Source of the DNA: Neglectibacter timonensis
GTDB taxonomy: Bacteria > Bacillota > Clostridia > Oscillospirales > Acutalibacteraceae
DNA length: 64,000 nucleotides
Direction: 5' to 3'
Assembly: GCF_900048895.1 (NCBI RefSeq)
Contig: NZ_LT160639.1
Location: 667,524-731,523, forward strand
How positions within the stretch are numbered: position 1 is the stretch's first letter; each line of letters opens with the position of its first letter. The translations under genes and the position numbers were made by a program. The notes beneath the pieces were generated by a model. It searched no databases. It saw only the letters and a program-made list of their open reading frames with translations, and had not been told where the DNA came from. Positions 1-64,000 of the stretch are shown one piece after another.

Positions 1-1128
1 CACCGCTTCCGGGCTCCAGTAAGTGCGCACATCCGCAAAGATCTGCGGACGGTTGGTCAGCAATTTTCCGAACAGCATGGATACCCCGTTTAAGGTGTCG
101 TTCTCCGTAGCCAGAATGTAGGACTCCCTGGGCCCGTTCCAGTCGAAGCTGGAGTTGAGCAGAGCCTCTGCAAAATCCCCGTTGGGATAAAAATCCGTCC
201 ATTGGCGCTGTCCCTGGAAACCGGCGGCTATGGCATTGTGCCCCACACCCTCTTCCTCGAAGCCCTTGGGCAGCTTCGGATTTCCGCAGCACAGGTCCTT
301 GACAATGCACATCAGCTTGACGCTCCACTCCCAGTCCTGCTCCTTCTGTTCCGGCGTCCTGCGCAGTTCTTCCGGATTCTTATCCAGCCCCTCCGGACAG
401 TGGGCCTTTGTCCAGGCCAATGCCTTTTGGAATTCCTCCTCATCGTAGATGTTTTCCGTCATCCGGCGAACCAGCTCCACTTCGTCCACCGATTCCACGC
501 GCATGCCCAGATATTCCTCAAAGAAAGAGGGATCGACAATGGAACCTGCGATGCCCATGCAGATAGAGCCGATCTGCAGGTAGGACTTCCCCCGCATGGA
601 GGCCGCCGCCACCGCTGCCCGGCCGAACCGCAGAAGCTTTTCCTTCACATCCTCCGGAATTTCCCTGTCGTCCGCATCCTGTACGTCCCTGCCGTAAATG
701 CCGAAAGCAGGCAGTCCCTTCTGCGCATGGGCAGCCAAAACAGAGGCCAGATACACCGCGCCGGGACGCTCCGTACCGTTAAATCCCCAGACGCCTTTGA
801 TGGTCATGGGATCCATGTCCATGGTCTCCGCCCCGTAGCACCAGCAAGGGGTCACCGTCAGCGTGATGTCCACCCCTTCCCGCCGGAACTGGGCGGCGCA
901 TTCAGCTGTCTCTCCCACCCGGCCGATGGTACAATCGGAGATCACCACGCGAACCGGTTCCCCATTGGAATAGCGGAGATTTTCCCGGAACAGCTTTGCC
1001 GCCGCCTCCGCCATGCTTCTGGTCTGCTCCTCCATGGATTCCCGCACCTTCAGGGCGCCCCTGCGGGCGTCGATAGTGGGACGGATGCCGATGACGGGAT
1101 ATTCTCCCCTATATCTGTTTTCTGCCAT
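1..1128 (-). CDS. fucI: L-fucose isomerase, N-terminal 376 residues (partial)
   Basis: This is the 5' part of an L-fucose isomerase, which interconverts L-fucose and L-fuculose in the cytoplasm (and often D-arabinose/D-ribulose). The reading frame is open from the ATG to the window edge, so about 376 of the usual ~590 residues are present. It begins [20 protein letters not shown] and carries the family's conserved stretches, such as [17 protein letters not shown] and, near the edge, [20 protein letters not shown] and [14 protein letters not shown]. An AGGATGGG element precedes the ATG. The gene is divergent from an AraC-type activator, the usual arrangement for a sugar-induced catabolic gene, so induction by fucose or a related sugar is inferred. 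Identification is from recognised family sequence and is firm. Whether fuculokinase and aldolase genes follow cannot be seen. Confidence 0.93.
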
Positions 1129-1221
1129 ATTTCCCATCCTTTCCGCACCGCCCCATTGGGCGGCGGCTTGTTATTTTCATGCGAAGCCTCTCCGCACGAA
1201 TCTGTCAGTATAGATATTTTC

Positions 1222-1227
1222 ATTATA
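1222..1227 (-). promoter_or_regulatory. Probable -10 box of the fucI promoter
   Basis: A perfect TATAAT on the minus strand lies 94 bases upstream of the fucI ATG, inside the 175-base divergent region shared with the AraC gene. No good TTGACA lies at the right distance upstream, which fits an activator-dependent promoter. The element would give a leader of roughly 85 bases. This is a sequence match only. Confidence 0.45.
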
Positions 1228-1303
1228 TCCCTATCTTTTTTCCCCAGCTTGTGTTATCATGGCAAAAAACAGGACAATATTCACTTTTAGAGGAGGCGCT
1301 TCT

Positions 1304-2152
1304 ATGCAGGGCCACGCATACAACGAACTGCTGCCTCGGGGAGAACCCGGTTTTCCCATGGAACTCTATCATCTGGATCCCGGGCATATCCGGTATGTGA
1401 TGCCCTACCACTGGCACATGGAATACGAACTGGTGAGGGTTCTCTCCGGCGGGCTCTCCATCTGGCTCAACGGCGCGCTCTATGAGCTCTCTGCCGGCGA
1501 CCTGCTCTGGGTGGAAGGAGGCGTTCTGCACACTGGGATTCCGGGAGAGGGCTGCATTTATGAATGCCTGGTATTTGACCTGGACTTCCTGCTGAAAGCC
1601 TGCGGCGGCTGGTCCAAACACCTGACGGATCTTTCCGAGCACAGCCTGTTTCTCAAGCCTCTGCTTCCCCGGGACAGTTCCGTCCTGCGGCAGGCCGACG
1701 AGTTGTTTCTTGCGGTGAGGCAGCAAAAAAAAGGAAGCCGCCTGCGTGCTTTCGGGGCGCTCTGCGGGCTTCTGGGGCTCCTGATTGAGATGGGTTGGTA
1801 CTCTGCGGAGCTTCCGGAAAACGAAGCTCAGAGAAGAAATATCCGCCTGCTCAAACGCCTTTTCGCCTACTTGGAAGAACACTACGCAGAACCTCTCACC
1901 CTGGCACAGCTTGCCAGGGAAGCTGGCATGTCGCCGAAATACTTCTGCCGGTTTTTCCGCTCCATGACCCAGCACACACCTATCGACTACCTGAACCGCT
2001 GCCGGGTAGAGCATGCCTGCGAGCTGCTGTCCGCCGGCAAAAGTTCCGTCACGGAGACAGCCTTTGCCTGCGGCTTTAACGACCTGAGCTACTTTATCCG
2101 CGTGTTCAAGCGCTTCCAAGGCGTGACCCCGAAGCAGTATGGTTCCCGATAA
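1304..2152 (+). CDS. AraC-family transcriptional regulator
   Basis: A 282-residue AraC-type activator. The N-terminal half is a cupin-like ligand-binding domain with the typical PYHWHMEYELVRVLSG and LSAGDLLWVEGGVLHTG patterns. The last ~100 residues hold two helix-turn-helix motifs: LTLAQLAREAGMSPKYFCRFFR, then VTETAFACGFNDLSYFIRVFKR. The start is chosen at 1304 because AGAGGAGG lies eight bases upstream; a longer frame from 1259 has no ribosome binding site. It is divergent from fucI and is the likely activator of it, sensing fucose or a related sugar through the cupin domain (inference from context). The bidirectional terminator at 2269-2303 ends this transcript. Confidence 0.9.
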   Translation: MQGHAYNELLPRGEPGFPMELYHLDPGHIRYVMPYHWHMEYELVRVLSGGLSIWLNGALYELSAGDLLWVEGGVLHTGIPGEGCIYECLVFDLDFLLKACGGWSKHLTDLSEHSLFLKPLLPRDSSVLRQADELFLAVRQQKKGSRLRAFGALCGLLGLLIEMGWYSAELPENEAQRRNIRLLKRLFAYLEEHYAEPLTLAQLAREAGMSPKYFCRFFRSMTQHTPIDYLNRCRVEHACELLSAGKSSVTETAFACGFNDLSYFIRVFKRFQGVTPKQYGSR

Positions 2153-2268
2153 CAAGTTTTTGGAGTCAGTGCTCCGTCAGCCTGGCGCAAGCTAATGCAG
2201 CTTCCGTTCGATGGATAGCCTGCAGGTCAGATTTTGAGCAGTTCCAAAAAAGATGAAAATTCAGAATG

Positions 2269-2303
2269 AAAAAAGGGACTCGCCGCGGCGAGTCCCTTTT
2301 TTT
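2269..2303. terminator. Bidirectional intrinsic terminator
   Basis: A perfect palindrome with arms GGGACTCGCCG/CGGCGAGTCCC is flanked by an A-run on the left and a T-run on the right. It therefore works for both the AraC gene (+) and the amylase operon (-), which converge here. Bases 2153-2268 hold nothing else recognisable. Confidence 0.9.
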
Positions 2304-3669
2304 AGTGGAGTTTGAATATTTTCACTCCATAAGGGGGTAATTCAATCCTTCCATCCAGGTTCACTTCTTCCCCGCTTAGCAGTTCCGTGGCGGGGCCATG
2401 ATGATTGCAGTTGACGGCAAAGCCTGCACCCTCGGCATTCACCGCCATCAGGACAGTTTCCTCCGGGCATTCCCGGCGCATCACCCACTGCTTATTGAGC
2501 AGCGTTTCGTTTTGAAACGCCCCGTAGCACAAGGCCTTGCTTTCCCGTTTGACCATCGCCAGCTTGGAGAGGAACGCGGTGAGTTCGTTTTCCACTGGGG
2601 CCTCAAAGCAGGGGCGCAGCGCAGGGTCTCCCTGGCTCTTCTCCCCATCCGCGCCCCATTCGCTGCCGTAATAGAGACAGGGAATGCCCGGCATGCAAAA
2701 CAGCACTGCGTACAAAGGTATCAGCTGGTTTTTGTCGCCGAGAATGCTGTGAATCCTGGTTACGTCGTGGTTGTCGGCAAAGTTCAGCAGATGTTCTCCC
2801 CGGTAGAGCGTCCAGTTTTCCGGCCCGAACTGCCTTGCCAGGGAATGGGCAATTTCAAACAGGTTCAGGGAATTAAAGGCAGAATAGAGCCCCTTATAGC
2901 ATTCGTAATTCGTCACACTATGCAGCATTTCCGGATTCATGATCCGCTTATAGTCCCCATGGATCATCTCCCCCAGCAGAAAGAAGCCGGGATCCCGCTC
3001 CCGGCAGAAGCCGCGGAGACGGCGCAGGAAATTCTCGTCCAGGCTGTAGGCCACATCCAGCCGCAGGCCGTCGATCCCAAACTCCTGCATCCAGAATTCC
3101 ACACAGGAGAGCAGGTGATCCACAACCGCGGGATTCTGAAGGTTCAGCTTGACCAGCTCGAAATGGCCTTCCCAGCCCTCGTACCAAAGCCCGTCGTTAT
3201 AATTGCTGTTCCCGCCGAAATTGATGTGGAACCAGTCCCGATAAGGGGAGGCCTCCCGGTTTTTCAGCACATCCTGAAAAGCCCAGAAACCTCTTCCCAC
3301 ATGATTGAAGACGCCGTCCAGCACCACGCGGATTCCCGCCTCATGCAGCGCGGTGCAGACCTCCCGGAATGCTTCGTTGGTACCAAGGCGGCAGTCGAGT
3401 TTCCGGTAATCTCTGGTATCATACCCGTGGGTATCGGATTCGAACACCGGGGAAAAGTAAACAGCGCCTACATTCAATTTTTGCAGATGAGGGATCCATT
3501 CCTTCACTTTACTGATCCGGTTTCTTTCCACCCCGTCGTTTTCAAAGGGGGCGCCGCAGAACCCCATGGGATAAATTTGATAAAAAACGGTCTCATTGGC
3601 CCATCCGGGAATACGGGGGCCGATTCCCACTGGAGTATTTTTATCCGTACAGGAGCCTGTTTCACACAT
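2302..3669 (-). CDS. GH13 alpha-amylase family glycosidase
   Basis: A 455-residue cytoplasmic glycoside hydrolase of family 13, acting on alpha-glucans or malto-oligosaccharides. All four GH13 regions are visible. Region I is DGVFNHVG. Region II is GLRLDVAYSL, with the nucleophile near D205. Region III is LGEMIHG, with the acid/base near E234. Region IV is FADNHDVTR, with the stabilising Asp near 302. There is no signal peptide. The short length and C-terminal beta domain resemble neopullulanase/cyclomaltodextrinase-like enzymes lacking the N-terminal domain; exact specificity cannot be read. The start at 3669 (MCETGSC...) is chosen because GAGAGGAA lies just upstream and it sits 16 bases after the M18 stop. 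A longer frame starting at 3717 would overlap the upstream gene. It is last in the minus-strand operon and ends in the terminator. Confidence 0.9.
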   Translation of the reverse strand: MCETGSCTDKNTPVGIGPRIPGWANETVFYQIYPMGFCGAPFENDGVERNRISKVKEWIPHLQKLNVGAVYFSPVFESDTHGYDTRDYRKLDCRLGTNEAFREVCTALHEAGIRVVLDGVFNHVGRGFWAFQDVLKNREASPYRDWFHINFGGNSNYNDGLWYEGWEGHFELVKLNLQNPAVVDHLLSCVEFWMQEFGIDGLRLDVAYSLDENFLRRLRGFCRERDPGFFLLGEMIHGDYKRIMNPEMLHSVTNYECYKGLYSAFNSLNLFEIAHSLARQFGPENWTLYRGEHLLNFADNHDVTRIHSILGDKNQLIPLYAVLFCMPGIPCLYYGSEWGADGEKSQGDPALRPCFEAPVENELTAFLSKLAMVKRESKALCYGAFQNETLLNKQWVMRRECPEETVLMAVNAEGAGFAVNCNHHGPATELLSGEEVNLDGRIELPPYGVKIFKLH

Positions 3670-3685
3670 AATTTTTTCCTCTCGC

Positions 3686-4978
3686 TTAGCAAATTTCAAA
3701 GAAATTGTTCCTATCACAGCTTATGACGCTGCTGTAAAAAGCGCTCATGGCGCGCACCATGTATTCCACGTCCAACCTGCCAGCGGTTTCATAGGGGGAG
3801 TGCATAGATAGCTGGGGCAGGCCGATATCCACTGTGGGCAGGGAGACATGGGTGTTGGAGAGATTGCCCAACGTAGAGCCGCCCGGCAGATCGGAGCGGT
3901 TAAAATAGGTCTGCGTGGGTACTTCCGCCTTTTCACAGATGCGCTGGAAAACTGCCGCGGTGACTGCGTCAGTGGCATAGCGGGTGCTGTGCTTTACCGC
4001 CACGCCACCGTTGAGATAGCAGCGGTTTGTGGGATCGGACTTGTCCGCATAATTGGGATGCACCGCGTGGGCATTGTCTGCCGAAAGCAGAAAGCTCCCT
4101 GCAACTGCACGCAGCTTCTCTTCCTCCGACAGTCCGGAAGCATGGCAGACACGTGCTAGCACATCGGATAGGAAGGAAGAGTCCGCGCCCTGCCTCGTCA
4201 TGCTGCCGATTTCCTCATTGTCGAACACCGCGCAGACCGTCACGTTTTCCGGGTTTTCCGCCTTCAGGAAGGCTGTGACGGCTGAAAAGGCGCATTCCAA
4301 GTCATCCAGTTTGGGTGCCGCGATAAATTCCTCCTTCTCTCCGAATACGGTTCCTCTGGCCCGATTGTAGGCGTAAAGGTCATAGGAGAGAACGTCCTCC
4401 TTCCTGACGCCCGCACTTTCGGCGGCCAGCCGGAGGAAATCCGCTTCTTCTCCGCCCAGCAGGGGAAGAGTGTCCTTCTGGGGATCCAGCTTCACGCCGG
4501 AGTTTACCTCCCTGTTCATATGGATAGCCAGCCCGGGAATCAGGAAAAGGTCCCTCTTCAAATCGCAGAGTACTGCTCTGACCCCGCGCTCCGTACGCAC
4601 CAACAGCCGGCCGGCTGCTGAGAGGGGACGGTCGGTCCACAGCCCCAGCTGCATGCCGCCGTATACCTCGGTATTGAGTTTGGTGTAACGGCCGTCCACG
4701 CGGATTTCCGGACTCTCCTTGATTTTAAAGCAGGGGGCATCTCCGTGAGGCGCGACAATGGAAAATGCGTGAAATCCCTTCTTGGGATACCGAAAGGCAA
4801 TGAGGGAGGTCATACTGCGGGCGGTAAAATACCCGTTTCCCGGTTCGAGCTCCCAAGACTGCTGTTCATAGAGTTCGGTAAAGCCCGCCCCCAGCAGTAT
4901 TTCCCGCAAGGTTTCCACTGTGTGGCAGGCAGTTGGACTGCTCTCGATAAAATCAAATAGTTTTTCAGTATAAGACAA
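3686..4978 (-). CDS. M18 family aminopeptidase
   Basis: A metallo-aminopeptidase of family M18 (~430 residues), which removes N-terminal residues, often acidic, from peptides in the cytoplasm. It begins with the family's LFDFIESSPTACHTVETL. Metal-binding segments include PHGDAPCF, the FDNEEIGSMT glutamates, and the C-terminal LPTVDIGLPQLSMHSPYE with the final His ligand. The start is taken as TTG at 4978, because AGAAGGTAGG sits six bases upstream and homologues begin at this point. An ATG at 5020 would add 14 unusual residues and contain the ribosome site inside its coding sequence. It lies between EamA and GH13 genes in one minus-strand operon; no functional link between them is obvious. 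Confidence 0.9.
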   Translation of the reverse strand: MSYTEKLFDFIESSPTACHTVETLREILLGAGFTELYEQQSWELEPGNGYFTARSMTSLIAFRYPKKGFHAFSIVAPHGDAPCFKIKESPEIRVDGRYTKLNTEVYGGMQLGLWTDRPLSAAGRLLVRTERGVRAVLCDLKRDLFLIPGLAIHMNREVNSGVKLDPQKDTLPLLGGEEADFLRLAAESAGVRKEDVLSYDLYAYNRARGTVFGEKEEFIAAPKLDDLECAFSAVTAFLKAENPENVTVCAVFDNEEIGSMTRQGADSSFLSDVLARVCHASGLSEEEKLRAVAGSFLLSADNAHAVHPNYADKSDPTNRCYLNGGVAVKHSTRYATDAVTAAVFQRICEKAEVPTQTYFNRSDLPGGSTLGNLSNTHVSLPTVDIGLPQLSMHSPYETAGRLDVEYMVRAMSAFYSSVISCDRNNFFEIC

Positions 4979-5043
4979 TGTGAACCTACCTTCTTTCTCC
5001 GGACCAGCCGGTATGGACATGAAGTTTTCTGCCTGTCCTCAGT

Positions 5044-5952
5044 TTATCCAGCGTCAAAAAAACCCAGGATCACAATGCCGCAGACAGAGACGGCAATGGC
5101 CCCGTACTGCCTCCAGGTCAGTTTTTCCCGAAGGAAAACCCGGGAGAGCACCACGGAAAACAGGCAGTAGCTGGAGATCAGCGGAGCTGCCATGATGGCG
5201 TTTTCCGAGATGGCGTAGACATAGAAAAACTGGCCGGCAGTCTCGCACAGGGCGCCCAAGCCCTTTTCCCGTTCGTCCCACAGGCGGAACTTTTGCTTTT
5301 TGACCACCACCAAAAAGCAAAACGCCGCAACGGCACAGAGCAGGAATGTATACTCATAGGCGATCTCCGCTTCTTCTTCGCTCACCAGTTCCAGGGTGTC
5401 CATCACCAGGGCGTCGCCGAAAGTGCCCAGCGCATCCAGGATACAGTAAAAAACAGGAATGGCCACTGCCAGCGCGCTGACCCGGTACTTTTCCTCAATG
5501 ACTTCTCCCCGGAATCTCCGGGCCTTATTCTCATCCTTCAGGTCGAATACAGAGAGCAGCACAACACCCAGCATCACCAGCGCTACCGCTGCAAACTGCA
5601 CCCAGGTCATAGTCTGCCCCAAAAACAGAAAGCAAAGCAGGGCAGCCAGCGCCCCCGAAGAATTACAGACCGGCGAGGAGACGGAAAGTTCCAGATACCG
5701 CAGGCCGATATAGCCAATGGCCATGGACACGATATAAAAGGCCGACACCGGCAGATAGCGCACCATGCTTCTGGGATCGAACGTCTCATGGTTCAGGAGG
5801 AGCATCGCCGTGGCATGGATTCCCATCACGGTTCCCACCATGATGAGCATGCGGAGATGGCTGTACTTATCGCGGGGATCAGTACCCATCTTGGAAAACA
5901 GATCGGAGCCGCCCCAGAAAAGCGCCGTAATCAGCGCAAGTAAAAACCACAT
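5044..5952 (-). CDS. EamA/DMT-family membrane transporter
   Basis: A 302-residue integral membrane protein of the drug/metabolite transporter superfamily with about ten hydrophobic segments in two EamA repeats. It begins MWFLLALITALFWGGSDLFSKMG; the second repeat is near ENAIMAAPLISSYCLFSVVLSRVFLREKLTWRQYGAIAV. The polar loop around residues 150-165 separates the halves. The substrate is unknown. A GGGAAAGGGAA ribosome site precedes the ATG. The stop of the DUF4091 gene is only 19 bases upstream, so they are co-transcribed, and a sugar or sugar-acid substrate is possible but not shown. Confidence 0.85.
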   Translation of the reverse strand: MWFLLALITALFWGGSDLFSKMGTDPRDKYSHLRMLIMVGTVMGIHATAMLLLNHETFDPRSMVRYLPVSAFYIVSMAIGYIGLRYLELSVSSPVCNSSGALAALLCFLFLGQTMTWVQFAAVALVMLGVVLLSVFDLKDENKARRFRGEVIEEKYRVSALAVAIPVFYCILDALGTFGDALVMDTLELVSEEEAEIAYEYTFLLCAVAAFCFLVVVKKQKFRLWDEREKGLGALCETAGQFFYVYAISENAIMAAPLISSYCLFSVVLSRVFLREKLTWRQYGAIAVSVCGIVILGFFDAG

Positions 5953-5971
5953 GTCTTCCCTTTCCCATCTA

Positions 5972-7621
5972 TCAGGCTTTGGACAGTTCCCGGATTTTGC
6001 GGTTCACCGCTTCCCTTGCAGCAAGCAGATATTCTGCGCTGCGGGGATATTGGGAGAAGGTGAGCTCATGGAAGCGCTCCACCGTCTGTTCCACCAGTTC
6101 CCTGCCCCCCAATTCCTCCAACAGGTTGAGGGCCCGATGATCCTGCAGCGCATGGTGGAACACCTTCAGGCGGATGGATTCCAGAGGCGTCCCGTCCGCT
6201 CCGGGATAGACGGAGAAGGAATCCCCTCCGGGGAACGCGCCTTGGGCGTCGGTGGTAAGGAAGGGGTCTATCTGCTTCCTGGAATCCCAGGAATACCAGA
6301 AATTATATCCCCAGTGCAGGAAACCGGAAATCCCATATTTATACAGCTGCAGCCCCAGGATACGGTTGCGGTAGGAAGGCATACTCATAAACCGGTTGCC
6401 CACATCCACATTTTGGGCGCAGCAGTTATAGGCCCAAAGGCCGGGAACCTTCCGCTCCAGAAAAGGCTCGATATGGTCGGTGGCCGCCACAGGATGCTTG
6501 ACCAGGCCCCGGTCATAAAAACTCGGGTCTGACAGGGCGTCGATCACGGGCAGACCGCCGATTAAATCGGATATCAACTCCTTATTCTGCTGGTAAGTTT
6601 CCAGATCCTTCTCCTCCGGCTCGTCGGAAATGTGAAACAGCACATGTTTCTCCAGGCCCATCCCCTTCAAAAACACCACCAGCGCAGGCAGAAACTGGCG
6701 TAGAAAAGACATATATTCCTCAGACGCCGCCTTGGTATCCCAGCCAAAAACACGTCTGCGCTCCCCGTTTTCCACAGCATAGACACTGGGTGCAAACTCT
6801 GCGCCCCACTGGGTAAACAGATGGCAGATTTCAAAATTTTCTATCCCGCATTTCAGCGCTGTATCAATATATCTGCGAAGTCTGGAAAAATCGAACCGGT
6901 AGGTATCTCCGTCCTTTTCAATCTCTGTCAGTTGCGTGCAGGGCCGTTCCATCCCCACCTCAGTATTCAGCGGAGGCGTGAGAACAGGCGTAAGCAAGGT
7001 GTTCACGCCCTCCCGGGCCGCCGTGGAAAAATAAGCTTCCATCAGCTTCCAATGTTCCTCGGAATACAGCGGGACCTGGTAGTAATCCGCCAGGCAATCC
7101 GCATAGAACCACTGGGTATAGAGCAGTCTCTGCCTTGGAAGCCGGGCAGGAATCACCTCCAGAGTAAAGGTGCTTTCCGTCCTGGCGCCGTGTCCCTCCA
7201 CACGGAACATGATGGGGTATTCCCCGGCAGGACAGTTCTCCGGCACCGCCACATTGACCCATAGCGTCACGTTCTGATAAGGGCTGACGGTCAGCGTATT
7301 TCCCTCCAGCGGACGGAGAAGGTCGGGAAACAGTCCGGCATGCAGGGAGAGATAGTCGCCGTCGTGTCTTCCCTCCCTGGTATATGCCGCCAGCGCACAG
7401 GGGGAAGATTCCACCTCAAAAAGCTGAATATGCTCTTTCAGGGGAGAATCCAGGAAAAAGGAAAAATCAGCCCGTCCCCATTCAGTCTTCTTCAAGACCA
7501 GCTGATAGGCAAACTCTTCCCCTTGCAGGACGCTGGCCTTCAGATAGGGAGGCTTGAATTCACCGGCATCTAAAAACACCTTTTCCAACGATGACTGCTG
7601 AAGCAATGTGAGTTCTTCCAT
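5972..7621 (-). CDS. DUF4091 (GH123-like) domain protein
   Basis: A 549-residue protein without a signal peptide. The N-terminal ~150 residues look like a beta-sandwich (VTLWVNVAVPENCPAGEYPI). The rest is a TIM-barrel-like DUF4091 domain, with LYTQWFYADCLADYYQVP at its start and HISDEPEEKDLETYQQ carrying an Asp-Glu pair where the GH123-like fold places its catalytic acids. WGYNFWYSWDSRKQIDPF lies near the end. The domain is related to family 123 N-acetyl-beta-galactosaminidases, so a glycosidase acting inside the cell is a reasonable inference; no substrate can be assigned. AAAGGAAA precedes the ATG. It is the first gene after the terminator at 7654-7682 and leads the operon with EamA, M18 and GH13. 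Confidence 0.8.
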   Translation of the reverse strand: MEELTLLQQSSLEKVFLDAGEFKPPYLKASVLQGEEFAYQLVLKKTEWGRADFSFFLDSPLKEHIQLFEVESSPCALAAYTREGRHDGDYLSLHAGLFPDLLRPLEGNTLTVSPYQNVTLWVNVAVPENCPAGEYPIMFRVEGHGARTESTFTLEVIPARLPRQRLLYTQWFYADCLADYYQVPLYSEEHWKLMEAYFSTAAREGVNTLLTPVLTPPLNTEVGMERPCTQLTEIEKDGDTYRFDFSRLRRYIDTALKCGIENFEICHLFTQWGAEFAPSVYAVENGERRRVFGWDTKAASEEYMSFLRQFLPALVVFLKGMGLEKHVLFHISDEPEEKDLETYQQNKELISDLIGGLPVIDALSDPSFYDRGLVKHPVAATDHIEPFLERKVPGLWAYNCCAQNVDVGNRFMSMPSYRNRILGLQLYKYGISGFLHWGYNFWYSWDSRKQIDPFLTTDAQGAFPGGDSFSVYPGADGTPLESIRLKVFHHALQDHRALNLLEELGGRELVEQTVERFHELTFSQYPRSAEYLLAAREAVNRKIRELSKA

Positions 7622-7653
7622 GACAGATTTCCTTTCTTTAATAAGCTGCAGTC

Positions 7654-7682
7654 AAAAATGCCGCCCGCCTGTGCGGGCGGCA
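7654..7682 (-). terminator. Intrinsic terminator after the radical SAM gene
   Basis: On the minus strand a 10-bp stem (TGCCGCCCGC/GCGGGCGGCA) is followed by TTTTTG. It closes the typA - exonuclease/PgeF - radical SAM operon and sits in the 74-base gap before the DUF4091 gene. Confidence 0.85.
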
Positions 7683-7695
7683 CTGAGACCGGAAG

Positions 7696-8613
7696 TCACG
7701 CTTCAAATTGATGAAAATCGGGCACATATTCTGTTCCCTTAGCGCTGCGGGACTGCACAAAGCCGTCCAGGCCCAGAGAGAACAGCTCTTCCTGAACCTT
7801 CCGAAGTTCCCGCGCCGTAATGGGCCGGAAAAGCTCAGGCAGCTCCGCTCCGATGACGCAGGAAGCATCCAACAGCCTCCCCTTAATCGGAGTATACTGC
7901 GCCATCAGGCTGACAGGGATCCCGGGGAAATTTTCCCGGATCAGCCGGAGCACAGCAATGGAATTCCTGGTATGCCCCGGCAGAATCAGATGCCGGATCA
8001 GCACGCCGCTGCGCATCATGCCGTTTTCATCATAGACAGGGGCTCCCGTCTGCCGCACCATCTCCCCGATTGCGGCCAGAGCGGTTTCCGGGTAGTCCGG
8101 AGCCGTGGACAGCTCTCCGGCCAGCCCGCTTTCTGCATATTTAAAATCGGGCAGGTAAATCTGCACCAAGCCCTCCAATGTCCGCAGCGTCTCCACCCGC
8201 TCATAGCCGGAGGTGTTGTACACCACTGGAACTTCCGGCCTGCGCAGCAACAGCGCTTTGCGGATACCCGGCGCAAAATGGGTGGGCGTAACCAGATTGA
8301 TGTTGTGGGCCCCCTGCTCCTCCAAAGAGAGAAACAGCCCGTTCAGCTCTTCCGGAGAAAAGGCCTTTCCCAGGTTTTCCCCAGCGCTGATCTCCCCATT
8401 CTGACAAAACAGGCAGCGCAACGGACAGCCTGTGAAAAAGACAGCGCCGGAGCCCCGCTCCCCGCTGATGGGCGGCTCCTCCCAAAAGTGCAGAGCAGCT
8501 CTCGCCACCCGGATTTCCGCGCCGCTTCTGCATATGCCGTCTCCCGTTTTCCCTCTGGCCGCCCCGCAGCAGCGGGGGCAGACACAGCAGGCGGTTATCT
8601 TTTCCAGTTCCAT
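7696..8613 (-). CDS. Radical SAM protein, PflX/COG1313 type
   Basis: A 305-residue radical SAM protein related to pyruvate formate-lyase activating enzymes (PflX group). The SAM/4Fe-4S motif is GCPLRCLFCQNGEIS near residues 63-78 (Cys-x3-Cys-x2-Cys). An extra cysteine-rich stretch, CCVCPRCCG, lies at residues 9-17, and YNTSGYERVETL and ARELRKVQEELFSLG follow. Members lack an identified substrate; a glycyl-radical-enzyme activase role is not established and no such enzyme is nearby. The ATG follows GGGCGGAGAG. The gap to the exonuclease/PgeF gene is 12 bases, so they are translationally close and share an operon with typA. Confidence 0.88.
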   Translation of the reverse strand: MELEKITACCVCPRCCGAARGKTGDGICRSGAEIRVARAALHFWEEPPISGERGSGAVFFTGCPLRCLFCQNGEISAGENLGKAFSPEELNGLFLSLEEQGAHNINLVTPTHFAPGIRKALLLRRPEVPVVYNTSGYERVETLRTLEGLVQIYLPDFKYAESGLAGELSTAPDYPETALAAIGEMVRQTGAPVYDENGMMRSGVLIRHLILPGHTRNSIAVLRLIRENFPGIPVSLMAQYTPIKGRLLDASCVIGAELPELFRPITARELRKVQEELFSLGLDGFVQSRSAKGTEYVPDFHQFEA

Positions 8614-8625
8614 TCTCTCCGCCCT

Positions 8626-10329
8626 TCAGCGAGCCTGATCCGCTTCCGCCGGCTTCAGCGCCAGGAAAGCGCAGTTGCTGCCGCGGCGTCCCTGGGTCTT
8701 CCGGTGGGAAAACAGCAGGTCGCTCTCACACATGGTACACACTTTTCCCACTGTGATCTGTTCCGCCGGAACCCCCGCTTCCAGAAGGAAACGGCGGTTG
8801 CACTCCCAAAGGTCTACATGGTATTTTTCTCCGACCGGCCCCGTGACAAAATGCCCGCTGTCCGGCAGCTTCAAAAACTCCGCTGCCACAGGCTCATCCA
8901 CCTCAAAGCAATCCCGGCAAATGGAGGGGCCGACTGCCGCCTGGAGGAGGGCAGGATCCGTACCGAACTCCTCCTTCATCCGTTCTACCATGGCCCTGGC
9001 CATACCCATCACCGTGCCGCGCCAGCCGGCATGAGCCAGCCCGATGGCGTGATGCTCAGGATCCACAAAATAGAGAGGGACACAGTCCGCACAGTAGATC
9101 ACCAACGTGACCTCAGGGTCATCTGTGCACAGGCCGTCGATGCTCTCCCTGTCCCGTGGCTTCCAGATCCCAACACCCCGTTGTTCCCGGGTGACCCGGC
9201 GGATATTGCAGTGGTGGTCCTGCGCGCCCGCCGCCAGGGAATCGCTGTCAAATCCGGCGGCCCGGCAGAAAATCCGGTAGTTTTCCGCCACTTTCTCCTC
9301 TGTATCCCCCCGGCCGAAGCCCAGGTTCATGGCGGCGTATTCTCTTTCGCTGACGCCGCCCACACGGGTGGTAAAGGCATGGTTAACGCCGCCGAGGGCG
9401 GCAAGCTGCGGGAAACGCAGTATCCCCACGCCTTCCCGCACCTCCAGCCGCATCTCCCCCAACGGACCGGGAACAGCCTGACGTGGTTTTTCAATCTGTG
9501 CAATGGGATAGGTTTTTTTGTTCACCGTAAGGCCCTCATATTTCTGTTTGATCAGCAGACGGCCCGCAAAGGGATGCCCGCAGGCCCTGCATTGGAATTC
9601 TGCTCGGAAACTCTTGTTTTTCAGCATCCATTTGGTCTTCCGCTCACTGGAGCCGCCGCATTTAGGACAGACAAAACGGAGATGGCTGCGCTGCACCAAC
9701 GGGCTTTTCAGGTCGCAGATATAGGTGGTTTTGAAGGTGATCCGACGGTAAAATTCCTCGTCGCACAGTTCCACAAACGGCTCGACCGCCGATATATCAT
9801 AAATCTCCCTGAGAATTTTGAGCGTCATCCTGCTGTCGTCCAACGCCCTGTGGTGCTCCATGCCGGAAAGGTCCAGGCCCAACAGATCCGCCGCCTTGGC
9901 AAGTCCCACCTGCTCCTTAGTTCCCAGGCCCATCTTCTCCTCTGCGTAACGCTGAAGATCGCAGTACCGGGTCAAAAACGGAATTTTCCCGCTCTCGCTG
10001 AAATAACGGCAGTTTTCCACCAGTGTCAGGATATCGGAGGTGCCCCAGGTCATCACAAGACATTCTCCCGCCCACTTGCGAAACCTGCTGACCGCCTGCA
10101 TGAAGGGAATCCCGTCGGTCAGGTTTTCATCCGTAATACTGGTAAGGTTGGAAATGGTGGTGCTGATACGCTTTCCCACCTGGGGTTTCACAAAACAGGA
10201 AAAGCTCTCCTTTTCCTGAAGATCGGCGCCGCACTTCACGGCGCCGAATTCAATAATTTCATTGATATAGCCCTTGAGACGGCGGCTGTAGGTACCGTTC
10301 CACTCAAGGTCCAGAATCACGATGTCCAA
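8626..10329 (-). CDS. 3'-5' exonuclease / zinc ribbon / PgeF (multicopper polyphenol oxidase) fusion
   Basis: A single 567-residue frame joins two enzymes. Residues 1-~195 are a DnaQ-like DEDDh exonuclease: DLEW near residue 6 gives the D-x-E pair, and MEHHRALDDSRMT gives the His and last Asp. Residues ~218-255 hold a zinc ribbon (CPKCGG...CRACGH). From about residue 293 (MRLEVREGVGIL) the protein is a YfiH/PgeF laccase-like domain with its metal-site segments AGAQDHHCNI, YCADCVPLYF and GLAHAGWRGT. PgeF family proteins are purine nucleosidase/editing enzymes tied to peptidoglycan quality control. The start is a TTG preceded by GAGGAGG-CGTCTT. The internal ATG at residue 293 has GGGGGAG directly abutting it, too close to be a good ribosome site, so a true fusion is favoured. 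It follows typA by 55 bases. Confidence 0.88.
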   Translation of the reverse strand: MDIVILDLEWNGTYSRRLKGYINEIIEFGAVKCGADLQEKESFSCFVKPQVGKRISTTISNLTSITDENLTDGIPFMQAVSRFRKWAGECLVMTWGTSDILTLVENCRYFSESGKIPFLTRYCDLQRYAEEKMGLGTKEQVGLAKAADLLGLDLSGMEHHRALDDSRMTLKILREIYDISAVEPFVELCDEEFYRRITFKTTYICDLKSPLVQRSHLRFVCPKCGGSSERKTKWMLKNKSFRAEFQCRACGHPFAGRLLIKQKYEGLTVNKKTYPIAQIEKPRQAVPGPLGEMRLEVREGVGILRFPQLAALGGVNHAFTTRVGGVSEREYAAMNLGFGRGDTEEKVAENYRIFCRAAGFDSDSLAAGAQDHHCNIRRVTREQRGVGIWKPRDRESIDGLCTDDPEVTLVIYCADCVPLYFVDPEHHAIGLAHAGWRGTVMGMARAMVERMKEEFGTDPALLQAAVGPSICRDCFEVDEPVAAEFLKLPDSGHFVTGPVGEKYHVDLWECNRRFLLEAGVPAEQITVGKVCTMCESDLLFSHRKTQGRRGSNCAFLALKPAEADQAR

Positions 10330-10384
10330 AAGACGCCTCCTCTCTTCCCATCCGATCAGATGACGCGGGAACTTTGGTCCCCGG

Positions 10385-12205
10385 TTATTTGCGTTTACTG
10401 GCCTGCTTCATCCGCAATTCCTTGGAAAGCACGCATTTGCGCATACGGATACTCTCCGGCGTAATCTCCACCAGCTCATCTTCCGCGATGAACTCCAGGC
10501 ACTGTTCCAGGCTCAGTACGGAATGAGGCGTGAGCTTCAGCGCCTCGTCGGCGCCTGAGGAACGGGTGTTGGTGGCATGCTTTTTCTTGCAGACATTCAC
10601 CACGATATCCTCATTCTTGGGGTTGGAACCCACAATCATGCCCTCGTACACCTCTACGCCGGGTCCGATGAACATGCGTCCCCGCTCCTGTGCGTAAAAC
10701 AGGCCGTATGCCGTGGATTCCCCCGCCTCGTGAGCAATGATGGAACCCTGCGTCCTGTGCTGAATGTCTCCCTTAAAGGCTTCGTAGCCGTCAAACACGT
10801 GGTTCATGATGCCGTTTCCGTTGGTGTCGGTTAAGAACTCGGAGCGGTAGCCCATCAGGCCCCGGGCCGGGATCTTAAACTCCAGGTGGGTAGTGCCGGA
10901 ATCCCTGGTGCCCATGTTGAGCAGCTCCGCCTTGCGCGGCCCCAGCTTCTCCATGACAGCGCCCACATAGCCGTCCGGCACCTCAATCATCAGCAGCTCG
11001 ATGGGTTCCAGCTTCTTTCCGTCCTTTTCCCTGTAGATCACGCTGGGAGGGGAAACCTGGAACTCATAGCCCTGACGCCGCATCTGCTCAATGAGGATGG
11101 AAAGATGCAGCTCTCCACGGCCGGAAACCTTGAAGGTATCGGCGGAATCCGTCTCCTCCACCCGCATAGCCACATTTGTCTCCACCTCTTTAAAAAGCCG
11201 GTCCCTCAGGTTCCGGGAGGTGACGAACTTTCCCTCTTTTCCGGCAAAAGGAGAATTGTTTACCATAAACATCATGGAAACCGTAGGCTCGTCGATCTGC
11301 ACAAAGGGCAGGGGCTCCACACAGTCCATAGCGCAGGCTGTCTGCCCGATATTCAGGTCTGCGATACCGGAGACCGCCACAATATCACCCAGCTCCGCGG
11401 ATTCCGCCTCTACCCGTTTGAGCCCCTCAAACTGGTAGAGCTTTGTCACTCTGGCATTGCGGGGCGTCTCCTCCTCCCCGCAGATGGTGACCATCTGGCC
11501 GGTTTGGATTCTGCCGCGCTCCACACGGCCGATGCCGATGCGTCCCACATAATCGTCGTAGTCGATGTTGGAGAACAGCACCTGTGTGGGCCCTTCCAGA
11601 TCGCCTTGAGGCGCCGGGACCTCGTTGAGAATCATCTCAAAAAGAGGCTTCATGTCCGTGCCGGGCACGTTGGGATCCAAAGAGGCATACCCGCCTCTGG
11701 CAGAGGCGTATACCACGGGAAATTCAAGCTGTTCATCGTCTGCACCCAGTTCAATGAACAGGTCCAAAACTTCGTCCACAACCTCCGCCGGGCGGGCGCC
11801 GGGACGGTCGATTTTATTGACTACTACCACAGGCTTTTTTCCAAGGCCCAAAGCTTTTTTCAACACAAATCTGGTTTGGGGCATGCAGCCTTCAAAGGCG
11901 TCCACCAGCAGCAGCACGCCGTCTACCATCATCAGGATACGCTCTACTTCTCCGCCGAAATCCGCGTGGCCGGGAGTATCCACAATATTAATTTTTGTAT
12001 TTTCGTACATGACCGCCGTATTCTTAGAGAGAATGGTGATTCCTCTCTCCCGTTCCAAATCGTTGGAATCCATCACGCGCTCCGCCACGTTTTCATTCGC
12101 CCGGAATATGCCGCTCTGCCGCAGCAGCTGATCCACCAGAGTGGTCTTGCCATGGTCGACGTGGGCGATAATCGCCACATTCCGCAGATTTTCTCTTGTA
12201 CCCAT
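10385..12205 (-). CDS. typA: Ribosome-associated GTPase TypA/BipA
   Basis: A 606-residue translational GTPase that binds the ribosome and acts in 50S assembly and stress adaptation. G motifs are AHVDHGKTT (G1), DTPGHADFG (G3) and NKIDRPGARP (G4). Domains follow the EF-G-like order with the BipA-specific C-terminal domain (VFDGYEAFKGDIQHRTQGSI, AQERGRMFIGPGVEVYEGMI). The start is placed at 12205 (MGTRENLRNVAII), which has GGAAAGGAAG eight bases upstream; a frame extended to 12283 adds 26 unsupported residues. It is first in an operon with the exonuclease/PgeF fusion and the radical SAM gene. Confidence 0.96.
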   Translation of the reverse strand: MGTRENLRNVAIIAHVDHGKTTLVDQLLRQSGIFRANENVAERVMDSNDLERERGITILSKNTAVMYENTKINIVDTPGHADFGGEVERILMMVDGVLLLVDAFEGCMPQTRFVLKKALGLGKKPVVVVNKIDRPGARPAEVVDEVLDLFIELGADDEQLEFPVVYASARGGYASLDPNVPGTDMKPLFEMILNEVPAPQGDLEGPTQVLFSNIDYDDYVGRIGIGRVERGRIQTGQMVTICGEEETPRNARVTKLYQFEGLKRVEAESAELGDIVAVSGIADLNIGQTACAMDCVEPLPFVQIDEPTVSMMFMVNNSPFAGKEGKFVTSRNLRDRLFKEVETNVAMRVEETDSADTFKVSGRGELHLSILIEQMRRQGYEFQVSPPSVIYREKDGKKLEPIELLMIEVPDGYVGAVMEKLGPRKAELLNMGTRDSGTTHLEFKIPARGLMGYRSEFLTDTNGNGIMNHVFDGYEAFKGDIQHRTQGSIIAHEAGESTAYGLFYAQERGRMFIGPGVEVYEGMIVGSNPKNEDIVVNVCKKKHATNTRSSGADEALKLTPHSVLSLEQCLEFIAEDELVEITPESIRMRKCVLSKELRMKQASKRK

Positions 12206-12465
12206 TCGATAAACTTCCTTTCCTGAAGGCGCGCACGCCGCGCCGGGATGCACCAAAAAGTCCTTTTTCTTATCACTTCTCATGAACCGAATTATTATAC
12301 CACTGTTCGGCAGTTTTGAAAAGAAAAAAGTGAGGAACCGCCGCCATTTTTTAAATTTCTCCCTGTTATTCCGCCGCAGCTGGCGAAAGTGATTTCCTTT
12401 GGAGCCCGCTCCGGCTCTCCGGCAATTCCATATCCAAAATTTTCAGCTGCAGCACAAAAAACCGC

Positions 12466-12494
12466 AAAAAGAGCGGAGAGGGATTCCCCTCTCC
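12466..12494 (-). terminator. Intrinsic terminator of sugar locus 1
   Basis: A 14-bp stem (AAGAGCGGAGAGGG and its complement) with a four-base loop is followed on the minus strand by TTTTTGC and a second T-run. It lies directly after the YesN-type regulator stop codon and ends the locus. Confidence 0.88.
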
Positions 12495-12498
12495 GCTC

Positions 12499-14061
12499 TT
12501 AAGCCTCTTTGCGCCGCTCTGTCAGCTGACGGCGGTATTCGGCAAAAGACCGGCCTTCCTGCTTTCGGAACTGACGATAGAAATACTCCTCATTCCTGTA
12601 TCCCAGCGTTTCAATCAGCTCAGAGACTCTGCCGGTTCCGGCTGCAAGCTGCCGTTTGGCAGCAGTAATTCGCAGCCGGTTCAAATAATCACTGAAACTG
12701 CACCCGGTCTCCGCCTTGAACAATCGTCCAAGATAGGCTGGGTTCATGTAGAACCTCCTGGCGATGATCTGCAAATTCAAGGCGTGTGAGTAATTTTGCT
12801 CACAATACTGCTGAACCTGCAGCACCAGGTTGGAAGGACGGTGTACACTGGTCTCCCGAAAGAGCTGCAGCGCCTCCCTGCAAAGCGCAGAAAGGAAATC
12901 CTTCACCGTTTCCCTGTGCCGGAACAATCCCTCCTCCAGTACCCGGAGCTTCTCATCGTACCAGCGCAGCTCATAACCGATATTATATTTCTGGTAGAGG
13001 CCCATCAGCTCAAACAACACCCCGTACAACACGCCCCGCACCACTTTTTCCGGAATCTGCTTTTCCGCAATTTCCTGCAGCAACCGATCTGTCTCAGTCC
13101 AGACAGTCTCCTCTTCCAGAAACTGCAGGGCGTTGAGCAGACCCTCGGAACGCCAGCTCAGCCCGAAGGCCTCGCTGGGCCGTTCCTCCGGCTCCCTTGC
13201 CTGGGACAACAGGGCCTTCCCGCCGCAGTCCTCCAGCGCCGCCTCAAAGGAATTCCGCAGTTCCCCAAAGGATTCTGCCGGTCTTCCCATGCCTGCAGAA
13301 ACGCTCAGGTGAAGATAGGTCTCCACACAGGAAAGAAGCTCTGCCAGATAGGCGGGCGCCGCGCTTTCGAGCCTGCTACCCCCACAAAACAGCAGGCCGA
13401 TCCTGCGACCGTCATAATCAAAAGCGTAGCCCTCCAGATCATTGAGTTCCAGCAGTTCGCAGGCGATATTTTTGATACTGTAGCCCAGCAGGCCCGCATC
13501 CTTGTCCCCTCCGAAGTCCGGCTGCAGCACAGCCGTCAAAAACCGCCCGCCCTGCAGCTTCACTCCTTGGTCTGCCAGCCGCTTGCTGACTGCCTCCGGC
13601 GAAACGCCGGGAGAGAGCAGCTCCCGGAACAACTGGTTACGCACAATCCTGTCGTTTTCCAGGCTCCTGCGGTACTCCTCCAGCTCTCCGTCGAGTTCAC
13701 GTTTGATTTTTTTCACCGCGGCAAGCAGTTCCTCCCGGTCAATGGGTTTGAGCAGGAAAGCTTTTACCCCCATCTCAATGGCCTGCTTGGCATAGGCAAA
13801 ATCACTGTAGCCGCTGACGATGATGATCTTAATCCCGGGATCCTTCTCCTGAATTCGGCGGATCAGAGCCAGCCCGTCGATTCCAGGCATGCGGATATCT
13901 GTAAGGATGAGTTCGCACCGCTGCCAGGACAGCATATTCAGAGCCTCTTCTCCATTTGCCGCAAGCCCAATGATATGAAACCCCAGCTCCTGCCAATCCA
14001 GAAATTCTGCGATGCCCTCACAAATGTTTTTCTCGTCATCCGCAATCAGCACATTGTACAC
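12499..14061 (-). CDS. YesN-type response regulator (locus 1)
   Basis: A 520-residue response regulator. The receiver domain covers residues 1-120: the acidic pair is LIADDEK, the phosphoacceptor is D55 in ILTDIRMPGIDG, and the conserved Lys is in FLLKPIDREE. A long middle region (~140-410) carries a possible coiled stretch. The C-terminal ~100 residues form an AraC-type DNA-binding domain (LQIIARRFYMNPAYLGRLFK, then VSELIETLGYRNEEYFYRQFRK). The start is a GTG at 14061 with AAGGAGG nine bases upstream; the kinase stop ends one base earlier, so the pair is translationally coupled. It probably activates the importer and beta-helix genes of its own locus in response to an oligosaccharide (inference from YesMN families). 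Confidence 0.93.
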   Translation of the reverse strand: MYNVLIADDEKNICEGIAEFLDWQELGFHIIGLAANGEEALNMLSWQRCELILTDIRMPGIDGLALIRRIQEKDPGIKIIIVSGYSDFAYAKQAIEMGVKAFLLKPIDREELLAAVKKIKRELDGELEEYRRSLENDRIVRNQLFRELLSPGVSPEAVSKRLADQGVKLQGGRFLTAVLQPDFGGDKDAGLLGYSIKNIACELLELNDLEGYAFDYDGRRIGLLFCGGSRLESAAPAYLAELLSCVETYLHLSVSAGMGRPAESFGELRNSFEAALEDCGGKALLSQAREPEERPSEAFGLSWRSEGLLNALQFLEEETVWTETDRLLQEIAEKQIPEKVVRGVLYGVLFELMGLYQKYNIGYELRWYDEKLRVLEEGLFRHRETVKDFLSALCREALQLFRETSVHRPSNLVLQVQQYCEQNYSHALNLQIIARRFYMNPAYLGRLFKAETGCSFSDYLNRLRITAAKRQLAAGTGRVSELIETLGYRNEEYFYRQFRKQEGRSFAEYRRQLTERRKEA

Positions 14062-14062
14062 G

Positions 14063-15841
14063 TCAAATTTCCTCCTTTTCCCCCTCTTCAAACTGGCAGA
14101 GCGGCAGTCTGACTTCGGCTGTAGTTCCCTGCCCCGGCTCACTGCGGAAGTGCAGGCCATAGGGCTCTCCGAAGAGCAGCCGGATCCGCCGGTGTACATT
14201 TCTTATGCCGATATTTTCCTGCCTGGGAAGGGAATCCAGCTCTGCCTGCAGCTTTTGCAGCGTTTCCGCCTCCATTCCCACGCCGTTATCTTCCACAAAG
14301 ATGAAGAATTCCCCCGTGCCGATTTCGCTGGAAATCCTCAGTTTTCCATGCCCCTGCTTGGGCTCAAGCCCATGACGGATGGCGTTCTCCGCCAGAGGCT
14401 GGAGGCTGAACTTGGGAATTTTACAGCTTGAGAGTGCGGGATCCACCTGCAGCTCAAAGCAAATCCGGTCCGAAAAGCGGAACTGCTGAATCTGCAGATA
14501 TGCTTTGACCAGCTCCACCTCTTCCCGGAGGGTGACGGTATCCTTATCCCATTCCATGCTTCTGCGCATTAGGAGGGCAAATTTCTGAATGATCTCAGCC
14601 GTCTGAAAATCCCTGTTTTTCCAAAGGCGCATCCGCACAGATTCCATGGTGTTAAAAACAAAATGCGGATCAATCTGGGACTGCAGCGCCTTGATCTCCG
14701 CGTCCTTCTTTTCCAGCTCCAGGCGGTACACACCGTTGATCAGGCGGTTGATGGTATCCATCATCCGTCCCATGTCCTCATAGAGTTCCGTAATCTCATC
14801 ATGCCCGTCCAGCCTGATTTCCGGTTTAGCTTCGCCCCCGTGAAAATCGGTGGCATAGCGCACCAACAGCTTCAGCCGGTCCGTCAGCGTTTTGGAGAGC
14901 AGCAACAGGAAGCCTACAGCCCCCACAATGCTGAGCAGGCACAGCATGATACACAGCCATACTGATTCCGTCACTTTCTCCATCAGCGGCCGCCGTGACA
15001 TGATGGAAACCAACCTCCAGCTTACCCCAGGTTCTTCCTCCATGCTGCGGTAGAAAGAAACCGTGTCCGTTTCCCGCACGGGCTGATCCGGCATTCGCTC
15101 CAGTATCCGCTGCAGCGCAGGGAACTCTTCCGCATCCTTTCCAACTGCTTCCCTGACATTGGAGGAGAGCACCACCCCGCTGCTGCCCACCACATAGGTC
15201 TGCTGGTCCCCACGGCCCAGCAGGGAACAAAGCTCCGACTCGGGGGTACGAAGCAACAGGATATTTTGAATCCGTTCCTGCCCGTCGGATACGATCAGCT
15301 TTCCCACTGCAAGATATGCCTTTCCGTCCTCCAAAATGGGATCCAACAGCACATTGCTTCCGGCTGCCTTCATCACCCGTTCCCGGATTTCCTTCTTCAG
15401 GGGCGTCTGCTTCTGGGAGACCAAAAACACGTTGTCGGTAAGAATGGTAGGATTTGTCGTGTAGACGGAAAGCTTTGACAGGCTGCCTGAGGTGATGGGG
15501 AATTTCACCAGGCAGCTGTCATAGATGCGCCCGTAGTCCAGGTAGGGTTCGATCTCGTCCGGATGGAATTCATGGAGGGTATTGACATATTTCATTAATT
15601 CATAGGAAGAGGTTGCGCTGTCAGCTAACGCGAAATTAGCCCGCAGCATACTGTCTACATTTGCAGCGGTCTGATCGAAATAGACACGGTCCAGGTCTTC
15701 CGTATAGGACAGGGTGGAACTCACCATCCGCTGCAGGAAGAAACCGCAGACCACCAAAATGGGCAGCAGGACAAAACACCCGTATCCAAAGAGCAGCTTT
15801 TTTTGAATCCCCATCCGGTTGAGTTTTCCTGAAATTCCCAC
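14063..15841 (-). CDS. YesM-type sensor histidine kinase (locus 1)
   Basis: A 592-residue membrane kinase. A transmembrane segment lies at residues ~14-35 (LLFGYGCFVLLPILVVCGFF). A ~250-residue extracellular sensor region follows, then a second membrane segment near 290-320 (LCIMLCLLSIVGAVGFLLLL), a HAMP linker, and a His_kinase domain with LQSQIDPHFVFNTMESV (phosphoacceptor His near residue 391). The ATPase part has PLAENAIRHGLEP and EDNGVGM. The start is GTG, with AGGGAAGGGG just upstream. It sits 24 bases after the beta-helix gene and one base before the regulator. It likely senses an extracellular carbohydrate imported by the locus. Confidence 0.93.
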   Translation of the reverse strand: MGISGKLNRMGIQKKLLFGYGCFVLLPILVVCGFFLQRMVSSTLSYTEDLDRVYFDQTAANVDSMLRANFALADSATSSYELMKYVNTLHEFHPDEIEPYLDYGRIYDSCLVKFPITSGSLSKLSVYTTNPTILTDNVFLVSQKQTPLKKEIRERVMKAAGSNVLLDPILEDGKAYLAVGKLIVSDGQERIQNILLLRTPESELCSLLGRGDQQTYVVGSSGVVLSSNVREAVGKDAEEFPALQRILERMPDQPVRETDTVSFYRSMEEEPGVSWRLVSIMSRRPLMEKVTESVWLCIMLCLLSIVGAVGFLLLLSKTLTDRLKLLVRYATDFHGGEAKPEIRLDGHDEITELYEDMGRMMDTINRLINGVYRLELEKKDAEIKALQSQIDPHFVFNTMESVRMRLWKNRDFQTAEIIQKFALLMRRSMEWDKDTVTLREEVELVKAYLQIQQFRFSDRICFELQVDPALSSCKIPKFSLQPLAENAIRHGLEPKQGHGKLRISSEIGTGEFFIFVEDNGVGMEAETLQKLQAELDSLPRQENIGIRNVHRRIRLLFGEPYGLHFRSEPGQGTTAEVRLPLCQFEEGEKEEI

Positions 15842-15865
15842 AGCCCCTTCCCTCCCCGCCTTCTT

Positions 15866-18715
15866 TTACAGTCTCACCCTGTACAGCGCGGTACGCGCCG
15901 TGATCACCAGAGTGTTTTCCCCAACGGGGACCATACAGGCGGGCCGCTCCGGAAATTCCAAATACTCCGGCTCTCCGGCCTGCCGGTACACAAAGAGTCC
16001 TCCGTCCAGGATGCACACCGTGCCGGAGGGAAGCTCCAGAGAGCAGTATTCTCCCCGTTCCTCCAGCACCTGCGGCGAGAAGAGCTCGCAGGCGTCGTTT
16101 ACCTGCAGGCGCACCGTCCTTTTGTAAAATTCATCTGCGGAGAGAAAAGGCTTTCCGGGAACCGCTTTTTGCAGGCAGCAAGCACGCACCAAATCGTAGC
16201 AGCAGGCAATCACGGTTGCGCCGTCCGGCGCCTGCCAGCCTTTTTCCCAGCTGCGGCAGACGATGGAGAGGTGGTCGTTGTTGTCCCGCCAGCGGTTTCC
16301 GGGATAGACCACCGTCTTCACCCCTGTCAGCTCCGCCCTGTCCCTGCATTCCAAAACCGTCATGGTCCTGCCCGGGTCCTGCGGGTCCACTGCATATACT
16401 TTGATAGCAGACCCAGTGTTGTACCAAGCGCCGTAGGCTGTGCCTTCCGCATCCGCAGGCTTCGGATACCGTTCGCCGGAGCCCTTGGGCGGAAAGTATT
16501 CGCACACCGCCAGCAGCCGATCCTCCCCGTCGCAGATCAGGGAAAGGGGCCGGTAGGGCGTATCCCAAACAGGGCGGATCAGTCCGGTCTGACAATCGAG
16601 CTGGTAGATGTTTTTCTTCCGGGAATCGCAGAAATACACATTTCCGCGGCTGTCCGTGCAGATGGCGTCCACGTTGTCAAAGCCGTCCGCCAGCCTTTCC
16701 ACACGCCCGCCGGACTTAGGGGCGGGCCGTTCTGTGTTGAGGGTGAGCCGGGTCAGCTGCCAGGGCCGAACAGCTTTCCCGCCGTCGGCATCCCGCAGGG
16801 TGAAATCCATCGTATATTTCATCTGAGTGAAATTGTGCAGATTCCAGAATTCCGTGTTCCGGCAGTCCCGGGCCAAAACCGCCTGCGGGAAAGCGTTGTC
16901 CACCCAGATCACCCGGAACAGGTAGAGGTCCGCAAAGGTCAGGGAATCGCAGCCGGAAAGCTCTAGGGGCTGGCACCAACTGCTCTCCGCCACCTCTTCT
17001 TCGGTTTGCAGGGCATAGAAACTCCATCCGGAAACATTCTGCATCAATACCTCGCGGCGCACGTGGTGCTCCACCGAAACCGCATACATGGCTCCCGCCG
17101 CTGCGGTGTCGGAGAGGAAAAGGCCCGCGGCGGCATAGGGACTGGCGCTCCAGATATCTTTAAAGACTCCGCCTCCATTTTCCGTAATCCACAGGCTCCA
17201 GTACTGGGAGTCCCATTTCCGGGCAGGATCAGAATCTGCTGTGCGGCTCTCATTGTAGACAGGCACATTTTCTCCGCCGGGGTTCATAGAGCCGTGCCCT
17301 CCGTAAAACTTTACGTCGTTCATATAGGAGTCCGGACCCGCCGTCCACTTGCAGCCGCAGATCCGCGGATTTCTGGCAGCCGTATCAATGGCAATGCCGT
17401 TAATCAGATTTCCGCCGCCCTTTCCGCTTTCCAAAAGCGGCTTTGGCGTGCCAAACCCTCCGAAGACCGGCTCGTTATCCTTTACCATCAGTCTCGTGGA
17501 GATGGGGTTGAGACCGATCAACGCCGTATGCTCCCGCAGGCGCAGCGTGTCGCTCAGGCGGTAGAATCCCTGGGGGAAATAGAGCACGGCGTGGCTGTCC
17601 ACCGCCCGCTGCAGCACCGCAGTGTCATCCGTCTCACCATCGCCTGCGGCCCCCAGCTCCCTTACATTTACCCACTCGTCCTGGGGAGGCAGGTCCGGAA
17701 TGCGTTTGGGGAAGGAAAGAGGGAAGGAGGAAAGCGCCTCTGTCTCACAGACTGTTTGGAGTGACGCCTGCCCTGATACCCCTTTCATGACCAGGCCATG
17801 GGAAAACTCCCTGAGGAAAAACGTCTCCTGCTCCGGTTTGACATTCCTTCCGCTCTCTTCAAGTCTTGCAATAAAATTTACCCGCCGGCCGCAAAGGTTC
17901 CGGAGGCTGAGCTGGTTTGCCGCGCACCGGTCCAGAGGCGCTGTCACCAGGCAGTCTGAAATATTTTCAAAAACACCGTCCTCCAGATAAAGCTTTTCAC
18001 AAAAGCCGTCCTCGATCTCTATGGCCCGGGGACAGTCCCGAACCTCCAAATTCACAATGGTAAGCCCCGCTTCCCGCGTGTGGATGGCTGCCCGGCGCTG
18101 ACCGGAAAACCTGGCGTTCATCAGCAGGCAGGGCCAGCTGGGCGAGGTGCGGGTGGTATAGATGCCGTACTCTCCCCCTTCAAATGCCACATCCTCCAAT
18201 TCGTTTCCCACGTCGAACAGCCCGGCGCGCCCGCTCCCTGCACACACCCTGCAGTGCGAGATGAAGCTGTGCTGGGCAAAGTGGGTGCGCAGGGCCACAG
18301 CGCAGGGATTTCTCTCGCCGATTTCCAAATCAATATTGGACAAGGCGCTGTAGAAGGTGCCTGCGTTGGCGTCGGCAACCGCCTCCCCGGGATCGGGAAC
18401 CCGGTCGGTAAACCACAGCAGGTAGCGGGACTTTCCCTTATCCTCCGGCACGTCCTCCTGAAAGCCCGGCGAGCGCTCTTTCAGCACCAGCCTTGGCCGC
18501 GTTTTCCCCCAGCCGATCAGCCGGATGGCCCTGGGCACATAGATCGTGTCCGACAAAAGATAGACGCCCTCCTCCAGAAAGATAATACCATACCCTTTTT
18601 CCCGCTTCAGGCTGTTGATTGCCTCCTGAAGCGCCTGGGTGACATCACCCTCCCGATGACTGAACTGTACCGCCTCACCGTCGGCAAACGGTTTTTGATA
18701 GACAGATATTTCCAT
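15866..18715 (-). CDS. Large tandem beta-helix / propeller protein, GH55-like (locus 1)
   Basis: A 949-residue protein with no signal peptide or membrane segment. The first ~320 residues form one pectate-lyase-3-like right-handed beta-helix (GIIFLEEGVYLLSDTIYVPR). A second begins near residue 365 with the family opening NVRELGAAGDGETDDTAVLQ. Between them and the end lie WSLWITENGGGVFKDIW, EHHVRREVLMQN and QTEEEVAESSWCQP. From about residue 690 the sequence switches to NHL/gluconolactonase-like propeller repeats (DAICTDSRGNVYFCDSRKKN). Two tandem beta-helices and a QTE...QP stretch recall GH55 beta-1,3-glucanases; this is a resemblance recognised by eye, not a proven family assignment. The start follows GGGGAGG; nine extra upstream codons are unsupported. 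A paralogue of similar architecture sits at 36331-39261. It is likely an intracellular glycan-degrading enzyme fed by the importer. Confidence 0.82.
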   Translation of the reverse strand: MEISVYQKPFADGEAVQFSHREGDVTQALQEAINSLKREKGYGIIFLEEGVYLLSDTIYVPRAIRLIGWGKTRPRLVLKERSPGFQEDVPEDKGKSRYLLWFTDRVPDPGEAVADANAGTFYSALSNIDLEIGERNPCAVALRTHFAQHSFISHCRVCAGSGRAGLFDVGNELEDVAFEGGEYGIYTTRTSPSWPCLLMNARFSGQRRAAIHTREAGLTIVNLEVRDCPRAIEIEDGFCEKLYLEDGVFENISDCLVTAPLDRCAANQLSLRNLCGRRVNFIARLEESGRNVKPEQETFFLREFSHGLVMKGVSGQASLQTVCETEALSSFPLSFPKRIPDLPPQDEWVNVRELGAAGDGETDDTAVLQRAVDSHAVLYFPQGFYRLSDTLRLREHTALIGLNPISTRLMVKDNEPVFGGFGTPKPLLESGKGGGNLINGIAIDTAARNPRICGCKWTAGPDSYMNDVKFYGGHGSMNPGGENVPVYNESRTADSDPARKWDSQYWSLWITENGGGVFKDIWSASPYAAAGLFLSDTAAAGAMYAVSVEHHVRREVLMQNVSGWSFYALQTEEEVAESSWCQPLELSGCDSLTFADLYLFRVIWVDNAFPQAVLARDCRNTEFWNLHNFTQMKYTMDFTLRDADGGKAVRPWQLTRLTLNTERPAPKSGGRVERLADGFDNVDAICTDSRGNVYFCDSRKKNIYQLDCQTGLIRPVWDTPYRPLSLICDGEDRLLAVCEYFPPKGSGERYPKPADAEGTAYGAWYNTGSAIKVYAVDPQDPGRTMTVLECRDRAELTGVKTVVYPGNRWRDNNDHLSIVCRSWEKGWQAPDGATVIACCYDLVRACCLQKAVPGKPFLSADEFYKRTVRLQVNDACELFSPQVLEERGEYCSLELPSGTVCILDGGLFVYRQAGEPEYLEFPERPACMVPVGENTLVITARTALYRVRL

Positions 18716-18848
18716 TAAAATTCCTCCCCGTGTTTGCGTCAAACGCTGTTCTCCGTTTTTTCAGTGCCGATTCAAGGAAGACCGCCATGTGTTCCGCAGG
18801 AAAAGCAGATCTATCACAGGCTTCTTCCCCAAAACATAAAATCAGTTT

Positions 18849-19268
18849 TTATTCTCCCAATATCACGGCTGCCGAAACCGGCTGCGGCAGCTCCCAGTAC
18901 TCTGATTCCACCTCCAGGTTTTCAGTGATCTTAATGGAAGCTTTTCCCGCCGGAGTCAGCACCTGATGCCACACGCCCTTATTCAGGCACACAGGCTTAT
19001 CCAGCAGAAAGGCCTGGAATTCTTCGGGAGCCTCAGGCCGGGCAGTCAGCAGAATTCCTGTCCCCTGCACCGGCTCAAAGCTTTCCCGGGAAAAGGGGTG
19101 GCATTCCAGCCGGCGTGCCGGCCCCGCTCCAAATTCCAACAGGGCGATCCGCCATCCAGGGCTCTCTTCCCGCACGGCGATCTCCCAGCCCCGGGGGCCG
19201 CTGAATTCCAGCACTGTCCCATAGGCCGCAAAGCTTTCCCGGGTGATCTCGCAAATCTCTCTTCTCAT
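18849..19268 (-). CDS. Small cupin, ureidoglycolate-lyase-like (locus 1)
   Basis: A 139-residue protein with the beta-barrel pattern of the AllA/ureidoglycolate lyase group. Features are ITRESFAAYGTVLEFSG at the start, ECHPFSRESFEPVQGTGIL in the middle, and a WHQVLTPAGKA metal-or-substrate segment near the end. No purine catabolism genes are nearby, so the allantoin reaction is unlikely. A role in handling a sugar acid or lactone from the locus substrate is an inference. GAGAGGGG precedes the ATG. It sits between the terminator at 19381-19408 and the beta-helix gene (133-base gap). Locus 2 has no copy. Confidence 0.75.
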   Translation of the reverse strand: MRREICEITRESFAAYGTVLEFSGPRGWEIAVREESPGWRIALLEFGAGPARRLECHPFSRESFEPVQGTGILLTARPEAPEEFQAFLLDKPVCLNKGVWHQVLTPAGKASIKITENLEVESEYWELPQPVSAAVILGE

Positions 19269-19380
19269 AACAAATTCCCCTCTCTCCTGCTATTCCTCTT
19301 CTTCATCACAGCCCTCTCCTTCCAGATAAACCGTGCGGCGGGGCTCTCCGTTTTACAATGTTTAATCATAATATAATACT

Positions 19381-19408
19381 GAAAAGGGGGATTTGAAATC
19401 CCCCTTTT
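19381..19408 (-). terminator. Terminator/attenuator between solute-binding protein and cupin genes
   Basis: A 13-bp perfect inverted repeat (AAAAGGGGGATTT/AAATCCCCCTTTT) ends in T-runs on both strands. It follows the solute-binding protein gene by 56 bases. Within a same-strand cluster it probably lets importer mRNA exceed that of the downstream cupin, beta-helix and kinase genes. Confidence 0.8.
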
Positions 19409-19463
19409 CAGACGGCAGCTTCCGGGCCGGAGGAGCCGGACCGCGAAAGATGTCTCCTAAAAA

Positions 19464-20975
19464 TTATTCCTGGCCCTTTTTGAATTCGTCAAACTGCTTC
19501 TGCATCTCCGCCACAATAGTCTCGGATCCCGCCTCCCGCAGCTTATTGAGGAATTCCGGCAGAGTTTTCTCAGGATCTACAGCCCCCACCTTCAGAACGT
19601 TGTTGTACTCCTTTACAATGTTCAGGGTGGCGGCCACCTCGGTCTGCACCGGGGTCTCATCGAAGATAAAACCAAAATCCGGCAGCTGTTTTGCCTTGGC
19701 ATTGAACGCTTCAAACTGCTCCCATTTATCCGGCGCTTCTGTCTCATTGAGGAAGTTCAGGAACTGGTTGCCGTACATCCACTGCATGTTGGGGGCGTAG
19801 CCGCTGTCAGGGATCAATTTGATCACATTGTCGGATACCTTTTCATAATCCACACCTTCCACGCCGAAGTTGATCAGGTTATTGAGGTATTTATCCGTAT
19901 TTACCAGCTCCAGGAACATGGCCGCACGCTGAGGGTTCTTCGAGGTTCTGGAAATGGCCTGCATGGAACCCAGGGCATTGGTGAGATAGATGTCGGTAAC
20001 ATCCACCTGAGCCAGGGTGAAGCCTTTCCCCTGTGCCAGAATGTTCAGTTCATCCGCATAACAGGGCTTCAGGTTCACAGGGAAAGTGAAAAACTGACCG
20101 TTGGATTTCTGGGATTGGCCGTCCTTCATGGTGGCCACGTCCTTGCGCAGATAGCCTTTGTTGTAGAAGTCCCGCATCTGCTGATAGGCCGCCTTATACT
20201 CCTCCGATTCATACTGGTTGACCACCGTGCCGTCCGGCAGGATCATTCCTATCTTCTCCTGGGGGTTAGCACCCATTTCCATAATGGATACGAAGGGGAG
20301 ATTCTGGCTGTTGTCGTTAAACAGGGGAGTGAGTTCTTCATTGTGCTCCATAAACTGCTGCAGTTTGGGCTCGATATCACTATACGTTTTGATATCGCTC
20401 ATGTCAATCCCATATTCGTCTGCCAGGGTCTTGTTGTATACGAAGCCATAGCTGACAGCTTTTTCCTTGTTGCAGGGCAGTGCGTAGATATGTCCGTTTA
20501 CCCTCGCAGCATTGAGAAAGTCCTCTCCCACTGCTTCGGCAGCGCCCTTCATCTCGTTTTCCAAATAGCCGTCCATCTCCATAAAGGCGCCGTTTTTGGA
20601 ATTGAGCACATAGTCTACCATCCCCACGCCGGTAAAGCAGATATCAAAAGGTTCGCTGGCCGCGATAGCCGCCTTCAGCTTCTGGTCGTAGGAGGCCCAG
20701 TCCAGCATGTTCATCTTGACTGTGACATTGAGCTTGTCCTTTAGGTATTTGTTGATCTCCTGTTCGATGCGCTGGTTATCCCGCTGTTGGGCGGGCCCCA
20801 GTACATACCAGGTCAGATCGTAGGGTTCCAGTTCGCCGGAACCCGAAGTCTCCCCCGGTTCTGCGCCCTTGGATGCTCCACTGCTGCCCGAGGGCTGTCC
20901 GCAGCCTGCGGCCAGCAGGCACAGCGCCAGAATCAATGCCAGCAGTATCCGTCCTTTTGCCTTACTCTTTTTCAT
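19464..20975 (-). CDS. LipO-type extracellular solute-binding lipoprotein (locus 1)
   Basis: A 503-residue sugar-binding lipoprotein. A signal peptide (KGRILLALILALCLLAAGC) ends in the lipobox LAAGC, then a Ser/Gly-rich linker. The mature part has DLTWYVLGPAQQRDNQRIEQ and a DUF3502-like C-terminus (FGFIFDETPVQTEVAATLN), as in LipO proteins paired with LplB/LplC permeases. It captures an oligosaccharide outside the cell for the two permeases upstream. The start at 20975 follows GGGAGGAAG; eleven more upstream codons are open but unsupported. Confidence 0.93.
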   Translation of the reverse strand: MKKSKAKGRILLALILALCLLAAGCGQPSGSSGASKGAEPGETSGSGELEPYDLTWYVLGPAQQRDNQRIEQEINKYLKDKLNVTVKMNMLDWASYDQKLKAAIAASEPFDICFTGVGMVDYVLNSKNGAFMEMDGYLENEMKGAAEAVGEDFLNAARVNGHIYALPCNKEKAVSYGFVYNKTLADEYGIDMSDIKTYSDIEPKLQQFMEHNEELTPLFNDNSQNLPFVSIMEMGANPQEKIGMILPDGTVVNQYESEEYKAAYQQMRDFYNKGYLRKDVATMKDGQSQKSNGQFFTFPVNLKPCYADELNILAQGKGFTLAQVDVTDIYLTNALGSMQAISRTSKNPQRAAMFLELVNTDKYLNNLINFGVEGVDYEKVSDNVIKLIPDSGYAPNMQWMYGNQFLNFLNETEAPDKWEQFEAFNAKAKQLPDFGFIFDETPVQTEVAATLNIVKEYNNVLKVGAVDPEKTLPEFLNKLREAGSETIVAEMQKQFDEFKKGQE

Positions 20976-21036
20976 TTTTTCTTCCTCCCTTATTTCTCTG
21001 GGGCGCAAAGGCCCCTGCTTTCCATATGCCGCACCG

Positions 21037-21939
21037 TCATCCCTTGACCGAACCGATGGTCAGGCCCTTGATAAAGTATTTCTGGAAGAACGGATAGGCA
21101 ATGATTATGGGGCCGATGGACAGGATGCACATGGCCATACGGGCGGTCTCCCCCGGCAGCTTCATGGCCTCCATGCTGAAACTGGTGCTGGGAATCTGCT
21201 CCAGAATGCTCAGGCTCACCAGCAGCTTGTAGAGCATATACTGCAGGTTATACAGGTTCTGGTCGGTGACCAGCATCAGAGGCAGATAGTAATCGTTCCA
21301 AAACGCCAGGGTATTGAACAGGCCGATTGTGGCAAGGCCCGGCAGCGCCAGGGGCAAAACGATGGTCCGAAAAATCCGGAAATCCCCGCAGCCGTCGATA
21401 CGCGCTGATTCCACAATGGCATCCGGGATGGTGGTCTGGTAAAAGGTGCGCATGATCATCACATAGAAGGCATTCATCAGATAGGGGACGATCAGCGCAA
21501 AAATGGTGTTGTTCAAATGCAGGAATTTGACGCAGACGATGTACCACGGCACCATACCGCCGTTAAACAGCATGGTGAACAGCGCGAAAAAGGAGAACTG
21601 CTTGCGGAAGGAGAACTCCCGGCGCGAAAGCGGGTAGGCGAACAGCGCGACGAGAAAGGTGCTGCACACCGTCCCCACCACCGTGACCAGCAGCGTAACC
21701 CCATAAGAATTGAGGATGGTGCCGGACCATTTGAAGATAAAACGGTAAGCATCAGTCGTAAAATGCTGCGGAATCATGCTGTAGCCATTGATCAGCACAT
21801 CCCTCTCATCCGAGAATGAGATGCCCAAAACCAGAAGTACCGGATAGATGCACATCACCATCATCAGGCTGAACAGCACGATGAGCACCGCATTGGCCGG
21901 GGCGGATATGGAAGTGCGGGAACGGGATTTCTTTTTCAT
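21037..21939 (-). CDS. LplC-type ABC sugar permease (locus 1)
   Basis: A 300-residue inner-membrane permease with six predicted helices and the EAA loop VESARIDGCGDFRIFRTIVL. It begins MKKKSRSRTSISAPANAVLI; the end, PFFQKYFIKGLTIGSVKG, is typical of LplC/YtcP proteins. The start at 21939 follows TAGGAGGTG and lies 17 bases after the LplB stop; a longer frame would run into LplB. It forms the channel with the adjacent LplB. No ATPase gene lies in the locus, so a shared MsmX-like ATPase elsewhere is expected. Confidence 0.93.
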   Translation of the reverse strand: MKKKSRSRTSISAPANAVLIVLFSLMMVMCIYPVLLVLGISFSDERDVLINGYSMIPQHFTTDAYRFIFKWSGTILNSYGVTLLVTVVGTVCSTFLVALFAYPLSRREFSFRKQFSFFALFTMLFNGGMVPWYIVCVKFLHLNNTIFALIVPYLMNAFYVMIMRTFYQTTIPDAIVESARIDGCGDFRIFRTIVLPLALPGLATIGLFNTLAFWNDYYLPLMLVTDQNLYNLQYMLYKLLVSLSILEQIPSTSFSMEAMKLPGETARMAMCILSIGPIIIAYPFFQKYFIKGLTIGSVKG

Positions 21940-21955
21940 GCTGATTCTACACCTC

Positions 21956-22939
21956 CTAAAACAATGCGTTGTCGGGATTGAGCTTGTTGACGAACAAATT
22001 GGTGGTAAGCACCAGTATGAATCCAATCACAGACTGATAGAGGCTGGCGGCGGCGGACATGCCCAGGTCTCCGGTGTTCATCAGGGTCTGATACACATAG
22101 GTATCCAGCACGTCGGCCACCGGCTTCAGGGCTCCGTTTCCCAACTGGGAAGTGGCAAAATAAAACAGCCCGAAATCTCCCTGCACAATTTTACCCATGC
22201 TGAGGATGGTGAGGATCGTCATCACCGGCACCAGATGCGGCAGGGTGATGTGGATGATCTGTTTCAGCTTGCCGGCCCCGTCGATGCTGGCAGCCTCATA
22301 GAGCTCCTGGTCGATGCCGGAGAGAGCCGCCAAATACACCACGGAATTGTACCCGGTATACTTCCAGAGGTTCAGGAACACCAGAAGATAGGGCCAGGGG
22401 GCCAGCTCGGTATACCAGCTGATCGGTTCGATCCCCAGTGCCGGCAGGATCATCCGGTTCACAATACCGGATTCCGGGTTCAGGAAAGAATAGACGATGT
22501 AACTGACCACAACCCAGGAAAGAAAGTAGGGCAGCATAAAGGTGGTTTGAAAAATTTTACTCAGCCTTTTGCTGATCAGCTCGTTGAGCCCGATTGCCAA
22601 TGCAATGGCCGCAACCAGCCCCACGAAAATGAACACCAGGTTGTAGCATACCGTGTTCCGGGTGATACGGAAGGCATCCGGGGTCTTAAAGAAAAACTCA
22701 AAATTCTTCAGGCCAACCCATTCGCTCTCCATAAAGTTGGTAAAGATATTGTCGCTGAAAAACTGCATTTTTTTGAAGCTCATCAGGGTTCCCGCCATAG
22801 GCAGATAATTAAAAATCAGCATCAAAACCGTTCCGGGAAGCAGCATCAGCAAAAAAGTTTTATTCTTATGTACCTTCCAGAAAAAATTTTTCCAGCCCTT
22901 TCGGTGCGCAGAGCGCCCCTGTTCCAATCCGGCAGCCAT
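21956..22939 (-). CDS. LplB-type ABC sugar permease (locus 1)
   Basis: A 327-residue permease and first gene of the locus. It has six hydrophobic segments, a positively charged N-terminus (KGWKNFFWKVHKNKTFLLML) and the EAA loop YEAASIDGAGKLKQIIHITL. The C-terminus NPDNALF matches the ending of the locus-2 paralogue (SAENALF). AAGAGGAGG precedes the ATG. It pairs with LplC to import the oligosaccharide bound by the lipoprotein. Confidence 0.93.
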   Translation of the reverse strand: MAAGLEQGRSAHRKGWKNFFWKVHKNKTFLLMLLPGTVLMLIFNYLPMAGTLMSFKKMQFFSDNIFTNFMESEWVGLKNFEFFFKTPDAFRITRNTVCYNLVFIFVGLVAAIALAIGLNELISKRLSKIFQTTFMLPYFLSWVVVSYIVYSFLNPESGIVNRMILPALGIEPISWYTELAPWPYLLVFLNLWKYTGYNSVVYLAALSGIDQELYEAASIDGAGKLKQIIHITLPHLVPVMTILTILSMGKIVQGDFGLFYFATSQLGNGALKPVADVLDTYVYQTLMNTGDLGMSAAASLYQSVIGFILVLTTNLFVNKLNPDNALF

Positions 22940-23058
22940 AGCCGCGCCTCCTCTTTTTATTTCAAATGCCGGTAACCAGACACTTGCTCCTTGTGTCTAC
23001 ATTCTACGAATTCCCCGTCCTGAAATCCAGACACAAATTATGCAGAAAAGCTGTAAAA

Positions 23059-23064
23059 ATTATA
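23059..23064 (-). promoter_or_regulatory. Probable -10 box of the locus 1 operon
   Basis: A perfect TATAAT on the minus strand, in the context AGCTATAAT, lies 120 bases upstream of lplB. No good -35 is found 17 bases upstream, which suggests activator dependence. Flanking AAAAGCT and AGCTTTT form an inverted repeat around the box. The locus-2 promoter has the same AGCTATAAT context. Confidence 0.4.
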
Positions 23065-23103
23065 GCTTTTCCCAAACCGAGCCAAAAGCCCGCCGGGCGG
23101 CCG

Positions 23104-23132
23104 TTGTATTTTCCCCCCACATCCTGTATAAT
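23104..23132 (+). promoter_or_regulatory. Sigma-A promoter of the MATE exporter gene
   Basis: TTGTAT, a 17-base spacer and a perfect TATAAT, about 60 bases upstream of the GTG start of the exporter. It is divergent from the locus 1 promoter. Confidence 0.7.
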
Positions 23133-23194
23133 ATGGAACATAACTTCAGCTCCGGGCGGGAGACGGCGTTTCCCTTCCCGGAGAGGGAAAGACG

Positions 23195-24589
23195 GTGAGA
23201 GAGACGGCAGCGCAATCGCAAAACAGTGATTTTTCCCGGGGCAGCGTGGCCAAAAACATTCTGAGGCTGGCAGTGCCCATGACAGTGGCCCAGCTCATCC
23301 ATGTGCTTTACAGCGTGGTGGACCGGATGTATCTGGGGCATATTCCCGGCGTGGGGGCGGATGCCCTTACCGGGGTGGGCATCACCTTTCCCATCCTCAC
23401 CATCATCACCGCTTTCGCAAACCTGTTCGGAATGGGCGGCTCACCGCTCTTCTCCATCGAGAGAGGGAAAGGGGACGCGGAAAAGGCAAAACGGATCATG
23501 GGGAACACATTTGCCATGCTCCTCTATACGGGCCTTGCCCTTATGGCAGTCATCCTGCTGTTCAAAAAGCCGCTGCTTTACGCCTTTGGCGCCAGCGACA
23601 TCACCTTCCCTTACGCGGACGGCTACATCACCATCTATCTCTGCGGCAGCCTGTTTGTGATGGTGGGGCTGGGAATGAACAACTTTATCAATGCCCAGGG
23701 CTTCGGCCGCAAGGGGATGATGACCGTGCTGCTGGGCGCCGTGGTCAACATCGCGCTGGACCCGCTGTTTATCTTTGTGCTGAATCTGGGAGTGCAGGGT
23801 GCCGCCATTGCCACGGTGATCGCCCAGTTTGTCTCCGCCCTGTGGGCAGTCTCCTTTCTCCGCGGCAGAAAAGCGGTGATCCGTCTGGAACGCTCCGCCA
23901 TGCGCCTGCAGTGGCGGCTTGTCGGCCGGATCTGCGCCCTGGGTTTTTCCGGCTTTATCATGGCGGTGACCAATAGCGCCGTGCAGATCGTCTGCAATTC
24001 CACCCTGCAGCTTTTCGGCGGGGATCTGTACGTGGGCGTGATGACCGTGCTCAACTCGGTGCGCGAGGTGGTCTCCACACCCATCAGCGGCCTGACCAGC
24101 GCGGCCCAGCCGGTCATCGGGTTCAACTACGGCGCAGAAGAATACCGGAGAGTGCGAAAGGGAATCAAGTTTATGTCCATTCTCTGCGTGCTTTACACTA
24201 CGCTGGTTTGGTTGATTCTCTTCGTGGCCCCACAGCCCTTCATCGCCATTTTTACCGAGGAAGCCGCACTGCGGGAGGCCTGTGTGCCCGCCATGCACAT
24301 CTACTTCTTCGGCTTCTTTATGATGTCCCTTCAGAATGCTGGGCAGTCCTCTGCCGTAGCGCTGGGCCGTTCCAAGCAGGCCGTATTCTTCTCCCTGCTG
24401 CGCAAGGCGGTCATCGTTATCCCCCTCACGCTGCTGCTGCCCCGGCTCTTCGGCCTGGGCGTGGACGGCGTGTTCCTGGCGGAACCCATTTCCAACTTTA
24501 TCGGCGGCGCCGCCTGCTACCTCACCATGCTGCTGACCATCTGGCGTGAGATGGTACGCAAAGAGCGGGAAAAAGCCACAGCCGTGTAA
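23195..24589 (+). CDS. MATE-family efflux transporter
   Basis: A 464-residue multidrug/toxin exporter with twelve hydrophobic segments in two halves. It opens with KNILRLAVPMTVAQLIHVLY and RMYLGHIPGVGADALTGVG, the MATE N-terminal signature. The second half starts near RICALGFSGFIMAVTNSAVQ. The start is GTG, preceded by GGAGAGGGAAAG. Substrate is unknown; expected coupling is Na+ or H+ antiport. It has its own promoter and terminator, so it is monocistronic. A second MATE gene lies at 29578-30975 but the two are not closely similar. Confidence 0.93.
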   Translation: MRETAAQSQNSDFSRGSVAKNILRLAVPMTVAQLIHVLYSVVDRMYLGHIPGVGADALTGVGITFPILTIITAFANLFGMGGSPLFSIERGKGDAEKAKRIMGNTFAMLLYTGLALMAVILLFKKPLLYAFGASDITFPYADGYITIYLCGSLFVMVGLGMNNFINAQGFGRKGMMTVLLGAVVNIALDPLFIFVLNLGVQGAAIATVIAQFVSALWAVSFLRGRKAVIRLERSAMRLQWRLVGRICALGFSGFIMAVTNSAVQIVCNSTLQLFGGDLYVGVMTVLNSVREVVSTPISGLTSAAQPVIGFNYGAEEYRRVRKGIKFMSILCVLYTTLVWLILFVAPQPFIAIFTEEAALREACVPAMHIYFFGFFMMSLQNAGQSSAVALGRSKQAVFFSLLRKAVIVIPLTLLLPRLFGLGVDGVFLAEPISNFIGGAACYLTMLLTIWREMVRKEREKATAV

Positions 24590-24609
24590 GGTCTTCTTTG
24601 TGACATTAC

Positions 24610-24656
24610 AAGCGCGCCCCAAAGCAAGGATTGTTCCCTTGTTTTTGGGCGCGCTT
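24610..24656 (+). terminator. Intrinsic terminator after the MATE gene
   Basis: Arms AAGCGCGCCC and GGGCGCGCTTT enclose an inner CAAGG/CCTTG stem. A short T-run follows. Confidence 0.75.
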
Positions 24657-24718
24657 TCCCGTTCTGCCCCGGGTTCCAGCTGTCTCCAAATTATTTTCCA
24701 GAGAGTTTTCTTCTCCTC

Positions 24719-24779
24719 TTGACAATCTTGGTTTATTATTATAAACTAAAATCAAAGACTGGGTTTATAATAACAAACC
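24719..24779 (+). promoter_or_regulatory. Promoter and two dyad operators of the BlaI/M56 operon
   Basis: TTGACA at 24719-24724 is followed by AT-rich sequence with a candidate -10 (TATAAA at 24740, or TAAACT at 24742). A perfect dyad, GTTTAT-TATT-ATAAAC, occupies 24731-24746, across the spacer and -10. A second dyad, GGTTT...AAACC at 24762-24779, shares the GTTTAT half-site and covers the transcription start. The arrangement fits autorepression by the BlaI-type repressor encoded immediately downstream (inference). Confidence 0.6.
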
Positions 24780-24808
24780 TGACAAAATTTAAAGTAGGGG
24801 GCGTCTGT

Positions 24809-25186
24809 ATGAAAGACCTGAAACTCTGCGAAAGCGACTATCGTTTTATGCTGCTGGTTTGGGAGGCAGAGCCCCTCCCCTCCGGAAAGCTTGTGGAGTT
24901 GTGCCGGGAAAGGCTGGGCTGGAAGAAGTCCACCACCTATACAGTGCTGCGCAAGCTCTGTGAGCGGGGCTTTGTCAGGAATGAAAACACTGTGGTATCC
25001 GCCTGCATTCCCAAAGAAAAAGTACAGGTTTACCAGAGCGGGCATTTTGTCGAGCATGTCTTCGAGGGATCCCTGCCTGGCTTTCTCACCGCATTTCTGG
25101 GCGGCAGGCCCGTTTCCGAGCAGGAGGCTCGGGAACTCAAAGAACTGATCGACCAACACACCCGGAAGGGAGGCGGGACATCATGA
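24809..25186 (+). CDS. BlaI/MecI/CopY-family repressor
   Basis: A 125-residue winged-helix repressor. It opens LKLCESDYRFMLLVWEAEPL, then carries the recognition region GWKKSTTYTVLRKLCERGFV and a C-terminal dimerisation helix region. The start at 24809 follows GTAGGGGGC; a frame from 24719 would run through the promoter. The stop overlaps the M56 start (ATGA), the classic BlaI-BlaR1 arrangement, so proteolysis or signalling through the membrane peptidase probably relieves repression. Confidence 0.93.
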   Translation: MKDLKLCESDYRFMLLVWEAEPLPSGKLVELCRERLGWKKSTTYTVLRKLCERGFVRNENTVVSACIPKEKVQVYQSGHFVEHVFEGSLPGFLTAFLGGRPVSEQEARELKELIDQHTRKGGGTS

Positions 25187-26964
25187 CCGCCCTCCGTGAG
25201 ATTTTTCTGCAGCTGCTCAGCATGAGCCTGACCTCCTCCCTTGTGATCGCCGTAATCTGTTTCCTGCGGTTCCTGCTGAAACGGGCCCCGAAAAAGTTTT
25301 CTTACTGGCTGTGGGCCGCCGCAGCCTTTCGACTCATCTGCCCTTTTTCCTTCTCCGCGGTCTTCAGTATTTTTTCCTTTTCCTCCGCAGGGACCGTACA
25401 CAGCGCAGGCCCTGTCACCAGGATGAGCTACCTGCCGGCTGTCTCCCCTGCCGGAGATCCGGCCCAGCCGCTCACATATCCTGGCATGGTTTCCGGGATT
25501 CCGGATCCGGGTCCCGATTCTGTTGCCATACTCAGCCTTATATGGATGCTGGGCGTTGTGCTGATGCTGGCCGCAGCTGTGTTCAGTTACCGGAAAATCT
25601 GCCTGCGGGTGCGCGCTGCCGTAATGCTTCGCCCGTACGTTTATGAGTGCGACGCTATCCGATCTCCGTTTGTGCTGGGATTTTTCCGGCCAAAAATCTA
25701 CCTGCCCTTTGGTTTGGACGCCGGTCGGCAGAAATACGTGCTTTGTCATGAAGAGTATCACATCAGACGCCGTGACTATCTCATCAAGCCGCTGGCCTTC
25801 TCCCTTCTGTGCCTGCATTGGTTGAATCCCCTGGTATGGCTGGCTTTTGTCCTCTTGTCCAGAGATATGGAGATGAGTTGCGACGAAAAGGTGCTGGAAA
25901 CCCTGGGCGGCGATCTGCGCCGCGAATACAGCCTCTCCCTGCTCTCCTTCGGATCAAACCGCAGATTTCCTGCTCCCAATCCCCTTTCCTTCGGAGAGAC
26001 GGGCCTCCGGGAGCGGATCAAGAACGTGCTCACCTACCGCAGAACCGGAGCTTTCGTCTCCATTATGGCCGTCATTGCCTGTCTGCTGACGGCTGCGGCC
26101 TGCTCCGCAAACCCGATTCAGCCCGAAGTCCCCGAAAGTTCCAATCATAATTATGAAATGATGGGTGCGGAGGACGAGACTGATTTCCACACCGCAGAGC
26201 TTCTCAGCCTGCTGTTCGACTGCCAGGACAGCGAGCTCCTGGAGATCATGGCGCTTCCCGCCCCCTCCGTCACCCCGCTTCCCAACGGAGACTATCCCAC
26301 GATGACTTCTAACCCCGCAATAGACGAGGCTTTGGAGCAATACTATCAAGCCCGTTTTCCGGCAGACTATTTTACAGAAGAGGCTTATGCCCGTTTCCTG
26401 CAGAGGGCTGCTTCCCAATGGTTCTTTCAATCATTTGCCGGGCAGGGAGAACTGCGCCTAGTTAAGGCGGAGCGTCTGCCTGCGGAAACAGACGCCCGCA
26501 GCTGGACCGCCACTGTGAGAGCGGTGCTGCTGCCTTCAGGCGCATCGCAGGATTTTGAAATCCCCGTATCCGTACAGGAGTCGGAAGGCAAGCTGACCTC
26601 CTTCCTGTTGGGAGAGGAGGTCGGCAGCCTGCAGCAGTACTTTTTTCGCTCTGCCATGGAGGAAACAGGGCTGCAGGATGAAGAGCAGGAAGCATGGAAA
26701 AGAGATTTGGAGGCTCGGGAGGAAAAGCTGGCTGAACTTCAGGCGGAGTTCAGTTCTTACGAGGCGCGCATAGAGGTTCTGGCTTCCGACCTGGAAACTG
26801 CAGAGGAAAGCCGCATGGGCACGCTGAAAACGGAGCTGAACAGCGCTGAGCTGCAGCGCCGTATACTGTATCAGGAAGCGGAGGCACTGGAACAGGAGAT
26901 AGAGAAGCTCCGGCTGCTCATCCAGGACAGCGTCTCTGCGGAAAACGAGGACGTTTCTCCCTGA
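25183..26964 (+). CDS. BlaR1-like M56 membrane metallopeptidase
   Basis: A 593-residue protein. Several membrane segments lie in the first ~310 residues (SSLVIAVICFLRFLLK; WMLGVVLMLAAAVFSY; AFVSIMAVIACLLTAAAC). The cytosolic zinc-protease motif is HEEYHIRRRDY near residue 190, with DMEMSCDEKVLE downstream supplying a third ligand. The C-terminal ~280 residues are extracellular: a globular region, then from about residue 495 a long Glu/Leu-rich coiled coil. There is no penicillin-binding sensor domain, so the signal differs from beta-lactam. It overlaps the repressor gene by four bases and should control that repressor. Confidence 0.9.
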   Translation: MTALREIFLQLLSMSLTSSLVIAVICFLRFLLKRAPKKFSYWLWAAAAFRLICPFSFSAVFSIFSFSSAGTVHSAGPVTRMSYLPAVSPAGDPAQPLTYPGMVSGIPDPGPDSVAILSLIWMLGVVLMLAAAVFSYRKICLRVRAAVMLRPYVYECDAIRSPFVLGFFRPKIYLPFGLDAGRQKYVLCHEEYHIRRRDYLIKPLAFSLLCLHWLNPLVWLAFVLLSRDMEMSCDEKVLETLGGDLRREYSLSLLSFGSNRRFPAPNPLSFGETGLRERIKNVLTYRRTGAFVSIMAVIACLLTAAACSANPIQPEVPESSNHNYEMMGAEDETDFHTAELLSLLFDCQDSELLEIMALPAPSVTPLPNGDYPTMTSNPAIDEALEQYYQARFPADYFTEEAYARFLQRAASQWFFQSFAGQGELRLVKAERLPAETDARSWTATVRAVLLPSGASQDFEIPVSVQESEGKLTSFLLGEEVGSLQQYFFRSAMEETGLQDEEQEAWKRDLEAREEKLAELQAEFSSYEARIEVLASDLETAEESRMGTLKTELNSAELQRRILYQEAEALEQEIEKLRLLIQDSVSAENEDVSP

Positions 26965-26993
26965 TAGAACACAGAATATGGAGGCAAAAACAT

Positions 26994-27035
26994 ACGCCCT
27001 GAAGACGGCTGTACAAGCTGTCCTCAGGGCGTTCC
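26994..27035. terminator. Bidirectional terminator between M56 and oleate hydratase genes
   Basis: Long imperfect stem: ACGCCCTGAAGAC.GCT pairs with AGCTGTC.TCAGGGCGT around a GTACA loop. A T-run (TTTTTG) follows on the minus strand. The two convergent genes end on either side. Confidence 0.75.
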
Positions 27036-27037
27036 AA

Positions 27038-28753
27038 TTATCGGTAGGTGGTTTCCAGAGCCTTTTTCAGAACCCTGGGGTCACGGACATAGGGTGTGAC
27101 TGGACAGATGGGTTTGGTAATTTCCATCAGCGTATAGACTGCAATGCGGGCGGCGCGTACCGAATATTCTTCGGTAAACACCATGTCTTCCGGAATCTCC
27201 ACAAACTGGCTGATCATGGCAAAGTTTGTGCTGCCCTCCGGCACCACAGCAGGGCGGTCCGTCATCTTGCGGGGCTGGAACTGGGCGTCCACATAGGGCA
27301 TGAAGCAGGGAATCACATTGATCACATCTTTTTTGATTTCCTCCCAGCGGTCCTGCCAATGGAGATGGCAGATAAGCTCATAAAGCAGTTCCTCGCCGGT
27401 GCAGTCCTTCATGGGTTTTTTCACATAGTCGCCCAGCTGATCGGTGTAGAGGCCGTAACCCCAGAAAATGGTGGTATTTACATCCTGTGCCCGGAAATGG
27501 GGCTGCGCCGCAACCACGAGGCTCATCAGCCAGGAAGAATCCTTAAACGTCATCAGAGCGCCCGAGCCCGGGATGTTGCCAGAATAGTTTTCTATCATCT
27601 TCAGCAGCCGGTTCCCCTTCAAGGTCACAGTGAAGCTCTCCCAATTGGTTTCGTGCATGTTTCCAAAGAAGGGCCGCGGGTCTCCGAGGCCGGGCTTTTT
27701 CGAAGCCACCTTGCTCCAGAGCTCGCCGGATATAGGCTTTTCCTCCGGGGCGGGAGCCGGGGTGCTGTAATCCCCCAGGGTAGCGGAATCCGTCATGCAG
27801 GCATTGGTCATGATACACAGGTCGCCCTCTCCCAGCTCTATGGTCCGCTCTTCCCCCACCGAATCCTTTAGATGCAGCGCTGTGGCGGTAATGGTGCTGT
27901 CAGGCTTGAAATCGATATCCGTCACCGTGGTATCCGTCACAAATCTGACGCCGTGATTGTCAAGATAAGCTTTCAGCGGCAGGATCACGCTCTCATATTG
28001 GTTGTAGGGGGTACGGGTAACGCCTTCCAACGTCTCGATTCGGGAGAATTCAAAGATCATCCTGCGCATATAGCGTCGGAATTCAAACAGGCTGGACCAT
28101 TTCTGGAAGGCAAAGGTAGTCTGCCACATATACCAGAAATTGGTGGTAAAGAAATGGGGCGTACCCTGGAACCAATCTTCAATCGTCAGGCCGTCCAGCT
28201 GTTCCTCGGGTGTGATCATCAGCTTCCCCAAAGCCAGACGGTCGCCGTTGCTGAAACCCATACTGTGCACATCCTGGATCACCCCATTGCGGTCGATGAG
28301 CCGGGCGTGAGCGCAGGTGGGATGGGCATGGTCAAAATTGAGTATTTCCTCCGTCACACTCCTGCCGGGCTGTTCTATGCTGGGAACAGAGGAAAAGAGC
28401 TCCCAGAAATTTTCATAGGTCTCCTCATTGAGCATCCGGCCGCCACGGCAGACAAAGCCCTGCTCCACGCTGCCCGCACCGTCGTTGGAACCGCCCAGGA
28501 GCTTCATCCCCTCGTAAATTGTGATATTTTCTCCTGGAAAACTGCAGTCGCGCACCAGGTATGCGGCAGCTGCCAGAGAAGCCAGACCCCCGCCTACCAG
28601 ATAAACCTTCCGTTCTCCATAGTCCCGGCTTTTGACCTCTTCGTCCGCTATGCGTCTCGTTTCAGCCTCCGCCTTTTTTCTCCCAGCGTTAACAACCGCT
28701 GCCGCTGCGGCCCCTGCCGCGCCCACTGCAAGAATCTTACCAAGTTTTTTCAT
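27038..28753 (-). CDS. ohyA: Oleate hydratase (MCRA family), with hydrophobic N-terminal extension
   Basis: A 571-residue FAD-dependent fatty acid double-bond hydratase (10-hydroxystearate from oleate) of the myosin-cross-reactive antigen family. The nucleotide fold is YLVGGGLASLAAAAYLVRD. Conserved stretches include GGRMLNEETYENFWELF, NFWYMWQTTFAFQKWSS and FGYGL-like WGYGLYTDQLGDYVKKPM. Upstream of the fold is a 45-residue extension beginning KKLGKILAVGAAGAAAAAVV, a basic plus Ala-rich hydrophobic segment that may anchor the protein at the membrane. AGAAAGGGAA precedes the ATG. It probably detoxifies unsaturated fatty acids. It is monocistronic and divergent from the 87-residue gene. Confidence 0.94.
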   Translation of the reverse strand: MKKLGKILAVGAAGAAAAAVVNAGRKKAEAETRRIADEEVKSRDYGERKVYLVGGGLASLAAAAYLVRDCSFPGENITIYEGMKLLGGSNDGAGSVEQGFVCRGGRMLNEETYENFWELFSSVPSIEQPGRSVTEEILNFDHAHPTCAHARLIDRNGVIQDVHSMGFSNGDRLALGKLMITPEEQLDGLTIEDWFQGTPHFFTTNFWYMWQTTFAFQKWSSLFEFRRYMRRMIFEFSRIETLEGVTRTPYNQYESVILPLKAYLDNHGVRFVTDTTVTDIDFKPDSTITATALHLKDSVGEERTIELGEGDLCIMTNACMTDSATLGDYSTPAPAPEEKPISGELWSKVASKKPGLGDPRPFFGNMHETNWESFTVTLKGNRLLKMIENYSGNIPGSGALMTFKDSSWLMSLVVAAQPHFRAQDVNTTIFWGYGLYTDQLGDYVKKPMKDCTGEELLYELICHLHWQDRWEEIKKDVINVIPCFMPYVDAQFQPRKMTDRPAVVPEGSTNFAMISQFVEIPEDMVFTEEYSVRAARIAVYTLMEITKPICPVTPYVRDPRVLKKALETTYR

Positions 28754-29034
28754 AGTCGGTTCCCTTTCTTCCCTGATATTTGTTTCGGCACGAATCGATG
28801 CGCAATCCGTCCTCGTTTCTGACGCTTTTCCGGGAACCAGCGCCGCTGTCCCCGGAAGCTGGCTTCATTCTACCATGGGAAATCTTAGAAATCATTAGAC
28901 AGGTTTTTCACGCTGTACAAAAAACATACAGCTGAAATTCATTGTCGCAAAATGTGACAATATCAGGCTTTTGTCTATACACAGGAACAGCGGAAAGCGG
29001 TATCCTGAGATAGGATGAGAGGAGGGAAACGTTC

Positions 29035-29298
29035 ATGGCAGCCGACAGCCCTGTCAAGGAAGCAATGGTAAAAACCGCGGTGGTCCATCTGCTGCGCACA
29101 GCGAAGAGAGATCCAGAGCGGACCGCCCGCAATGTTACAGAGCTGGCCTGTGTGCTCACGCACCGAAACCTGGTTCCGGAAGAGGAAACCCTGTTCCTAT
29201 CGGGGATGGCCCGCTTTATCCGGGAGGGCAATGAAAAAGAGGCGCTCAGCCTGGTTCAGCAATTCTTCTTTCCAAATTCCAGCCAAAGGCCGGGCTGA
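29035..29298 (+). CDS. Conserved-looking small protein, 87 aa, function unknown
   Basis: I do not recognise this protein. It is 87 residues, helical and charged (VKEAMVKTAVVHLLRTAKRD; ELACVLTHRNLVPEEETLFL), with no membrane segment, signal peptide or cysteine motif. A strong GAGAGGAGG ribosome site six bases from the ATG argues that it is real. It is divergent from oleate hydratase, with a 281-base intergenic region between them. The stop codon and the last three codons lie inside the palindromic element starting at 29286. Confidence 0.6.
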   Translation: MAADSPVKEAMVKTAVVHLLRTAKRDPERTARNVTELACVLTHRNLVPEEETLFLSGMARFIREGNEKEALSLVQQFFFPNSSQRPG

Positions 29299-29532
29299 AT
29301 GATTCAGCCCGGCCTTCAGCTTGTCGAAAAAGAGCATTTCGCCAAGCTGAACAAGTTTGCAGGGAAGAAATAGTTTTCTCAGAAGGCTTCTCCCTGTGCA
29401 AACTTGTTTCTGAATCAACGCGGGAGAGGAACCCTGACGGTTCCCTCCCACACCCTTCCTCCCTCCGAAGGCGTTGGCTCTTACGTTTATCGACAGACTG
29501 AAAGGCCGGGCTGAATGATTCAGCCCGGCCTT
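29286..29532. repeat. Palindrome-ended non-coding element with internal hairpins
   Basis: Two near-identical 31-base palindromes (AAGGCCGGGCTGAAT...) lie 216 bases apart, at 29286-29316 and 29502-29532. Including the flanking CAG.TTGTCGA/TCGACAGACTG, the ends are ~42-bp inverted repeats. Inside is a long stem of 29350-29365 with 29391-29408, and a shorter GAGAGGAACC/GGTTCCCTC hairpin near 29425-29448. Bases 29299-29577 have no gene. Both ends can act as terminators for the convergent genes; a MITE-like origin is possible. Confidence 0.6.
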
Positions 29533-29538
29533 CTCGTC

Positions 29539-29569
29539 GTCCCCTGCATTGTTTTAACCTGCAGGGGAC
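29539..29569 (-). terminator. Hairpin downstream of the second MATE gene
   Basis: A perfect 10-bp stem, GTCCCCTGCA/TGCAGGGGAC, with an 11-base loop, directly after the MATE stop. There is no clear T-run, so termination probably also uses the palindrome at 29502-29532. Confidence 0.5.
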
Positions 29570-29577
29570 AGGATATT

Positions 29578-30975
29578 CTAATCACGTTTCACAATGGACT
29601 TTTTCTTCCACTTTCCCATCCGGTAGGCAAATCCGGTGAGTACCGCGCCCAGCACCCAGGAGATCAGCAGGGAGATGAACAGGCAGTCCGGCGCGCCGCT
29701 TCCCATCGCTCCGCCCGCAGGACGGGTGAGCGCCTCAAGGCCGTAGGCAATGGGCATCCGGATAATCACCGTAGTGATGATGGAAATCCACATGGGTGTC
29801 ATAGTGTCCCCCGCGCCGCGCATGACGCCGGAGAAAATCTGCGTGACCGCCATGGCCACATAACCCACCGCCAGGATAAACAACATCCTGGTACCCAGGG
29901 CAATCACCTCGGGGGTTTTCGTAAACAGCTGCATTAAGTACCGGCCAAACAGAAGGATCAGGCCCACCAGCACAACGGAAACGGAAACGCCCAGCTTCAT
30001 TCCGTCCTTAGTGCCCTTTTCCACCCGGTCCAGCCTGCCGGCGCCGATATTCTGTCCGGCAAAGGTAGTCATGGCGGTACCGAAGGTGAAGTTCGGCATC
30101 ATGGCAAAGCCGTCCACACGCATCACCACAGTATTTGCCGCGATAACCGCTGTACCGAAGCTGTTGGTCAACGACTGCACAATGATCATAGCCAGGGAGA
30201 AAATCGCCTGGGTCAGTCCGCTGGGAAGCCCAAGCCGGACCAGCTGGCCCAGAAGCACCTTCTTGGGGCGAAGTGTTTTCCATTTGATCACCAGGATATC
30301 GTGCATCCGAAACAGCTTTATCAGGCAGAGCACGGCGGAAATTGCCTGGGCGATGATAGTGGCCCAGGCTACACCGGCCACGCCCCAGCCAAACCCGGCC
30401 ACAAACCAAATATCCAAACCGATATTGAGCCCGCACGCCACAATCAGAAAAATCAGCGGCATAAAGGAATCCCCCAATCCACGGAGGATGCCGGAAATGA
30501 TGTTGTAAAACGCAGAGCCCATGATGCCCGCAAACATGATGACCAGATAGTCACAGGACATCTGATAAATATCACTTGGCGTCTGCAGTGCGCTGAGCAA
30601 AAGGGGGGAAACCAGCGGCCCCACAATCATGATGAATATGGATGAGATTAGAGTAGCCGTGATAGTGGTGCCCACCGTATCTGAAAGCTTCTGCTTTTCC
30701 TTGGCCCCAAAGTATTGGGACACCATAATGCCTGCACCCACAGAGATGCCCATGAACAGCACCAGAAGCAGGTTTAAAATCGGGCCGCTGGCCCCCACCG
30801 CGGCCAGCGCCCCGTCTCCCACATAATTTCCCACCACGATAGAGTCTACCGTGCTGTAGAGCTGCTGAGCCAAATTGCCGATCAGCAAAGGCACTGAAAA
30901 TTTGATCAGGTTGCTCGCCGGGCTCCCCTTTGTCATATCCTGCGCGCCGAACATCGCAGAAAGCTTACCTGCCAT
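29578..30975 (-). CDS. MATE-family efflux transporter (second copy)
   Basis: A 465-residue exporter with twelve membrane segments. It opens GSPASNLIKFSVPLLIGNLA and STVDSIVVGNYVGDGALAAVG. The second half begins QLVRLGLPSGLTQAIFSLAM. It is of the DinF/NorM-like MATE group common in Clostridia. The start at 30975 follows AAAGGAAGAAAAAG; an in-frame TTG eight codons upstream (30999) is less likely. Substrate is unknown. It is convergent with the 87-residue gene. Confidence 0.92.
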   Translation of the reverse strand: MAGKLSAMFGAQDMTKGSPASNLIKFSVPLLIGNLAQQLYSTVDSIVVGNYVGDGALAAVGASGPILNLLLVLFMGISVGAGIMVSQYFGAKEKQKLSDTVGTTITATLISSIFIMIVGPLVSPLLLSALQTPSDIYQMSCDYLVIMFAGIMGSAFYNIISGILRGLGDSFMPLIFLIVACGLNIGLDIWFVAGFGWGVAGVAWATIIAQAISAVLCLIKLFRMHDILVIKWKTLRPKKVLLGQLVRLGLPSGLTQAIFSLAMIIVQSLTNSFGTAVIAANTVVMRVDGFAMMPNFTFGTAMTTFAGQNIGAGRLDRVEKGTKDGMKLGVSVSVVLVGLILLFGRYLMQLFTKTPEVIALGTRMLFILAVGYVAMAVTQIFSGVMRGAGDTMTPMWISIITTVIIRMPIAYGLEALTRPAGGAMGSGAPDCLFISLLISWVLGAVLTGFAYRMGKWKKKSIVKRD

Positions 30976-31117
30976 AAATCTTTTTCTTCCTTTCCCCAAA
31001 TGGGTTTCATTCCCATTTCACTAAATAATTTTCGTTTCATTATATCATAAAATCAGAGGAAATACTTTGTTCAAAACGATGAAGTTACGGAAGATTTTTT
31101 TATATGTTCCCAATAAA

Positions 31118-31148
31118 AAACCGGAAAGCAGCATTTGCTTTCCGGTTT
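31118..31148 (-). terminator. Terminator of the Ytr-like operon
   Basis: A perfect 13-bp stem, AAACCGGAAAGCA and its complement, with a five-base loop. A T-run (TTTTTTATT) follows on the minus strand, just after the permease stop. Confidence 0.88.
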
Positions 31149-31165
31149 CCCTTCCTGATGAAAAA

Positions 31166-31942
31166 TCACTTGACCACTGCACGGCGCATGAGCAGCCAGG
31201 AAAGCCCGCTCATGGCCGCAAACAAAACCAGACAGGTGAGAGCCGTATTCTGCGGCTGGCCAAAGGCAAATTGAAACACTACGGCAAAAAAACCTGACAC
31301 AGCCTTTATCACCGCCCCGTTACTAATAAACTGATCCAATAATTCCAGCGCCGGCAGGCCGAAGAAGACCAGCACCGGAACACCGGCTCCCACCAGAATT
31401 TTCCCCAGCTTGTTCAGCCGGTAAAAGAGGGTGGTGATCAGATAACCCAAACCCGCCGCAGCCAGCAGCATAAAAAAGCCGAAGGCGGCGGAACAGAGAT
31501 GCAGCAGAAACGCGCCCGCCTGCCAGGCCCCCGCAGCGCTGAAATACAGATTCTCCATGAGACTCATGGAGCCCATTTCAATGCCCATCAGCCTACTGGG
31601 CAGAGGGGCCAGAATGGTGACCAGCTCATCCGCCACAGCCATAACCGCGCACATGGCCCCCGCCGTGCAAAGCCGGGCCAGAAACGTGCTGCGCCGGGAG
31701 ACTCCATTCTGCAGGGACATCCCAAAATTGTCCTTAAAAGAGCAGAGTGACGCCACAAACACGTAAACCGCCGTAACCGCAGTAATACCGTTTGTAGTGG
31801 AGCCGTTCACATCTTCACCCACGGCCGCCACCACAAAAAGAATCTCAAACAGCACGTAAAACCCTAGCAGCACCCCGTAGTAGGTCAGAATTCCTCTTTT
31901 CTGATCCGCCAGCTGATAGCGGAACGATGCAAATACCTTCAT
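31166..31942 (-). CDS. ABC exporter membrane subunit (Ytr-like)
   Basis: A 258-residue integral membrane protein with about six hydrophobic segments (GVLLGFYVLFEILFVVAAVG, LLAAAGLGYLITTLFY, LTCLVLFAAMSGLSWLL). It has the look of ABC-2-type subunits encoded next to GntR and ATPase genes. The start at 31942 (MKVFASFRYQLA) follows GAGGGAGAAAG; the upstream GTG at 31957 would overlap the ATPase stop. Substrate is unknown. In comparable YtrA operons the transporter protects against cell-wall-active peptides (family knowledge), but nothing in the sequence proves that here. Confidence 0.8.
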   Translation of the reverse strand: MKVFASFRYQLADQKRGILTYYGVLLGFYVLFEILFVVAAVGEDVNGSTTNGITAVTAVYVFVASLCSFKDNFGMSLQNGVSRRSTFLARLCTAGAMCAVMAVADELVTILAPLPSRLMGIEMGSMSLMENLYFSAAGAWQAGAFLLHLCSAAFGFFMLLAAAGLGYLITTLFYRLNKLGKILVGAGVPVLVFFGLPALELLDQFISNGAVIKAVSGFFAVVFQFAFGQPQNTALTCLVLFAAMSGLSWLLMRRAVVK

Positions 31943-31953
31943 CGCTTTCTCCC

Positions 31954-32799
31954 TCACATTCCCGTCAATTGAATAAACAGCTTCTGCAGATCCAGGCCGG
32001 AAAACTCCAACTCCGGGTTGGAGCGGTCCGGTTTTCCCAGCACATAGGCGGTGCGCAGGCCACCTATGGCGTCCACACCTAAAACCTCCCGCCCCCTCAG
32101 GTAGTCCTCTACCGCCCGGGCGCCGCCGGATACCGTATAACCTTTGGAGAGCAGCTCCTCCCGTGACTCGTTCCGGATCACCTTTCCCTCCTTGAGAATC
32201 ACCACGTCCTCGATGATGGAAGCCACCTCTTCTATAAGATGGGTGGAAAGCACTACAGTAAATGGCTTTTCCCCATATTTGGCCAGGAGGATGCGGTAGA
32301 AAAGTTCCCTGTGGTTGGCGTCCAGACCTAGCACCGGCTCATCCAACAACACATAAGGCACGTTCACCGACAGAGCCATCACCAGCTTGAAAATGGACAG
32401 ATAGCCGGTAGAGAGGGCACTGATACGGCTGCTTGTGTTCAACACAAAGCTGCCCGCCAGATTTCTGGCATACTCTTCGTCAAATTCCGGATAGAAATTT
32501 TTTGCCCAGCGGAAGGCTGTTCCCACCTTCATGTTTTCAGGATAATAGGTTTTCTCGCTCATCAAATATAGTTTGGAAAGAGCCCGGTCGTTTTCCGCCG
32601 CCCGTTCCCCGTCCACCAGCACTTCTCCTCCATCGGCAAAAATGCGGTTTGCCGCCACGTTGAGCAAAGTGGATTTTCCCGCTCCGTTACGGCCCAGCAG
32701 ACCGTAAATTTTCTGTTCCCCAAAACAGATATTCACGTTTGACAGAGCCTGTACTGCTCCATATCGCTTAAAAACCTGCCTGATCTCAATGCCGTTCAT
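31954..32799 (-). CDS. ABC transporter ATPase (Ytr-like)
   Basis: A 281-residue ATPase. Walker A is GRNGAGKST near residue 36 and Walker B YVLLDEPVLGLD. The signature motif reads LSTGY instead of LSGGQ, a variant I associate with this GntR-linked group. The H-loop is STHLIEE. A C-terminal ~70-residue extension follows the core. It overlaps the GntR stop by four bases (ATGA) and precedes its membrane partner by 11 bases. Confidence 0.9.
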   Translation of the reverse strand: MNGIEIRQVFKRYGAVQALSNVNICFGEQKIYGLLGRNGAGKSTLLNVAANRIFADGGEVLVDGERAAENDRALSKLYLMSEKTYYPENMKVGTAFRWAKNFYPEFDEEYARNLAGSFVLNTSSRISALSTGYLSIFKLVMALSVNVPYVLLDEPVLGLDANHRELFYRILLAKYGEKPFTVVLSTHLIEEVASIIEDVVILKEGKVIRNESREELLSKGYTVSGGARAVEDYLRGREVLGVDAIGGLRTAYVLGKPDRSNPELEFSGLDLQKLFIQLTGM

Positions 32800-33164
32800 C
32801 CCTCAAAACCCCTTTCCATCATTGCTTTCAGCTCTTCCCGGCTGATCTCAAGGCGCTTGGCTTCTTCCACCATTGCCTTAATAAAATTTTCATAGAAGCT
32901 TTCCTTCCGTTTTTGGCGAAGCTTTTCTGCCGCCCCCTCGGTTACAAACATGCCAAGCCCCCTTTTTTTATACACGATATTTTCATCCACCAGCAAGTTG
33001 ATCCCCTTCAGCGCGGTGGCCGGGTTGATCTTGTAGGTGACGGAAAACTCTGTAATGGACGGAATCTGCGACCCCTCAGGAAATACCCCAGATAGGATTG
33101 CATCCTCCAGGCCATCCGCAATCTGTTGAAAAATCGGCCGCTCAGAGTCAAAATCAATTTGCAC
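32796..33164 (-). CDS. GntR-family repressor, YtrA type
   Basis: A 122-residue regulator with an N-terminal winged helix (RPIFQQIADGLEDAILSGVF, FSVTYKINPATALKGINLLV) and only a short effector tail, as in YtrA. The ATG follows AAAGGAGG. It is first in the operon and probably represses it through the dyad near 33188-33209 until a transport substrate or membrane stress is present (inference). Confidence 0.92.
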   Translation of the reverse strand: MQIDFDSERPIFQQIADGLEDAILSGVFPEGSQIPSITEFSVTYKINPATALKGINLLVDENIVYKKRGLGMFVTEGAAEKLRQKRKESFYENFIKAMVEEAKRLEISREELKAMMERGFEG

Positions 33165-33187
33165 GGGATCGCCTCCTTTTCTTTTAT

Positions 33188-33246
33188 GGTTAACTAGTCA
33201 AGTAATTAACAAACATAAGTGTACAGAAAAAAAGGAGCTTTGTCAA
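33188..33246 (-). promoter_or_regulatory. Promoter and operator of the Ytr-like operon
   Basis: On the minus strand, TTGACA (33246-33241), a 17-base spacer and TACACT (33223-33218). Downstream, an imperfect dyad GTTAA...TTAAC (about 33188-33209) fits a GntR operator. The -35 lies in the loop of the terminator of the upstream TetR gene. Confidence 0.65.
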
Positions 33247-33258
33247 GCCCCTTTTTTA
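33227..33258 (-). terminator. Terminator of the DhaS-type TetR gene
   Basis: Stem AAAAAGG.GCTT pairs with AAGC.CCTTTTT around TGTC, with A/T-runs on both sides. It overlaps the -35 and spacer of the next promoter. Confidence 0.75.
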
Positions 33259-33283
33259 AAAGAGTGAAGCCGGCCTTTTCCAC

Positions 33284-33868
33284 TCACTTCATTTCATCCC
33301 TGTTGGAAATTTCCTCACTGTAAAGGCGGAAAGCCACCTTTTCGCTGTCCTTTGCCAAGCTGTACAGGTCGTCAGCCAATTCCCGGGCGGACAGTTTCAT
33401 GCCTCCCCTCACCCATTCCAGCACTGTACCACTGCAGCCGTGGGCATAGAACCGGGCGTAAAATTCCTTCTTCCTCCCGGGAATCCGCTTCTGTTCGTCC
33501 AGCTTTTCGATAGCTTCCAGAAAAAGCGCAGAAGTCACGCTTTCCAGATATTCCGTAAAATCCTCCGGCTGGGAGCCGACAGTATTGCGGTAAAAGGCGG
33601 CGTCCTCCTGCATAATCCGGAACAGGCCGTACATGTGCTCGGGCCAGTTTTCAAAAGTGATCCCCTCGCAGAGCTCTGCAAAAGCCTCCTGATAATAAAT
33701 CCAATTCAAGAGCTCAAATTTGTCTTGAAAATGGTAGTAAAAAGCCTGCCTCCCCAGCCCGCAGCCTCCGGTGATATCGGCAACTGAGATTTTTTCGAAG
33801 CTTTTTCTCCGAACCAGTTCTTTCAGGGAGGCGGCCAACGCCCTCTTGGTAATCATGGAGTCCGACAT
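33284..33868 (-). CDS. TetR-family regulator, DhaS-like
   Basis: A 194-residue regulator. The HTH region reads SMITKRALAASLKELVRRKS then ISVADITGGCGLGRQAFYYHF, followed by QDKFELLNWIYYQEAF, a pattern typical of the DhaS subgroup (named after the dihydroxyacetone kinase activator). No dha genes are nearby, so the target is unknown. The start at 33868 (MSDSMITKR) follows GGAAAGGA; a GTG frame from 33910 adds 14 residues without support. It has its own promoter and terminator. Confidence 0.88.
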   Translation of the reverse strand: MSDSMITKRALAASLKELVRRKSFEKISVADITGGCGLGRQAFYYHFQDKFELLNWIYYQEAFAELCEGITFENWPEHMYGLFRIMQEDAAFYRNTVGSQPEDFTEYLESVTSALFLEAIEKLDEQKRIPGRKKEFYARFYAHGCSGTVLEWVRGGMKLSARELADDLYSLAKDSEKVAFRLYSEEISNRDEMK

Positions 33869-33954
33869 GCTGTGCATCCTTTCCAAAATATGGTTCCTGA
33901 CGGCTTTCACACGAATGAGACAAACAGCCTCCCTCGCGCTGCGGCCTTATTATT

Positions 33955-33963
33955 ATTGTAACA
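33955..33963 (-). promoter_or_regulatory. Extended -10 promoter of the DhaS-like gene
   Basis: TGTTACAAT on the minus strand, an extended -10 element, about 90 bases before the start codon. The 309-base gap 33869-34177 also holds the S9 peptidase promoter and nothing else I can identify. Confidence 0.45.
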
Positions 33964-34110
33964 TAGTTCCGGGGATAACAGGAAGGATTTTATAAGGATG
34001 CTGAAAAGGCCTGTTAGTTACAAATCCAGGAAGCTCTTTTTGTCAGACTCCCCCTTTCCTCCCAACAAGGACGCTGCAGCCGGACGTGGGAGAAGTATTC
34101 TCCGCCCGGC

Positions 34111-34139
34111 TTGCAGCCTGGGCCGTCCGGCTCTATAAT
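34111..34139 (+). promoter_or_regulatory. Sigma-A promoter of the S9 peptidase gene
   Basis: TTGCAG, a 17-base spacer and perfect TATAAT; the ATG is 39 bases further on. Confidence 0.75.
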
Positions 34140-34177
34140 ATAGAAAATACCGATCATTTCAGAAGGGATGGATTTCT

Positions 34178-36175
34178 ATGGAACGTTTATCGCTGGATGC
34201 CTTTACAAAATACACTTTTCTCTCCGGTCTGGCCTGCGCACCCGAGGACGGGACCCCTGCTTTTCTCTGCGCCAAAGCCGACACCGGAGAAAACGGGTAT
34301 CTCCGCGATCTCTGGGTTCTGAAAGACAGGGATGCGCCCCTGCGCCTGACCGGGGACGGCAAAACCGGCGCTTTTCTCTGGGACAGCGCAGACACCCTGC
34401 TTTTCACCTCCTCCCGCAGTGAAGAAGGGAAAAAGAAGAGAGAGGCCGGGGAGGAGCGGACGGACTTCTACCGTATCAGCCTTCACGGCGGCGAAGCGGA
34501 GGAAGCTTTTTCCGTCCCCCTTTCCGTGACCCCTCTCGAAAAGGTCCGTGAGGGCGTTTATCTGCTGCAGGCGGACTGGGACATGCGTTACTCCAAGGCC
34601 TATACGTTAAGCGGAAAGGCAAAAGAAGCCCTGTTGGCGGAGAAAAAAGAGGACTACCATGTTCTGGATGAACTTCCCTTTTATTTCAACGGTCAGGGTT
34701 TCATCAACAAGCGGCGCACCGCCCTGTTCCTCTATCATGAGAACTCCGGTTCCCTGACCCGGATCACTCCGGAAACCTTTGCAGCAGGTTCTGCCCGGCT
34801 GGATGAATCCCGGGAGAAGATCCTCTACACCGGGGAAAGCTACGCCACTAAACGGAAAAACAAGCAGGGTATCTTTGTTTATGACATTGCCGCGGGGAAA
34901 TCACGCTCTCTGCTGCCCGCCCGTACCTATGAAATTTACGATGCCTTTTGGCAGGGAGAGCAAATCCTGTTTCTCGGAACCGACCAGAAACGCTATGGCA
35001 GCAATGAAAACGCACAATTTTACCAGCTGAATCCTGAGACAGGAGCGGTTTCCCTGTTCGCCCCCTTTGAGGATGCTGTGGGGTCTTCCGTGGGAAGCGA
35101 CTGCCGGCTGGGAGACGGCTCTTCCTGGAAGATGGCGGACGGACGGCTCTATTTCATTGCCACTATCCGCAACGCCTCTCACATATACTGCTTGGATGGG
35201 TCCGGCGTTCTCACCCCCGTATTGGAACGGGAGGGTTCGGTAGACTGTCTGGACATCTGGAACGGACAGCTGTATTTCGTCGGTATGCAGGATATGAAGC
35301 TGCAGGAACTCTATACCTGCTCCCTGCGGCAGAAAGAGCTTGTTCCGCTCACCGGCTTCAACCGCGGCATATTGGAAAACGTCTATGTCGCCATTCCGGA
35401 AAAGCTCTCCTTTGTAAATGACGGCGTTGATTTGGACGGCTGGGTGTTAAAGCCCCGTGATTTTGACCCCAAGAAAAGCTATCCCGGCATTCTGGATATC
35501 CATGGCGGCCCGAAAACCGTATATGGGGAAGTATTTTACCATGAAATGCAGTTCTGGGCCAATGAAGGATATTTTGTATTTTTCTGCAATCCCCGGGGCG
35601 GGGACGGCCGCGGCAATGAATTTGCGGACCTGAGAGGGAAATATGGCTCCATTGACTACGATGATATCATGGCCTTCTGCGACGAGGTACAAACCAAATA
35701 CCCCCAGCTGGACAAAAAGCGTCTGGCAGTCACCGGCGGCAGCTATGGCGGGTTCATGACCAACTGGATCATCGGCCACACAGACCGTTTTGCGGCGGCA
35801 GCCTCCCAGCGTTCCATCGCCAATTGGATCGGCTTCGGTTTCACTTCCGACATTGGCGACGATTTTGCAAAAGACCAAATGGGCCTTGGCAAAAAGGGTA
35901 ATGTCTGGAACAGCATGGAAAAATTGTGGCTTCACTCTCCCCTGCAGTATTTGGATCGCTGCACTACCCCTACCCTGTTTATACACAGCGACGAGGACTA
36001 CCGCTGCCCCCTGTCGGAGGGGTATCAGATGTACGCAGCTCTGCAGCAGCTGGGCGTGGAAACGAGGATGTGCGTATTCCGCGGGGAGAACCATGAGCTC
36101 AGCCGCAGCGGCAAGCCTCTTCACCGCATCCGGCGGCTGAAGGAGATAACCGCTTGGTTTGATTCCCATCTGTAA
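34178..36175 (+). CDS. S9-family (prolyl oligopeptidase-like) serine peptidase
   Basis: A 665-residue cytoplasmic peptidase. The N-terminal ~400 residues are a beta-propeller (DPF-type repeats such as YFIATIRNASHIYCLDGSG). The C-terminal alpha/beta-hydrolase has GGSYGGFMTNW (Ser near 522), HSDEDYRCP (Asp near 605) and RGENHELSRSG (His near 639), a complete catalytic triad. It should cleave short peptides, resembling acylaminoacyl peptidases (DAP-like). GAAGGGATGG precedes the ATG. It is monocistronic. Confidence 0.94.
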   Translation: MERLSLDAFTKYTFLSGLACAPEDGTPAFLCAKADTGENGYLRDLWVLKDRDAPLRLTGDGKTGAFLWDSADTLLFTSSRSEEGKKKREAGEERTDFYRISLHGGEAEEAFSVPLSVTPLEKVREGVYLLQADWDMRYSKAYTLSGKAKEALLAEKKEDYHVLDELPFYFNGQGFINKRRTALFLYHENSGSLTRITPETFAAGSARLDESREKILYTGESYATKRKNKQGIFVYDIAAGKSRSLLPARTYEIYDAFWQGEQILFLGTDQKRYGSNENAQFYQLNPETGAVSLFAPFEDAVGSSVGSDCRLGDGSSWKMADGRLYFIATIRNASHIYCLDGSGVLTPVLEREGSVDCLDIWNGQLYFVGMQDMKLQELYTCSLRQKELVPLTGFNRGILENVYVAIPEKLSFVNDGVDLDGWVLKPRDFDPKKSYPGILDIHGGPKTVYGEVFYHEMQFWANEGYFVFFCNPRGGDGRGNEFADLRGKYGSIDYDDIMAFCDEVQTKYPQLDKKRLAVTGGSYGGFMTNWIIGHTDRFAAAASQRSIANWIGFGFTSDIGDDFAKDQMGLGKKGNVWNSMEKLWLHSPLQYLDRCTTPTLFIHSDEDYRCPLSEGYQMYAALQQLGVETRMCVFRGENHELSRSGKPLHRIRRLKEITAWFDSHL

Positions 36176-36205
36176 AGAAAATCTTACAGCTCCACACTGA
36201 AAGCA

Positions 36206-36249
36206 ACAGCCGGCTTCGCGGAAACAAAACCGCGAAGCCGGCTGTTTTT
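36206..36249. terminator. Terminator between S9 peptidase and locus 2
   Basis: A 16-bp perfect stem, ACAGCCGGCTTCGCGG and its complement, with an eight-base loop and TTTTT on the plus side. It ends the S9 gene and can stop locus-2 transcripts from the other side. Confidence 0.9.
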
Positions 36250-36330
36250 ACAGCGTTGGCTATCTTGGTACAAACGCCGCTCTCATGCAGAACGCGCTTC
36301 CTATTCCGTTTTTTTCCGCTGAAGGACCGC

Positions 36331-39261
36331 TCATTTCAGCCTCAGGGCATAAAATCCACAGCGTGCCGTGATATAAAGATACTCCTTTTCCCTGCCCGCT
36401 ATCAACACAGCAGAAGGACGGTCTTCCATAAGAATTGCTCTCTGTTTCTTCCCTTTCCGGCATTCATAGAGCAGGCAGTCCGGCACATACAGCGTCCCAT
36501 CCTCTGCTACGGCACAGCTGTATTCCCCGCGCTGAATGCTGATTCTGGGGTTGGTCAGGGTAAAATTTTCCTCTGCGTGGACCTCCACAACACATTTGCT
36601 GTATTCATCCACCAGGAAAATTTCTTTCCCCGGCAGTATGGGTGTCAGCCCCACCGCTCTAGCCAGCGCCGGATTGTGAACTACTGCAGTTTTTCCGTCC
36701 GGTGCCGGATAACAATGGGTATCCCTTTGTGAGAAGGAAGACATCATATCTCCGCTGTCCCTCCACTGGTTGGCCGGATACCAGAGGACCTGGGGGTTTA
36801 CTTCCTCAATAGGGACTACGGGCAGAACGGCGAGGGAATCTTCCGGATAATCCGGATCCATAACAGCCACCCGGACACGCCGGTCCATACTGAAAAACGG
36901 ATAGTAACAGCCTCCTCCGTCCCTGCCCTCAAATTCATCTGTGGAAAGCTCCTCTCTGCCGTTTACTACAGAACCCTTCACCGGCTTGTATTCTGTAACC
37001 ACCAGCAACCTTCCCTGCGTATCACAGGCCAGGGAGAGAGGCCGAAAATGCAGAGAGGTCAACAGGGTGAGCCGCTGGCTTTCCGGATCCCAGCGATAGA
37101 TCCGCTTCAGGCGGGAATCACAGAGATAGAGGTTGCCTTTCCCGTCTTCACAGAGAGCGTCTACACAGTCCAGCCCCCCTGTCAGTTTCCGGAGTAACCC
37201 TTTTTCTGTGGGAAGTCTCCCATCCGGTACCACCGCAGGGATGCTGAGCTTTGCCAGTTGCCAGAATCCGGCCTTCTCTCCGGTATTCCCGTCCTGATAC
37301 AGATTCTCCATGGTATACTTCATTTGAGTAAAATTGTGGCAGTTTAGAAACTCCAGCTCCTGACAGTTCCACGCCCTGACCACACTGGGATAGGGATTAT
37401 CTACCCAAATCACCCGGAAGGCATAGAAGTTTGCAAAAAGAAGCTTCCGGCAGTTGGTCAGCTCATATGGCTGGCACCAGCTGCTCTCAGCCACCTCTTC
37501 CTCTGTCTGGATGCCCAGGAACTTCCAGTTTTCCACATTACGCATTAAAATTTCATGACGTACATGATGCTCCACCGATACCTGATACATGACGCCCGGC
37601 GTACTCGTCTCCGAAAGGAATATCCCCGCCTCCGCATAGGGGCTGGCGCTCCAGATATCCTTAAAGGTTCCCCCGCCGTTTTCTGTGATCCACAGGCTCC
37701 AATATTGGGAGTCCCAGGGCCGGTCCGGATCATAGTCTGCCGTGCGGGAGGGGTTATAGGTGGGCACGTTTTCCTGTTGTTCCGTAATCTGCCCGTGTCC
37801 TCCCACAAATTTGATGTCGTTGCAGTAGGAGCCCTTTCCCGCCATCCACTTACATCCCACTGCTCTAGGGTTCCGGGCAGCCGTATCGATTCCCACGCCG
37901 CTGAGGAGATTATACCCGCCTCTGCAACTTTCCAACACCGCCTTGGGCGCCCCCATTCCCGCCCAGGCCGAAGTATTCTCCCAGAGCACCAATTGGGTCG
38001 TGATCGGGTTTAGGCCGATCAGCGCACCGCCTTCCCGAAGGTGCAGGGTATCAGTCACCCGGTACGTTCCCTGAGGGAGATAAACTGCCGCACACTGATC
38101 CAGGGCTCTTTGAAGCGCCTCCGTATCGTCGACCTCCCCATTGCCTACTGCGCCGAACTCCCGAACGTTTCTCCAAGTCTCCTGGGGAGGAAGGTCAGAA
38201 ATCTCCCGGTCGAAAACAGGGGCGATTTCCCCAGCAGGCTCTGCCTCCAATACAGTTTCGCGTTGAGGTTCCTTCTCCCCCAGCGTGAATACATCTCCAT
38301 GAAGCAGACTGCTTACCCAGTAAGCTCCCTTTGCTCCCCTGGCTTCCCTTCCGCTGTCTTTCTGCCGCATAAGCCGGGGCACATCTCTGCACCATACATT
38401 CCGGAGATTGATCTGTGTACAGCTGTTGTCCTCCCGGGAAATCTGCAGGGCGGGTTCAGAAATTTGTTCCAACACGCAATCCTTCCAAAACAGCTTTTCC
38501 CAGTAGCCATCTTCCACGACACAGGCCGCAGGCATATGGCTGAACTCAACGTGGCTGAAGGTAAGCCCGCATTCCCGTGATAACACTCCCGCCGTCCTCT
38601 GTCCTTTAAAGGCGCTCTCTACCAGCACAAATGGCCAGCCCGGAGAACACTTGGTAGTATAAATTCCGTATTCCCCGCCCAAAAACACCAGGTTTTCCAT
38701 CTCATTTCCCACATCGAATATTCCCGCTTTCCCCTCTCCGATATCGAAAACGCAGTGGGAAACAAACCCATGCTGGGCAAAATGCGCCCGCAGGACCACA
38801 GCGGCAGGATTGCCCTCCTCAATTTTAAAATCAATGTTGGAAACAGCGCTGTAAAAGGTTCCCGGATTGGCGTCCTGAATCGTCCCCTCCACCGCAGGCA
38901 TATTTCCGGTGAACCAGAACAGGTAGACAGCCTCTCCTTTCTCTCCCTCCGGCGCCTTCTGGAAACCAGGAGTATTCTTTTTCAGCACGAACCGGGGCCT
39001 GCTTTTGCCGAAACCGATCATGCGTACCGCCCGGGGCAGGTACACGGTCCGGCTGATGCAGTAGACCCCCTCTGGTATCAGGACGATCCCCCTTCGGTCG
39101 TGCTGTTTGACACTGTCAAGCAGACTCTGCAGCCTATCTGTCACATCACAGATGCCGTTTTCATCCGGCGTCAGGCCGTCAACCTGCAGTACAACAGCCC
39201 TGGGATCGTCAAACTGCTGTGGATATATAGAGCCACAGCGGGCAAAGCGATATTCTTCCAT
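36331..39261 (-). CDS. Large tandem beta-helix / propeller protein, GH55-like (locus 2)
   Basis: A 976-residue paralogue of the 15866-18715 protein with the same order: beta-helix 1 (GIVLIPEGVYCISRTVYLPR), beta-helix 2 from about residue 370 (NVREFGAVGNGEVDDTEALQ), a central region with WSLWITENGGGTFKDIW, EHHVRHEILMRN and QTEEEVAESSWCQP, then propeller repeats (DALCEDGKGNLYLCDSRLKR). There is no signal peptide. Shared invariant segments with the paralogue (for example GFGKSRPRFVLK versus GWGKTRPRLVLK) suggest the same fold and probably related substrates. The start at 39261 follows AGAGGAG; a TTG one codon earlier is possible. It is last in its operon. A glycan-degrading role is inferred from the importer context and GH55 resemblance. 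Confidence 0.82.
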   Translation of the reverse strand: MEEYRFARCGSIYPQQFDDPRAVVLQVDGLTPDENGICDVTDRLQSLLDSVKQHDRRGIVLIPEGVYCISRTVYLPRAVRMIGFGKSRPRFVLKKNTPGFQKAPEGEKGEAVYLFWFTGNMPAVEGTIQDANPGTFYSAVSNIDFKIEEGNPAAVVLRAHFAQHGFVSHCVFDIGEGKAGIFDVGNEMENLVFLGGEYGIYTTKCSPGWPFVLVESAFKGQRTAGVLSRECGLTFSHVEFSHMPAACVVEDGYWEKLFWKDCVLEQISEPALQISREDNSCTQINLRNVWCRDVPRLMRQKDSGREARGAKGAYWVSSLLHGDVFTLGEKEPQRETVLEAEPAGEIAPVFDREISDLPPQETWRNVREFGAVGNGEVDDTEALQRALDQCAAVYLPQGTYRVTDTLHLREGGALIGLNPITTQLVLWENTSAWAGMGAPKAVLESCRGGYNLLSGVGIDTAARNPRAVGCKWMAGKGSYCNDIKFVGGHGQITEQQENVPTYNPSRTADYDPDRPWDSQYWSLWITENGGGTFKDIWSASPYAEAGIFLSETSTPGVMYQVSVEHHVRHEILMRNVENWKFLGIQTEEEVAESSWCQPYELTNCRKLLFANFYAFRVIWVDNPYPSVVRAWNCQELEFLNCHNFTQMKYTMENLYQDGNTGEKAGFWQLAKLSIPAVVPDGRLPTEKGLLRKLTGGLDCVDALCEDGKGNLYLCDSRLKRIYRWDPESQRLTLLTSLHFRPLSLACDTQGRLLVVTEYKPVKGSVVNGREELSTDEFEGRDGGGCYYPFFSMDRRVRVAVMDPDYPEDSLAVLPVVPIEEVNPQVLWYPANQWRDSGDMMSSFSQRDTHCYPAPDGKTAVVHNPALARAVGLTPILPGKEIFLVDEYSKCVVEVHAEENFTLTNPRISIQRGEYSCAVAEDGTLYVPDCLLYECRKGKKQRAILMEDRPSAVLIAGREKEYLYITARCGFYALRLK

Positions 39262-39304
39262 CAAAACAAACTCCTCTCAGCATATCCGGGCCATTCCCGG
39301 TTTC

Positions 39305-40195
39305 TCAGCCTTTCACTGCACCGATGATGATGCCCTTCACAAAATACTTTTGAAAGAAAGGATAGATCACCAGTACTGGCAGCGCGCCCATCACGGCCAC
39401 CGCCATCTTGATCCCGGTGGAAGGGAGGGTGAAATCCTGGCCCTGTAGGGACTGTGCCGCGCTGGTATTGCTCATCAAAAACTGAACATCCATCAGCATC
39501 TTGTTCAGCAGCACCTGAATGCTGTAAAGCCTGTCCTCATTGATATAGTAAAGGCCGTTGAGCCAATCGTTCCAGTATCCCAGTCCCACCAGCAGGGCAA
39601 GGGTGACGATGATGGGAACGGACATGGGCATCACAACCCGTAGAAGAATCCGCAGCTCACCTGCGCCGTCAATCCGGGCGGCTTCGATGACAGCATCCGG
39701 GATATTGGTGGTGAAATAGGTGCGCATCATAATCACATAGAAAGCGCCCATCATCAGGTTGGGGAACAAAAGCGCCGCAATGGTGTTTTTGATATGGAAC
39801 ATCTGGGTCCACATGATGTAACTCGGCACCAAGCCTCCGTTAAAGAGCATGGTGAAAAACAGAAAGAACGCCAGAACTCCCCGGCCTGGCAGATCCCTGC
39901 GGGAGAGCGGGTAGGCAAACAGGGTGGTGAGGGTCAGATTTAGTACAGTGCCCACCACAGTGACGATTGCCGACAGGATGTACCCACGCACAATACTGCC
40001 GGAATCCACCAATAGGTATTTATACGCAGAAAAATCAATTTTTTCCGGGATGAAGCTGTATCCGTTCCTCACCAGGCTGTTTTCCTGGGTGATGGAAGAA
40101 ACAATCAGAAGTACAAAGGGAACCAGGCAGAACAGCACCAGCAGAACCATGATGAGGTTGGCTACGACCTGGAAACTCTTTCCTCTATCTACCAT
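39305..40195 (-). CDS. LplC-type ABC sugar permease (locus 2)
   Basis: A 296-residue permease with six membrane segments. The EAA loop is IEAARIDGAGELRILLRVVM, and the C-terminus FFQKYFVKGIIIGAVKG is nearly that of the locus-1 LplC. TTAAAGGAGG precedes the ATG. It lies 15 bases after LplB and 43 before the beta-helix gene in one transcript. Confidence 0.93.
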   Translation of the reverse strand: MVDRGKSFQVVANLIMVLLVLFCLVPFVLLIVSSITQENSLVRNGYSFIPEKIDFSAYKYLLVDSGSIVRGYILSAIVTVVGTVLNLTLTTLFAYPLSRRDLPGRGVLAFFLFFTMLFNGGLVPSYIMWTQMFHIKNTIAALLFPNLMMGAFYVIMMRTYFTTNIPDAVIEAARIDGAGELRILLRVVMPMSVPIIVTLALLVGLGYWNDWLNGLYYINEDRLYSIQVLLNKMLMDVQFLMSNTSAAQSLQGQDFTLPSTGIKMAVAVMGALPVLVIYPFFQKYFVKGIIIGAVKG

Positions 40196-40209
40196 TTTTT
40201 GTGCCTCCT

Positions 40210-41139
40210 TTAAAACAGTGCATTTTCTGCGCTGAGCTTTTTGACCACGAAATTCGCCACCAGTACCAACAAGAATCCAATTAGCGACTGGTAAACGCCG
40301 GCAGCCGAAGCCATGCTGATATTGTTCAGAGACATGAGTCCGCGGTAAACATAGGTATCGATGGTGTTGGTTACATCCAACAGGGGGCCGGAATTCATAG
40401 GTACCTGATAAAACAGGCCGAAATCGGAATAAAAAATCTTTCCAATTGCCATCAGCGTCAGGGTGATGATGGTGGGCTTAAGCGCAGGAAGGGTGATGTG
40501 CAGAATTTGCTGCCACCGGTTCGCGCCGTCGATCACCGCCGCCTCATAATATCCCCTGTCAATTCCCACAAGGGTAGCATAATAGATGATACAGTTATAG
40601 CCCAATCCTTTCCAAATATTTACCAGGATCAGAATAAAGGGCCAATACTGGGCCGAAGTGTACCAGGAGATTGGCTCTTTTCCCAGCGCGGGCAGCAATG
40701 TTTTGTTAATGAAACCGGAGTCACTGCTGAGAAAGGCATACACCAGGTAACTGACCACCACGATAGAGATGAGGAAAGGTACCAGAATGGTGGTTTGATA
40801 CAGCTTTTTCGCCCTGCTGGAATGGATTTCGTTGAGCAGGACAGCCACAGCAATGGCGAACACCGTACCCAGTACAATAAACGCCACGTTGTAGAGAATG
40901 GTATTACGGGTGATAATCCATGCGTCTTTCGTCTTGAACAGAAATTCAAAGTTTTTCAACCCGATAAACGGACTGCCCCACATGCCCTTGGAATAGTTGA
41001 ACTGCTCAAAGGCAATGCTGATTCCGGCCATGGGGATATAGTTGTTGATGATGAGATAGACCGCTCCCGGCACCATCATCAGATAGAGGGGAAGATATGC
41101 CTTCAACTTTCTTCCCAAGCTCTTTTTCTGTTTGATCAT
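40210..41139 (-). CDS. LplB-type ABC sugar permease (locus 2)
   Basis: A 309-residue permease. It starts MIKQKKSLGRKLKAYLPLYL; six hydrophobic segments and the EAA loop YEAAVIDGANRWQQILHITL follow. The start at 41139 has ATGGAGGTG upstream; the frame is open to 41367 but that part is intergenic. It pairs with LplC. Confidence 0.93.
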   Translation of the reverse strand: MIKQKKSLGRKLKAYLPLYLMMVPGAVYLIINNYIPMAGISIAFEQFNYSKGMWGSPFIGLKNFEFLFKTKDAWIITRNTILYNVAFIVLGTVFAIAVAVLLNEIHSSRAKKLYQTTILVPFLISIVVVSYLVYAFLSSDSGFINKTLLPALGKEPISWYTSAQYWPFILILVNIWKGLGYNCIIYYATLVGIDRGYYEAAVIDGANRWQQILHITLPALKPTIITLTLMAIGKIFYSDFGLFYQVPMNSGPLLDVTNTIDTYVYRGLMSLNNISMASAAGVYQSLIGFLLVLVANFVVKKLSAENALF

Positions 41140-41173
41140 CAGGGCACCTCCATAAATTGATCCGTGACAAAAG

Positions 41174-41213
41174 AGAGGCGGAGCGGTCAGGGAGAATGAC
41201 CAGGCTCCGCTCA
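41174..41213 (-). terminator. Intercistronic hairpin after the locus 2 lipoprotein
   Basis: Arms GCGGAGC.(c)GTCA and TGACCgGCTCCGC fold around a seven-base loop; TCTTTTG follows on the minus strand. A weak terminator or mRNA-stabilising hairpin would raise lipoprotein expression over the permeases. Confidence 0.55.
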
Positions 41214-41251
41214 AACTACTGTTCTTCTGTTCCCGCCAGAACGGCGGCAGG

Positions 41252-42805
41252 TCAGGAATTGGATGCCAGCCAGGCGTCCAGCTGTTTCTGCTTTTCCTGA
41301 ATAATATCGTTGACGCCAGCATCCTCCAGTTCCTGTAGGAAAGCAGGCAGTGCGGTGGCAGGATCAATTGACCCAGTACCCAGGGCGTTCTCGTACTTGC
41401 TCTTCACATTTTTGCAGGCTGTCACTTGATTGAGCACACTGCTGTTATCCCAGCTGAAGCCCATGGCTGGAGAGATCACTGCAGAATCGTTCCAATCGGA
41501 GGTCTGCTGCCAGATATCCTCCGGATCGCCCTCCCAGGTATAGGAGATCATCTCGTTCGGCCAGGCCCAGGGATAGGAGGGATATCCGGTGTTGGTGCCG
41601 TCCACTCCCTCAGGGTAGCCAACAATACCCTTGGACTCATCCTTGATTTCAAAATGTTTTCCCTCAATGCCGTTGATACAGATATTTTCCAGCTCGGGGT
41701 TGGTATAAATTTCATTGAGCACCTGTACGGCGCGTTCCGGCTTTTCGCTATTGTGAGCAATGTACCACAGGATATCAAGACGTGTGGTTGAGGTATATAC
41801 AGGGGTAAGGGTGAATACCAGCATCTCTTTCGTGGTCTTTTTCTCCAGTTCGCCTTCGATGCCGGGCTTTGTATTGGTAAACATACCGAAGCCCTTGCCC
41901 GCTGCGATCTGTGCAGAGCTGTCCTCCGAAGTAGAGGAGGCATCGGGAATAATTAGTCCCTTCTGTGTCCAGGCATAACGGCGCTCCACAATATCTTTAT
42001 AGGTATCTGTAGCGAAGAAGTTCACCACAGTAGTATCGTCGGGATTTGTACAGTCTTCCAGGGAGCCGATGTCCGCGCCCAGATCATCCGCAGTGTTCAT
42101 AATGCTCATGCCACCGTAGCTGGCCACCACAGGCCATACATCGGGAAACTTTTCTTTCGCGGCCTCCAGAAGAGGAAGCAAGTCGTCCTCTGTCTTAATA
42201 TTGCTATAATCCACGCCCGTGGCGTCCGCCATTTCTTTTACGCAGGCAAATCCCCAGCTGACTGCAATTTCCTTGTTGGCAGGCACAGCGTATTTCTTGC
42301 CGTTGAGAGAGGTGCATGCCCAGCGCTCTTCAGGAATTTCAGTGAGCAGGTCGGGTCCATATTCGGACAGGTACTCCTCCATGGGGACAATCTGCCCGTT
42401 GTTGACTGCGGATACGAAAATATCGCGGTTGTTGTAGAGAACGTCCAGTTTTTCACCAGAGGAGAGCATCAGGTTCACCTGGTCCGGATAGCTTCCAAAG
42501 CCTACGCGGGTGATGTCCAGGGTAGTGTTGTATTTCTCCTGCAGAATTTTGCTGGCTGCTTCAGAAACCTCTTTACAATCCTCTGTTTTGGCATCGCCGG
42601 GAATCAGCAGCTTTACCGTGTAGGGATCCTGCGTGCTGAAATCCGTCTCCCCTGTTGCGGCAGACGCTGTGCTGGAAGTACTGACGGCCGAGCTTTCATT
42701 CTTCGAGGCCGATGCGGCTGAAGAACCATTGTTGTTGTTCCCGCAGCCTGCAAACGCCGTGACGCATATCGACGTAGCCAGGGCTGCTGCCAAGAATCTC
42801 TTCAT
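41252..42805 (-). CDS. LipO-type extracellular solute-binding lipoprotein (locus 2)
   Basis: A 517-residue sugar-binding lipoprotein. The signal peptide KRFLAAALATSICVTAFAGC ends in the lipobox FAGC, followed by a Ser/Ala-rich linker. The mature domain includes KLLIPGDAKTEDCKEVSEAA and a DUF3502-like C-terminus (GFSWDNSSVLNQVTACKNV). The start at 42805 follows AAGGAGG; 54 open codons upstream are leader sequence. It is the first gene downstream of the -10 at 43053-43058. Confidence 0.93.
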   Translation of the reverse strand: MKRFLAAALATSICVTAFAGCGNNNNGSSAASASKNESSAVSTSSTASAATGETDFSTQDPYTVKLLIPGDAKTEDCKEVSEAASKILQEKYNTTLDITRVGFGSYPDQVNLMLSSGEKLDVLYNNRDIFVSAVNNGQIVPMEEYLSEYGPDLLTEIPEERWACTSLNGKKYAVPANKEIAVSWGFACVKEMADATGVDYSNIKTEDDLLPLLEAAKEKFPDVWPVVASYGGMSIMNTADDLGADIGSLEDCTNPDDTTVVNFFATDTYKDIVERRYAWTQKGLIIPDASSTSEDSSAQIAAGKGFGMFTNTKPGIEGELEKKTTKEMLVFTLTPVYTSTTRLDILWYIAHNSEKPERAVQVLNEIYTNPELENICINGIEGKHFEIKDESKGIVGYPEGVDGTNTGYPSYPWAWPNEMISYTWEGDPEDIWQQTSDWNDSAVISPAMGFSWDNSSVLNQVTACKNVKSKYENALGTGSIDPATALPAFLQELEDAGVNDIIQEKQKQLDAWLASNS

Positions 42806-43052
42806 TTTTGTTTTCCTCCTTTTGTCTCCGCGGTTTGAGCTGGGAGTATCTTCCAGCCCAAATTTTACCCTTTCTGTAAGCATGAAAAAAACTGTGCCTG
42901 ATGACCCCGCCTGCAGATGGATTATGAACCTTTCCATGCCAAGAAACCTGGATATGTACTCTCCCATTCTTTTCCTGAAACTGCAACAAAATCCGCCTCG
43001 CGGGATGGACGCCGAATTGATTCACTGCTTACTTCAGCGGAGGATTAAGCCT

Positions 43053-43104
43053 ATTATAGCTAGGAAACCATACCATTTTCTGCCAACGGAATGACCTTCC
43101 GTTG
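43053..43104 (-). promoter_or_regulatory. Locus 2 importer promoter with candidate YesN site
   Basis: A perfect TATAAT (43058-43053) lies about 250 bases before the lipoprotein ATG and has no good -35. A perfect inverted repeat, CAACGGAA-TGACC-TTCCGTTG, at 43084-43104 would be centred near -48, a typical position for an activator. The 324-base gap 42806-43129 otherwise shows only the leader. The repeat could alternatively be a terminator of the regulator gene, but it has no T-run. Confidence 0.5.
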
Positions 43105-43129
43105 TTCTAAATATGACATTTTCCCAAAA

Positions 43130-44716
43130 CTATTTTTCAGGCTTGTCCCTTTCACACTCCTTCCTGTATTCCGTCGGTGAAACGCCGAATTCTTTTTTGA
43201 AAGCTCGGGCAAAATGGGAGAAATTTACATACCCCACCTTGGAAGCAATGATGCTGATAGAAAATGAGGTATTGCGCAGAAGGGACTCCGCTATTTTCAT
43301 ACGTTCCTGCACCAGGTATTCATTGAGACCAATCCCCATTTCCTTTTTAAAGAGCCGGGACAGGTATTCAGGATTGAGGTACACGGCTTTGGCAATCTCC
43401 TGCCTGCCAATATTTCTTGGAAGGTTTTCCCGGATGAAATCCAAAACTCGGTCGATTTGAGCCCTGTTTCCTTCAGCAGTATCCTGTTTTTCCTCCACGT
43501 ACCGGGTGGCGAAATCTACAAATTCCAGCAGCTGGGGCAGAGAGGTGCTGGCATGAAGCATGGCGTCGTAATCATAGGTCTCTGAAAAGATTTCATGAAC
43601 CCTCTCTTGATAACTCTGTATCACCCCAAAAAACAATTCCAGGAAATCCTCATGGAACCGGGCAAGCAGCTCCCGGTTGAGAGACCCCGCCTCAGCCAGG
43701 GTTTCAAAATACCTATGGATTTCCTCCCGTACCGCACCGCCGTAGCCTTGTCCCAGAAGGCTTTTCCACTTGGGAAAATCAGGAAAATAATCCGTTGGCA
43801 GCACCGTGCCCTCCAAGGGAAGAAAGCCCGTGCTCCTGGTCACATTGTTTCGGTCGACCTCCTGGAGACGCAGGTATTCCTCCGGCAGTTCGCGGAAGAG
43901 TACCGTCGAAGGTCCCGCATAACAGGATACCTCCATCCGGAACAAGCTCCTGCATGTCTCGCAGAATTGCGCCATAGCTTCTTCTTCCTTCCGGCGGTCC
44001 GAACCTTCCGCAATCATTACCACAGGATAGGCGTCCTTTCCCCCATGGAACAGTGTCACATGAGAAGAACATTCTTCCAGCAGCTCACTGAGGATATTCT
44101 GCATTCCGTAAATCAGCAGGCCGTATTCCCAGGGCTTCCCCTCCCACCGCTGAATCTGAAGCCAGAAACAACGGCACCGGGTATCGGGCGTACAGGGAAA
44201 GCCAAATACTCCGGCTTTTTCCGCCGCTTCCTGAGCGCTCATCTGTACTCCCTGCAAAAATTCACGCAGAATATTCCGACGAAACCCAATGGCCTCCCGC
44301 AGGGCATCCTTGCCTACAGAACTGTAAGAACGCACCAGCTGTTCCTCCCGGATTCGTTCGGAAACCCGCAGAATGGAGGATTCAACTCCCGCATAACTGG
44401 CAGGCTGCAGCAGGTAATCAGCCGCTTCCAGTTTCAGCGCTTTCTGTGCATAAGTAAAATCGGCATGAGCTGTCAGAAAGATGCACTTTACGTCCTGATA
44501 CCGCTCCCGTACCCATGAAAAAAATTCCAGACCGTTCTCTCCAGGCATCTCAATATCGCAGAGTAGTATATCGATATGTTCCTCCTGCAGAACCTGTTTT
44601 GCCTCCTCCCCACTGTGCGCTCCGAAGGCAGCGTCTACTCCCACTCTTTCCCAGTTCACACCGGAGAGTATTCCCTTCACCACATCCGGCTGATCGTCAA
44701 CAATTAATATTTTCAT
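43130..44716 (-). CDS. YesN-type response regulator (locus 2)
   Basis: A 528-residue regulator. The receiver domain has LIVDDQPD and D54 in LLCDIEMPGENG, with the Lys-region YLLQPASY (a Gln-Pro replaces the usual Lys-Pro). The C-terminal AraC-type domain has GRQEIAKAVYLNPEYLSRLF and SISIIASKVGYVNFSHFARAF. The start at 44716 follows AGAGGAGGAG and overlaps the kinase gene by 20 bases. It probably controls the importer promoter about 70 bases downstream of its own stop. The missing conserved Lys may affect phosphorylation-linked activation. Confidence 0.92.
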   Translation of the reverse strand: MKILIVDDQPDVVKGILSGVNWERVGVDAAFGAHSGEEAKQVLQEEHIDILLCDIEMPGENGLEFFSWVRERYQDVKCIFLTAHADFTYAQKALKLEAADYLLQPASYAGVESSILRVSERIREEQLVRSYSSVGKDALREAIGFRRNILREFLQGVQMSAQEAAEKAGVFGFPCTPDTRCRCFWLQIQRWEGKPWEYGLLIYGMQNILSELLEECSSHVTLFHGGKDAYPVVMIAEGSDRRKEEEAMAQFCETCRSLFRMEVSCYAGPSTVLFRELPEEYLRLQEVDRNNVTRSTGFLPLEGTVLPTDYFPDFPKWKSLLGQGYGGAVREEIHRYFETLAEAGSLNRELLARFHEDFLELFFGVIQSYQERVHEIFSETYDYDAMLHASTSLPQLLEFVDFATRYVEEKQDTAEGNRAQIDRVLDFIRENLPRNIGRQEIAKAVYLNPEYLSRLFKKEMGIGLNEYLVQERMKIAESLLRNTSFSISIIASKVGYVNFSHFARAFKKEFGVSPTEYRKECERDKPEK

Positions 44717-46487
44717 CGCATATTCTCCTCCTCTGGACGCAATTCTCAGCTGGAGCATTCCCGTCTCCGTGTATCTTATCCAAGGGAAAAACCATTTCGA
44801 AAATCGTTCCGGGATTCCCCTCCATACAGGCAAATTCAAACTGTCCCCCATACAAAAGGTAGAGTCTCTGGCGCACGTTCAGAATGCCGATATGTTCCTC
44901 CCTGTGTTCAAAAGTTACCCGGCCATTGTATTCCTTCAGCAGTTCCGGTGGTATCCCGGGGCCGTTATCCGAAACGGAGATATCCAAAAGCCTCCCCCTC
45001 TCAGAGTCAAGCGGTTGTACGTCCAAGGAGATCACAAGTTCCTTGCCGGGAACCAATGCGTGCTTGCAGCTGTTCTCCACAAAGGTCTGGATGCTGAGTG
45101 CCGGAATCATCGCTTCCCGCACTTCTTCCCCGGCTCGTATATTCAGCCGTATAGGATGGGAGGTAATATACTGTTGCATCCGGATATAGTTTTCTGCATG
45201 CTTCAGCTCCGTATCCAGCAACACCCGATCCTTGTTGTCATGAAAAATATACCGGACGTGATCAGAAATCATCAATATAGCATTTTGGATTTTGTCATAT
45301 TTTTTTCCTTCCGCCATTCCGTACAGGGTTTTCAGAATATTCAGGAAAAAATGGGGGCTGATTTGCAGCTGAAGGTACTGCAGCTCCGCGTATTGTACCT
45401 GAATCTCCTTTTCATATGTTTCGATTTTAAGATTCTTCACTTCATCCATCATCTCGTTGAAGGAGGTGCTCAGCTGCTGGAGTTCCTCCACCTTCTGTTC
45501 CTCCCTAAAACGGGCGTCCAGCTTTCCGGAACGGATTTTTTTTAACGTTTCCGTCATATGCTCCATAGGCTTCAGATACCAGCGCTTCAGCGCCAGAAAC
45601 AACATGGGGACCAGAGCCAGAATAAAAGCCGACAGAAACAGGATCAGAATAAGAATCTGGTTCATCTTATGAAGCCCTCCCGGATAGGCTTCCAGAAAAA
45701 CTATATACATGCCGGTGACTGCTGAATAATTCTGCACGATGAAATGCCTGCCGGAAAAGTAGGAGCTTCGAGCCTCTGTTTTCAGAAATATTCCGTGATC
45801 TGCGAGAAGGGCCTGGGATGTGAGTGGGTTCCCTTCCTGATCGGCATACAGCATCAGGGAGTCTTCCGGAAAATGGGGCGCATCCTGTGGCTTTACCGTC
45901 TGATCCAGGTCGATGAAGCAGAGTGTACGGGCGCTTCGGTTTCCGAAAAAACGTACCAAAAAGCAACGGCCTCCCATACTGAGAGGAAACCAGCTTTTTG
46001 GAAAGTCCTCCTCCCATTGTTTCAGCAGTCCTGCGCCATACTCCCACATGGCCGTCCGTTCCTCATAAGTTGTGGTGGCCTCGGCAAACGTTCCCTTTAA
46101 AATCCGGTTCTCGTTGGAGAGGATCAGCATGGCAGCAATGGTCGGCTCGCTGCTCATCAGGGCCTTATATTCTGTAATCACATCATAGGAATACCTGTAG
46201 GCATTGAGCTCGCTTTGACGGTATAACAGCCTCCCATGGCTGTAATCTTGCGCCCAATAGCCAGAAATAGAGGTTTCAATTCTGCCGATGTCGCTTTCCA
46301 GCTGCCGTTGATAGAGGTAGATAGTCCCCTCGCCGTTTTGTTCCATTTCAGAGTGGAATTCCTGCAGTGAATAGGCATTTTGAACCAGCTGCAATGTAAG
46401 TATCGGCACAATAAACAAGAAGATCATCGCCAGTTGCAGTTTTTTAATGGAATAGAGCCGCTTCCTGTTCCGCTTTTTCTCTCCCAT
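44697..46487 (-). CDS. YesM-type sensor histidine kinase (locus 2)
   Basis: A 596-residue membrane kinase. Membrane segment 1 is LAMIFLFIVPILTLQLVQN, then ~240 extracellular residues, segment 2 near 280-305 (ILILILFLSAFILALVPML), a HAMP linker, and the kinase domain with LQLQISPHFFLNILKTL (His near 379). The ATPase region has FVENSCKHALVP and SDNGPGI. AGAAAGGAAC precedes the ATG. It is first in the pair and overlaps the regulator. The C-terminal ~25 residues after FPLDKI are an unusual charged tail created by the overlap. Confidence 0.93.
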   Translation of the reverse strand: MGEKKRNRKRLYSIKKLQLAMIFLFIVPILTLQLVQNAYSLQEFHSEMEQNGEGTIYLYQRQLESDIGRIETSISGYWAQDYSHGRLLYRQSELNAYRYSYDVITEYKALMSSEPTIAAMLILSNENRILKGTFAEATTTYEERTAMWEYGAGLLKQWEEDFPKSWFPLSMGGRCFLVRFFGNRSARTLCFIDLDQTVKPQDAPHFPEDSLMLYADQEGNPLTSQALLADHGIFLKTEARSSYFSGRHFIVQNYSAVTGMYIVFLEAYPGGLHKMNQILILILFLSAFILALVPMLFLALKRWYLKPMEHMTETLKKIRSGKLDARFREEQKVEELQQLSTSFNEMMDEVKNLKIETYEKEIQVQYAELQYLQLQISPHFFLNILKTLYGMAEGKKYDKIQNAILMISDHVRYIFHDNKDRVLLDTELKHAENYIRMQQYITSHPIRLNIRAGEEVREAMIPALSIQTFVENSCKHALVPGKELVISLDVQPLDSERGRLLDISVSDNGPGIPPELLKEYNGRVTFEHREEHIGILNVRQRLYLLYGGQFEFACMEGNPGTIFEMVFPLDKIHGDGNAPAENCVQRRRICDENINC

Positions 46488-46707
46488 TTTTGTTCCTTTC
46501 TTTTCGTCTCGACATATTTTTATTCAATTTAATTATATCACAGAGCTGTTTCTGTACATTATGACGTTACTGTTCTATCCGTGTCCTTTTTTGTTCTAAA
46601 AATGACTGTTCAAAATTTTTCCGATTCCGAAAAAACCTGCGAGGTAAGTACTAAAAGGCATCTTTCTCTTCATATGTATTATCACATTGGAAGCGAGGGG
46701 TGCCCAT

Positions 46708-46962
46708 ATGTCCAATAATGTCATCGACGACCGGGCCACAAGGCTTGGGGAGTATATCGTGGAAAACAAGGCCACCGTACGCCGCGCCGCAAAACAGTTT
46801 GGCGTGAGCAAATCGACGGTACATAAAGACGTCTCTCAGCGGCTGAAATATATTGATTCCGGCCTTTATAAAGATGTAAAGAACATACTTGCTGTCAATA
46901 AGGCGCAGCGACATATCCGAGGGGGCCTGGCTACCAAGAAGAAATATGAATCCTTAAAATAA
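46708..46962 (+). CDS. spoIIID: Sporulation transcription factor SpoIIID
   Basis: An 84-residue DNA-binding protein that tunes mother-cell sigma-E gene expression during sporulation. It matches the family along its length: RLGEYIVENKATVRRAAKQF, GVSKSTVHKDVSQRL and HIRGGLATKKKYESLK. The start at 46708 has GAGGGG seven bases upstream; seven more codons are open upstream but unsupported. A CATATGTATT at 46671-46680 resembles a sigma-E -10 element, as expected for this gene, but the -35 is unclear. It ends in a strong terminator and faces the spoIIQ gene. Confidence 0.95.
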   Translation: MSNNVIDDRATRLGEYIVENKATVRRAAKQFGVSKSTVHKDVSQRLKYIDSGLYKDVKNILAVNKAQRHIRGGLATKKKYESLK

Positions 46963-46967
46963 GGCAG

Positions 46968-47001
46968 CAGCACCGCAATGTTCTGATACATTGCGGTGCT
47001 G
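46968..47001 (+). terminator. Terminator of spoIIID
   Basis: A perfect 13-bp stem, CAGCACCGCAATG and its complement, with an eight-base loop, followed by TTGTCTT. Confidence 0.8.
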
Positions 47002-47112
47002 TTGTCTTGTGGAGAGAATATTTCTGCAGTGTTATCAGCCTTCACTGTCAGTTAAAATTCAGCATCTCACAGCTTTCCAAAAAAATAAACTTCACCGGGG
47101 CAGGAAAGCATG

Positions 47113-47152
47113 AAAAAACAGAAAAGCTGCAATGAAACCTTCCCACTGCAGC
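47113..47152 (-). terminator. Terminator of the spoIIQ-type gene
   Basis: On the minus strand GCTGCA and TGCAGC pair around a ~15-base loop and TTTTCTGTTTTTTC follows. A wider inverted repeat (GGCAGGAAAG at 47099 and CTTTCCTGCC at 47153) encloses it. Confidence 0.65.
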
Positions 47153-47189
47153 CTTTCCTGCCAGACAACTAAAGCAACGTCAAAGACAT

Positions 47190-48011
47190 TTATTCCTTTC
47201 CGTTCAACACAGTCTGCGGATCCAGATAGACATTGTCCCGCTTTACCTCAAGGTGAAGATGAGGGCCCTCCGCAGATTCCATGGGAACCGCAGTTACCAC
47301 CCCGATCTGCTGGCCTTTGGTGACCACGTCGCCCTCTTTGACCTGGAAGTTCTCTCCCAATCCGCAGTAGTAAAAATCGTAATCTCCATGCTCTATCCAA
47401 ACTACGTTGCCCAGAAGGCTGTCAGTGTAAGCGCTTCTCACAATGCCGTTGCCGCATGCCGCCACTGCTTCTTCATTTTCAGCCTTCAGATCCAGCCCGG
47501 TATGAATACGCCAGTCCTTCATGGTCTCGGAATAGACAGGCGCTCCAGCGCTGTAAGCTTTGGCTGCCTCATTGGACTCCACCGGAGAGATCAGCTCCGT
47601 GCTCAATTCATACAGGGCTCCGGCATTGACGTGGACCGTACTCTCTGCCCCTTCCTCCGGCTCGATCTCCGGTGCGGCAGAGCTTTCCGGTTCCTCAGAA
47701 GATTCCGTGCGGCTTACTGTGCCCGCCGTCTGCTTGGCCGGTTCCGGTGACGCGCTCTGTCTGGGCGCTTCCGGGTCTTCCCGGTCACGGTCCGGCACTA
47801 CCGAAACTGTCCCCTGACCGCTGAGCACCTCCTGTTCCTGCTCCTTCGAAAGCGATGATTGATTGACCGCCTCATTTACCGGCGCCAGATAACCATGCAC
47901 CGCATCATAGGTGCTCCAGGCAGCAATGCCAACTGCTACGAGGCATACCGCCAATGCCAGATAAAATCCGTTCCGCCGCGCCTTGTCTTTCGAAAAACGT
48001 TGTCCGTTCAT
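47190..48011 (-). CDS. spoIIQ: M23 (LytM) family protein, SpoIIQ-like
   Basis: A 273-residue protein with one N-terminal membrane segment (NGFYLALAVCLVAVGIAAW), a low-complexity Glu/Pro/Ser linker at ~65-125, and a C-terminal LytM domain. Zinc ligands are intact: HTGLDLKA (His and Asp) and HLHLEV (His-x-His). In the engulfment channel SpoIIQ works in the forespore membrane with SpoIIIAH; Clostridial versions keep these ligands whereas the Bacillus one lost them (family knowledge). Its location next to spoIIID supports the name, but a housekeeping M23 peptidase cannot be excluded. AAAGGAATG precedes the ATG. A GCATA element about 80 bases upstream could be a sigma-F -35 but the -10 is poor. 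Confidence 0.8.
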   Translation of the reverse strand: MNGQRFSKDKARRNGFYLALAVCLVAVGIAAWSTYDAVHGYLAPVNEAVNQSSLSKEQEQEVLSGQGTVSVVPDRDREDPEAPRQSASPEPAKQTAGTVSRTESSEEPESSAAPEIEPEEGAESTVHVNAGALYELSTELISPVESNEAAKAYSAGAPVYSETMKDWRIHTGLDLKAENEEAVAACGNGIVRSAYTDSLLGNVVWIEHGDYDFYYCGLGENFQVKEGDVVTKGQQIGVVTAVPMESAEGPHLHLEVKRDNVYLDPQTVLNGKE

Positions 48012-48169
48012 ACAGCACTACATTCCTTTCGGATAGATTCCATAAAATTCGTTCGTGTCTGTAGTCTGAACCGAAAAATTGAAATTTATGCGCAGAAACA
48101 GAGGTTATCCCCTGTTTTCACAAAAAATAGAAGGACATCGTTTTTTTTGCTGTATCTACGGGCTGGCAT

Positions 48170-48296
48170 AAAAGAAGAAGGACCGGCCCAAGGCCGGTCC
48201 TTCTTCTTTTAGCTTGAGGGGTATTAATTGAGGAGGGTAGAACATGTATCTCAAGAAAAGGTGCGGTCCATTTCTTTTGAGTACGCTTTTATTATA
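48170..48296 (-). ncRNA. Candidate small RNA with anti-Shine-Dalgarno segment
   Basis: A 19-bp perfect terminator hairpin (48170-48210, T-rich on both sides) has no protein gene leading into it from either strand. On the minus strand a TATAAT (48296-48291) with TTAACA 19 bases upstream could start a transcript of about 115 bases ending at the hairpin. The transcript would contain ACCCTCCTCAAT, complementary to GAGGAGG ribosome sites. The region 48012-48622 (611 bases) holds this, the lexA promoter and a leader. Expression is not proven. Confidence 0.4.
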
Positions 48297-48432
48297 GCCG
48301 AAAACTCTTTTGAGTTGTTAATTTGCTGTGAATAAACATTTAAATAATTCCGGAAGTTTTGTGAATTCTTGTTGAATCACTTAAACCGTATTATAAATAG
48401 ATTTTAAAAGAATATTTTTCCTTTCATTCACA

Positions 48433-48472
48433 CAAACAAACGTTTGCATTCCTGTTAATACCATGGTATAAT
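48433..48472 (+). promoter_or_regulatory. lexA promoter with dyad operator
   Basis: TTGCAT (48444-48449), a 17-base spacer and a perfect TATAAT (48467-48472). The dyad CAAAC-N4-GTTTG at 48433-48446 overlaps the -35 and is a plausible LexA autoregulatory site, similar in shape to the GAAC-N4-GTTC boxes of Gram-positives. About 150 bases of leader separate it from the start codon. Confidence 0.6.
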
Positions 48473-48622
48473 AAAAAAAACTTGAGACGCGTGTGGCAGG
48501 CTAAAAGAACCGAAGAAATGGGACGCACGGCTTACCCGCCGCAGGTACAGCAGAATGACCGCAGAAGAGTCCTTTTATCGGCTCAGGCTGATTTGGAAAA
48601 AGACCGCAAACGCGGAGAAAGG

Positions 48623-49219
48623 ATGATAGTCAAAACCATGGATCATCTCACGAAAAGCCAGCAAAAGGTGTATGATTTTCTCCGCAAGGAAGCTCCCAGG
48701 GGGGTGCCTCCTACCGTACGGGAAATCTGTGCGGCCACGGGACTGCGCTCCACCTCTACCGTACACGCCCATTTAAAAACGTTGGAAAGGCTGGGTTATA
48801 TTACCAGGGACGCAGGGCTCAACCGTTCCATCCGCCTGGAAGGCAGCGAGGCTGCGGCGCAGGTTCCTATCTTAGGGAAGGTCACGGCCGGGATACCAAT
48901 TCTTGCTGTGGAAGATATTGAAGGCTATATTCCCTTTCCCCAGAAAGAGGGAAAGGAGCTCTTTGCCCTGCATGTAAGCGGACTGAGTATGCGGGACGCC
49001 GGAATTTTGGACGGCGACTATGTGGTGGCGGAAAAGACTCCTACCTCTTCGGATGGCGAAATTGTGGTGGCCATGATCGAGGAGGAAGCCACAGTAAAAC
49101 GGTTCTACCGGGAAGGCAGCCGCATACGCCTTCAGCCCGAAAATCCAGATTTCGAGCCTATCTATGCAGAAAATGTATTTATTCTGGGCAAAGTAATTGC
49201 CGTTGTGCGGTATTACTGA
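48623..49219 (+). CDS. lexA: LexA repressor, SOS response
   Basis: A 198-residue SOS repressor. The winged HTH has VPPTVREICAATGLRSTSTV. The self-cleavage site is Ala89-Gly90 in KVTAGIPI. The protease dyad is Ser122 (VSGLSMRDAG) and Lys159 (EATVKRFY). The start at 48623 has GGAG five bases upstream; ATG at 48638 is an alternative, and a frame running back to 48482 lacks a ribosome site. It should autoregulate through the dyad in its own -35 region. Confidence 0.95.
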   Translation: MIVKTMDHLTKSQQKVYDFLRKEAPRGVPPTVREICAATGLRSTSTVHAHLKTLERLGYITRDAGLNRSIRLEGSEAAAQVPILGKVTAGIPILAVEDIEGYIPFPQKEGKELFALHVSGLSMRDAGILDGDYVVAEKTPTSSDGEIVVAMIEEEATVKRFYREGSRIRLQPENPDFEPIYAENVFILGKVIAVVRYY

Positions 49220-49316
49220 GCAGGTCCGGGGGATTTCGACAGATTTCCCGCGTTCCTGGCCGGGAGCCATCTGGACCTCCTGGACAGACCTTTTCACAAC
49301 TGAACCTATATGAGTC

Positions 49317-49353
49317 AGGAGTGCGCTGCAGTTTTGCAGCGCACTCCTTTTTT
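49317..49353 (+). terminator. Terminator of lexA
   Basis: A 14-bp stem, AGGAGTGCGCTGCA and its complement, with a four-base loop and TTTTTT. Confidence 0.9.
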
Positions 49354-49391
49354 AACCGCGGCAGATTCCGAATGCATCTCCCTCCCCACCG

Positions 49392-49913
49392 TTATGGATC
49401 TGCCCGCAAGTACTCCTTTAATGGCTCCAGATAAGCTGGGTTCGTCCGATCGAAAGATTTCGCAATGGCTTTTGCCATCTCCTTCTGTTCTTCCCACTGC
49501 TCTTTGTTCAGCATTTTTCGGAAGATAGACATCAGCGTTCTGTCTGCAAGGCCCATCCTTTCATAATTGATACCGCCCCAGAGATAAAAGGCCCTCAATC
49601 TGTTCTGTTCTTCCGGGGTAAAACTTCCGTTCAGCAGCCTTTCTATTTCCGGTGAACCCGGCGGCATTGCGCCCGTGCAGAATACTGCCACCCTCTTCCC
49701 GGCAAGCTTCGGTAAATTGTCTTTCAGCCATTTGAGTTTCCGGATTGTCCCGGCATGACAGCCCGCTCCGAAAACCACCCTATCATAGAGGGAAAGGTCA
49801 ATTTTCCTCCGGTTTTGAAAAGGCACGCAGTCTCCCTGCAGGGCTTCTGCCAGCCATTTGGCATAACGCTCTGTAAATCCAGTTTTGGAATGGTAAAGAA
49901 TCAATGTTTTCAT
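49392..49913 (-). CDS. Flavodoxin-domain protein
   Basis: A 173-residue flavodoxin-like FMN protein. The phosphate-binding loop is YHSKTGFTERYAKWLAEAL at the N-terminus. DRVVFGAGCHAGTIRKLKW and VAVFCTGAMPPGSP follow, a pattern close to the protoporphyrinogen-oxidase/Flavodoxin_5 group. It is probably a small electron carrier or quinone reductase; the partner is unknown. GGGGAGG precedes the ATG. It is convergent with lexA and stands alone. Confidence 0.85.
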   Translation of the reverse strand: MKTLILYHSKTGFTERYAKWLAEALQGDCVPFQNRRKIDLSLYDRVVFGAGCHAGTIRKLKWLKDNLPKLAGKRVAVFCTGAMPPGSPEIERLLNGSFTPEEQNRLRAFYLWGGINYERMGLADRTLMSIFRKMLNKEQWEEQKEMAKAIAKSFDRTNPAYLEPLKEYLRADP

Positions 49914-50067
49914 CGGCTTTTCCTCCCCTTTTCTTCCTTAATCAGCGTCATTCTCTTCGACAGGCAGCCAGATTTCAAGCCATCCCCAGGAAAAAACCGA
50001 AAATTTATTGCTGCTTTTCCTGGATTTATAACGTGAAAAGTTCAAATGCTGTCCGATGTAAGTGTCG

Positions 50068-50688
50068 TTATCCAGTGGCTGCCTTAGGTCCCTCACAACG
50101 GTGATGCTTCACAAACTGCTTTAAATGTGCCAGAAAAGACGGCTTGGCTTCTTCCATGCTGCTGCAGGTATGCAGCAGCATGAAGACTCCTCCGTAAAAC
50201 TCCAAAGCAGCAGCTTCTGGGTCTCCTTTCTGAAAAATCCCAGCTTCCATCAGCCAGGAAAAAACTTTTGCCTGTACTTCCAACGGGTATTCACAGTACA
50301 CCTTTCGGTACAACTCCCGCGCACGCCTGTTCTCAAACTGGCTGAGGAGCAACAGCTTGCGGAACCGCACATTGACAGGATCGTCAAAAAAGTATCTGAA
50401 AAGGCTCAGCAGCGTCTCTGACAGCAGGGAAAAGTCCTCCTCACCGAATATATTGAGATCCTCTTCTCCGGTAAAAGGTAATCCCTGTTCTTTGAAATAG
50501 GTCTCTGCCTCCTGCCAGCAGAACTCTACCGTCTGGTCGAAAATTTCCTGCTTATTTGCAAAGTGGTTGTAAAGGGAACTTTCTTTGATTCCTATCGCTC
50601 CGGCAATTTCCCGTACAGACACCCCATTGTATCCCTTTTGGGAAAAGAGTGTCAGAGCCTCTTCCAAAATTTTTTCCCGGGTTCCCAT
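50068..50688 (-). CDS. TetR-family repressor
   Basis: A 206-residue TetR regulator. The HTH covers REKILEEALTLFSQKGYNGV and VREIAGAIGIKESSLYNHFA. The ligand domain is longer than average (C-terminal helices with FYGGVFMLLHTCSSMEEAK). GGGAGGAACCC precedes the ATG. It almost certainly represses itself through the paired perfect operator at 50702-50746. The flanking GNAT gene on the other side could be a shared target. Confidence 0.92.
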   Translation of the reverse strand: MGTREKILEEALTLFSQKGYNGVSVREIAGAIGIKESSLYNHFANKQEIFDQTVEFCWQEAETYFKEQGLPFTGEEDLNIFGEEDFSLLSETLLSLFRYFFDDPVNVRFRKLLLLSQFENRRARELYRKVYCEYPLEVQAKVFSWLMEAGIFQKGDPEAAALEFYGGVFMLLHTCSSMEEAKPSFLAHLKQFVKHHRCEGPKAATG

Positions 50689-50701
50689 GGGTTCCTCCCT
50701 A

Positions 50702-50753
50702 AACTAACAATTGATAGTTTATTAATAATACTATCAATTGTTAGTTTTGTCAA
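50702..50753 (-). promoter_or_regulatory. tetR promoter with perfect 17-bp inverted-repeat operator
   Basis: On the minus strand, TTGACA (50753-50748), a 17-base spacer and TATTAT (50730-50725). Two arms, AACTAACAATTGATAGT (50702-50718) and its exact reverse complement (50730-50746), fill the spacer and the region past the -10. Binding would block RNA polymerase. Confidence 0.8.
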
Positions 50754-50809
50754 GGTGGATTTCTCTTCTCCTTCTTCTGTGATATACTGACCTTCAGGAG
50801 GGATATCTT

Positions 50810-51241
50810 GTGCTGACACTTTTACAGAGGAAAGAATTGTTGGAACTGCCTGAGCTGAATGGAATTCTGGCCGCCAGTGTCTACGATCCCACGCCGGAGC
50901 GGCTAGCGAAGCGCGTCCGCGCCTACCGGCAGAATGCTTCTATCGCCGTATTTGCCTGCCGTGAGGCAGATATCTGGAAAGGAGTTGCCGTTGTGCAGCG
51001 GACCGGCAGCCTGGGCACTTTGCTGGACATTGCTGTTTCAGAAAAAGATCGAAAGCAGGGAATCGGCCGGTTCTTAATTTCCGGGATCATCAAAAGCCTT
51101 GCTCTTACTGATTTCTATGCCGAGACCGACGAAGAGGCCGTGGGGTTCTACCGCAGCCTGGGATTTACAGTCACCTCTTTGGGAGACAAATACAATTCCG
51201 GCTCCCAGCGTTATCTCTGTCAAAAAGGGGAGGAGGGCTGA
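50810..51241 (+). CDS. GNAT-family acetyltransferase
   Basis: A 143-residue N-acetyltransferase. The acetyl-CoA loop is LLDIAVSEKDRKQGIGRFLI, followed by AVGFYRSLGFTVTSLG. The start is GTG with AGGAGGG upstream. Substrate is unknown. It is divergent from the TetR gene; its start lies 56 bases from the operator, so regulation by it is possible. Confidence 0.88.
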   Translation: MLTLLQRKELLELPELNGILAASVYDPTPERLAKRVRAYRQNASIAVFACREADIWKGVAVVQRTGSLGTLLDIAVSEKDRKQGIGRFLISGIIKSLALTDFYAETDEEAVGFYRSLGFTVTSLGDKYNSGSQRYLCQKGEEG

Positions 51242-51283
51242 TTTTAAGGTTTCCGAGAGACACGATTTTTCATAGAAGAAAGG

Positions 51284-51336
51284 GCAGGCGCCCCATGGAT
51301 CCGTCAAGATACCGTGGGGCGCCTGCTTTCCTTTTT
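51284..51336. terminator. Terminator between GNAT and MFS genes
   Basis: A 12-bp stem, GCAGGCGCCCCA and its complement, with a 19-base loop, followed by TTTCCTTTTTT on the plus side. Convergent genes end on each side. Confidence 0.75.
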
Positions 51337-52620
51337 TCAGGATCTTGGGCCATGCTTTTTGCTCAGCCCATACCAAACCAGACTGAAAGCCGCGCCCAAC
51401 GTTCCCGTACATAAAAACATCACTGCCATGCCTGATCCTTCTTTCGCTCCTACCAACTGCTGCAGAAATTGGGAAAGGGCGGTTCCGGAAACCAAATAGG
51501 GTTCAAAAACAAAATCCGCCAGCCAACCGCCCAATAAAATACCTGCTGGGATAGTGCTGTACTGAAGGGCATTACGCACGGCAAACACTCTTCCCTGCAT
51601 TTCTTTTGGAATCGTACGGTAGAGAACGATATTCTGCCCTGCCGAGAGGAAAGGAATGGGAATGCTGGCGGCAGCCGCCGCTACACACCAAACCGCCTGC
51701 CCACGGCCAAAGCCCATCAAAAGGTCTCCAAACAGAAAGGAAAAGGCCGCAGGCAACCAAATCAACTTATGGGGATCACTTTCCGGCAATTTTCCTGCCG
51801 AAACAGCAAGACCGCCCAGAATGCCGCCAAGGCCCAACACGGCATTTACCGTCCCCAACGCCGTCTCGCTTCCCCCGCTGCGTGCCAGAACCATGGGTGA
51901 AAGGATATTTTCATAGGTGAGCCTGGAAAAAAAGTTCAGTACGGCCATCCCCGCTATGAGCAACAGCAAATCACGGCGTTCAGCAAGATACCGGAAGCCT
52001 TCCGCACATCCCGCAAAAATTTTCCTGCGTCCAGATCCCTTTACAGGGATATCTTCCGGTATCCTGATCCGGAGGAGCAAAAGCAGCTCCGCTGCCAGAA
52101 AGGTGCACAGATCAAACAGCACAACTCCGCTCAGCCCGCCAATTGAATAAAGAGCAGCCGCCAGCATAGGGGCCGCCACAGTGCATAGGTTTGAGGAAAA
52201 GGAGTTGAGGCCGCTCACCCGGCCATACTGCTGCCCCGGTGCAATCAGCCCCACAGCAACCGCATGGGCCGGGATCTGAAAGGCGTTCATCAAGCCCACG
52301 ATACCGTTTACCACATAGATATGCCAGAGCTCCAGTCTCCCCAAAAGCAGCACCGCCAGCACCCTGCAGGAACACAACGCAGCAATCAGGTCGCACAGCA
52401 GCATAATGGTTTTCTTTTTATGCATATCCACAAACGGTCCTGCCGCCGTACTGGCCAGGATCATGGGCAGGTAGGAAAAGAACGTCAGCAGAGAGGTGGT
52501 CATTGCGCTGCCCGTTTGCCGATAGACCCAAAGAATCAGGGCAAAGCCGGACATGGCGCTGCCAAGCTGGGAAAGAGACTGACTTCCCCAGAAAAGCAAA
52601 AAATTCACTTGTTGTTTCAT
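51337..52620 (-). CDS. MFS transporter
   Basis: A 427-residue exporter-type major facilitator protein with twelve membrane segments (FLLFWGSQSLSQLGSAMSGF; RVLAVLLLGRLELWHIYVV). It resembles the EntS/macrolide-efflux group. TATAGGGGGTAAAA precedes the ATG. Substrate is unknown. The 220 bases to the next gene (52621-52840) hold a weak GATAAA/TTTATC hairpin and no clear promoter. Confidence 0.88.
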   Translation of the reverse strand: MKQQVNFLLFWGSQSLSQLGSAMSGFALILWVYRQTGSAMTTSLLTFFSYLPMILASTAAGPFVDMHKKKTIMLLCDLIAALCSCRVLAVLLLGRLELWHIYVVNGIVGLMNAFQIPAHAVAVGLIAPGQQYGRVSGLNSFSSNLCTVAAPMLAAALYSIGGLSGVVLFDLCTFLAAELLLLLRIRIPEDIPVKGSGRRKIFAGCAEGFRYLAERRDLLLLIAGMAVLNFFSRLTYENILSPMVLARSGGSETALGTVNAVLGLGGILGGLAVSAGKLPESDPHKLIWLPAAFSFLFGDLLMGFGRGQAVWCVAAAAASIPIPFLSAGQNIVLYRTIPKEMQGRVFAVRNALQYSTIPAGILLGGWLADFVFEPYLVSGTALSQFLQQLVGAKEGSGMAVMFLCTGTLGAAFSLVWYGLSKKHGPRS

Positions 52621-52840
52621 GGATTTTACCCCCTATAAAGTGTGATTCACCTCATAGTGCAAAACCCAAGCGGACACATTCATTCTAAAAAAGCATATCT
52701 TTCAAATATTTCCTTTTTCAGTAATACCCATCATGCTCCATGCAGCTGTGTCCGGTTAGATCCTGCACGGAGCAAAACCATTCATCCTGATAAATTTTTT
52801 ATCATCCAAAGCGCTCTTCTCCTTCCCAGGAATAAGGCTT

Positions 52841-53563
52841 TCAGTCGTTATTCATCACCCAGTACATGGGCCGCTGCGCGATAGAAAATCCCATTTTCCG
52901 ATGAAGTCCCAGGGATGCTTCATTTCCCGCAAATATCTGCGAAAAGGGCACACAGCCCCGCTCCAGACAGAAATTCACCATGGCTGCCATCAGTGCCGTA
53001 GCCGCGCCCTGGCGGCGGTACTCAGGCAGCACCTCCAGCATTCCCACGCTGCCCTCGGGATGCATTCCGGCAAACCCCAACAGCACACCGTTCCGAAAAG
53101 CCCCCTGCATGACACCTTCCCGGATGCGGTCCCGTATATATTCCTCGCCAGAAAAGGTGCTGTAGTTTGCATTGATGATTTCAAAATACTCTTCTCCCAG
53201 CCTCCGGATCTCCATATCCCTCGGGACGGGCAGGGCTACATTCCCCAAATAGGCTGCCGCCCAGCATTCCTGCGCGGTCTGGAAGCCATATTTTCCCCGG
53301 AAGTATTCTGCGTTCTCCCGGTCATGTGCTACAAACAGATAGGGCTGCTCCACCCGGCAGCACAATGCTTTTCCCGCTTCCAGGCTCTCCGCCGAAAGCA
53401 TATGAGTCCGGCTTCTGGTCTCATAGATCAGGACGCCCCCGGGACCCGCCTTCAGAATCTCCGCCTGTCCCCGGCGGATGGGTTCCAGCATATCCATATG
53501 GAGAGGCCGATCACGTTCCAGATACTCCAGGGCAGCCTGCCTCAGAACAGCCTGTTCCTTCAT
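52841..53563 (-). CDS. GNAT-family acetyltransferase (two-domain)
   Basis: A 240-residue protein. The first ~130 residues look like a degenerate N-terminal GNAT-like domain (GVLIYETRSRTHMLSAESL). The second half holds the acetyl-CoA site VGMLEVLPEYRRQGAATALM and SLGLHRKMGFSIAQRPMYWV. The start at 53563 follows GAGGGC and lies four bases after the cyclase stop. Substrate is unknown. It is last in the PPC-cyclase-GNAT cluster. Confidence 0.82.
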   Translation of the reverse strand: MKEQAVLRQAALEYLERDRPLHMDMLEPIRRGQAEILKAGPGGVLIYETRSRTHMLSAESLEAGKALCCRVEQPYLFVAHDRENAEYFRGKYGFQTAQECWAAAYLGNVALPVPRDMEIRRLGEEYFEIINANYSTFSGEEYIRDRIREGVMQGAFRNGVLLGFAGMHPEGSVGMLEVLPEYRRQGAATALMAAMVNFCLERGCVPFSQIFAGNEASLGLHRKMGFSIAQRPMYWVMNND

Positions 53564-53567
53564 GGAA

Positions 53568-54146
53568 TCAGCCCTCAAAATCCAACAGCAAAGGCCGTGC
53601 CTGCGCCCCGTCGATTCCGCCGTATTTCACAGGCGCGGAAACCAGAAAATAAGAACCCTCCAGCACTTCGCCCATCAGGGTGGATTCCAGAATAACCACC
53701 TCATGTCCCAAAAGTTCCAGATGGACCGGCATGGGATTTTTCATGGGCCCTACGGTAAGCCCTTCCACCCCCAAAAACCAAAGCTCCATCTCCGTCATCT
53801 TTCTGGCCGCTTCCAGGGTGATTTCGATCTCTCCCTTGATGAGCAGCCTTTTGGTTCCATCCGCAAGGGCTTGCTCCACCGTCTCCGGCAGCAGCTTCCC
53901 GCTGTGGGCAATCACCTTGCAGGGACCCACACATTTTTGCAGGTCCAGCTGGTCAATGGTCCGTCCGTCTTTGTAAAAATGCCGCGGAGCGTCCATATGC
54001 GTGCTGTTGTGAGTGCCCATGGTCACTTCAGTCAAATTGCAGGCTTTTCCTTCTTCCATGCTGGAAACAGGCCTTCTGCGGGGAGAGGGATCTCCCGGAA
54101 AAACGCGGGAAGAAAATACTTCCTGGGACAGATCATAAATTTTCAT
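53568..54146 (-). CDS. Cyclase / kynurenine-formamidase-like hydrolase
   Basis: A 192-residue metal-dependent hydrolase of the KynB/cyclase fold. The metal motif is TMGTHNSTHMDAPRHF (His-x-Gly-Thr-His-x-Asp type), near residue 50. MKIYDLSQEVFSSRVFPGDP is the usual opening. The start at 54146 follows GAGAGGAGC; 26 upstream open codons are intergenic. No tryptophan-degradation genes are near, so the substrate is open. Confidence 0.88.
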   Translation of the reverse strand: MKIYDLSQEVFSSRVFPGDPSPRRRPVSSMEEGKACNLTEVTMGTHNSTHMDAPRHFYKDGRTIDQLDLQKCVGPCKVIAHSGKLLPETVEQALADGTKRLLIKGEIEITLEAARKMTEMELWFLGVEGLTVGPMKNPMPVHLELLGHEVVILESTLMGEVLEGSYFLVSAPVKYGGIDGAQARPLLLDFEG

Positions 54147-54227
54147 CGTTTGCTCCTCTCTTTTCAACGGGCCGGAATAGATTTTCCCGGCACAATCTTC
54201 AGACAAACCGGCTGCTTTTTCCATTTG

Positions 54228-54662
54228 TCAGCTGTCCTGAGAAAACTGAAACAGGTTTAATCCCACCTCATCGTCCATTCGCCTGCCCACGGAACCGGGC
54301 AGCACTCTCACAAAGAGTTCCGCCGTGGCGCTGATGACAGCACGGTTCAGGTGCCCGGCCACACAGACATTCTGCCGGGGATTTCCGAATACCAGATGCA
54401 GGTGCAGGTAGGGCTTTCCTTCTTTTCTGGTAATGTTCCCCGTAAGGCTGCCAATTTCAAAATCACCCTGGTATTCCCTGCTGAAATACTCCTTTTTCTC
54501 CGTGTCAAACACGCCCACCGTGATCTGGCCGGCAGCGCCCAAGCCGCTGACCTGGCAGAGTTCCAGCTTTTCTTTTTCGCACAGGGCGGCAAGAGACTCC
54601 GCGATTTCCTCTCCAACCTCAAGCCGCAGCACGATGGTGTCGCCAAATTTCCGATACTCCAT
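54228..54662 (-). CDS. PPC (DUF296) domain protein
   Basis: A 144-residue protein consisting of one PPC domain, which forms trimers and binds DNA or a metal in different members. LCQVSGLGAAGQITVGVFDT is the start of the fold; the metal-type pattern is YLHLHLVFGN...GHLNRAV with His-x-His and a later His. AGAAGGGGAAGG precedes the ATG. It sits right after the mtnN terminator and before the cyclase gene with an 81-base gap; function here is unknown. Confidence 0.85.
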   Translation of the reverse strand: MEYRKFGDTIVLRLEVGEEIAESLAALCEKEKLELCQVSGLGAAGQITVGVFDTEKKEYFSREYQGDFEIGSLTGNITRKEGKPYLHLHLVFGNPRQNVCVAGHLNRAVISATAELFVRVLPGSVGRRMDDEVGLNLFQFSQDS

Positions 54663-54692
54663 AACAAATCCTTCCCCTTCTAAATTTTACAG

Positions 54693-54725
54693 AAAAAGCC
54701 TGCCACGGCTTTGACCGGGGCAGGC
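54693..54725 (-). terminator. Terminator of mtnN
   Basis: Stem GCCTGCCccGG pairs with CCgtGGCAGGC around TCAAAG, followed by TTTTTC on the minus strand. The PPC gene starts 30 bases further on, so some read-through is likely. Confidence 0.75.
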
Positions 54726-54745
54726 GGATGAACCGGCGCGCCCCT

Positions 54746-55456
54746 TCAGGAAAGCGCCGGTATAGCTTTCTGCAGCAGAGCCGCACTTTTTTCGGACGCC
54801 ATACGGGCAAACTCCAGGAAATTCACCTTGCCGCTGTCGTCGGCATTGTCTGAGATTGCCCGGAGAACCGCGCAGGGAACCCCGTTCCTGTAGCAGACCT
54901 GGGCGATGCTGCCCCCCTCCATCTCAGTCGCTTTGGCGGAGAAAAGCCTGCCAATTTCCCTGTTTTTCTCTGGATCCGCTACAAACAGGTCGCCTGTAGC
55001 AACGATGCCTCTGTGCACATGGCCGTAAAGCGCTTTTGCCGCTTCCGCCAACACGGAGGCTGCCTGCCGGTCACAGGGGAATTCAATCCGAACCCCTCCC
55101 GGAACGGAGATCTCTCCCCGCTTTTCTCCCAGGGCCGTGGTATCCATATCGTGCTGCACGCAGGCGCTAGCCACCACCAGATCCCCTATGCGGATTTCCG
55201 GGCCCACACCTCCGGCTGCGCCTGTGTTCACCACCAACGATGGGGCATATTTCAAGATCATTGTCTGGGCGCAAACAGCTGCGTTTACCTTGCCCACACC
55301 GCTTTGGGCCACCACGCAGGGGACGCCCCAGAGCTCCCCCTGATGGAAAGCGATACCGGAAATCTCCTCTGTCCTCCGGTGCTCCAATGCGGCCGCCAAG
55401 GTTTCTGTCTCCATCGCCATAGCGCCGATAATGCCGATTTTTTTCTTTTCCGCCAT
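54746..55456 (-). CDS. mtnN: 5'-methylthioadenosine/S-adenosylhomocysteine nucleosidase
   Basis: A 236-residue nucleosidase that splits methylthioadenosine and S-adenosylhomocysteine, feeding methionine salvage. It has IGIIGAMAMETETLAAAL, SGVGKVNAAVCAQTMI, NTGAAGGV, TEMEGGSIAQVCYRNGVPC and AISDNADD, the complete conserved set. The start is uncertain: ATG at 55456, or TTG nine bases upstream with AAAGGAAG just before it. It follows a membrane protein gene by 64 bases. Confidence 0.93.
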   Translation of the reverse strand: MAEKKKIGIIGAMAMETETLAAALEHRRTEEISGIAFHQGELWGVPCVVAQSGVGKVNAAVCAQTMILKYAPSLVVNTGAAGGVGPEIRIGDLVVASACVQHDMDTTALGEKRGEISVPGGVRIEFPCDRQAASVLAEAAKALYGHVHRGIVATGDLFVADPEKNREIGRLFSAKATEMEGGSIAQVCYRNGVPCAVLRAISDNADDSGKVNFLEFARMASEKSAALLQKAIPALS

Positions 55457-55520
55457 CCTTTGCAATCAGCTTCCTTTCAGCCGTGTACCAAGAGTTTCCG
55501 AAAAACGCGGCAGTTTTCTT

Positions 55521-56825
55521 TTAGAGCTTCTTTCCCGTCTTCTCAGAAATAAACTTCAGGAAGTCTTCATATTCGCCCAGTTTGAAGCCGAACTGATCTA
55601 CCATATACGCATTGTCCGGACCGTAATAGAGATAGACATAATGGCCGTGCTTGCGCACATCCGTGATCTGGAAATAGGGGTAAACACTGGCAGACTGCAC
55701 GCCGGACACCCGGAAGGCCTCGTCGTAAAACGCGTAGATGGCAGTGGAAGAAGTCCCCCTGTCATAGACCTTCCGCTGCACCTTTTCGATATTGGTAGGA
55801 GTGGAAAATATTTTGTAGCCGTAATAGACCACAATTCCCACTGCCAGCAGCTTCATCCACCATTCTGAATCCAGCGTAAAGGTGATAATCACCGTGACGA
55901 GGCTCAAAACAGCCCCGATAATCAGCGAACCGATATTCTTGATGTAGGCATGGAAAATGCTGAAGGATTTGATGGCTTCCCGGGTACAGTCGGTGGAATT
56001 GGCAAACCTCATATTTCCGGAAAGGGTATCGTCGTTGCCATGAGTTTTCCGGTATTCCTCCAGCTGCTGCGCCAGCTTTGCCTTTTTACGCTTATCCGCC
56101 TTGCTCTTAAGAGGGAAATAGATAAAAGGCGTGACAATGACCGCCAGCAGCAGCACAAGCAGCCCCACCGTCTTCACCAGGTCCTCCTGTGTCAGGGTAT
56201 TGTCCGGTTTCGGCAGAACATTCGTGAAGTGCACCGTGTTCAGGATCTCTTCCAGTATGGCAATATGGTCCTGAGGGATATCTTCCTGGCCTCCGTAAAT
56301 ATCAAAGGTGTAGGCGGCCCCGTTGACCATCGTACCGTAAATCAGCTCATGATGGGTGGTGCCGTCGTCCACCTCCCCGTCAATCTTGATTCGGAAGAAG
56401 GGGAGCTCCCCACCCTCATAAATGCTGCGGTCTACCTGAAATTTGTCGGAATCTGTCGAGCTGAGTTTTTCCAGGACCTCCTGCTGTTCCTCCGCAGTAG
56501 CTTCCCCAAAATTATAGATCTGCTTGGAATAGTCCGACTCCTTTTTCATTGCCAGTATGCTGAGTTTGCCGTCCTTGCTGACAAAGTTCGCAATTGCGTT
56601 CATTTTAGTATATTCTTCCAGCTTCTGGGCAGGTTCGGCGATACCGGCCAAAGCCCATGCCGGATCGCCCACCGGCGTGTCAAGGGAAAATTGATACAGG
56701 TCGTCCGGCACCTCTGCGGTAAAGTCCTCGGTCTCCCAGGTTTTCGCCCCCGCGCTCAGCGGGAGTGCTGCAAATACCACCAATACAAGAAGTAATGCAG
56801 CAGCTTTTCTGAATTTCAATTTCAT
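55521..56825 (-). CDS. Membrane protein with C-terminal YcxB-like domain
   Basis: A 434-residue protein of unknown function. It has a signal peptide or anchor (KAAALLLVLVVFAALPLSAG), a ~200-residue extracellular part with no Cys (TWETEDFTAEVPDDLYQFSL), a membrane segment (VGLLVLLLAVIVTPFIYFPL), a basic cytosolic loop, two more segments near 320-360, and a C-terminal region (FRVSGVQSASVYPYFQITDV) that resembles the YcxB-like domain. The extracellular part recalls secreted PsbP-like or DUF domains but I cannot name it. The start at 56825 follows AGAGGACGG; a longer frame to 56933 has no ribosome site. Confidence 0.75.
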   Translation of the reverse strand: MKLKFRKAAALLLVLVVFAALPLSAGAKTWETEDFTAEVPDDLYQFSLDTPVGDPAWALAGIAEPAQKLEEYTKMNAIANFVSKDGKLSILAMKKESDYSKQIYNFGEATAEEQQEVLEKLSSTDSDKFQVDRSIYEGGELPFFRIKIDGEVDDGTTHHELIYGTMVNGAAYTFDIYGGQEDIPQDHIAILEEILNTVHFTNVLPKPDNTLTQEDLVKTVGLLVLLLAVIVTPFIYFPLKSKADKRKKAKLAQQLEEYRKTHGNDDTLSGNMRFANSTDCTREAIKSFSIFHAYIKNIGSLIIGAVLSLVTVIITFTLDSEWWMKLLAVGIVVYYGYKIFSTPTNIEKVQRKVYDRGTSSTAIYAFYDEAFRVSGVQSASVYPYFQITDVRKHGHYVYLYYGPDNAYMVDQFGFKLGEYEDFLKFISEKTGKKL

Positions 56826-57069
56826 CCGTCCTCTTGATTCTTTTTTTCCGGTTTTTCCGAATTTCTCTGTTATTATAGCATAAGCGGACCCGGTACAAAA
56901 GGCATAACACAAAAAATTCATAAATGATTGCATTTTGAAGACGCCGGCTCTAAAACCGTTGTTTTCCTTCCATCATTTTTCATCTTTTCGACAGTCTGCG
57001 ATTGACGGCGGAATGACAATGGCGTAAAATTGATTTAAAATCCTGAAGTGGAAAAGGGGAGAAGCATCC

Positions 57070-57831
57070 ATGGTAACGGCTGTGATTACCGGAGCCTCCA
57101 GCGGGCTCGGCAAAGAATACATAAACGCCATCATCGCGCAGTATCCCAGTGTGGACGCATTCTGGCTGGTGGCGCGGCGCAAAGAAGTATTGAAAGAGAT
57201 CGCAGAAGAGCATCCGGACAAGACCATCGCCGCCATCTCCCTGGATCTCTCCAAAGAAGAGAGCATCGGCATGTTCGAACAGCTGCTCAAGGAGAACAAC
57301 CCGGAGATCAAGGTGCTGGTCAACAACGCAGGATTCGGCAAGTGCACCGATTTTTTCTCCTCCAACCGGGCCTTTCAAACCGGTATGGTGGATTTAAATT
57401 GCAGGGCCCTCACCGGTATCACGCGGCTTTGTCTGCCTTATATGCTGGACAACAGCCTAGTGCTGAATATTTCCTCCATCGCAGCCTTTGCCCCCACCCC
57501 CAGAATGTCGGTCTACTCTGCCACAAAGGCCTTTGTTCTGGCACTGTCCAAAGCGCTGCATGACGAGCTGCAGCCCCGCGGCATCAATGTGACCGCGGTA
57601 TGTCCCGGCCCCATGGATACGGATTTCTGGAACGTGGCTAATGTTCCGGAGGGGAAATCCAGGCTGATCGACAAGCTGCCCCGGGTGGATCCCAAAGCGG
57701 TGGCAGCGGGTTCCCTTCGGGCGGCAAAGCGCGGCAAAGCCGTCTATACCAAGGGCTTTTTCTACAAATTTTACCACCTTTTGTCCAAGCTGCTGCCCCA
57801 TGGCTTTATCATGCAGTTCACCGAGGTCTGA
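57070..57831 (+). CDS. SDR-family oxidoreductase
   Basis: A 253-residue short-chain dehydrogenase. The cofactor loop is VITGASSGLGKEYI; NNAGFGK follows; the catalytic Ser and Tyr-x3-Lys are in LNISSIAAFAPTPRMSVY and SVYSATK. It belongs to the DltE/YdfG-like branch (ELQPRGINVTAVCPGPMDTD). NADP(H) preference and substrate cannot be read. GGAAAAGGGGAG precedes the ATG. The next gene starts three bases after its stop, so they are co-transcribed. Confidence 0.92.
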   Translation: MVTAVITGASSGLGKEYINAIIAQYPSVDAFWLVARRKEVLKEIAEEHPDKTIAAISLDLSKEESIGMFEQLLKENNPEIKVLVNNAGFGKCTDFFSSNRAFQTGMVDLNCRALTGITRLCLPYMLDNSLVLNISSIAAFAPTPRMSVYSATKAFVLALSKALHDELQPRGINVTAVCPGPMDTDFWNVANVPEGKSRLIDKLPRVDPKAVAAGSLRAAKRGKAVYTKGFFYKFYHLLSKLLPHGFIMQFTEV

Positions 57832-57834
57832 CCT

Positions 57835-58395
57835 ATGAAACACGGCATTTACCTGACCCGGGGGCCGGTGACGGTGCGGCCTTTGACGCCGGAGCACGCT
57901 CCCTTTCTGCTCAAATGGATGACCGAGCCACGGGTTTTGGAATTCTATGAGGGCCGGGACGCAGTCTTTACCCCGGAACGCATTCTGAAAGACTTTTATC
58001 AGGAGGAATGGAACGCCCGCCGGTGCATTGTGGAGTATGAGGAAAAACCGATCGGCTACCTTCAGATTTACCGGCTGGATGAAGAACTTTGCCGGGAGTA
58101 CCATTACTCCCATTTGGGCGGATTCAGCTTTGGCATCGACCAGTTTATCGGCGAACCGGAATACTGGAACAGAAAAATTGGACGGACGTTTCTCACCTTG
58201 GTGCTGGAGTACCTGACCGGGACGGAAGGCGCCCGTTCTGTGATTCTGGACCCGCACGCCGACAACCCACGCGCTCTGCGGTGCTACGAGGCCTGCGGAT
58301 TCCGGAAACTTAAATTACTGGAAAAGCATGAAATGCATGAAGGGGAAAGACGGGATTGCTGGCTAATGGAATACCTGCCTGAAAATTCCCCTTGA
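57835..58395 (+). CDS. GNAT acetyltransferase, AAC(6')-like
   Basis: A 186-residue acetyltransferase resembling aminoglycoside 6'-N-acetyltransferases and related Acetyltransf_8 proteins: VRPLTPEHAPFLLKWMTEPR, RVLEFYEGRDAVFTPE and GIDQFIGEPEYWNRKIGRTF, with the terminal LDPHADNPRALRCYEACGFR. Whether it modifies aminoglycosides or a metabolite is not decidable. Its stop overlaps the -35 of the T-box promoter. Confidence 0.82.
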   Translation: MKHGIYLTRGPVTVRPLTPEHAPFLLKWMTEPRVLEFYEGRDAVFTPERILKDFYQEEWNARRCIVEYEEKPIGYLQIYRLDEELCREYHYSHLGGFSFGIDQFIGEPEYWNRKIGRTFLTLVLEYLTGTEGARSVILDPHADNPRALRCYEACGFRKLKLLEKHEMHEGERRDCWLMEYLPENSP

Positions 58396-58420
58396 CTTTT
58401 TGTTCCGTCCGTGCTAAAAC
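58392..58420 (+). promoter_or_regulatory. Promoter of the valS T-box transcript
   Basis: TTGACT, a 17-base spacer and TAAAAC. The -35 covers the stop codon of the preceding acetyltransferase gene. Confidence 0.6.
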
Positions 58421-58439
58421 TGAGAAAACAAAATAAGCA

Positions 58440-58737
58440 AAGGCAAGGAAGAGGAGGAGTATGCGTTCCCCCGAAGCGCAGAGAGGAGACGGACGGTGTA
58501 AGTCTCCGTGAAGGAAACGCAGAAGTAGCCCCGGAGCCGTGGCCCGAAAGCAGCAGCAAGTAGACGCCACCGGAATCCCACCGTTAGCGGGGAAACGTAT
58601 CGGACAAGGCTCTCTCGCCCGTAGTCCCGTACGGAAAGAGTGCGTGAAGCTCCTAAAAAGGAGAGCTTCCGAATTTAGGTGGTACCGCGGAGATGAGATT
58701 CGCCCTAAGCAGCAATTGCTGTTTAGGGCGTTTTTTT
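58440..58737 (+). promoter_or_regulatory. T-box riboswitch, valine specific
   Basis: A classic T-box leader that reads through only when bound by uncharged tRNA-Val. The T-box sequence AGGTGGTACCGCGG is at 58677-58690, followed by the terminator (CGCCCTAA...TTAGGGCG and T7) at about 58699-58736. Stem I has the AGTA loop-E element near 58460 and GAA-GTA on its 3' side; the specifier GTA (58525-58527) is a valine codon. The gap 58396-58925 is otherwise a ~190-base leader before valS. Confidence 0.93.
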
Positions 58738-58925
58738 ATCCACTTTTCTGCCGCTTTCCGGAAGAAAGCTTGGCAAAGACTTTTCTTCCGCGGCGGTTAC
58801 TGTCTGCCCGCTCCCCAACGCCTACACCTTTCTTCTGCGGGACCGTCCGGCATGTGCCAACTGCCCGGCGGTGTTCTGTTTTATCGTCCCCCTTTATTTT
58901 GCAAAGATTGAAAGGATGTACTGCA

Positions 58926-61277
58926 ATGGAAAAGAGATATGACTTTCAAAAGCACGAAAAAGAGACCCAGGAATTTTGGGAGAGGGAAGGAATTTACCGC
59001 TTTTCTCCCGATGCGCCTGGGAGGGTGTACTCCATCGACACGCCGCCCCCCACTGTCAGCGGCAGCCTGCACATCGGCCATCTGTTTTCCTATGCCCAGG
59101 CGGAAATGATCGCCCGCTTCCACCGGATGCAGGGGGAAAACGTCTATTATCCCTTCGGTTTTGACGACAACGGCCTGCCCACTGAACGGCTGGTGGAACG
59201 GGAGAAAAAGCTGCGAGCCAGAGACCTGCCGCACGCTGACTTCACAGAGCTTTGCAGGGAAACTGCATCCCGCTATGAGGCGGATTTCCGCCAATTGTTT
59301 CAATCGCTGGGTTTTTCAGTGGACTGGGACCTGCAGTATGAAACTGCCTCTCCAGAGACGCAGCGGCTCTCTCAAAAGCTCTTTTTGGAGCTGGCCCGCC
59401 AAGGAAAGGCTTACTGCAGAGAAGCGCCCGTGCTCTGGTGCACCGAATGCCGTACCTCCATCGCCCAGGCAGAGCTGGATACCCGGGAAACCGACTCGGT
59501 CTTTTATACACTGCCCTTCTCCTGCGGGGAAACCGTGCTGCCTGTGGCTACCACACGGCCGGAGCTGCTTTTTGGCTGTGTCTGTCTGTTTATTCATCCG
59601 GAAAATCCCCAATACGGGGAATTTATTGGGCAGACAGCAGCCGTGCCCCTTTACGGCTTTGAGATTCCGATCCTGGCAGATGAGAAAGCCGACCCGGAAA
59701 AGGGCACGGGGATCGTGATGTGCGCCACCTTCGGCGACAGCACCGACGCCCAGTGGGTGCTGGAGCACGGCCTGCCCACCCGCGGGGTGCTCCAAAAGGA
59801 CGGCAGAATGGGAGAAGACGTGCCCTATCTTTCAGGCCTGCGGGTGAAACAGGCACGAAAGGAAATCATCAGGCTGCTGGAGGAGGCAGGACTTCTTCTC
59901 TCCGCAGAACCCGTGATCCACACAGTGGCCGTCCATGAACGCTGCGGCACCGAGGTGGAGATTCTGCCCTCACGGCAGTGGTATATCGACGTGCTGTCTC
60001 AAAAGGAGCGGTACCGTCAGGCGGCTGACGAAATTGTGTGGCATCCCGCGCAGATGAAGGACAGGTATCTTTCCTGGGTGGAAAACCTGAAATGGGATTG
60101 GTGTATCTCCCGTCAGCGGTATTACGGCGTCCCCTTCCCGGTCTGGTACTGCAGGAACTGTGGCAGGCCCGTGTTCGCCTCGCAGGATTCCCTGCCCGTC
60201 AATCCTGTGGAACAGCCGTACGAGGGGACCTGCGCCTGCGGCTGCACAGAGTTTCTCCCGGAAAGCGCTGTTCTGGACACCTGGGCCACCTCCTCCGTCA
60301 CTCCCCTGCTGCACAAGAGCCGTGGGCTGCCGGAATATCCTCTGTCCATGCGAACCCATGCCCACGAGATCATCCGCACCTGGACCTTCTATTCCATTGT
60401 CCGCAGCCTGTACCACACGGGAAAGCTTCCCTGGAAACATCTAATGATCAGCGGTTTCGTTTTGGCGAAACGGGGTGAAAAAATCAGCAAGTCCAAGGGA
60501 AATGGGTTGGAACCCACCTCCCTGATCCGGGAGCATTCGGCGGACGCCCTGCGGCTGTGGGCAGCCAATGCCCGTCTGGGTACGGACACCTTTTTTTCTC
60601 CCGCGGACCTTCAGCCCGAAAAGCGTTTTCTCACCAAGCTTTGGAACGCGGCCCGGTTTGCCCTTCCCTTACTGGAAGACTTTTCCCCTCTTCCGGCGAG
60701 CCCTCCTCTGCTTTCCGCTGACCGGTGGATTCTTGCCAGAGCCGACGAAGCTCTGCGCTCCGCTGCCTTCCAGCTGAGCAATTATGAGGCCGGCCAGGCA
60801 CGGCACGAAATCGACCGCTTCTTCTGGAACGATTTTTGCGACACCTATATCGAGCTGGCAAAGGAACGGCTCTACTCGGCAGAACGGCAGGGAACAGACG
60901 CCCGGAGGGCGGCCCAGTACGCCTTGTACCACGCCTTTTTCACCGTCTTGAAGCTGTACGCTCCTTTTGCGCCTCACATCACGGAAACCATTTACCTGGA
61001 ATTTTTCCGGAAGTTCGAACCGGAGCCTTCCCTCCACCTGACCCGCTGGCCCCAGACTGGGGAGCCGGAGGAACAACTGCTGCTGTTTGGGGAACGGCTG
61101 AAAGAAAACCTTTCCACCATGCGCAGGGAGAAGACGGAAAAAGGGGTTTCCCTCCGTGCGGAGATGGGCTGCTTCCCGATTCATGCGGAAGAAAAACTGC
61201 ATCCGCTGTTCAAGGAAGCGGAGTCCGACCTGCTTTCCTGCTCCCACGCCGAGAGTCTCAAGCTGCTGCCGCTGTAG
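58926..61277 (+). CDS. valS: Valyl-tRNA synthetase, short archaeal-type
   Basis: A 783-residue class I synthetase that charges tRNA-Val. HIGH is HIGH at residues 49-52 (SGSLHIGHLFSY) and KMSKS is KISKS near 520. The editing domain is between (RPELLFGCVCLFIHPENPQY). Motifs such as LDTWATSSVTPLLHKS and HEIIRTWTFYSI match the short archaeal/alpha-proteobacterial type rather than the ~880-residue bacterial type with a C-terminal coiled coil, which is absent. The T-box specifier confirms valine. GAAAGGATG precedes the ATG. The 5' UTR is about 500 bases. A typical bacterial valS may exist elsewhere. Confidence 0.93.
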   Translation: MEKRYDFQKHEKETQEFWEREGIYRFSPDAPGRVYSIDTPPPTVSGSLHIGHLFSYAQAEMIARFHRMQGENVYYPFGFDDNGLPTERLVEREKKLRARDLPHADFTELCRETASRYEADFRQLFQSLGFSVDWDLQYETASPETQRLSQKLFLELARQGKAYCREAPVLWCTECRTSIAQAELDTRETDSVFYTLPFSCGETVLPVATTRPELLFGCVCLFIHPENPQYGEFIGQTAAVPLYGFEIPILADEKADPEKGTGIVMCATFGDSTDAQWVLEHGLPTRGVLQKDGRMGEDVPYLSGLRVKQARKEIIRLLEEAGLLLSAEPVIHTVAVHERCGTEVEILPSRQWYIDVLSQKERYRQAADEIVWHPAQMKDRYLSWVENLKWDWCISRQRYYGVPFPVWYCRNCGRPVFASQDSLPVNPVEQPYEGTCACGCTEFLPESAVLDTWATSSVTPLLHKSRGLPEYPLSMRTHAHEIIRTWTFYSIVRSLYHTGKLPWKHLMISGFVLAKRGEKISKSKGNGLEPTSLIREHSADALRLWAANARLGTDTFFSPADLQPEKRFLTKLWNAARFALPLLEDFSPLPASPPLLSADRWILARADEALRSAAFQLSNYEAGQARHEIDRFFWNDFCDTYIELAKERLYSAERQGTDARRAAQYALYHAFFTVLKLYAPFAPHITETIYLEFFRKFEPEPSLHLTRWPQTGEPEEQLLLFGERLKENLSTMRREKTEKGVSLRAEMGCFPIHAEEKLHPLFKEAESDLLSCSHAESLKLLPL

Positions 61278-61358
61278 GCAGGAAGTCCTTCGGCAGAATA
61301 TAGGCCTGAAGTCTGGAAGTACGGCGTCCGCCAAGAGAAATGCACGCAAAACTTTAAA

Positions 61359-61393
61359 GGAGGAATTCGGCTTTCGTTGCCGAATTCCTCCTT
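61359..61393 (+). terminator. Terminator of valS
   Basis: A 13-bp perfect stem, GGAGGAATTCGGC and its complement, with a seven-base loop; a weak TTCT tail follows. Confidence 0.7.
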
Positions 61394-61449
61394 CTATGCC
61401 GGTAACGCAAGGTGCGCACTGAAAATCCGGAGCCCGATCCGCAGAATGG

Positions 61450-61476
61450 ACGCCGGGCCATCCGGCGTGATTTTTT
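61450..61476 (+). terminator. Second terminator downstream of valS
   Basis: ACGCCGG/CCGGCGT with a five-base loop, then GATTTTTT. A backup for valS, in front of the convergent folK. Confidence 0.75.
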
Positions 61477-61486
61477 CAGCTAGTCC

Positions 61487-61963
61487 CTAGTGATAGAGCT
61501 TTACACCGCTTTTCTCCACCGCCTCATAAGCGTCATGAAATAAAAACCCCAGAGCGTTATGGGCGGGAAACAGGTCGGAGAGCGGCACCATGACAAAGGC
61601 CCGCTCTCGGATATGGGGATGGGGTACGGTCAGTTTTTCCGTACAGCTGGTATATCCCTCGCAAAGCAGCACGTCGATATCCATAGTCCTTGCACCGTGG
61701 TATTCCTTCCGCACTCTCCCCAGCTTCGCTTCAATGGCAAGACAGCGGTCCAAAAGCTCTTCCGGCGCCAGCTTCGTTTCCAGCAGCACGCAGCAATTCA
61801 GATACCTGTCCTGCCGAGAGATCACATCAAAGGGCTCGGTTTCATAGAGACTGGACAACTTCTGCACCGCCGTATCCGGCAAACGCTCCAGCAAGTCCAG
61901 CGCCAAAGCTATATTATTCTCACGATCGCCCAAATTCGAGCCAATTCCCAAAACTGCCTGCAT
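61487..61963 (-). CDS. folK: 6-hydroxymethyl-7,8-dihydropterin pyrophosphokinase
   Basis: A 158-residue HPPK, which pyrophosphorylates hydroxymethyldihydropterin in folate synthesis. GIGSNLGDRENNIALAL and EYHGARTMDIDVLLCEGY, HPHIRERAFVMVPLSDL are the family motifs. The start at 61963 follows GAGAGGGAGAGA; 12 additional codons upstream are unsupported. It is last in the folate operon, 19 bases after the acetyltransferase gene. Confidence 0.95.
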   Translation of the reverse strand: MQAVLGIGSNLGDRENNIALALDLLERLPDTAVQKLSSLYETEPFDVISRQDRYLNCCVLLETKLAPEELLDRCLAIEAKLGRVRKEYHGARTMDIDVLLCEGYTSCTEKLTVPHPHIRERAFVMVPLSDLFPAHNALGFLFHDAYEAVEKSGVKLYH

Positions 61964-61982
61964 TTCTGTCTCTCTCCCTCTC

Positions 61983-62531
61983 TCAGTACATGGTTTCAAT
62001 GCTTACCGGCGGCATCTGCTCCCATTCCTCCCGCAGAAGTCCATATTCATAAGTATCCTGCCAGAGCGGTTCTCCCTGCTCATTCCGAAAGAAAAAAATA
62101 TTCTTTCTCAAATTGCCTTCCCTGCGCATACCTAACCGTTCCAACAGCCTCCAGGACCGTTCGTTCTCAGGATTGCACATTGCCGTAACCCGGTGCATTC
62201 CCCATTCCGTGAAGCCCAGATCCAGCAGAGCCCGGGCCGCCTCGCCTGCATACCCTTTCCCCCAGTACTTGCGGTTGAACACATAGCCCAGCTCCCAGGT
62301 GTCAAATTCACCTTCCGCAAAATAGACATTGCCCAGCAGGGCGCCATCCAGTAGACAGACCGCCCAGAAGTTTTGATCCTCCGCCCGACGGGCCGCCTCC
62401 TGTTCGGCCATCTCCCGTGTATAGGGTTCATAGGGTTCATATTTTACCACTTCCGGGTCGGAGAGGTAATCATAAAGCCCTTCTCCATCACTTTTCAGAA
62501 ACCTGCGCAGCACCAGCCGCCTGGTTGTCAT
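61983..62531 (-). CDS. RimJ/RimL-type acetyltransferase in the folate operon
   Basis: A 182-residue GNAT protein: TTRRLVLRRFLKSDGEGLYD opening, WELGYVFNRKYWGKGYAGEA acetyl-CoA loop and ENERSWRLLERLGMRREGNL. It belongs to the protein N-acetyltransferase (RimJ/L) branch. The start at 62531 overlaps folB by a few bases and follows AGGAAATTGAGAG. No role in folate synthesis is known; the tight packing implies joint expression only. Confidence 0.85.
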   Translation of the reverse strand: MTTRRLVLRRFLKSDGEGLYDYLSDPEVVKYEPYEPYTREMAEQEAARRAEDQNFWAVCLLDGALLGNVYFAEGEFDTWELGYVFNRKYWGKGYAGEAARALLDLGFTEWGMHRVTAMCNPENERSWRLLERLGMRREGNLRKNIFFFRNEQGEPLWQDTYEYGLLREEWEQMPPVSIETMY

Positions 62532-62536
62532 CTCTC

Positions 62537-62926
62537 TCAATTTCCTGTTTTCTCCTTTTCCCCAGCCTTTCTGGAGGCAGTGACTTCTACTGCTACATAC
62601 TCAAATATAGCGTTCATGGGGGCCTCCGGCTTTTTCAGCAGCAAGGTAATTTTCTCCACCTTCTCATGCTCTGCCAGGACCGCCTCGCACACGGCCTGAG
62701 CCGCCCGTTCAATCAAATTGTACTTTGTCTCCGTAAAGGCCTTCTGTACGGTCTTGCGCACTGCAGCGTAATTGACCGTGTCGTCCAGGCTGTCGCTCTC
62801 CCGGGCCTTTGTGAGGTCAGCCACCATGGCGATGTCCAGCAGAAATACCTGCCCATCCCGTTTTTCCTCCGGATTTACCCCATGATAGGCAAAAATCTCC
62901 AGCCCCTTGATATAGATTGTATCCAT
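62537..62926 (-). CDS. folB: Dihydroneopterin aldolase
   Basis: A 129-residue FolB, converting dihydroneopterin to hydroxymethyldihydropterin. It has IKGLEIFAYHGVNPEEKRDG, TVNYAAVRKTVQKAF, NLIERAAQAVCEAVL and the KPEAPM element. AGAAAGGAAAAG precedes the ATG. It lies 165 bases after folP. Confidence 0.95.
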   Translation of the reverse strand: MDTIYIKGLEIFAYHGVNPEEKRDGQVFLLDIAMVADLTKARESDSLDDTVNYAAVRKTVQKAFTETKYNLIERAAQAVCEAVLAEHEKVEKITLLLKKPEAPMNAIFEYVAVEVTASRKAGEKEKTGN

Positions 62927-63091
62927 CGTTTTCTTTTCCTTTCTATCCTGTCTCCCTGCTAAATTCAGCGTGCAGCCTCCCGCTTGAAACAGCCTGCCCT
63001 CAAGCGCTCCGAAGCCCTGGGATACCGTATGGGCATCGTGGAGCGGGCCGAAAGGCCGGAGGAGCCGAAATCGGAAACAAAGGCTCAGGCG

Positions 63092-63916
63092 TCACCCTTC
63101 TGAAGAAAGGTGGCAAAGTGCGTCCGCCATGCGCGCCGCCTGCACCGCCTCCTTCACATCATGGACGCGCACCAAATCCGCACCGCCCAGAATAGCGGCG
63201 GTATGGGCCGCCAGTGTGGCGGGCAGACGCTCTTCAAAGGGGGGATTCCCGCAGGGCTGGCCTGTCACCCGCTTCCGGGAGGCCGCCATCAGAAAAGCCG
63301 TTTCCGGCAGTCTGGTTTTTTCCACATGGGCGATCAGCTTCAGATTGTCCTCATAGGTCTTGCCGAAGCCCACCCCAGGGTCAAAGCACAGCCTGCTTTT
63401 CCCCACGCCAAAGCATTCCGCCGCCCGAAGCCGTTCCTCAAAAAAGCTCTTCACTTCACGAAGGATATCCCCATGCTGCGCCCCCCGGGGATGCATCACA
63501 ATGCAGCCGCAGCCCGAGACGGCCACGGCCTGCAGCATTTCATCCCCAAAGCCGGACACGTCGTTGATGATCTGGACGCCCGCCTCCAGGGCTTTTTCCG
63601 CCACCCAGGGATAAAAGGTGTCTACGGACACCGCCAGACCGGTTTCCCGCACCACCGCCGGCACTACCGCCTGAATCCGCGCCCACTCCTCCTCCGGAGA
63701 GACGGCAGTATAACCGGGACGGGTGGACTGTCCCCCGATGTCGATGATATCCGCTCCGTCCCGCTCCATCTCCAGCGCACGGTTTACCGCCCGCTCCGGA
63801 TTCAGAAACTTCCCTCCGTCGGAAAACGAATCGGGCGTCACATTCAAAATACCCATCACGTAGGTGCGGGTGAGGGGAAAACGCTTTTCCCGCGCTTCAA
63901 AAGCAGCTGTCTCCAT
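63092..63916 (-). CDS. folP: Dihydropteroate synthase
   Basis: A 274-residue DHPS, the sulfonamide target that joins dihydropterin pyrophosphate and p-aminobenzoate. GILNVTPDSFSDGGKF, DIGGQSTRPGY, NDVSGFGDEML, CFDPGVGFGKT and the final LVRVHDVKEAVQAARM are all present. AAAGGAGGGG precedes the ATG. It follows folE by 17 bases. Confidence 0.96.
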   Translation of the reverse strand: METAAFEAREKRFPLTRTYVMGILNVTPDSFSDGGKFLNPERAVNRALEMERDGADIIDIGGQSTRPGYTAVSPEEEWARIQAVVPAVVRETGLAVSVDTFYPWVAEKALEAGVQIINDVSGFGDEMLQAVAVSGCGCIVMHPRGAQHGDILREVKSFFEERLRAAECFGVGKSRLCFDPGVGFGKTYEDNLKLIAHVEKTRLPETAFLMAASRKRVTGQPCGNPPFEERLPATLAAHTAAILGGADLVRVHDVKEAVQAARMADALCHLSSEG

Positions 63917-63933
63917 AAAAGCCCCTCCTTTCC

Positions 63934-64000
63934 CTACCTGCCCCCCAGAAGGGCCATCACCTCGGCTCTGGTCTTCGCATCAGACCTCATACAGCCTCGC
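63934..64000 (-). CDS. folE: GTP cyclohydrolase I, C-terminal end (partial)
   Basis: Only the last 22 codons fall in the window, reading RGCMRSDAKTRAEVMALLGG and one more residue before TAG. This is the recognisable C-terminus of FolE, and its position in front of folP, folB and folK supports it. It starts folate synthesis from GTP. Confidence 0.8.
   Translation of the reverse strand, partial: RGCMRSDAKTRAEVMALLGGR

Follow-up and report, generated by a model that had tools for sequence, protein, structure and literature searches.

Gram-positive polysaccharide utilization loci (gpPULs) bring together, in one locus, polysaccharide-degrading enzyme(s), a carbohydrate transport system and a transcriptional regulator, and histidine kinases and AraC-type response regulators are among the regulators listed for Roseburia and Eubacterium rectale (PMC5320581). 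The mixed-linkage beta-glucan gpPUL of Blautia producta takes up beta-gluco-oligosaccharides through an SBP and ABC importer and breaks them down in the cytoplasm, as proposed below for our loci, but with GH16, GH94 and GH3 enzymes and, in the accessible portion of that report, no GH55-like enzyme (PMC10318527). Sugar importers can also share an ATPase: in Bacillus subtilis a single multitask ATPase, MsmX, serves many of them (PMC7658222). In GH55 beta-1,3-glucanases a Glu-His pair is followed, 22-23 residues on, by the general-acid Glu, which sits in a QxE motif (SacteLam55A and MnLam55A numbering); in MnLam55A these residues are Glu591, His592 and Glu614 (PMC10637969).

Here we describe two loci in a 64,000-nucleotide stretch of the Neglectibacter timonensis genome (the window). 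Like gpPULs, each has an ABC importer and a regulator, along with one putative degrading enzyme (GH55-like by sequence); unlike in gpPULs, this predicted cytoplasmic GH55-like protein is common to both loci, although their importers and sensors do not form sister lineages. On balance, we hold it probable that these are two separately acquired gpPULs for the import and cytoplasmic GH55-like hydrolysis of beta-1,3-linked (possibly 1,6-branched) gluco-oligosaccharides.

Two loci with a common set of modules

Both loci lie entirely on the minus strand, with every module where a sequence-only reading of the window had placed it, and Pfam searches bore out the common module set and the differing gene orders that it had described. 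Locus 1 runs from an LplB-type permease (21956..22939; BPD_transp_1) through an LplC-type permease (21037..22026, probably starting at an ATG near 21939; BPD_transp_1), a lipoprotein SBP with SBP_bac_1 and DUF3502 domains (19464..21008; Pfam, PDB relative 5mlt, E 1.5e-52), a small cupin-type protein (18849..19268), a large protein of about 960 residues that we call HEL1 (15866..18742) and a YesM-like sensor kinase (14063..15841; His_kinase and HATPase_c by Pfam) to a YesN-like response regulator with receiver and AraC HTH (12499..14199, probably starting at a GTG near 14061; Pfam Response_reg 2e-29, HTH_18 1.4e-19). The protein read as a cupin is indeed of cupin type, and its assignment could be narrowed to the ureidoglycolate-lyase family (PF04115 Ureidogly_lyase, E 7e-8). 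In locus 2, the order is sensor kinase (44697..46487; HAMP, His_kinase and HATPase_c by Pfam), response regulator (43130..44851, likely start 44716; Pfam), lipoprotein SBP (41252..42967, likely start 42805; DUF3502, PF12010), LplB (40210..41367, likely start near 41142; BPD_transp_1), LplC (39305..40195; BPD_transp_1) and HEL2 (36331..39264). Several listed open reading frame starts were too long and were revised from the sequences and by tblastn with orthologues (RR2, SBP2, LplB2). Transport in both loci is thus represented by a BPD_transp_1 pair with a DUF3502 SBP, and regulation by a receiver plus AraC HTH protein. The kinases, regulators, SBPs and permeases match B. subtilis YesM, YesN, LplA, LplB and LplC in domain make-up, and the names YesM/YesN and LplA/LplB/LplC are used here for that resemblance.

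Neither locus holds an ATPase gene, as had been claimed, and such a gene could be dispensable because one MsmX-type ATPase may serve many importers, as in B. subtilis. Our search, which covered OB_MalK-bearing ATPases by their Pfam family, found a single match in the genome (C14:806462); compared with B. subtilis MsmX, the sharing suggested here would follow by analogy from that one match.

We compared the modules of the two loci pairwise. HEL1 and HEL2 share 46% identity over 966 aligned positions, a similarity clearly beyond chance, and the genome has three HEL copies. The LplB pair is 50.5% identical over 297 positions and the LplC pair 41.5% over 294, and the remaining identities are 28% over 532 for the SBPs, 29% over 244 only for the kinases and 24% over 545 for the regulators. 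The kinds of non-HEL modules are not special, because the genome has 22 DUF3502 matches, 43 LplB matches (34 at E <= 1e-19, the weakest including LplC genes) and 53 AraC-type HTH matches. HEL is the sole strongly shared, rare part of the two loci. Proximity was dropped as a sign of duplication: the two SBP genes are 21.8 kb apart, and in 95.5% of 5000 simulations that placed 22 genes uniformly on 8 contigs (3.43 of 3.67 Mb), some pair of genes fell at least as near to each other. The same uniform placement gave p 0.034 for the closeness of HEL genes when three were placed.

A putative GH55-like enzyme as the constant part

Each HEL contains two PF12708 stretches and, toward the C-terminus, an NHL/SMP-30-like propeller region with profile matches to designed NHL-type propellers and Drp35. 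A profile from HEL alignment A2 matched the GH55 structures 5m5z (1e-27) and 3eqn (2.5e-25), with matches extending into both halves of each. By sequence, HEL may have two right-handed beta-helical domains, as in the GH55 beta-1,3-glucanases PcLam55A (3eqn), CtLam55 (5m5z) and MnLam55A (8jhh).

We examined the catalytic positions, and built a HEL tree, on 85 HEL sequences, which draw on 79 HEL loci (the best 80 of 129 matches kept). Sequences were cut at 1020 residues, one was left out for want of a single open frame (L141), and four entered as open pieces only, two with stops within the match (L106, L162) and two as short matches (L161, L165). E558 and H559 are present in 85/85, and E581, corresponding to the general-acid Glu of the QxE motif, in all 84 readable sequences, always at a Glu/His-to-Glu spacing of 23 residues, the same as in MnLam55A. 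Q157, a candidate for the proton-relay Gln, is likewise found in 85/85 and aligns with the AQ of 5m5z. These data indicate that HEL is a GH55-like enzyme by sequence, with the EH...QxE residues kept in every readable member. It differs from the GH55 beta-1,3-glucanases in its remote sequence, its extra propeller region and its helper Tyr (MnLam55A Tyr617, three residues past the acid): a Tyr occupies the matching position in only 2/84 HEL sequences, and each of the three copies of this genome has Val there. Around the subsite -1 Trp/Asp and the aromatic block of GH55, the alignment is heavily gapped.

A further difference concerns location. HEL proteins of Bacillota, including HEL1 and HEL2, have no signal peptide, unlike the GH55 enzymes, whereas those of most Gram-negatives have one: a signal-like N-terminus was present in 0/26 Bacillota-type sequences versus 39/42 from Bacteroidota.

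Histories of the modules and their sites

The sequence-only reading had offered either modular reshuffling after duplication or two independent acquisitions as the origin of the loci. We built module trees from 15 loci of the same genome as long stretches, 13 short stretches around further LplB matches, the window and 8 foreign loci (L089, L090, L091, L097, L098, L100, L150, L162), restricting the regulators and kinases by length and the permeases by score. Approximately unbiased (AU) tests rejected a clade of locus 1 with the locus-2 lineage for LplB (p 7e-4), LplC (2e-8), SBP (5e-5), kinase (1.5e-4) and regulator (1.4e-4), and other loci of the same genome fell between the two in these trees. 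The mutual nearest kinship of all modules expected of a duplicate pair was not found, and reshuffling after duplication was not borne out. For the modules of locus 2, L077, a further locus of this genome that carries a GH39 gene, is closer kin (LplB 73%, LplC 74%, SBP 44%) than locus 1 is. As the sample covered only those kinases and regulators of the genome that lie in these loci, nearest-kin statements for the locus 1 kinase and regulator are tentative.

A single clade of DUF3502-type, HEL-linked importers (locus 1, the locus-2 lineage and L100) was also rejected (LplB p 1e-57, LplC 2e-51, SBP 2.5e-38). A candidate identity of locus 1 with the arrangement of L100 (LplB-LplC-SBP-LacI-one gene-HEL) was ruled out as well (LplB p 1e-113, LplC 0.0019, SBP 7e-7).

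Among the modules, a common origin is conceivable for HEL alone: the HEL2 lineage groups with HEL1 and HEL3 with good support (97/98), and a sister relation between HEL1 and that lineage was not rejected (p 0.0535). This group, with the same kinds of modules throughout, would fit an ancient duplication of the whole locus followed by piecemeal replacement of the importer and regulator genes. We regard such a history as improbable, since all five non-enzyme modules reject the sister relation, an in-place swap of five genes is less simple than separate assembly, and the sites themselves, described below, argue against it.

The insertion of locus 1 (approximately 12336..23226) is flanked by typA/bipA (10385-12283) and a MATE gene (23195-24589, plus strand), which are adjacent in 2/8 congener stretches (G007, G019). 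That of locus 2 (approximately 36163..46647) lies between an S9 peptidase gene (34178-36175, plus strand) and spoIIID (ORF 46687-46962, plus strand; SpoIIID TIGR02844, 1.7e-31), and its flanks are contiguous in all three congener stretches (G019, G012, G021). Three other genomes (L089, L090, L091) have the locus-2 operon with every gene in the same arrangement; in Anaerocolumna (L150) it is rotated, and in the congener G007 it is located at a different place. Independent acquisition, the other origin proposed, thus gained support: because five modules reject sisterhood, both sites occur uninterrupted, and the locus-2 operon is found conserved, rotated or elsewhere, locus 1 and locus 2 seem to be separate acquisitions, neither of them a copy of the other.

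We infer gain rather than loss. The presence and absence data are compatible with loci of long standing in the genus that the other species lost cleanly, the uninterrupted sites then being deletions, and the lack of border repeats of note would agree with this. That account seems more doubtful still than the duplication, as among the matches listed HEL occurs in only three same-genus genomes (G000, G007, G028) and no relative of HEL1 exceeds about 52% identity, while G007 holds the locus-2 operon in another place. A mobile-element signature at the borders was rejected, with no tRNA in the window and, as border repeats, one 10-mer shared between the borders of locus 1 and none at locus 2. The G+C content is 54.9% in locus 1, within the 53.5-56.0% of the flanks, and slightly low in locus 2 (51.2%).

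Locus 2 has a candidate direct-repeat operator of its own at 43080..43117 (minus strand), in which a spacing of 22 bp separates two half-sites and a TATAAT-like box comes after them. The pattern, GTCA-N6-GAA-N9-GTCA, was defined on an alignment to which the window itself belongs; it stands ahead of the SBP gene in the window and in L089, L090 and L091, and in looser form in L150. The perfect pattern has this single match in the window, and an extended pattern has one match in the genome (control, 0); with two mismatches allowed, the window shows no enrichment of the pattern (5 found versus 13.3 expected). Perfect matches occur in 9/201 loci, six being L089, L090, L091 and their duplicates (L164, L122, L129) and three (L069, L092, L131) representing one unrelated stretch of G134. 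An operator common to both loci was rejected, as the locus-2 pattern has no perfect match at locus 1, and a repeat ahead of locus 1, CCAGACAC, was within chance (2 found versus 1.38 expected).

Probable substrate, proposed working and meaning

Neither locus 1 nor locus 2 contains a GH16 or GH30 gene, and the beta-glucan context derives from HEL3 and other species. HEL3 adjoins the only GH16 gene of the genome, whose nearest solved structure is the laminarinase 3iln. Elsewhere, GH30 genes lie near HEL in four loci (L107, L113, L119, L120), that of L119 having as its nearest structure the endo-1,6-beta-glucanase BT3312 (5ngk), and L185 has a GH5 exo-beta-1,3-glucanase and a GH18 near HEL. The totals, GH16 in 2/77 and GH30 in 4/77 HEL loci, may miss family members because they count what phmmer found with six query proteins; the neighbor clustering left out L105, L123, L141 and L154 of the 79 loci. 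By Pfam, L113 additionally has a GH9.

Other neighborhoods point in another direction. In Mucilaginibacter, HEL relatives lie near GH9, GH18, a mannose-family PTS and a glucosamine-6-phosphate isomerase-type gene, and in L131 HEL is near a GH2. Such neighbors, seen in Mucilaginibacter and Puia, together with the absence of the helper Tyr from 82/84 sequences and the remoteness of HEL from characterized GH55 enzymes in the PDB, would suit a GH55-fold enzyme for another substrate, such as an amino-sugar glycan from the walls of fungi or arthropods, in which case the loci would import something besides beta-1,3-glucan pieces. We think this unlikely, while giving it more weight than either alternative history above: the catalytic Glu and His positions agree with GH55, GH16, GH30 and GH5 exo-beta-1,3-glucanase neighbors recur in several unrelated genomes, and chitinase plus glucanase neighbors are also compatible with fungal-wall glucan.

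Most likely, then, each locus would import beta-1,3(1,6)-gluco-oligosaccharides for hydrolysis by HEL in the cytoplasm. The kinase/regulator pair would sense the extracellular oligosaccharide and switch the operon on, the DUF3502 lipoprotein would capture it, and LplB/LplC would import it with energy from an MsmX-like ATPase that is encoded outside the loci and shared between importers. Cytoplasmic HEL would then remove glucose from these beta-1,3-linked, possibly 1,6-branched, chains, presumably by exo action. Different triggers for the two loci are plausible because their regulators and SBPs are divergent enough. The enzyme would be the constant part, to which importers and sensors have been attached several times.

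We give even chances to a broader reading, in which proteins with a GH55-like part and a C-terminal propeller would form a widespread, apparently unnamed family of Bacillota, Bacteroidota, Verrucomicrobiota and Alphaproteobacteria, exported in most Gram-negatives and cytoplasmic in Bacillota, that was joined at least four separate times to unrelated importer/sensor cassettes. The bacterium of the window would carry three such portable operons and, with three cassettes in one bacterium, would place one digestive step under three different triggers. A literature search reaching mostly outside subscription journals found no description of the HEL family or of such cassette swapping.

In a genome with dozens of look-alike sugar loci, substrate prediction from permease or SBP similarity is unreliable. 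As the enzyme and not the importer is constant, following the enzyme across cassettes offers a testable substrate assignment, and a cell in which three different sets of sensors and importers serve the same type of enzyme constitutes a natural experiment. Should HEL turn out to be a beta-glucanase, it would add a cytoplasmic GH55-like route for fungal or algal beta-glucan pieces in the group to which this Clostridia-type gut bacterium belongs.

Related gene sets with probably separate histories

The window (G000:C13:667524-731523, within a 3.67-Mb genome) carries two minus-strand loci whose shared modules and differing gene orders the sequence-only reading had described correctly. Locus 1 (12499-22939) comprises LplB, LplC, a DUF3502 lipoprotein (SBP), a small PF04115 cupin, the helix-propeller protein HEL1, a kinase (HK) and a regulator (RR), and locus 2 (36331-46487) comprises kinase, regulator, lipoprotein, LplB, LplC and HEL2. 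Identity between the loci is 46% for HEL, 50.5% for LplB, 41.5% for LplC, 28% for SBP, 29% (partial) for HK and 24% for RR. The intervening 13.4 kb holds two MATE genes, BlaI/BlaR1-like genes, two proteins without a Pfam match, TetR, an S9 peptidase and an ABC exporter-type pair with GntR, none evidently tied to either locus; at 24719-28822, the BlaI/BlaR1-like pair is followed by 297-aa and 316-aa proteins with no Pfam or NCBIfam match. Ahead of locus 1, CCAGACAC occurs at 22976-22983 and again 51 bp further on, at 23027-23034, a number within chance level for the window (1.38 expected).

HEL is rare and the remaining modules are of common kinds. The genome has three full-length HEL copies, and HEL is found in 8 of 198 genomes in a sample of relatives (E <= 1e-50) and, at E <= 1e-100, in 7 of 394 genomes from the order and 4 of 391 from the class (overlapping samples, own genome counted in each). 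By comparison, the genome has 22 DUF3502 matches, 43 LplB matches (34 at E <= 1e-19) and 53 AraC-type HTH matches. Because these modules are common and DUF3502 genes tend to cluster in any case (10 pairs no more than 21.8 kb apart versus 2.85 expected, with at least one such pair in 95.5% of simulated placements), the closeness of the two loci is weak evidence; for HEL genes alone, the simulation, covering 8 contigs and 3.43 Mb, gave p 0.034.

Modular reshuffling after duplication, one of two origins proposed from sequence alone, is not supported by the trees. A clade of locus 1 with the locus-2 lineage (window, L089, L090, L091 and L150, plus L162 for HK) was rejected for LplB (p 7e-4), LplC (2e-8), SBP (5e-5), HK (1.5e-4) and RR (1.4e-4). 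The locus-2 modules are closer to those of L077, a locus at ~1.40 Mb on contig C14 of the same genome that also has a GH39 gene (LplB 73%, LplC 74%, SBP 44%, RR 35%, HK 33%), than to those of locus 1; next nearest for most modules is the locus L075, with GH43 and a GH35/DUF5597-type gene. A clade of HEL1 and HEL2 alone was also rejected (p 1e-64), necessarily so because HEL2 has orthologues, but a sister relation between HEL1 and the full HEL2 lineage was not rejected (p 0.0535). Together with HEL3, these sequences make up a group of eight with support of 97/98; long branches and uneven composition were flagged in some module and HEL trees. Thus, a single older gene may be ancestral to these enzymes, a history that the other modules do not share.

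Uninterrupted sites and an operon at different places

In congeners G007 (L191) and G019 (L193), bipA is followed directly by the MATE gene that lies beyond locus 1 in the window, with homology ending at ~12335 and restarting at 23227. Similarly, in G019, G012 and G021 (L199, L200, L201) the S9 peptidase gene is followed directly by the block beyond locus 2 (spoIIID sequence, M23, lexA), with homology ending at 36162 and restarting at ~46648. None of the eight bipA neighbourhoods fetched, from 27 other congeners with a bipA match, has locus 1 genes; two have the direct bipA-MATE junction, and in the other six bipA and MATE are not neighbours. For S9, the neighbourhoods compared come from 3 of 8 other congeners with a match. 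Near its uninterrupted site, G012 has an SBP/LplB/LplC set (L200:303-3777; 39/65/62% identical to locus 2) ~5 kb left of the S9 gene, with no HEL in the fetched stretch.

All six locus-2 genes occur in identical order in congeners G028 (L089) and G007 (L090) and in G105 (L091), with respective identities of 59/59/51% for HK, 60/62/47% for RR, 72/72/78% for SBP, 87/87/85% for LplB, 81/82/86% for LplC and 74/72/62% for HEL. In Anaerocolumna sp. MB42-C2 (L150), HEL comes first and the other five follow in locus-2 order. Genes right of the G007 operon match 61.5-63.9 kb of the window, and the operon therefore lies at another place there; the L089 and L091 flanks match neither the window, each other, L090 nor any of five congener stretches compared. 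The uninterrupted sites may be deletions left by clean loss in congeners, but gain of both loci is the simpler reading. Together with the differently placed G007 operon and the discordant trees, these sites support the other proposed origin, two independent acquisitions.

In the window, SBP and LplC have their closest counterparts in another genus (L091; 78% and 86%), and those of HEL, HK and RR are in congeners; from these identities, recombination inside the operon is possible.

A GH55-like enzyme in varied neighbourhoods

A HEL profile built from 53 sequences matches the GH55 glucanases 5m5z (1e-27) and 3eqn (2.5e-25) and, at its C-terminus, NHL-type propellers. The HEL motif SVEHH...QTEE aligns with SEHS...QTET of 5m5z and SEHH...QTET of 3eqn, the last stretch of 3eqn being weak alone. 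In MnLam55A, the Glu-His pair is Glu591/His592, and Glu614, 23 residues further on, is the general acid (PMC10637969); HEL E558/H559 and E581 correspond to these at equal spacing. Among 85 sequences, including those from the best 80 of 129 matches, E558, H559 and Q157 are present in all, E581 and the spacing of 23 in 84/84 readable, and the GH55 helper Tyr in only 2/84 (Val in the three own copies); we consider HEL GH55-like by sequence and do not term it a GH55 member. By a crude hydrophobicity measure, a signal-like N-terminus is found in none of the three own copies, 19 Bacillota sequences, four relatives of the same order or family or single Fidelibacterota sequence, but in 39/42 from Bacteroidota, 3/3 from Verrucomicrobiota, 8/10 from Pseudomonadota and 3/3 others.

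Several variants were also seen. Shorter relatives (L094, L095, L096; 674-710 aa) lack the C-terminal propeller region and keep EHH and QTEE, HEL-type genes are paired, adjacent or one gene apart, in Gram-negative L125, L127, L133, L135, L167 and L171, and in-frame stop codons interrupt the HEL match at L162:4966-7900 and L141:423-3355. Next to another LplB-type gene (842578), G000:C13:840758-842169 (L012, L013) gives two short matches to the PF12708 region of HEL; they lie in different frames, 340 and 386 aa long, and are possibly a further beta-helix protein pair.

HEL3 lies outside the window at C13:191635-194421 (L088, fetched as G000:C13:183000-202999; HEL at L088:8633-11524). Directly upstream is the only GH16 gene in the genome, whose nearest PDB entry is laminarinase 3iln (E 3.7e-70). 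The locus also has a kinase and a regulator of its own and, divergently placed, an importer from a different subfamily; its two regulatory proteins and SBP are similar to those of a Paraliobacillus HEL locus, L098 (SBP 50%). In 77 loci including the window, phmmer relatives of six query proteins place GH16 near HEL in two (L088, L113), GH30 in four (L107, L113, L119, L120), GH5-like genes in four (one of them matching a GH9 protein weakly), GH18 in nine (one inside the long HEL ORF of L153) and GH9 in 11. The nearest structure to the L119 GH30 is 5ngk, identified as endo-1,6-beta-glucanase BT3312 (PMC5481569), and L185 has a GH5 nearest exo-beta-1,3-glucanase 6zb9 (8e-88), a second GH5 and GH18.

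Other contexts count against the beta-glucan setting suggested by GH16, GH30 and GH5. In Mucilaginibacter and Puia (L102-L104, L108, L110-L112, L115-L117, L124), HEL lies near a mannose-family PTS, a glucosamine-6-phosphate isomerase-type gene, GH9 and partly GH18, a hint of fungal or chitinous wall use. GH2 adjoins HEL in L131; judged by eye, HEL sits amid housekeeping or reductase genes in Eubacterium-type L136, L138 and L152, and no glycosidase was recognised beside it in L184 and L186.

Candidate control and possible cassette swapping

A 22-bp direct repeat, GTCA-N6-GAA-N9-GTCA, with a TATAAT-like box after it, precedes the SBP gene of locus 2 in the window and is conserved at this position in L089, L090 and L091; L150 has a looser form, and in L090 a second copy precedes the kinase gene. 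The sole perfect match in the window is at 43092-43117, and an extended form has one match in the genome (control 0). The pattern was drawn from sequences that include the window, and allowing two mismatches it shows no enrichment there (5 found, 13.3 expected). AraC proteins usually recognise direct-repeat sites, and from this and the position of the candidate site we infer that the locus-2 regulator may bind it.

We infer, by reasoning from these data, a beta-glucan substrate for the loci. SBP-LplBC would import beta-gluco-oligosaccharides, powered by the single OB_MalK-type ATPase match in the genome, which would be shared by analogy with MsmX, one ATPase serving many sugar importers (PMC7658222). 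HEL would hydrolyse the imported oligosaccharides in the cytoplasm, each locus being controlled by its local kinase/regulator pair. Neither locus 1 nor locus 2 has a second glycosidase, and the polysaccharide would have to be cut outside the cell by other enzymes or other microbes.

The HEL-linked DUF3502-type importers of locus 1, the locus-2 lineage and L100, a foreign HEL locus, are not one clade, and that of the HEL3 locus is of another type. HEL and importers therefore appear to have come together on at least four occasions in the sampled Bacillota, provided that the tree positions stem from separate events of this kind rather than from repeated replacement of importers. This type of locus is already known; what merits following up is the enzyme and the apparent swapping of its cassettes.
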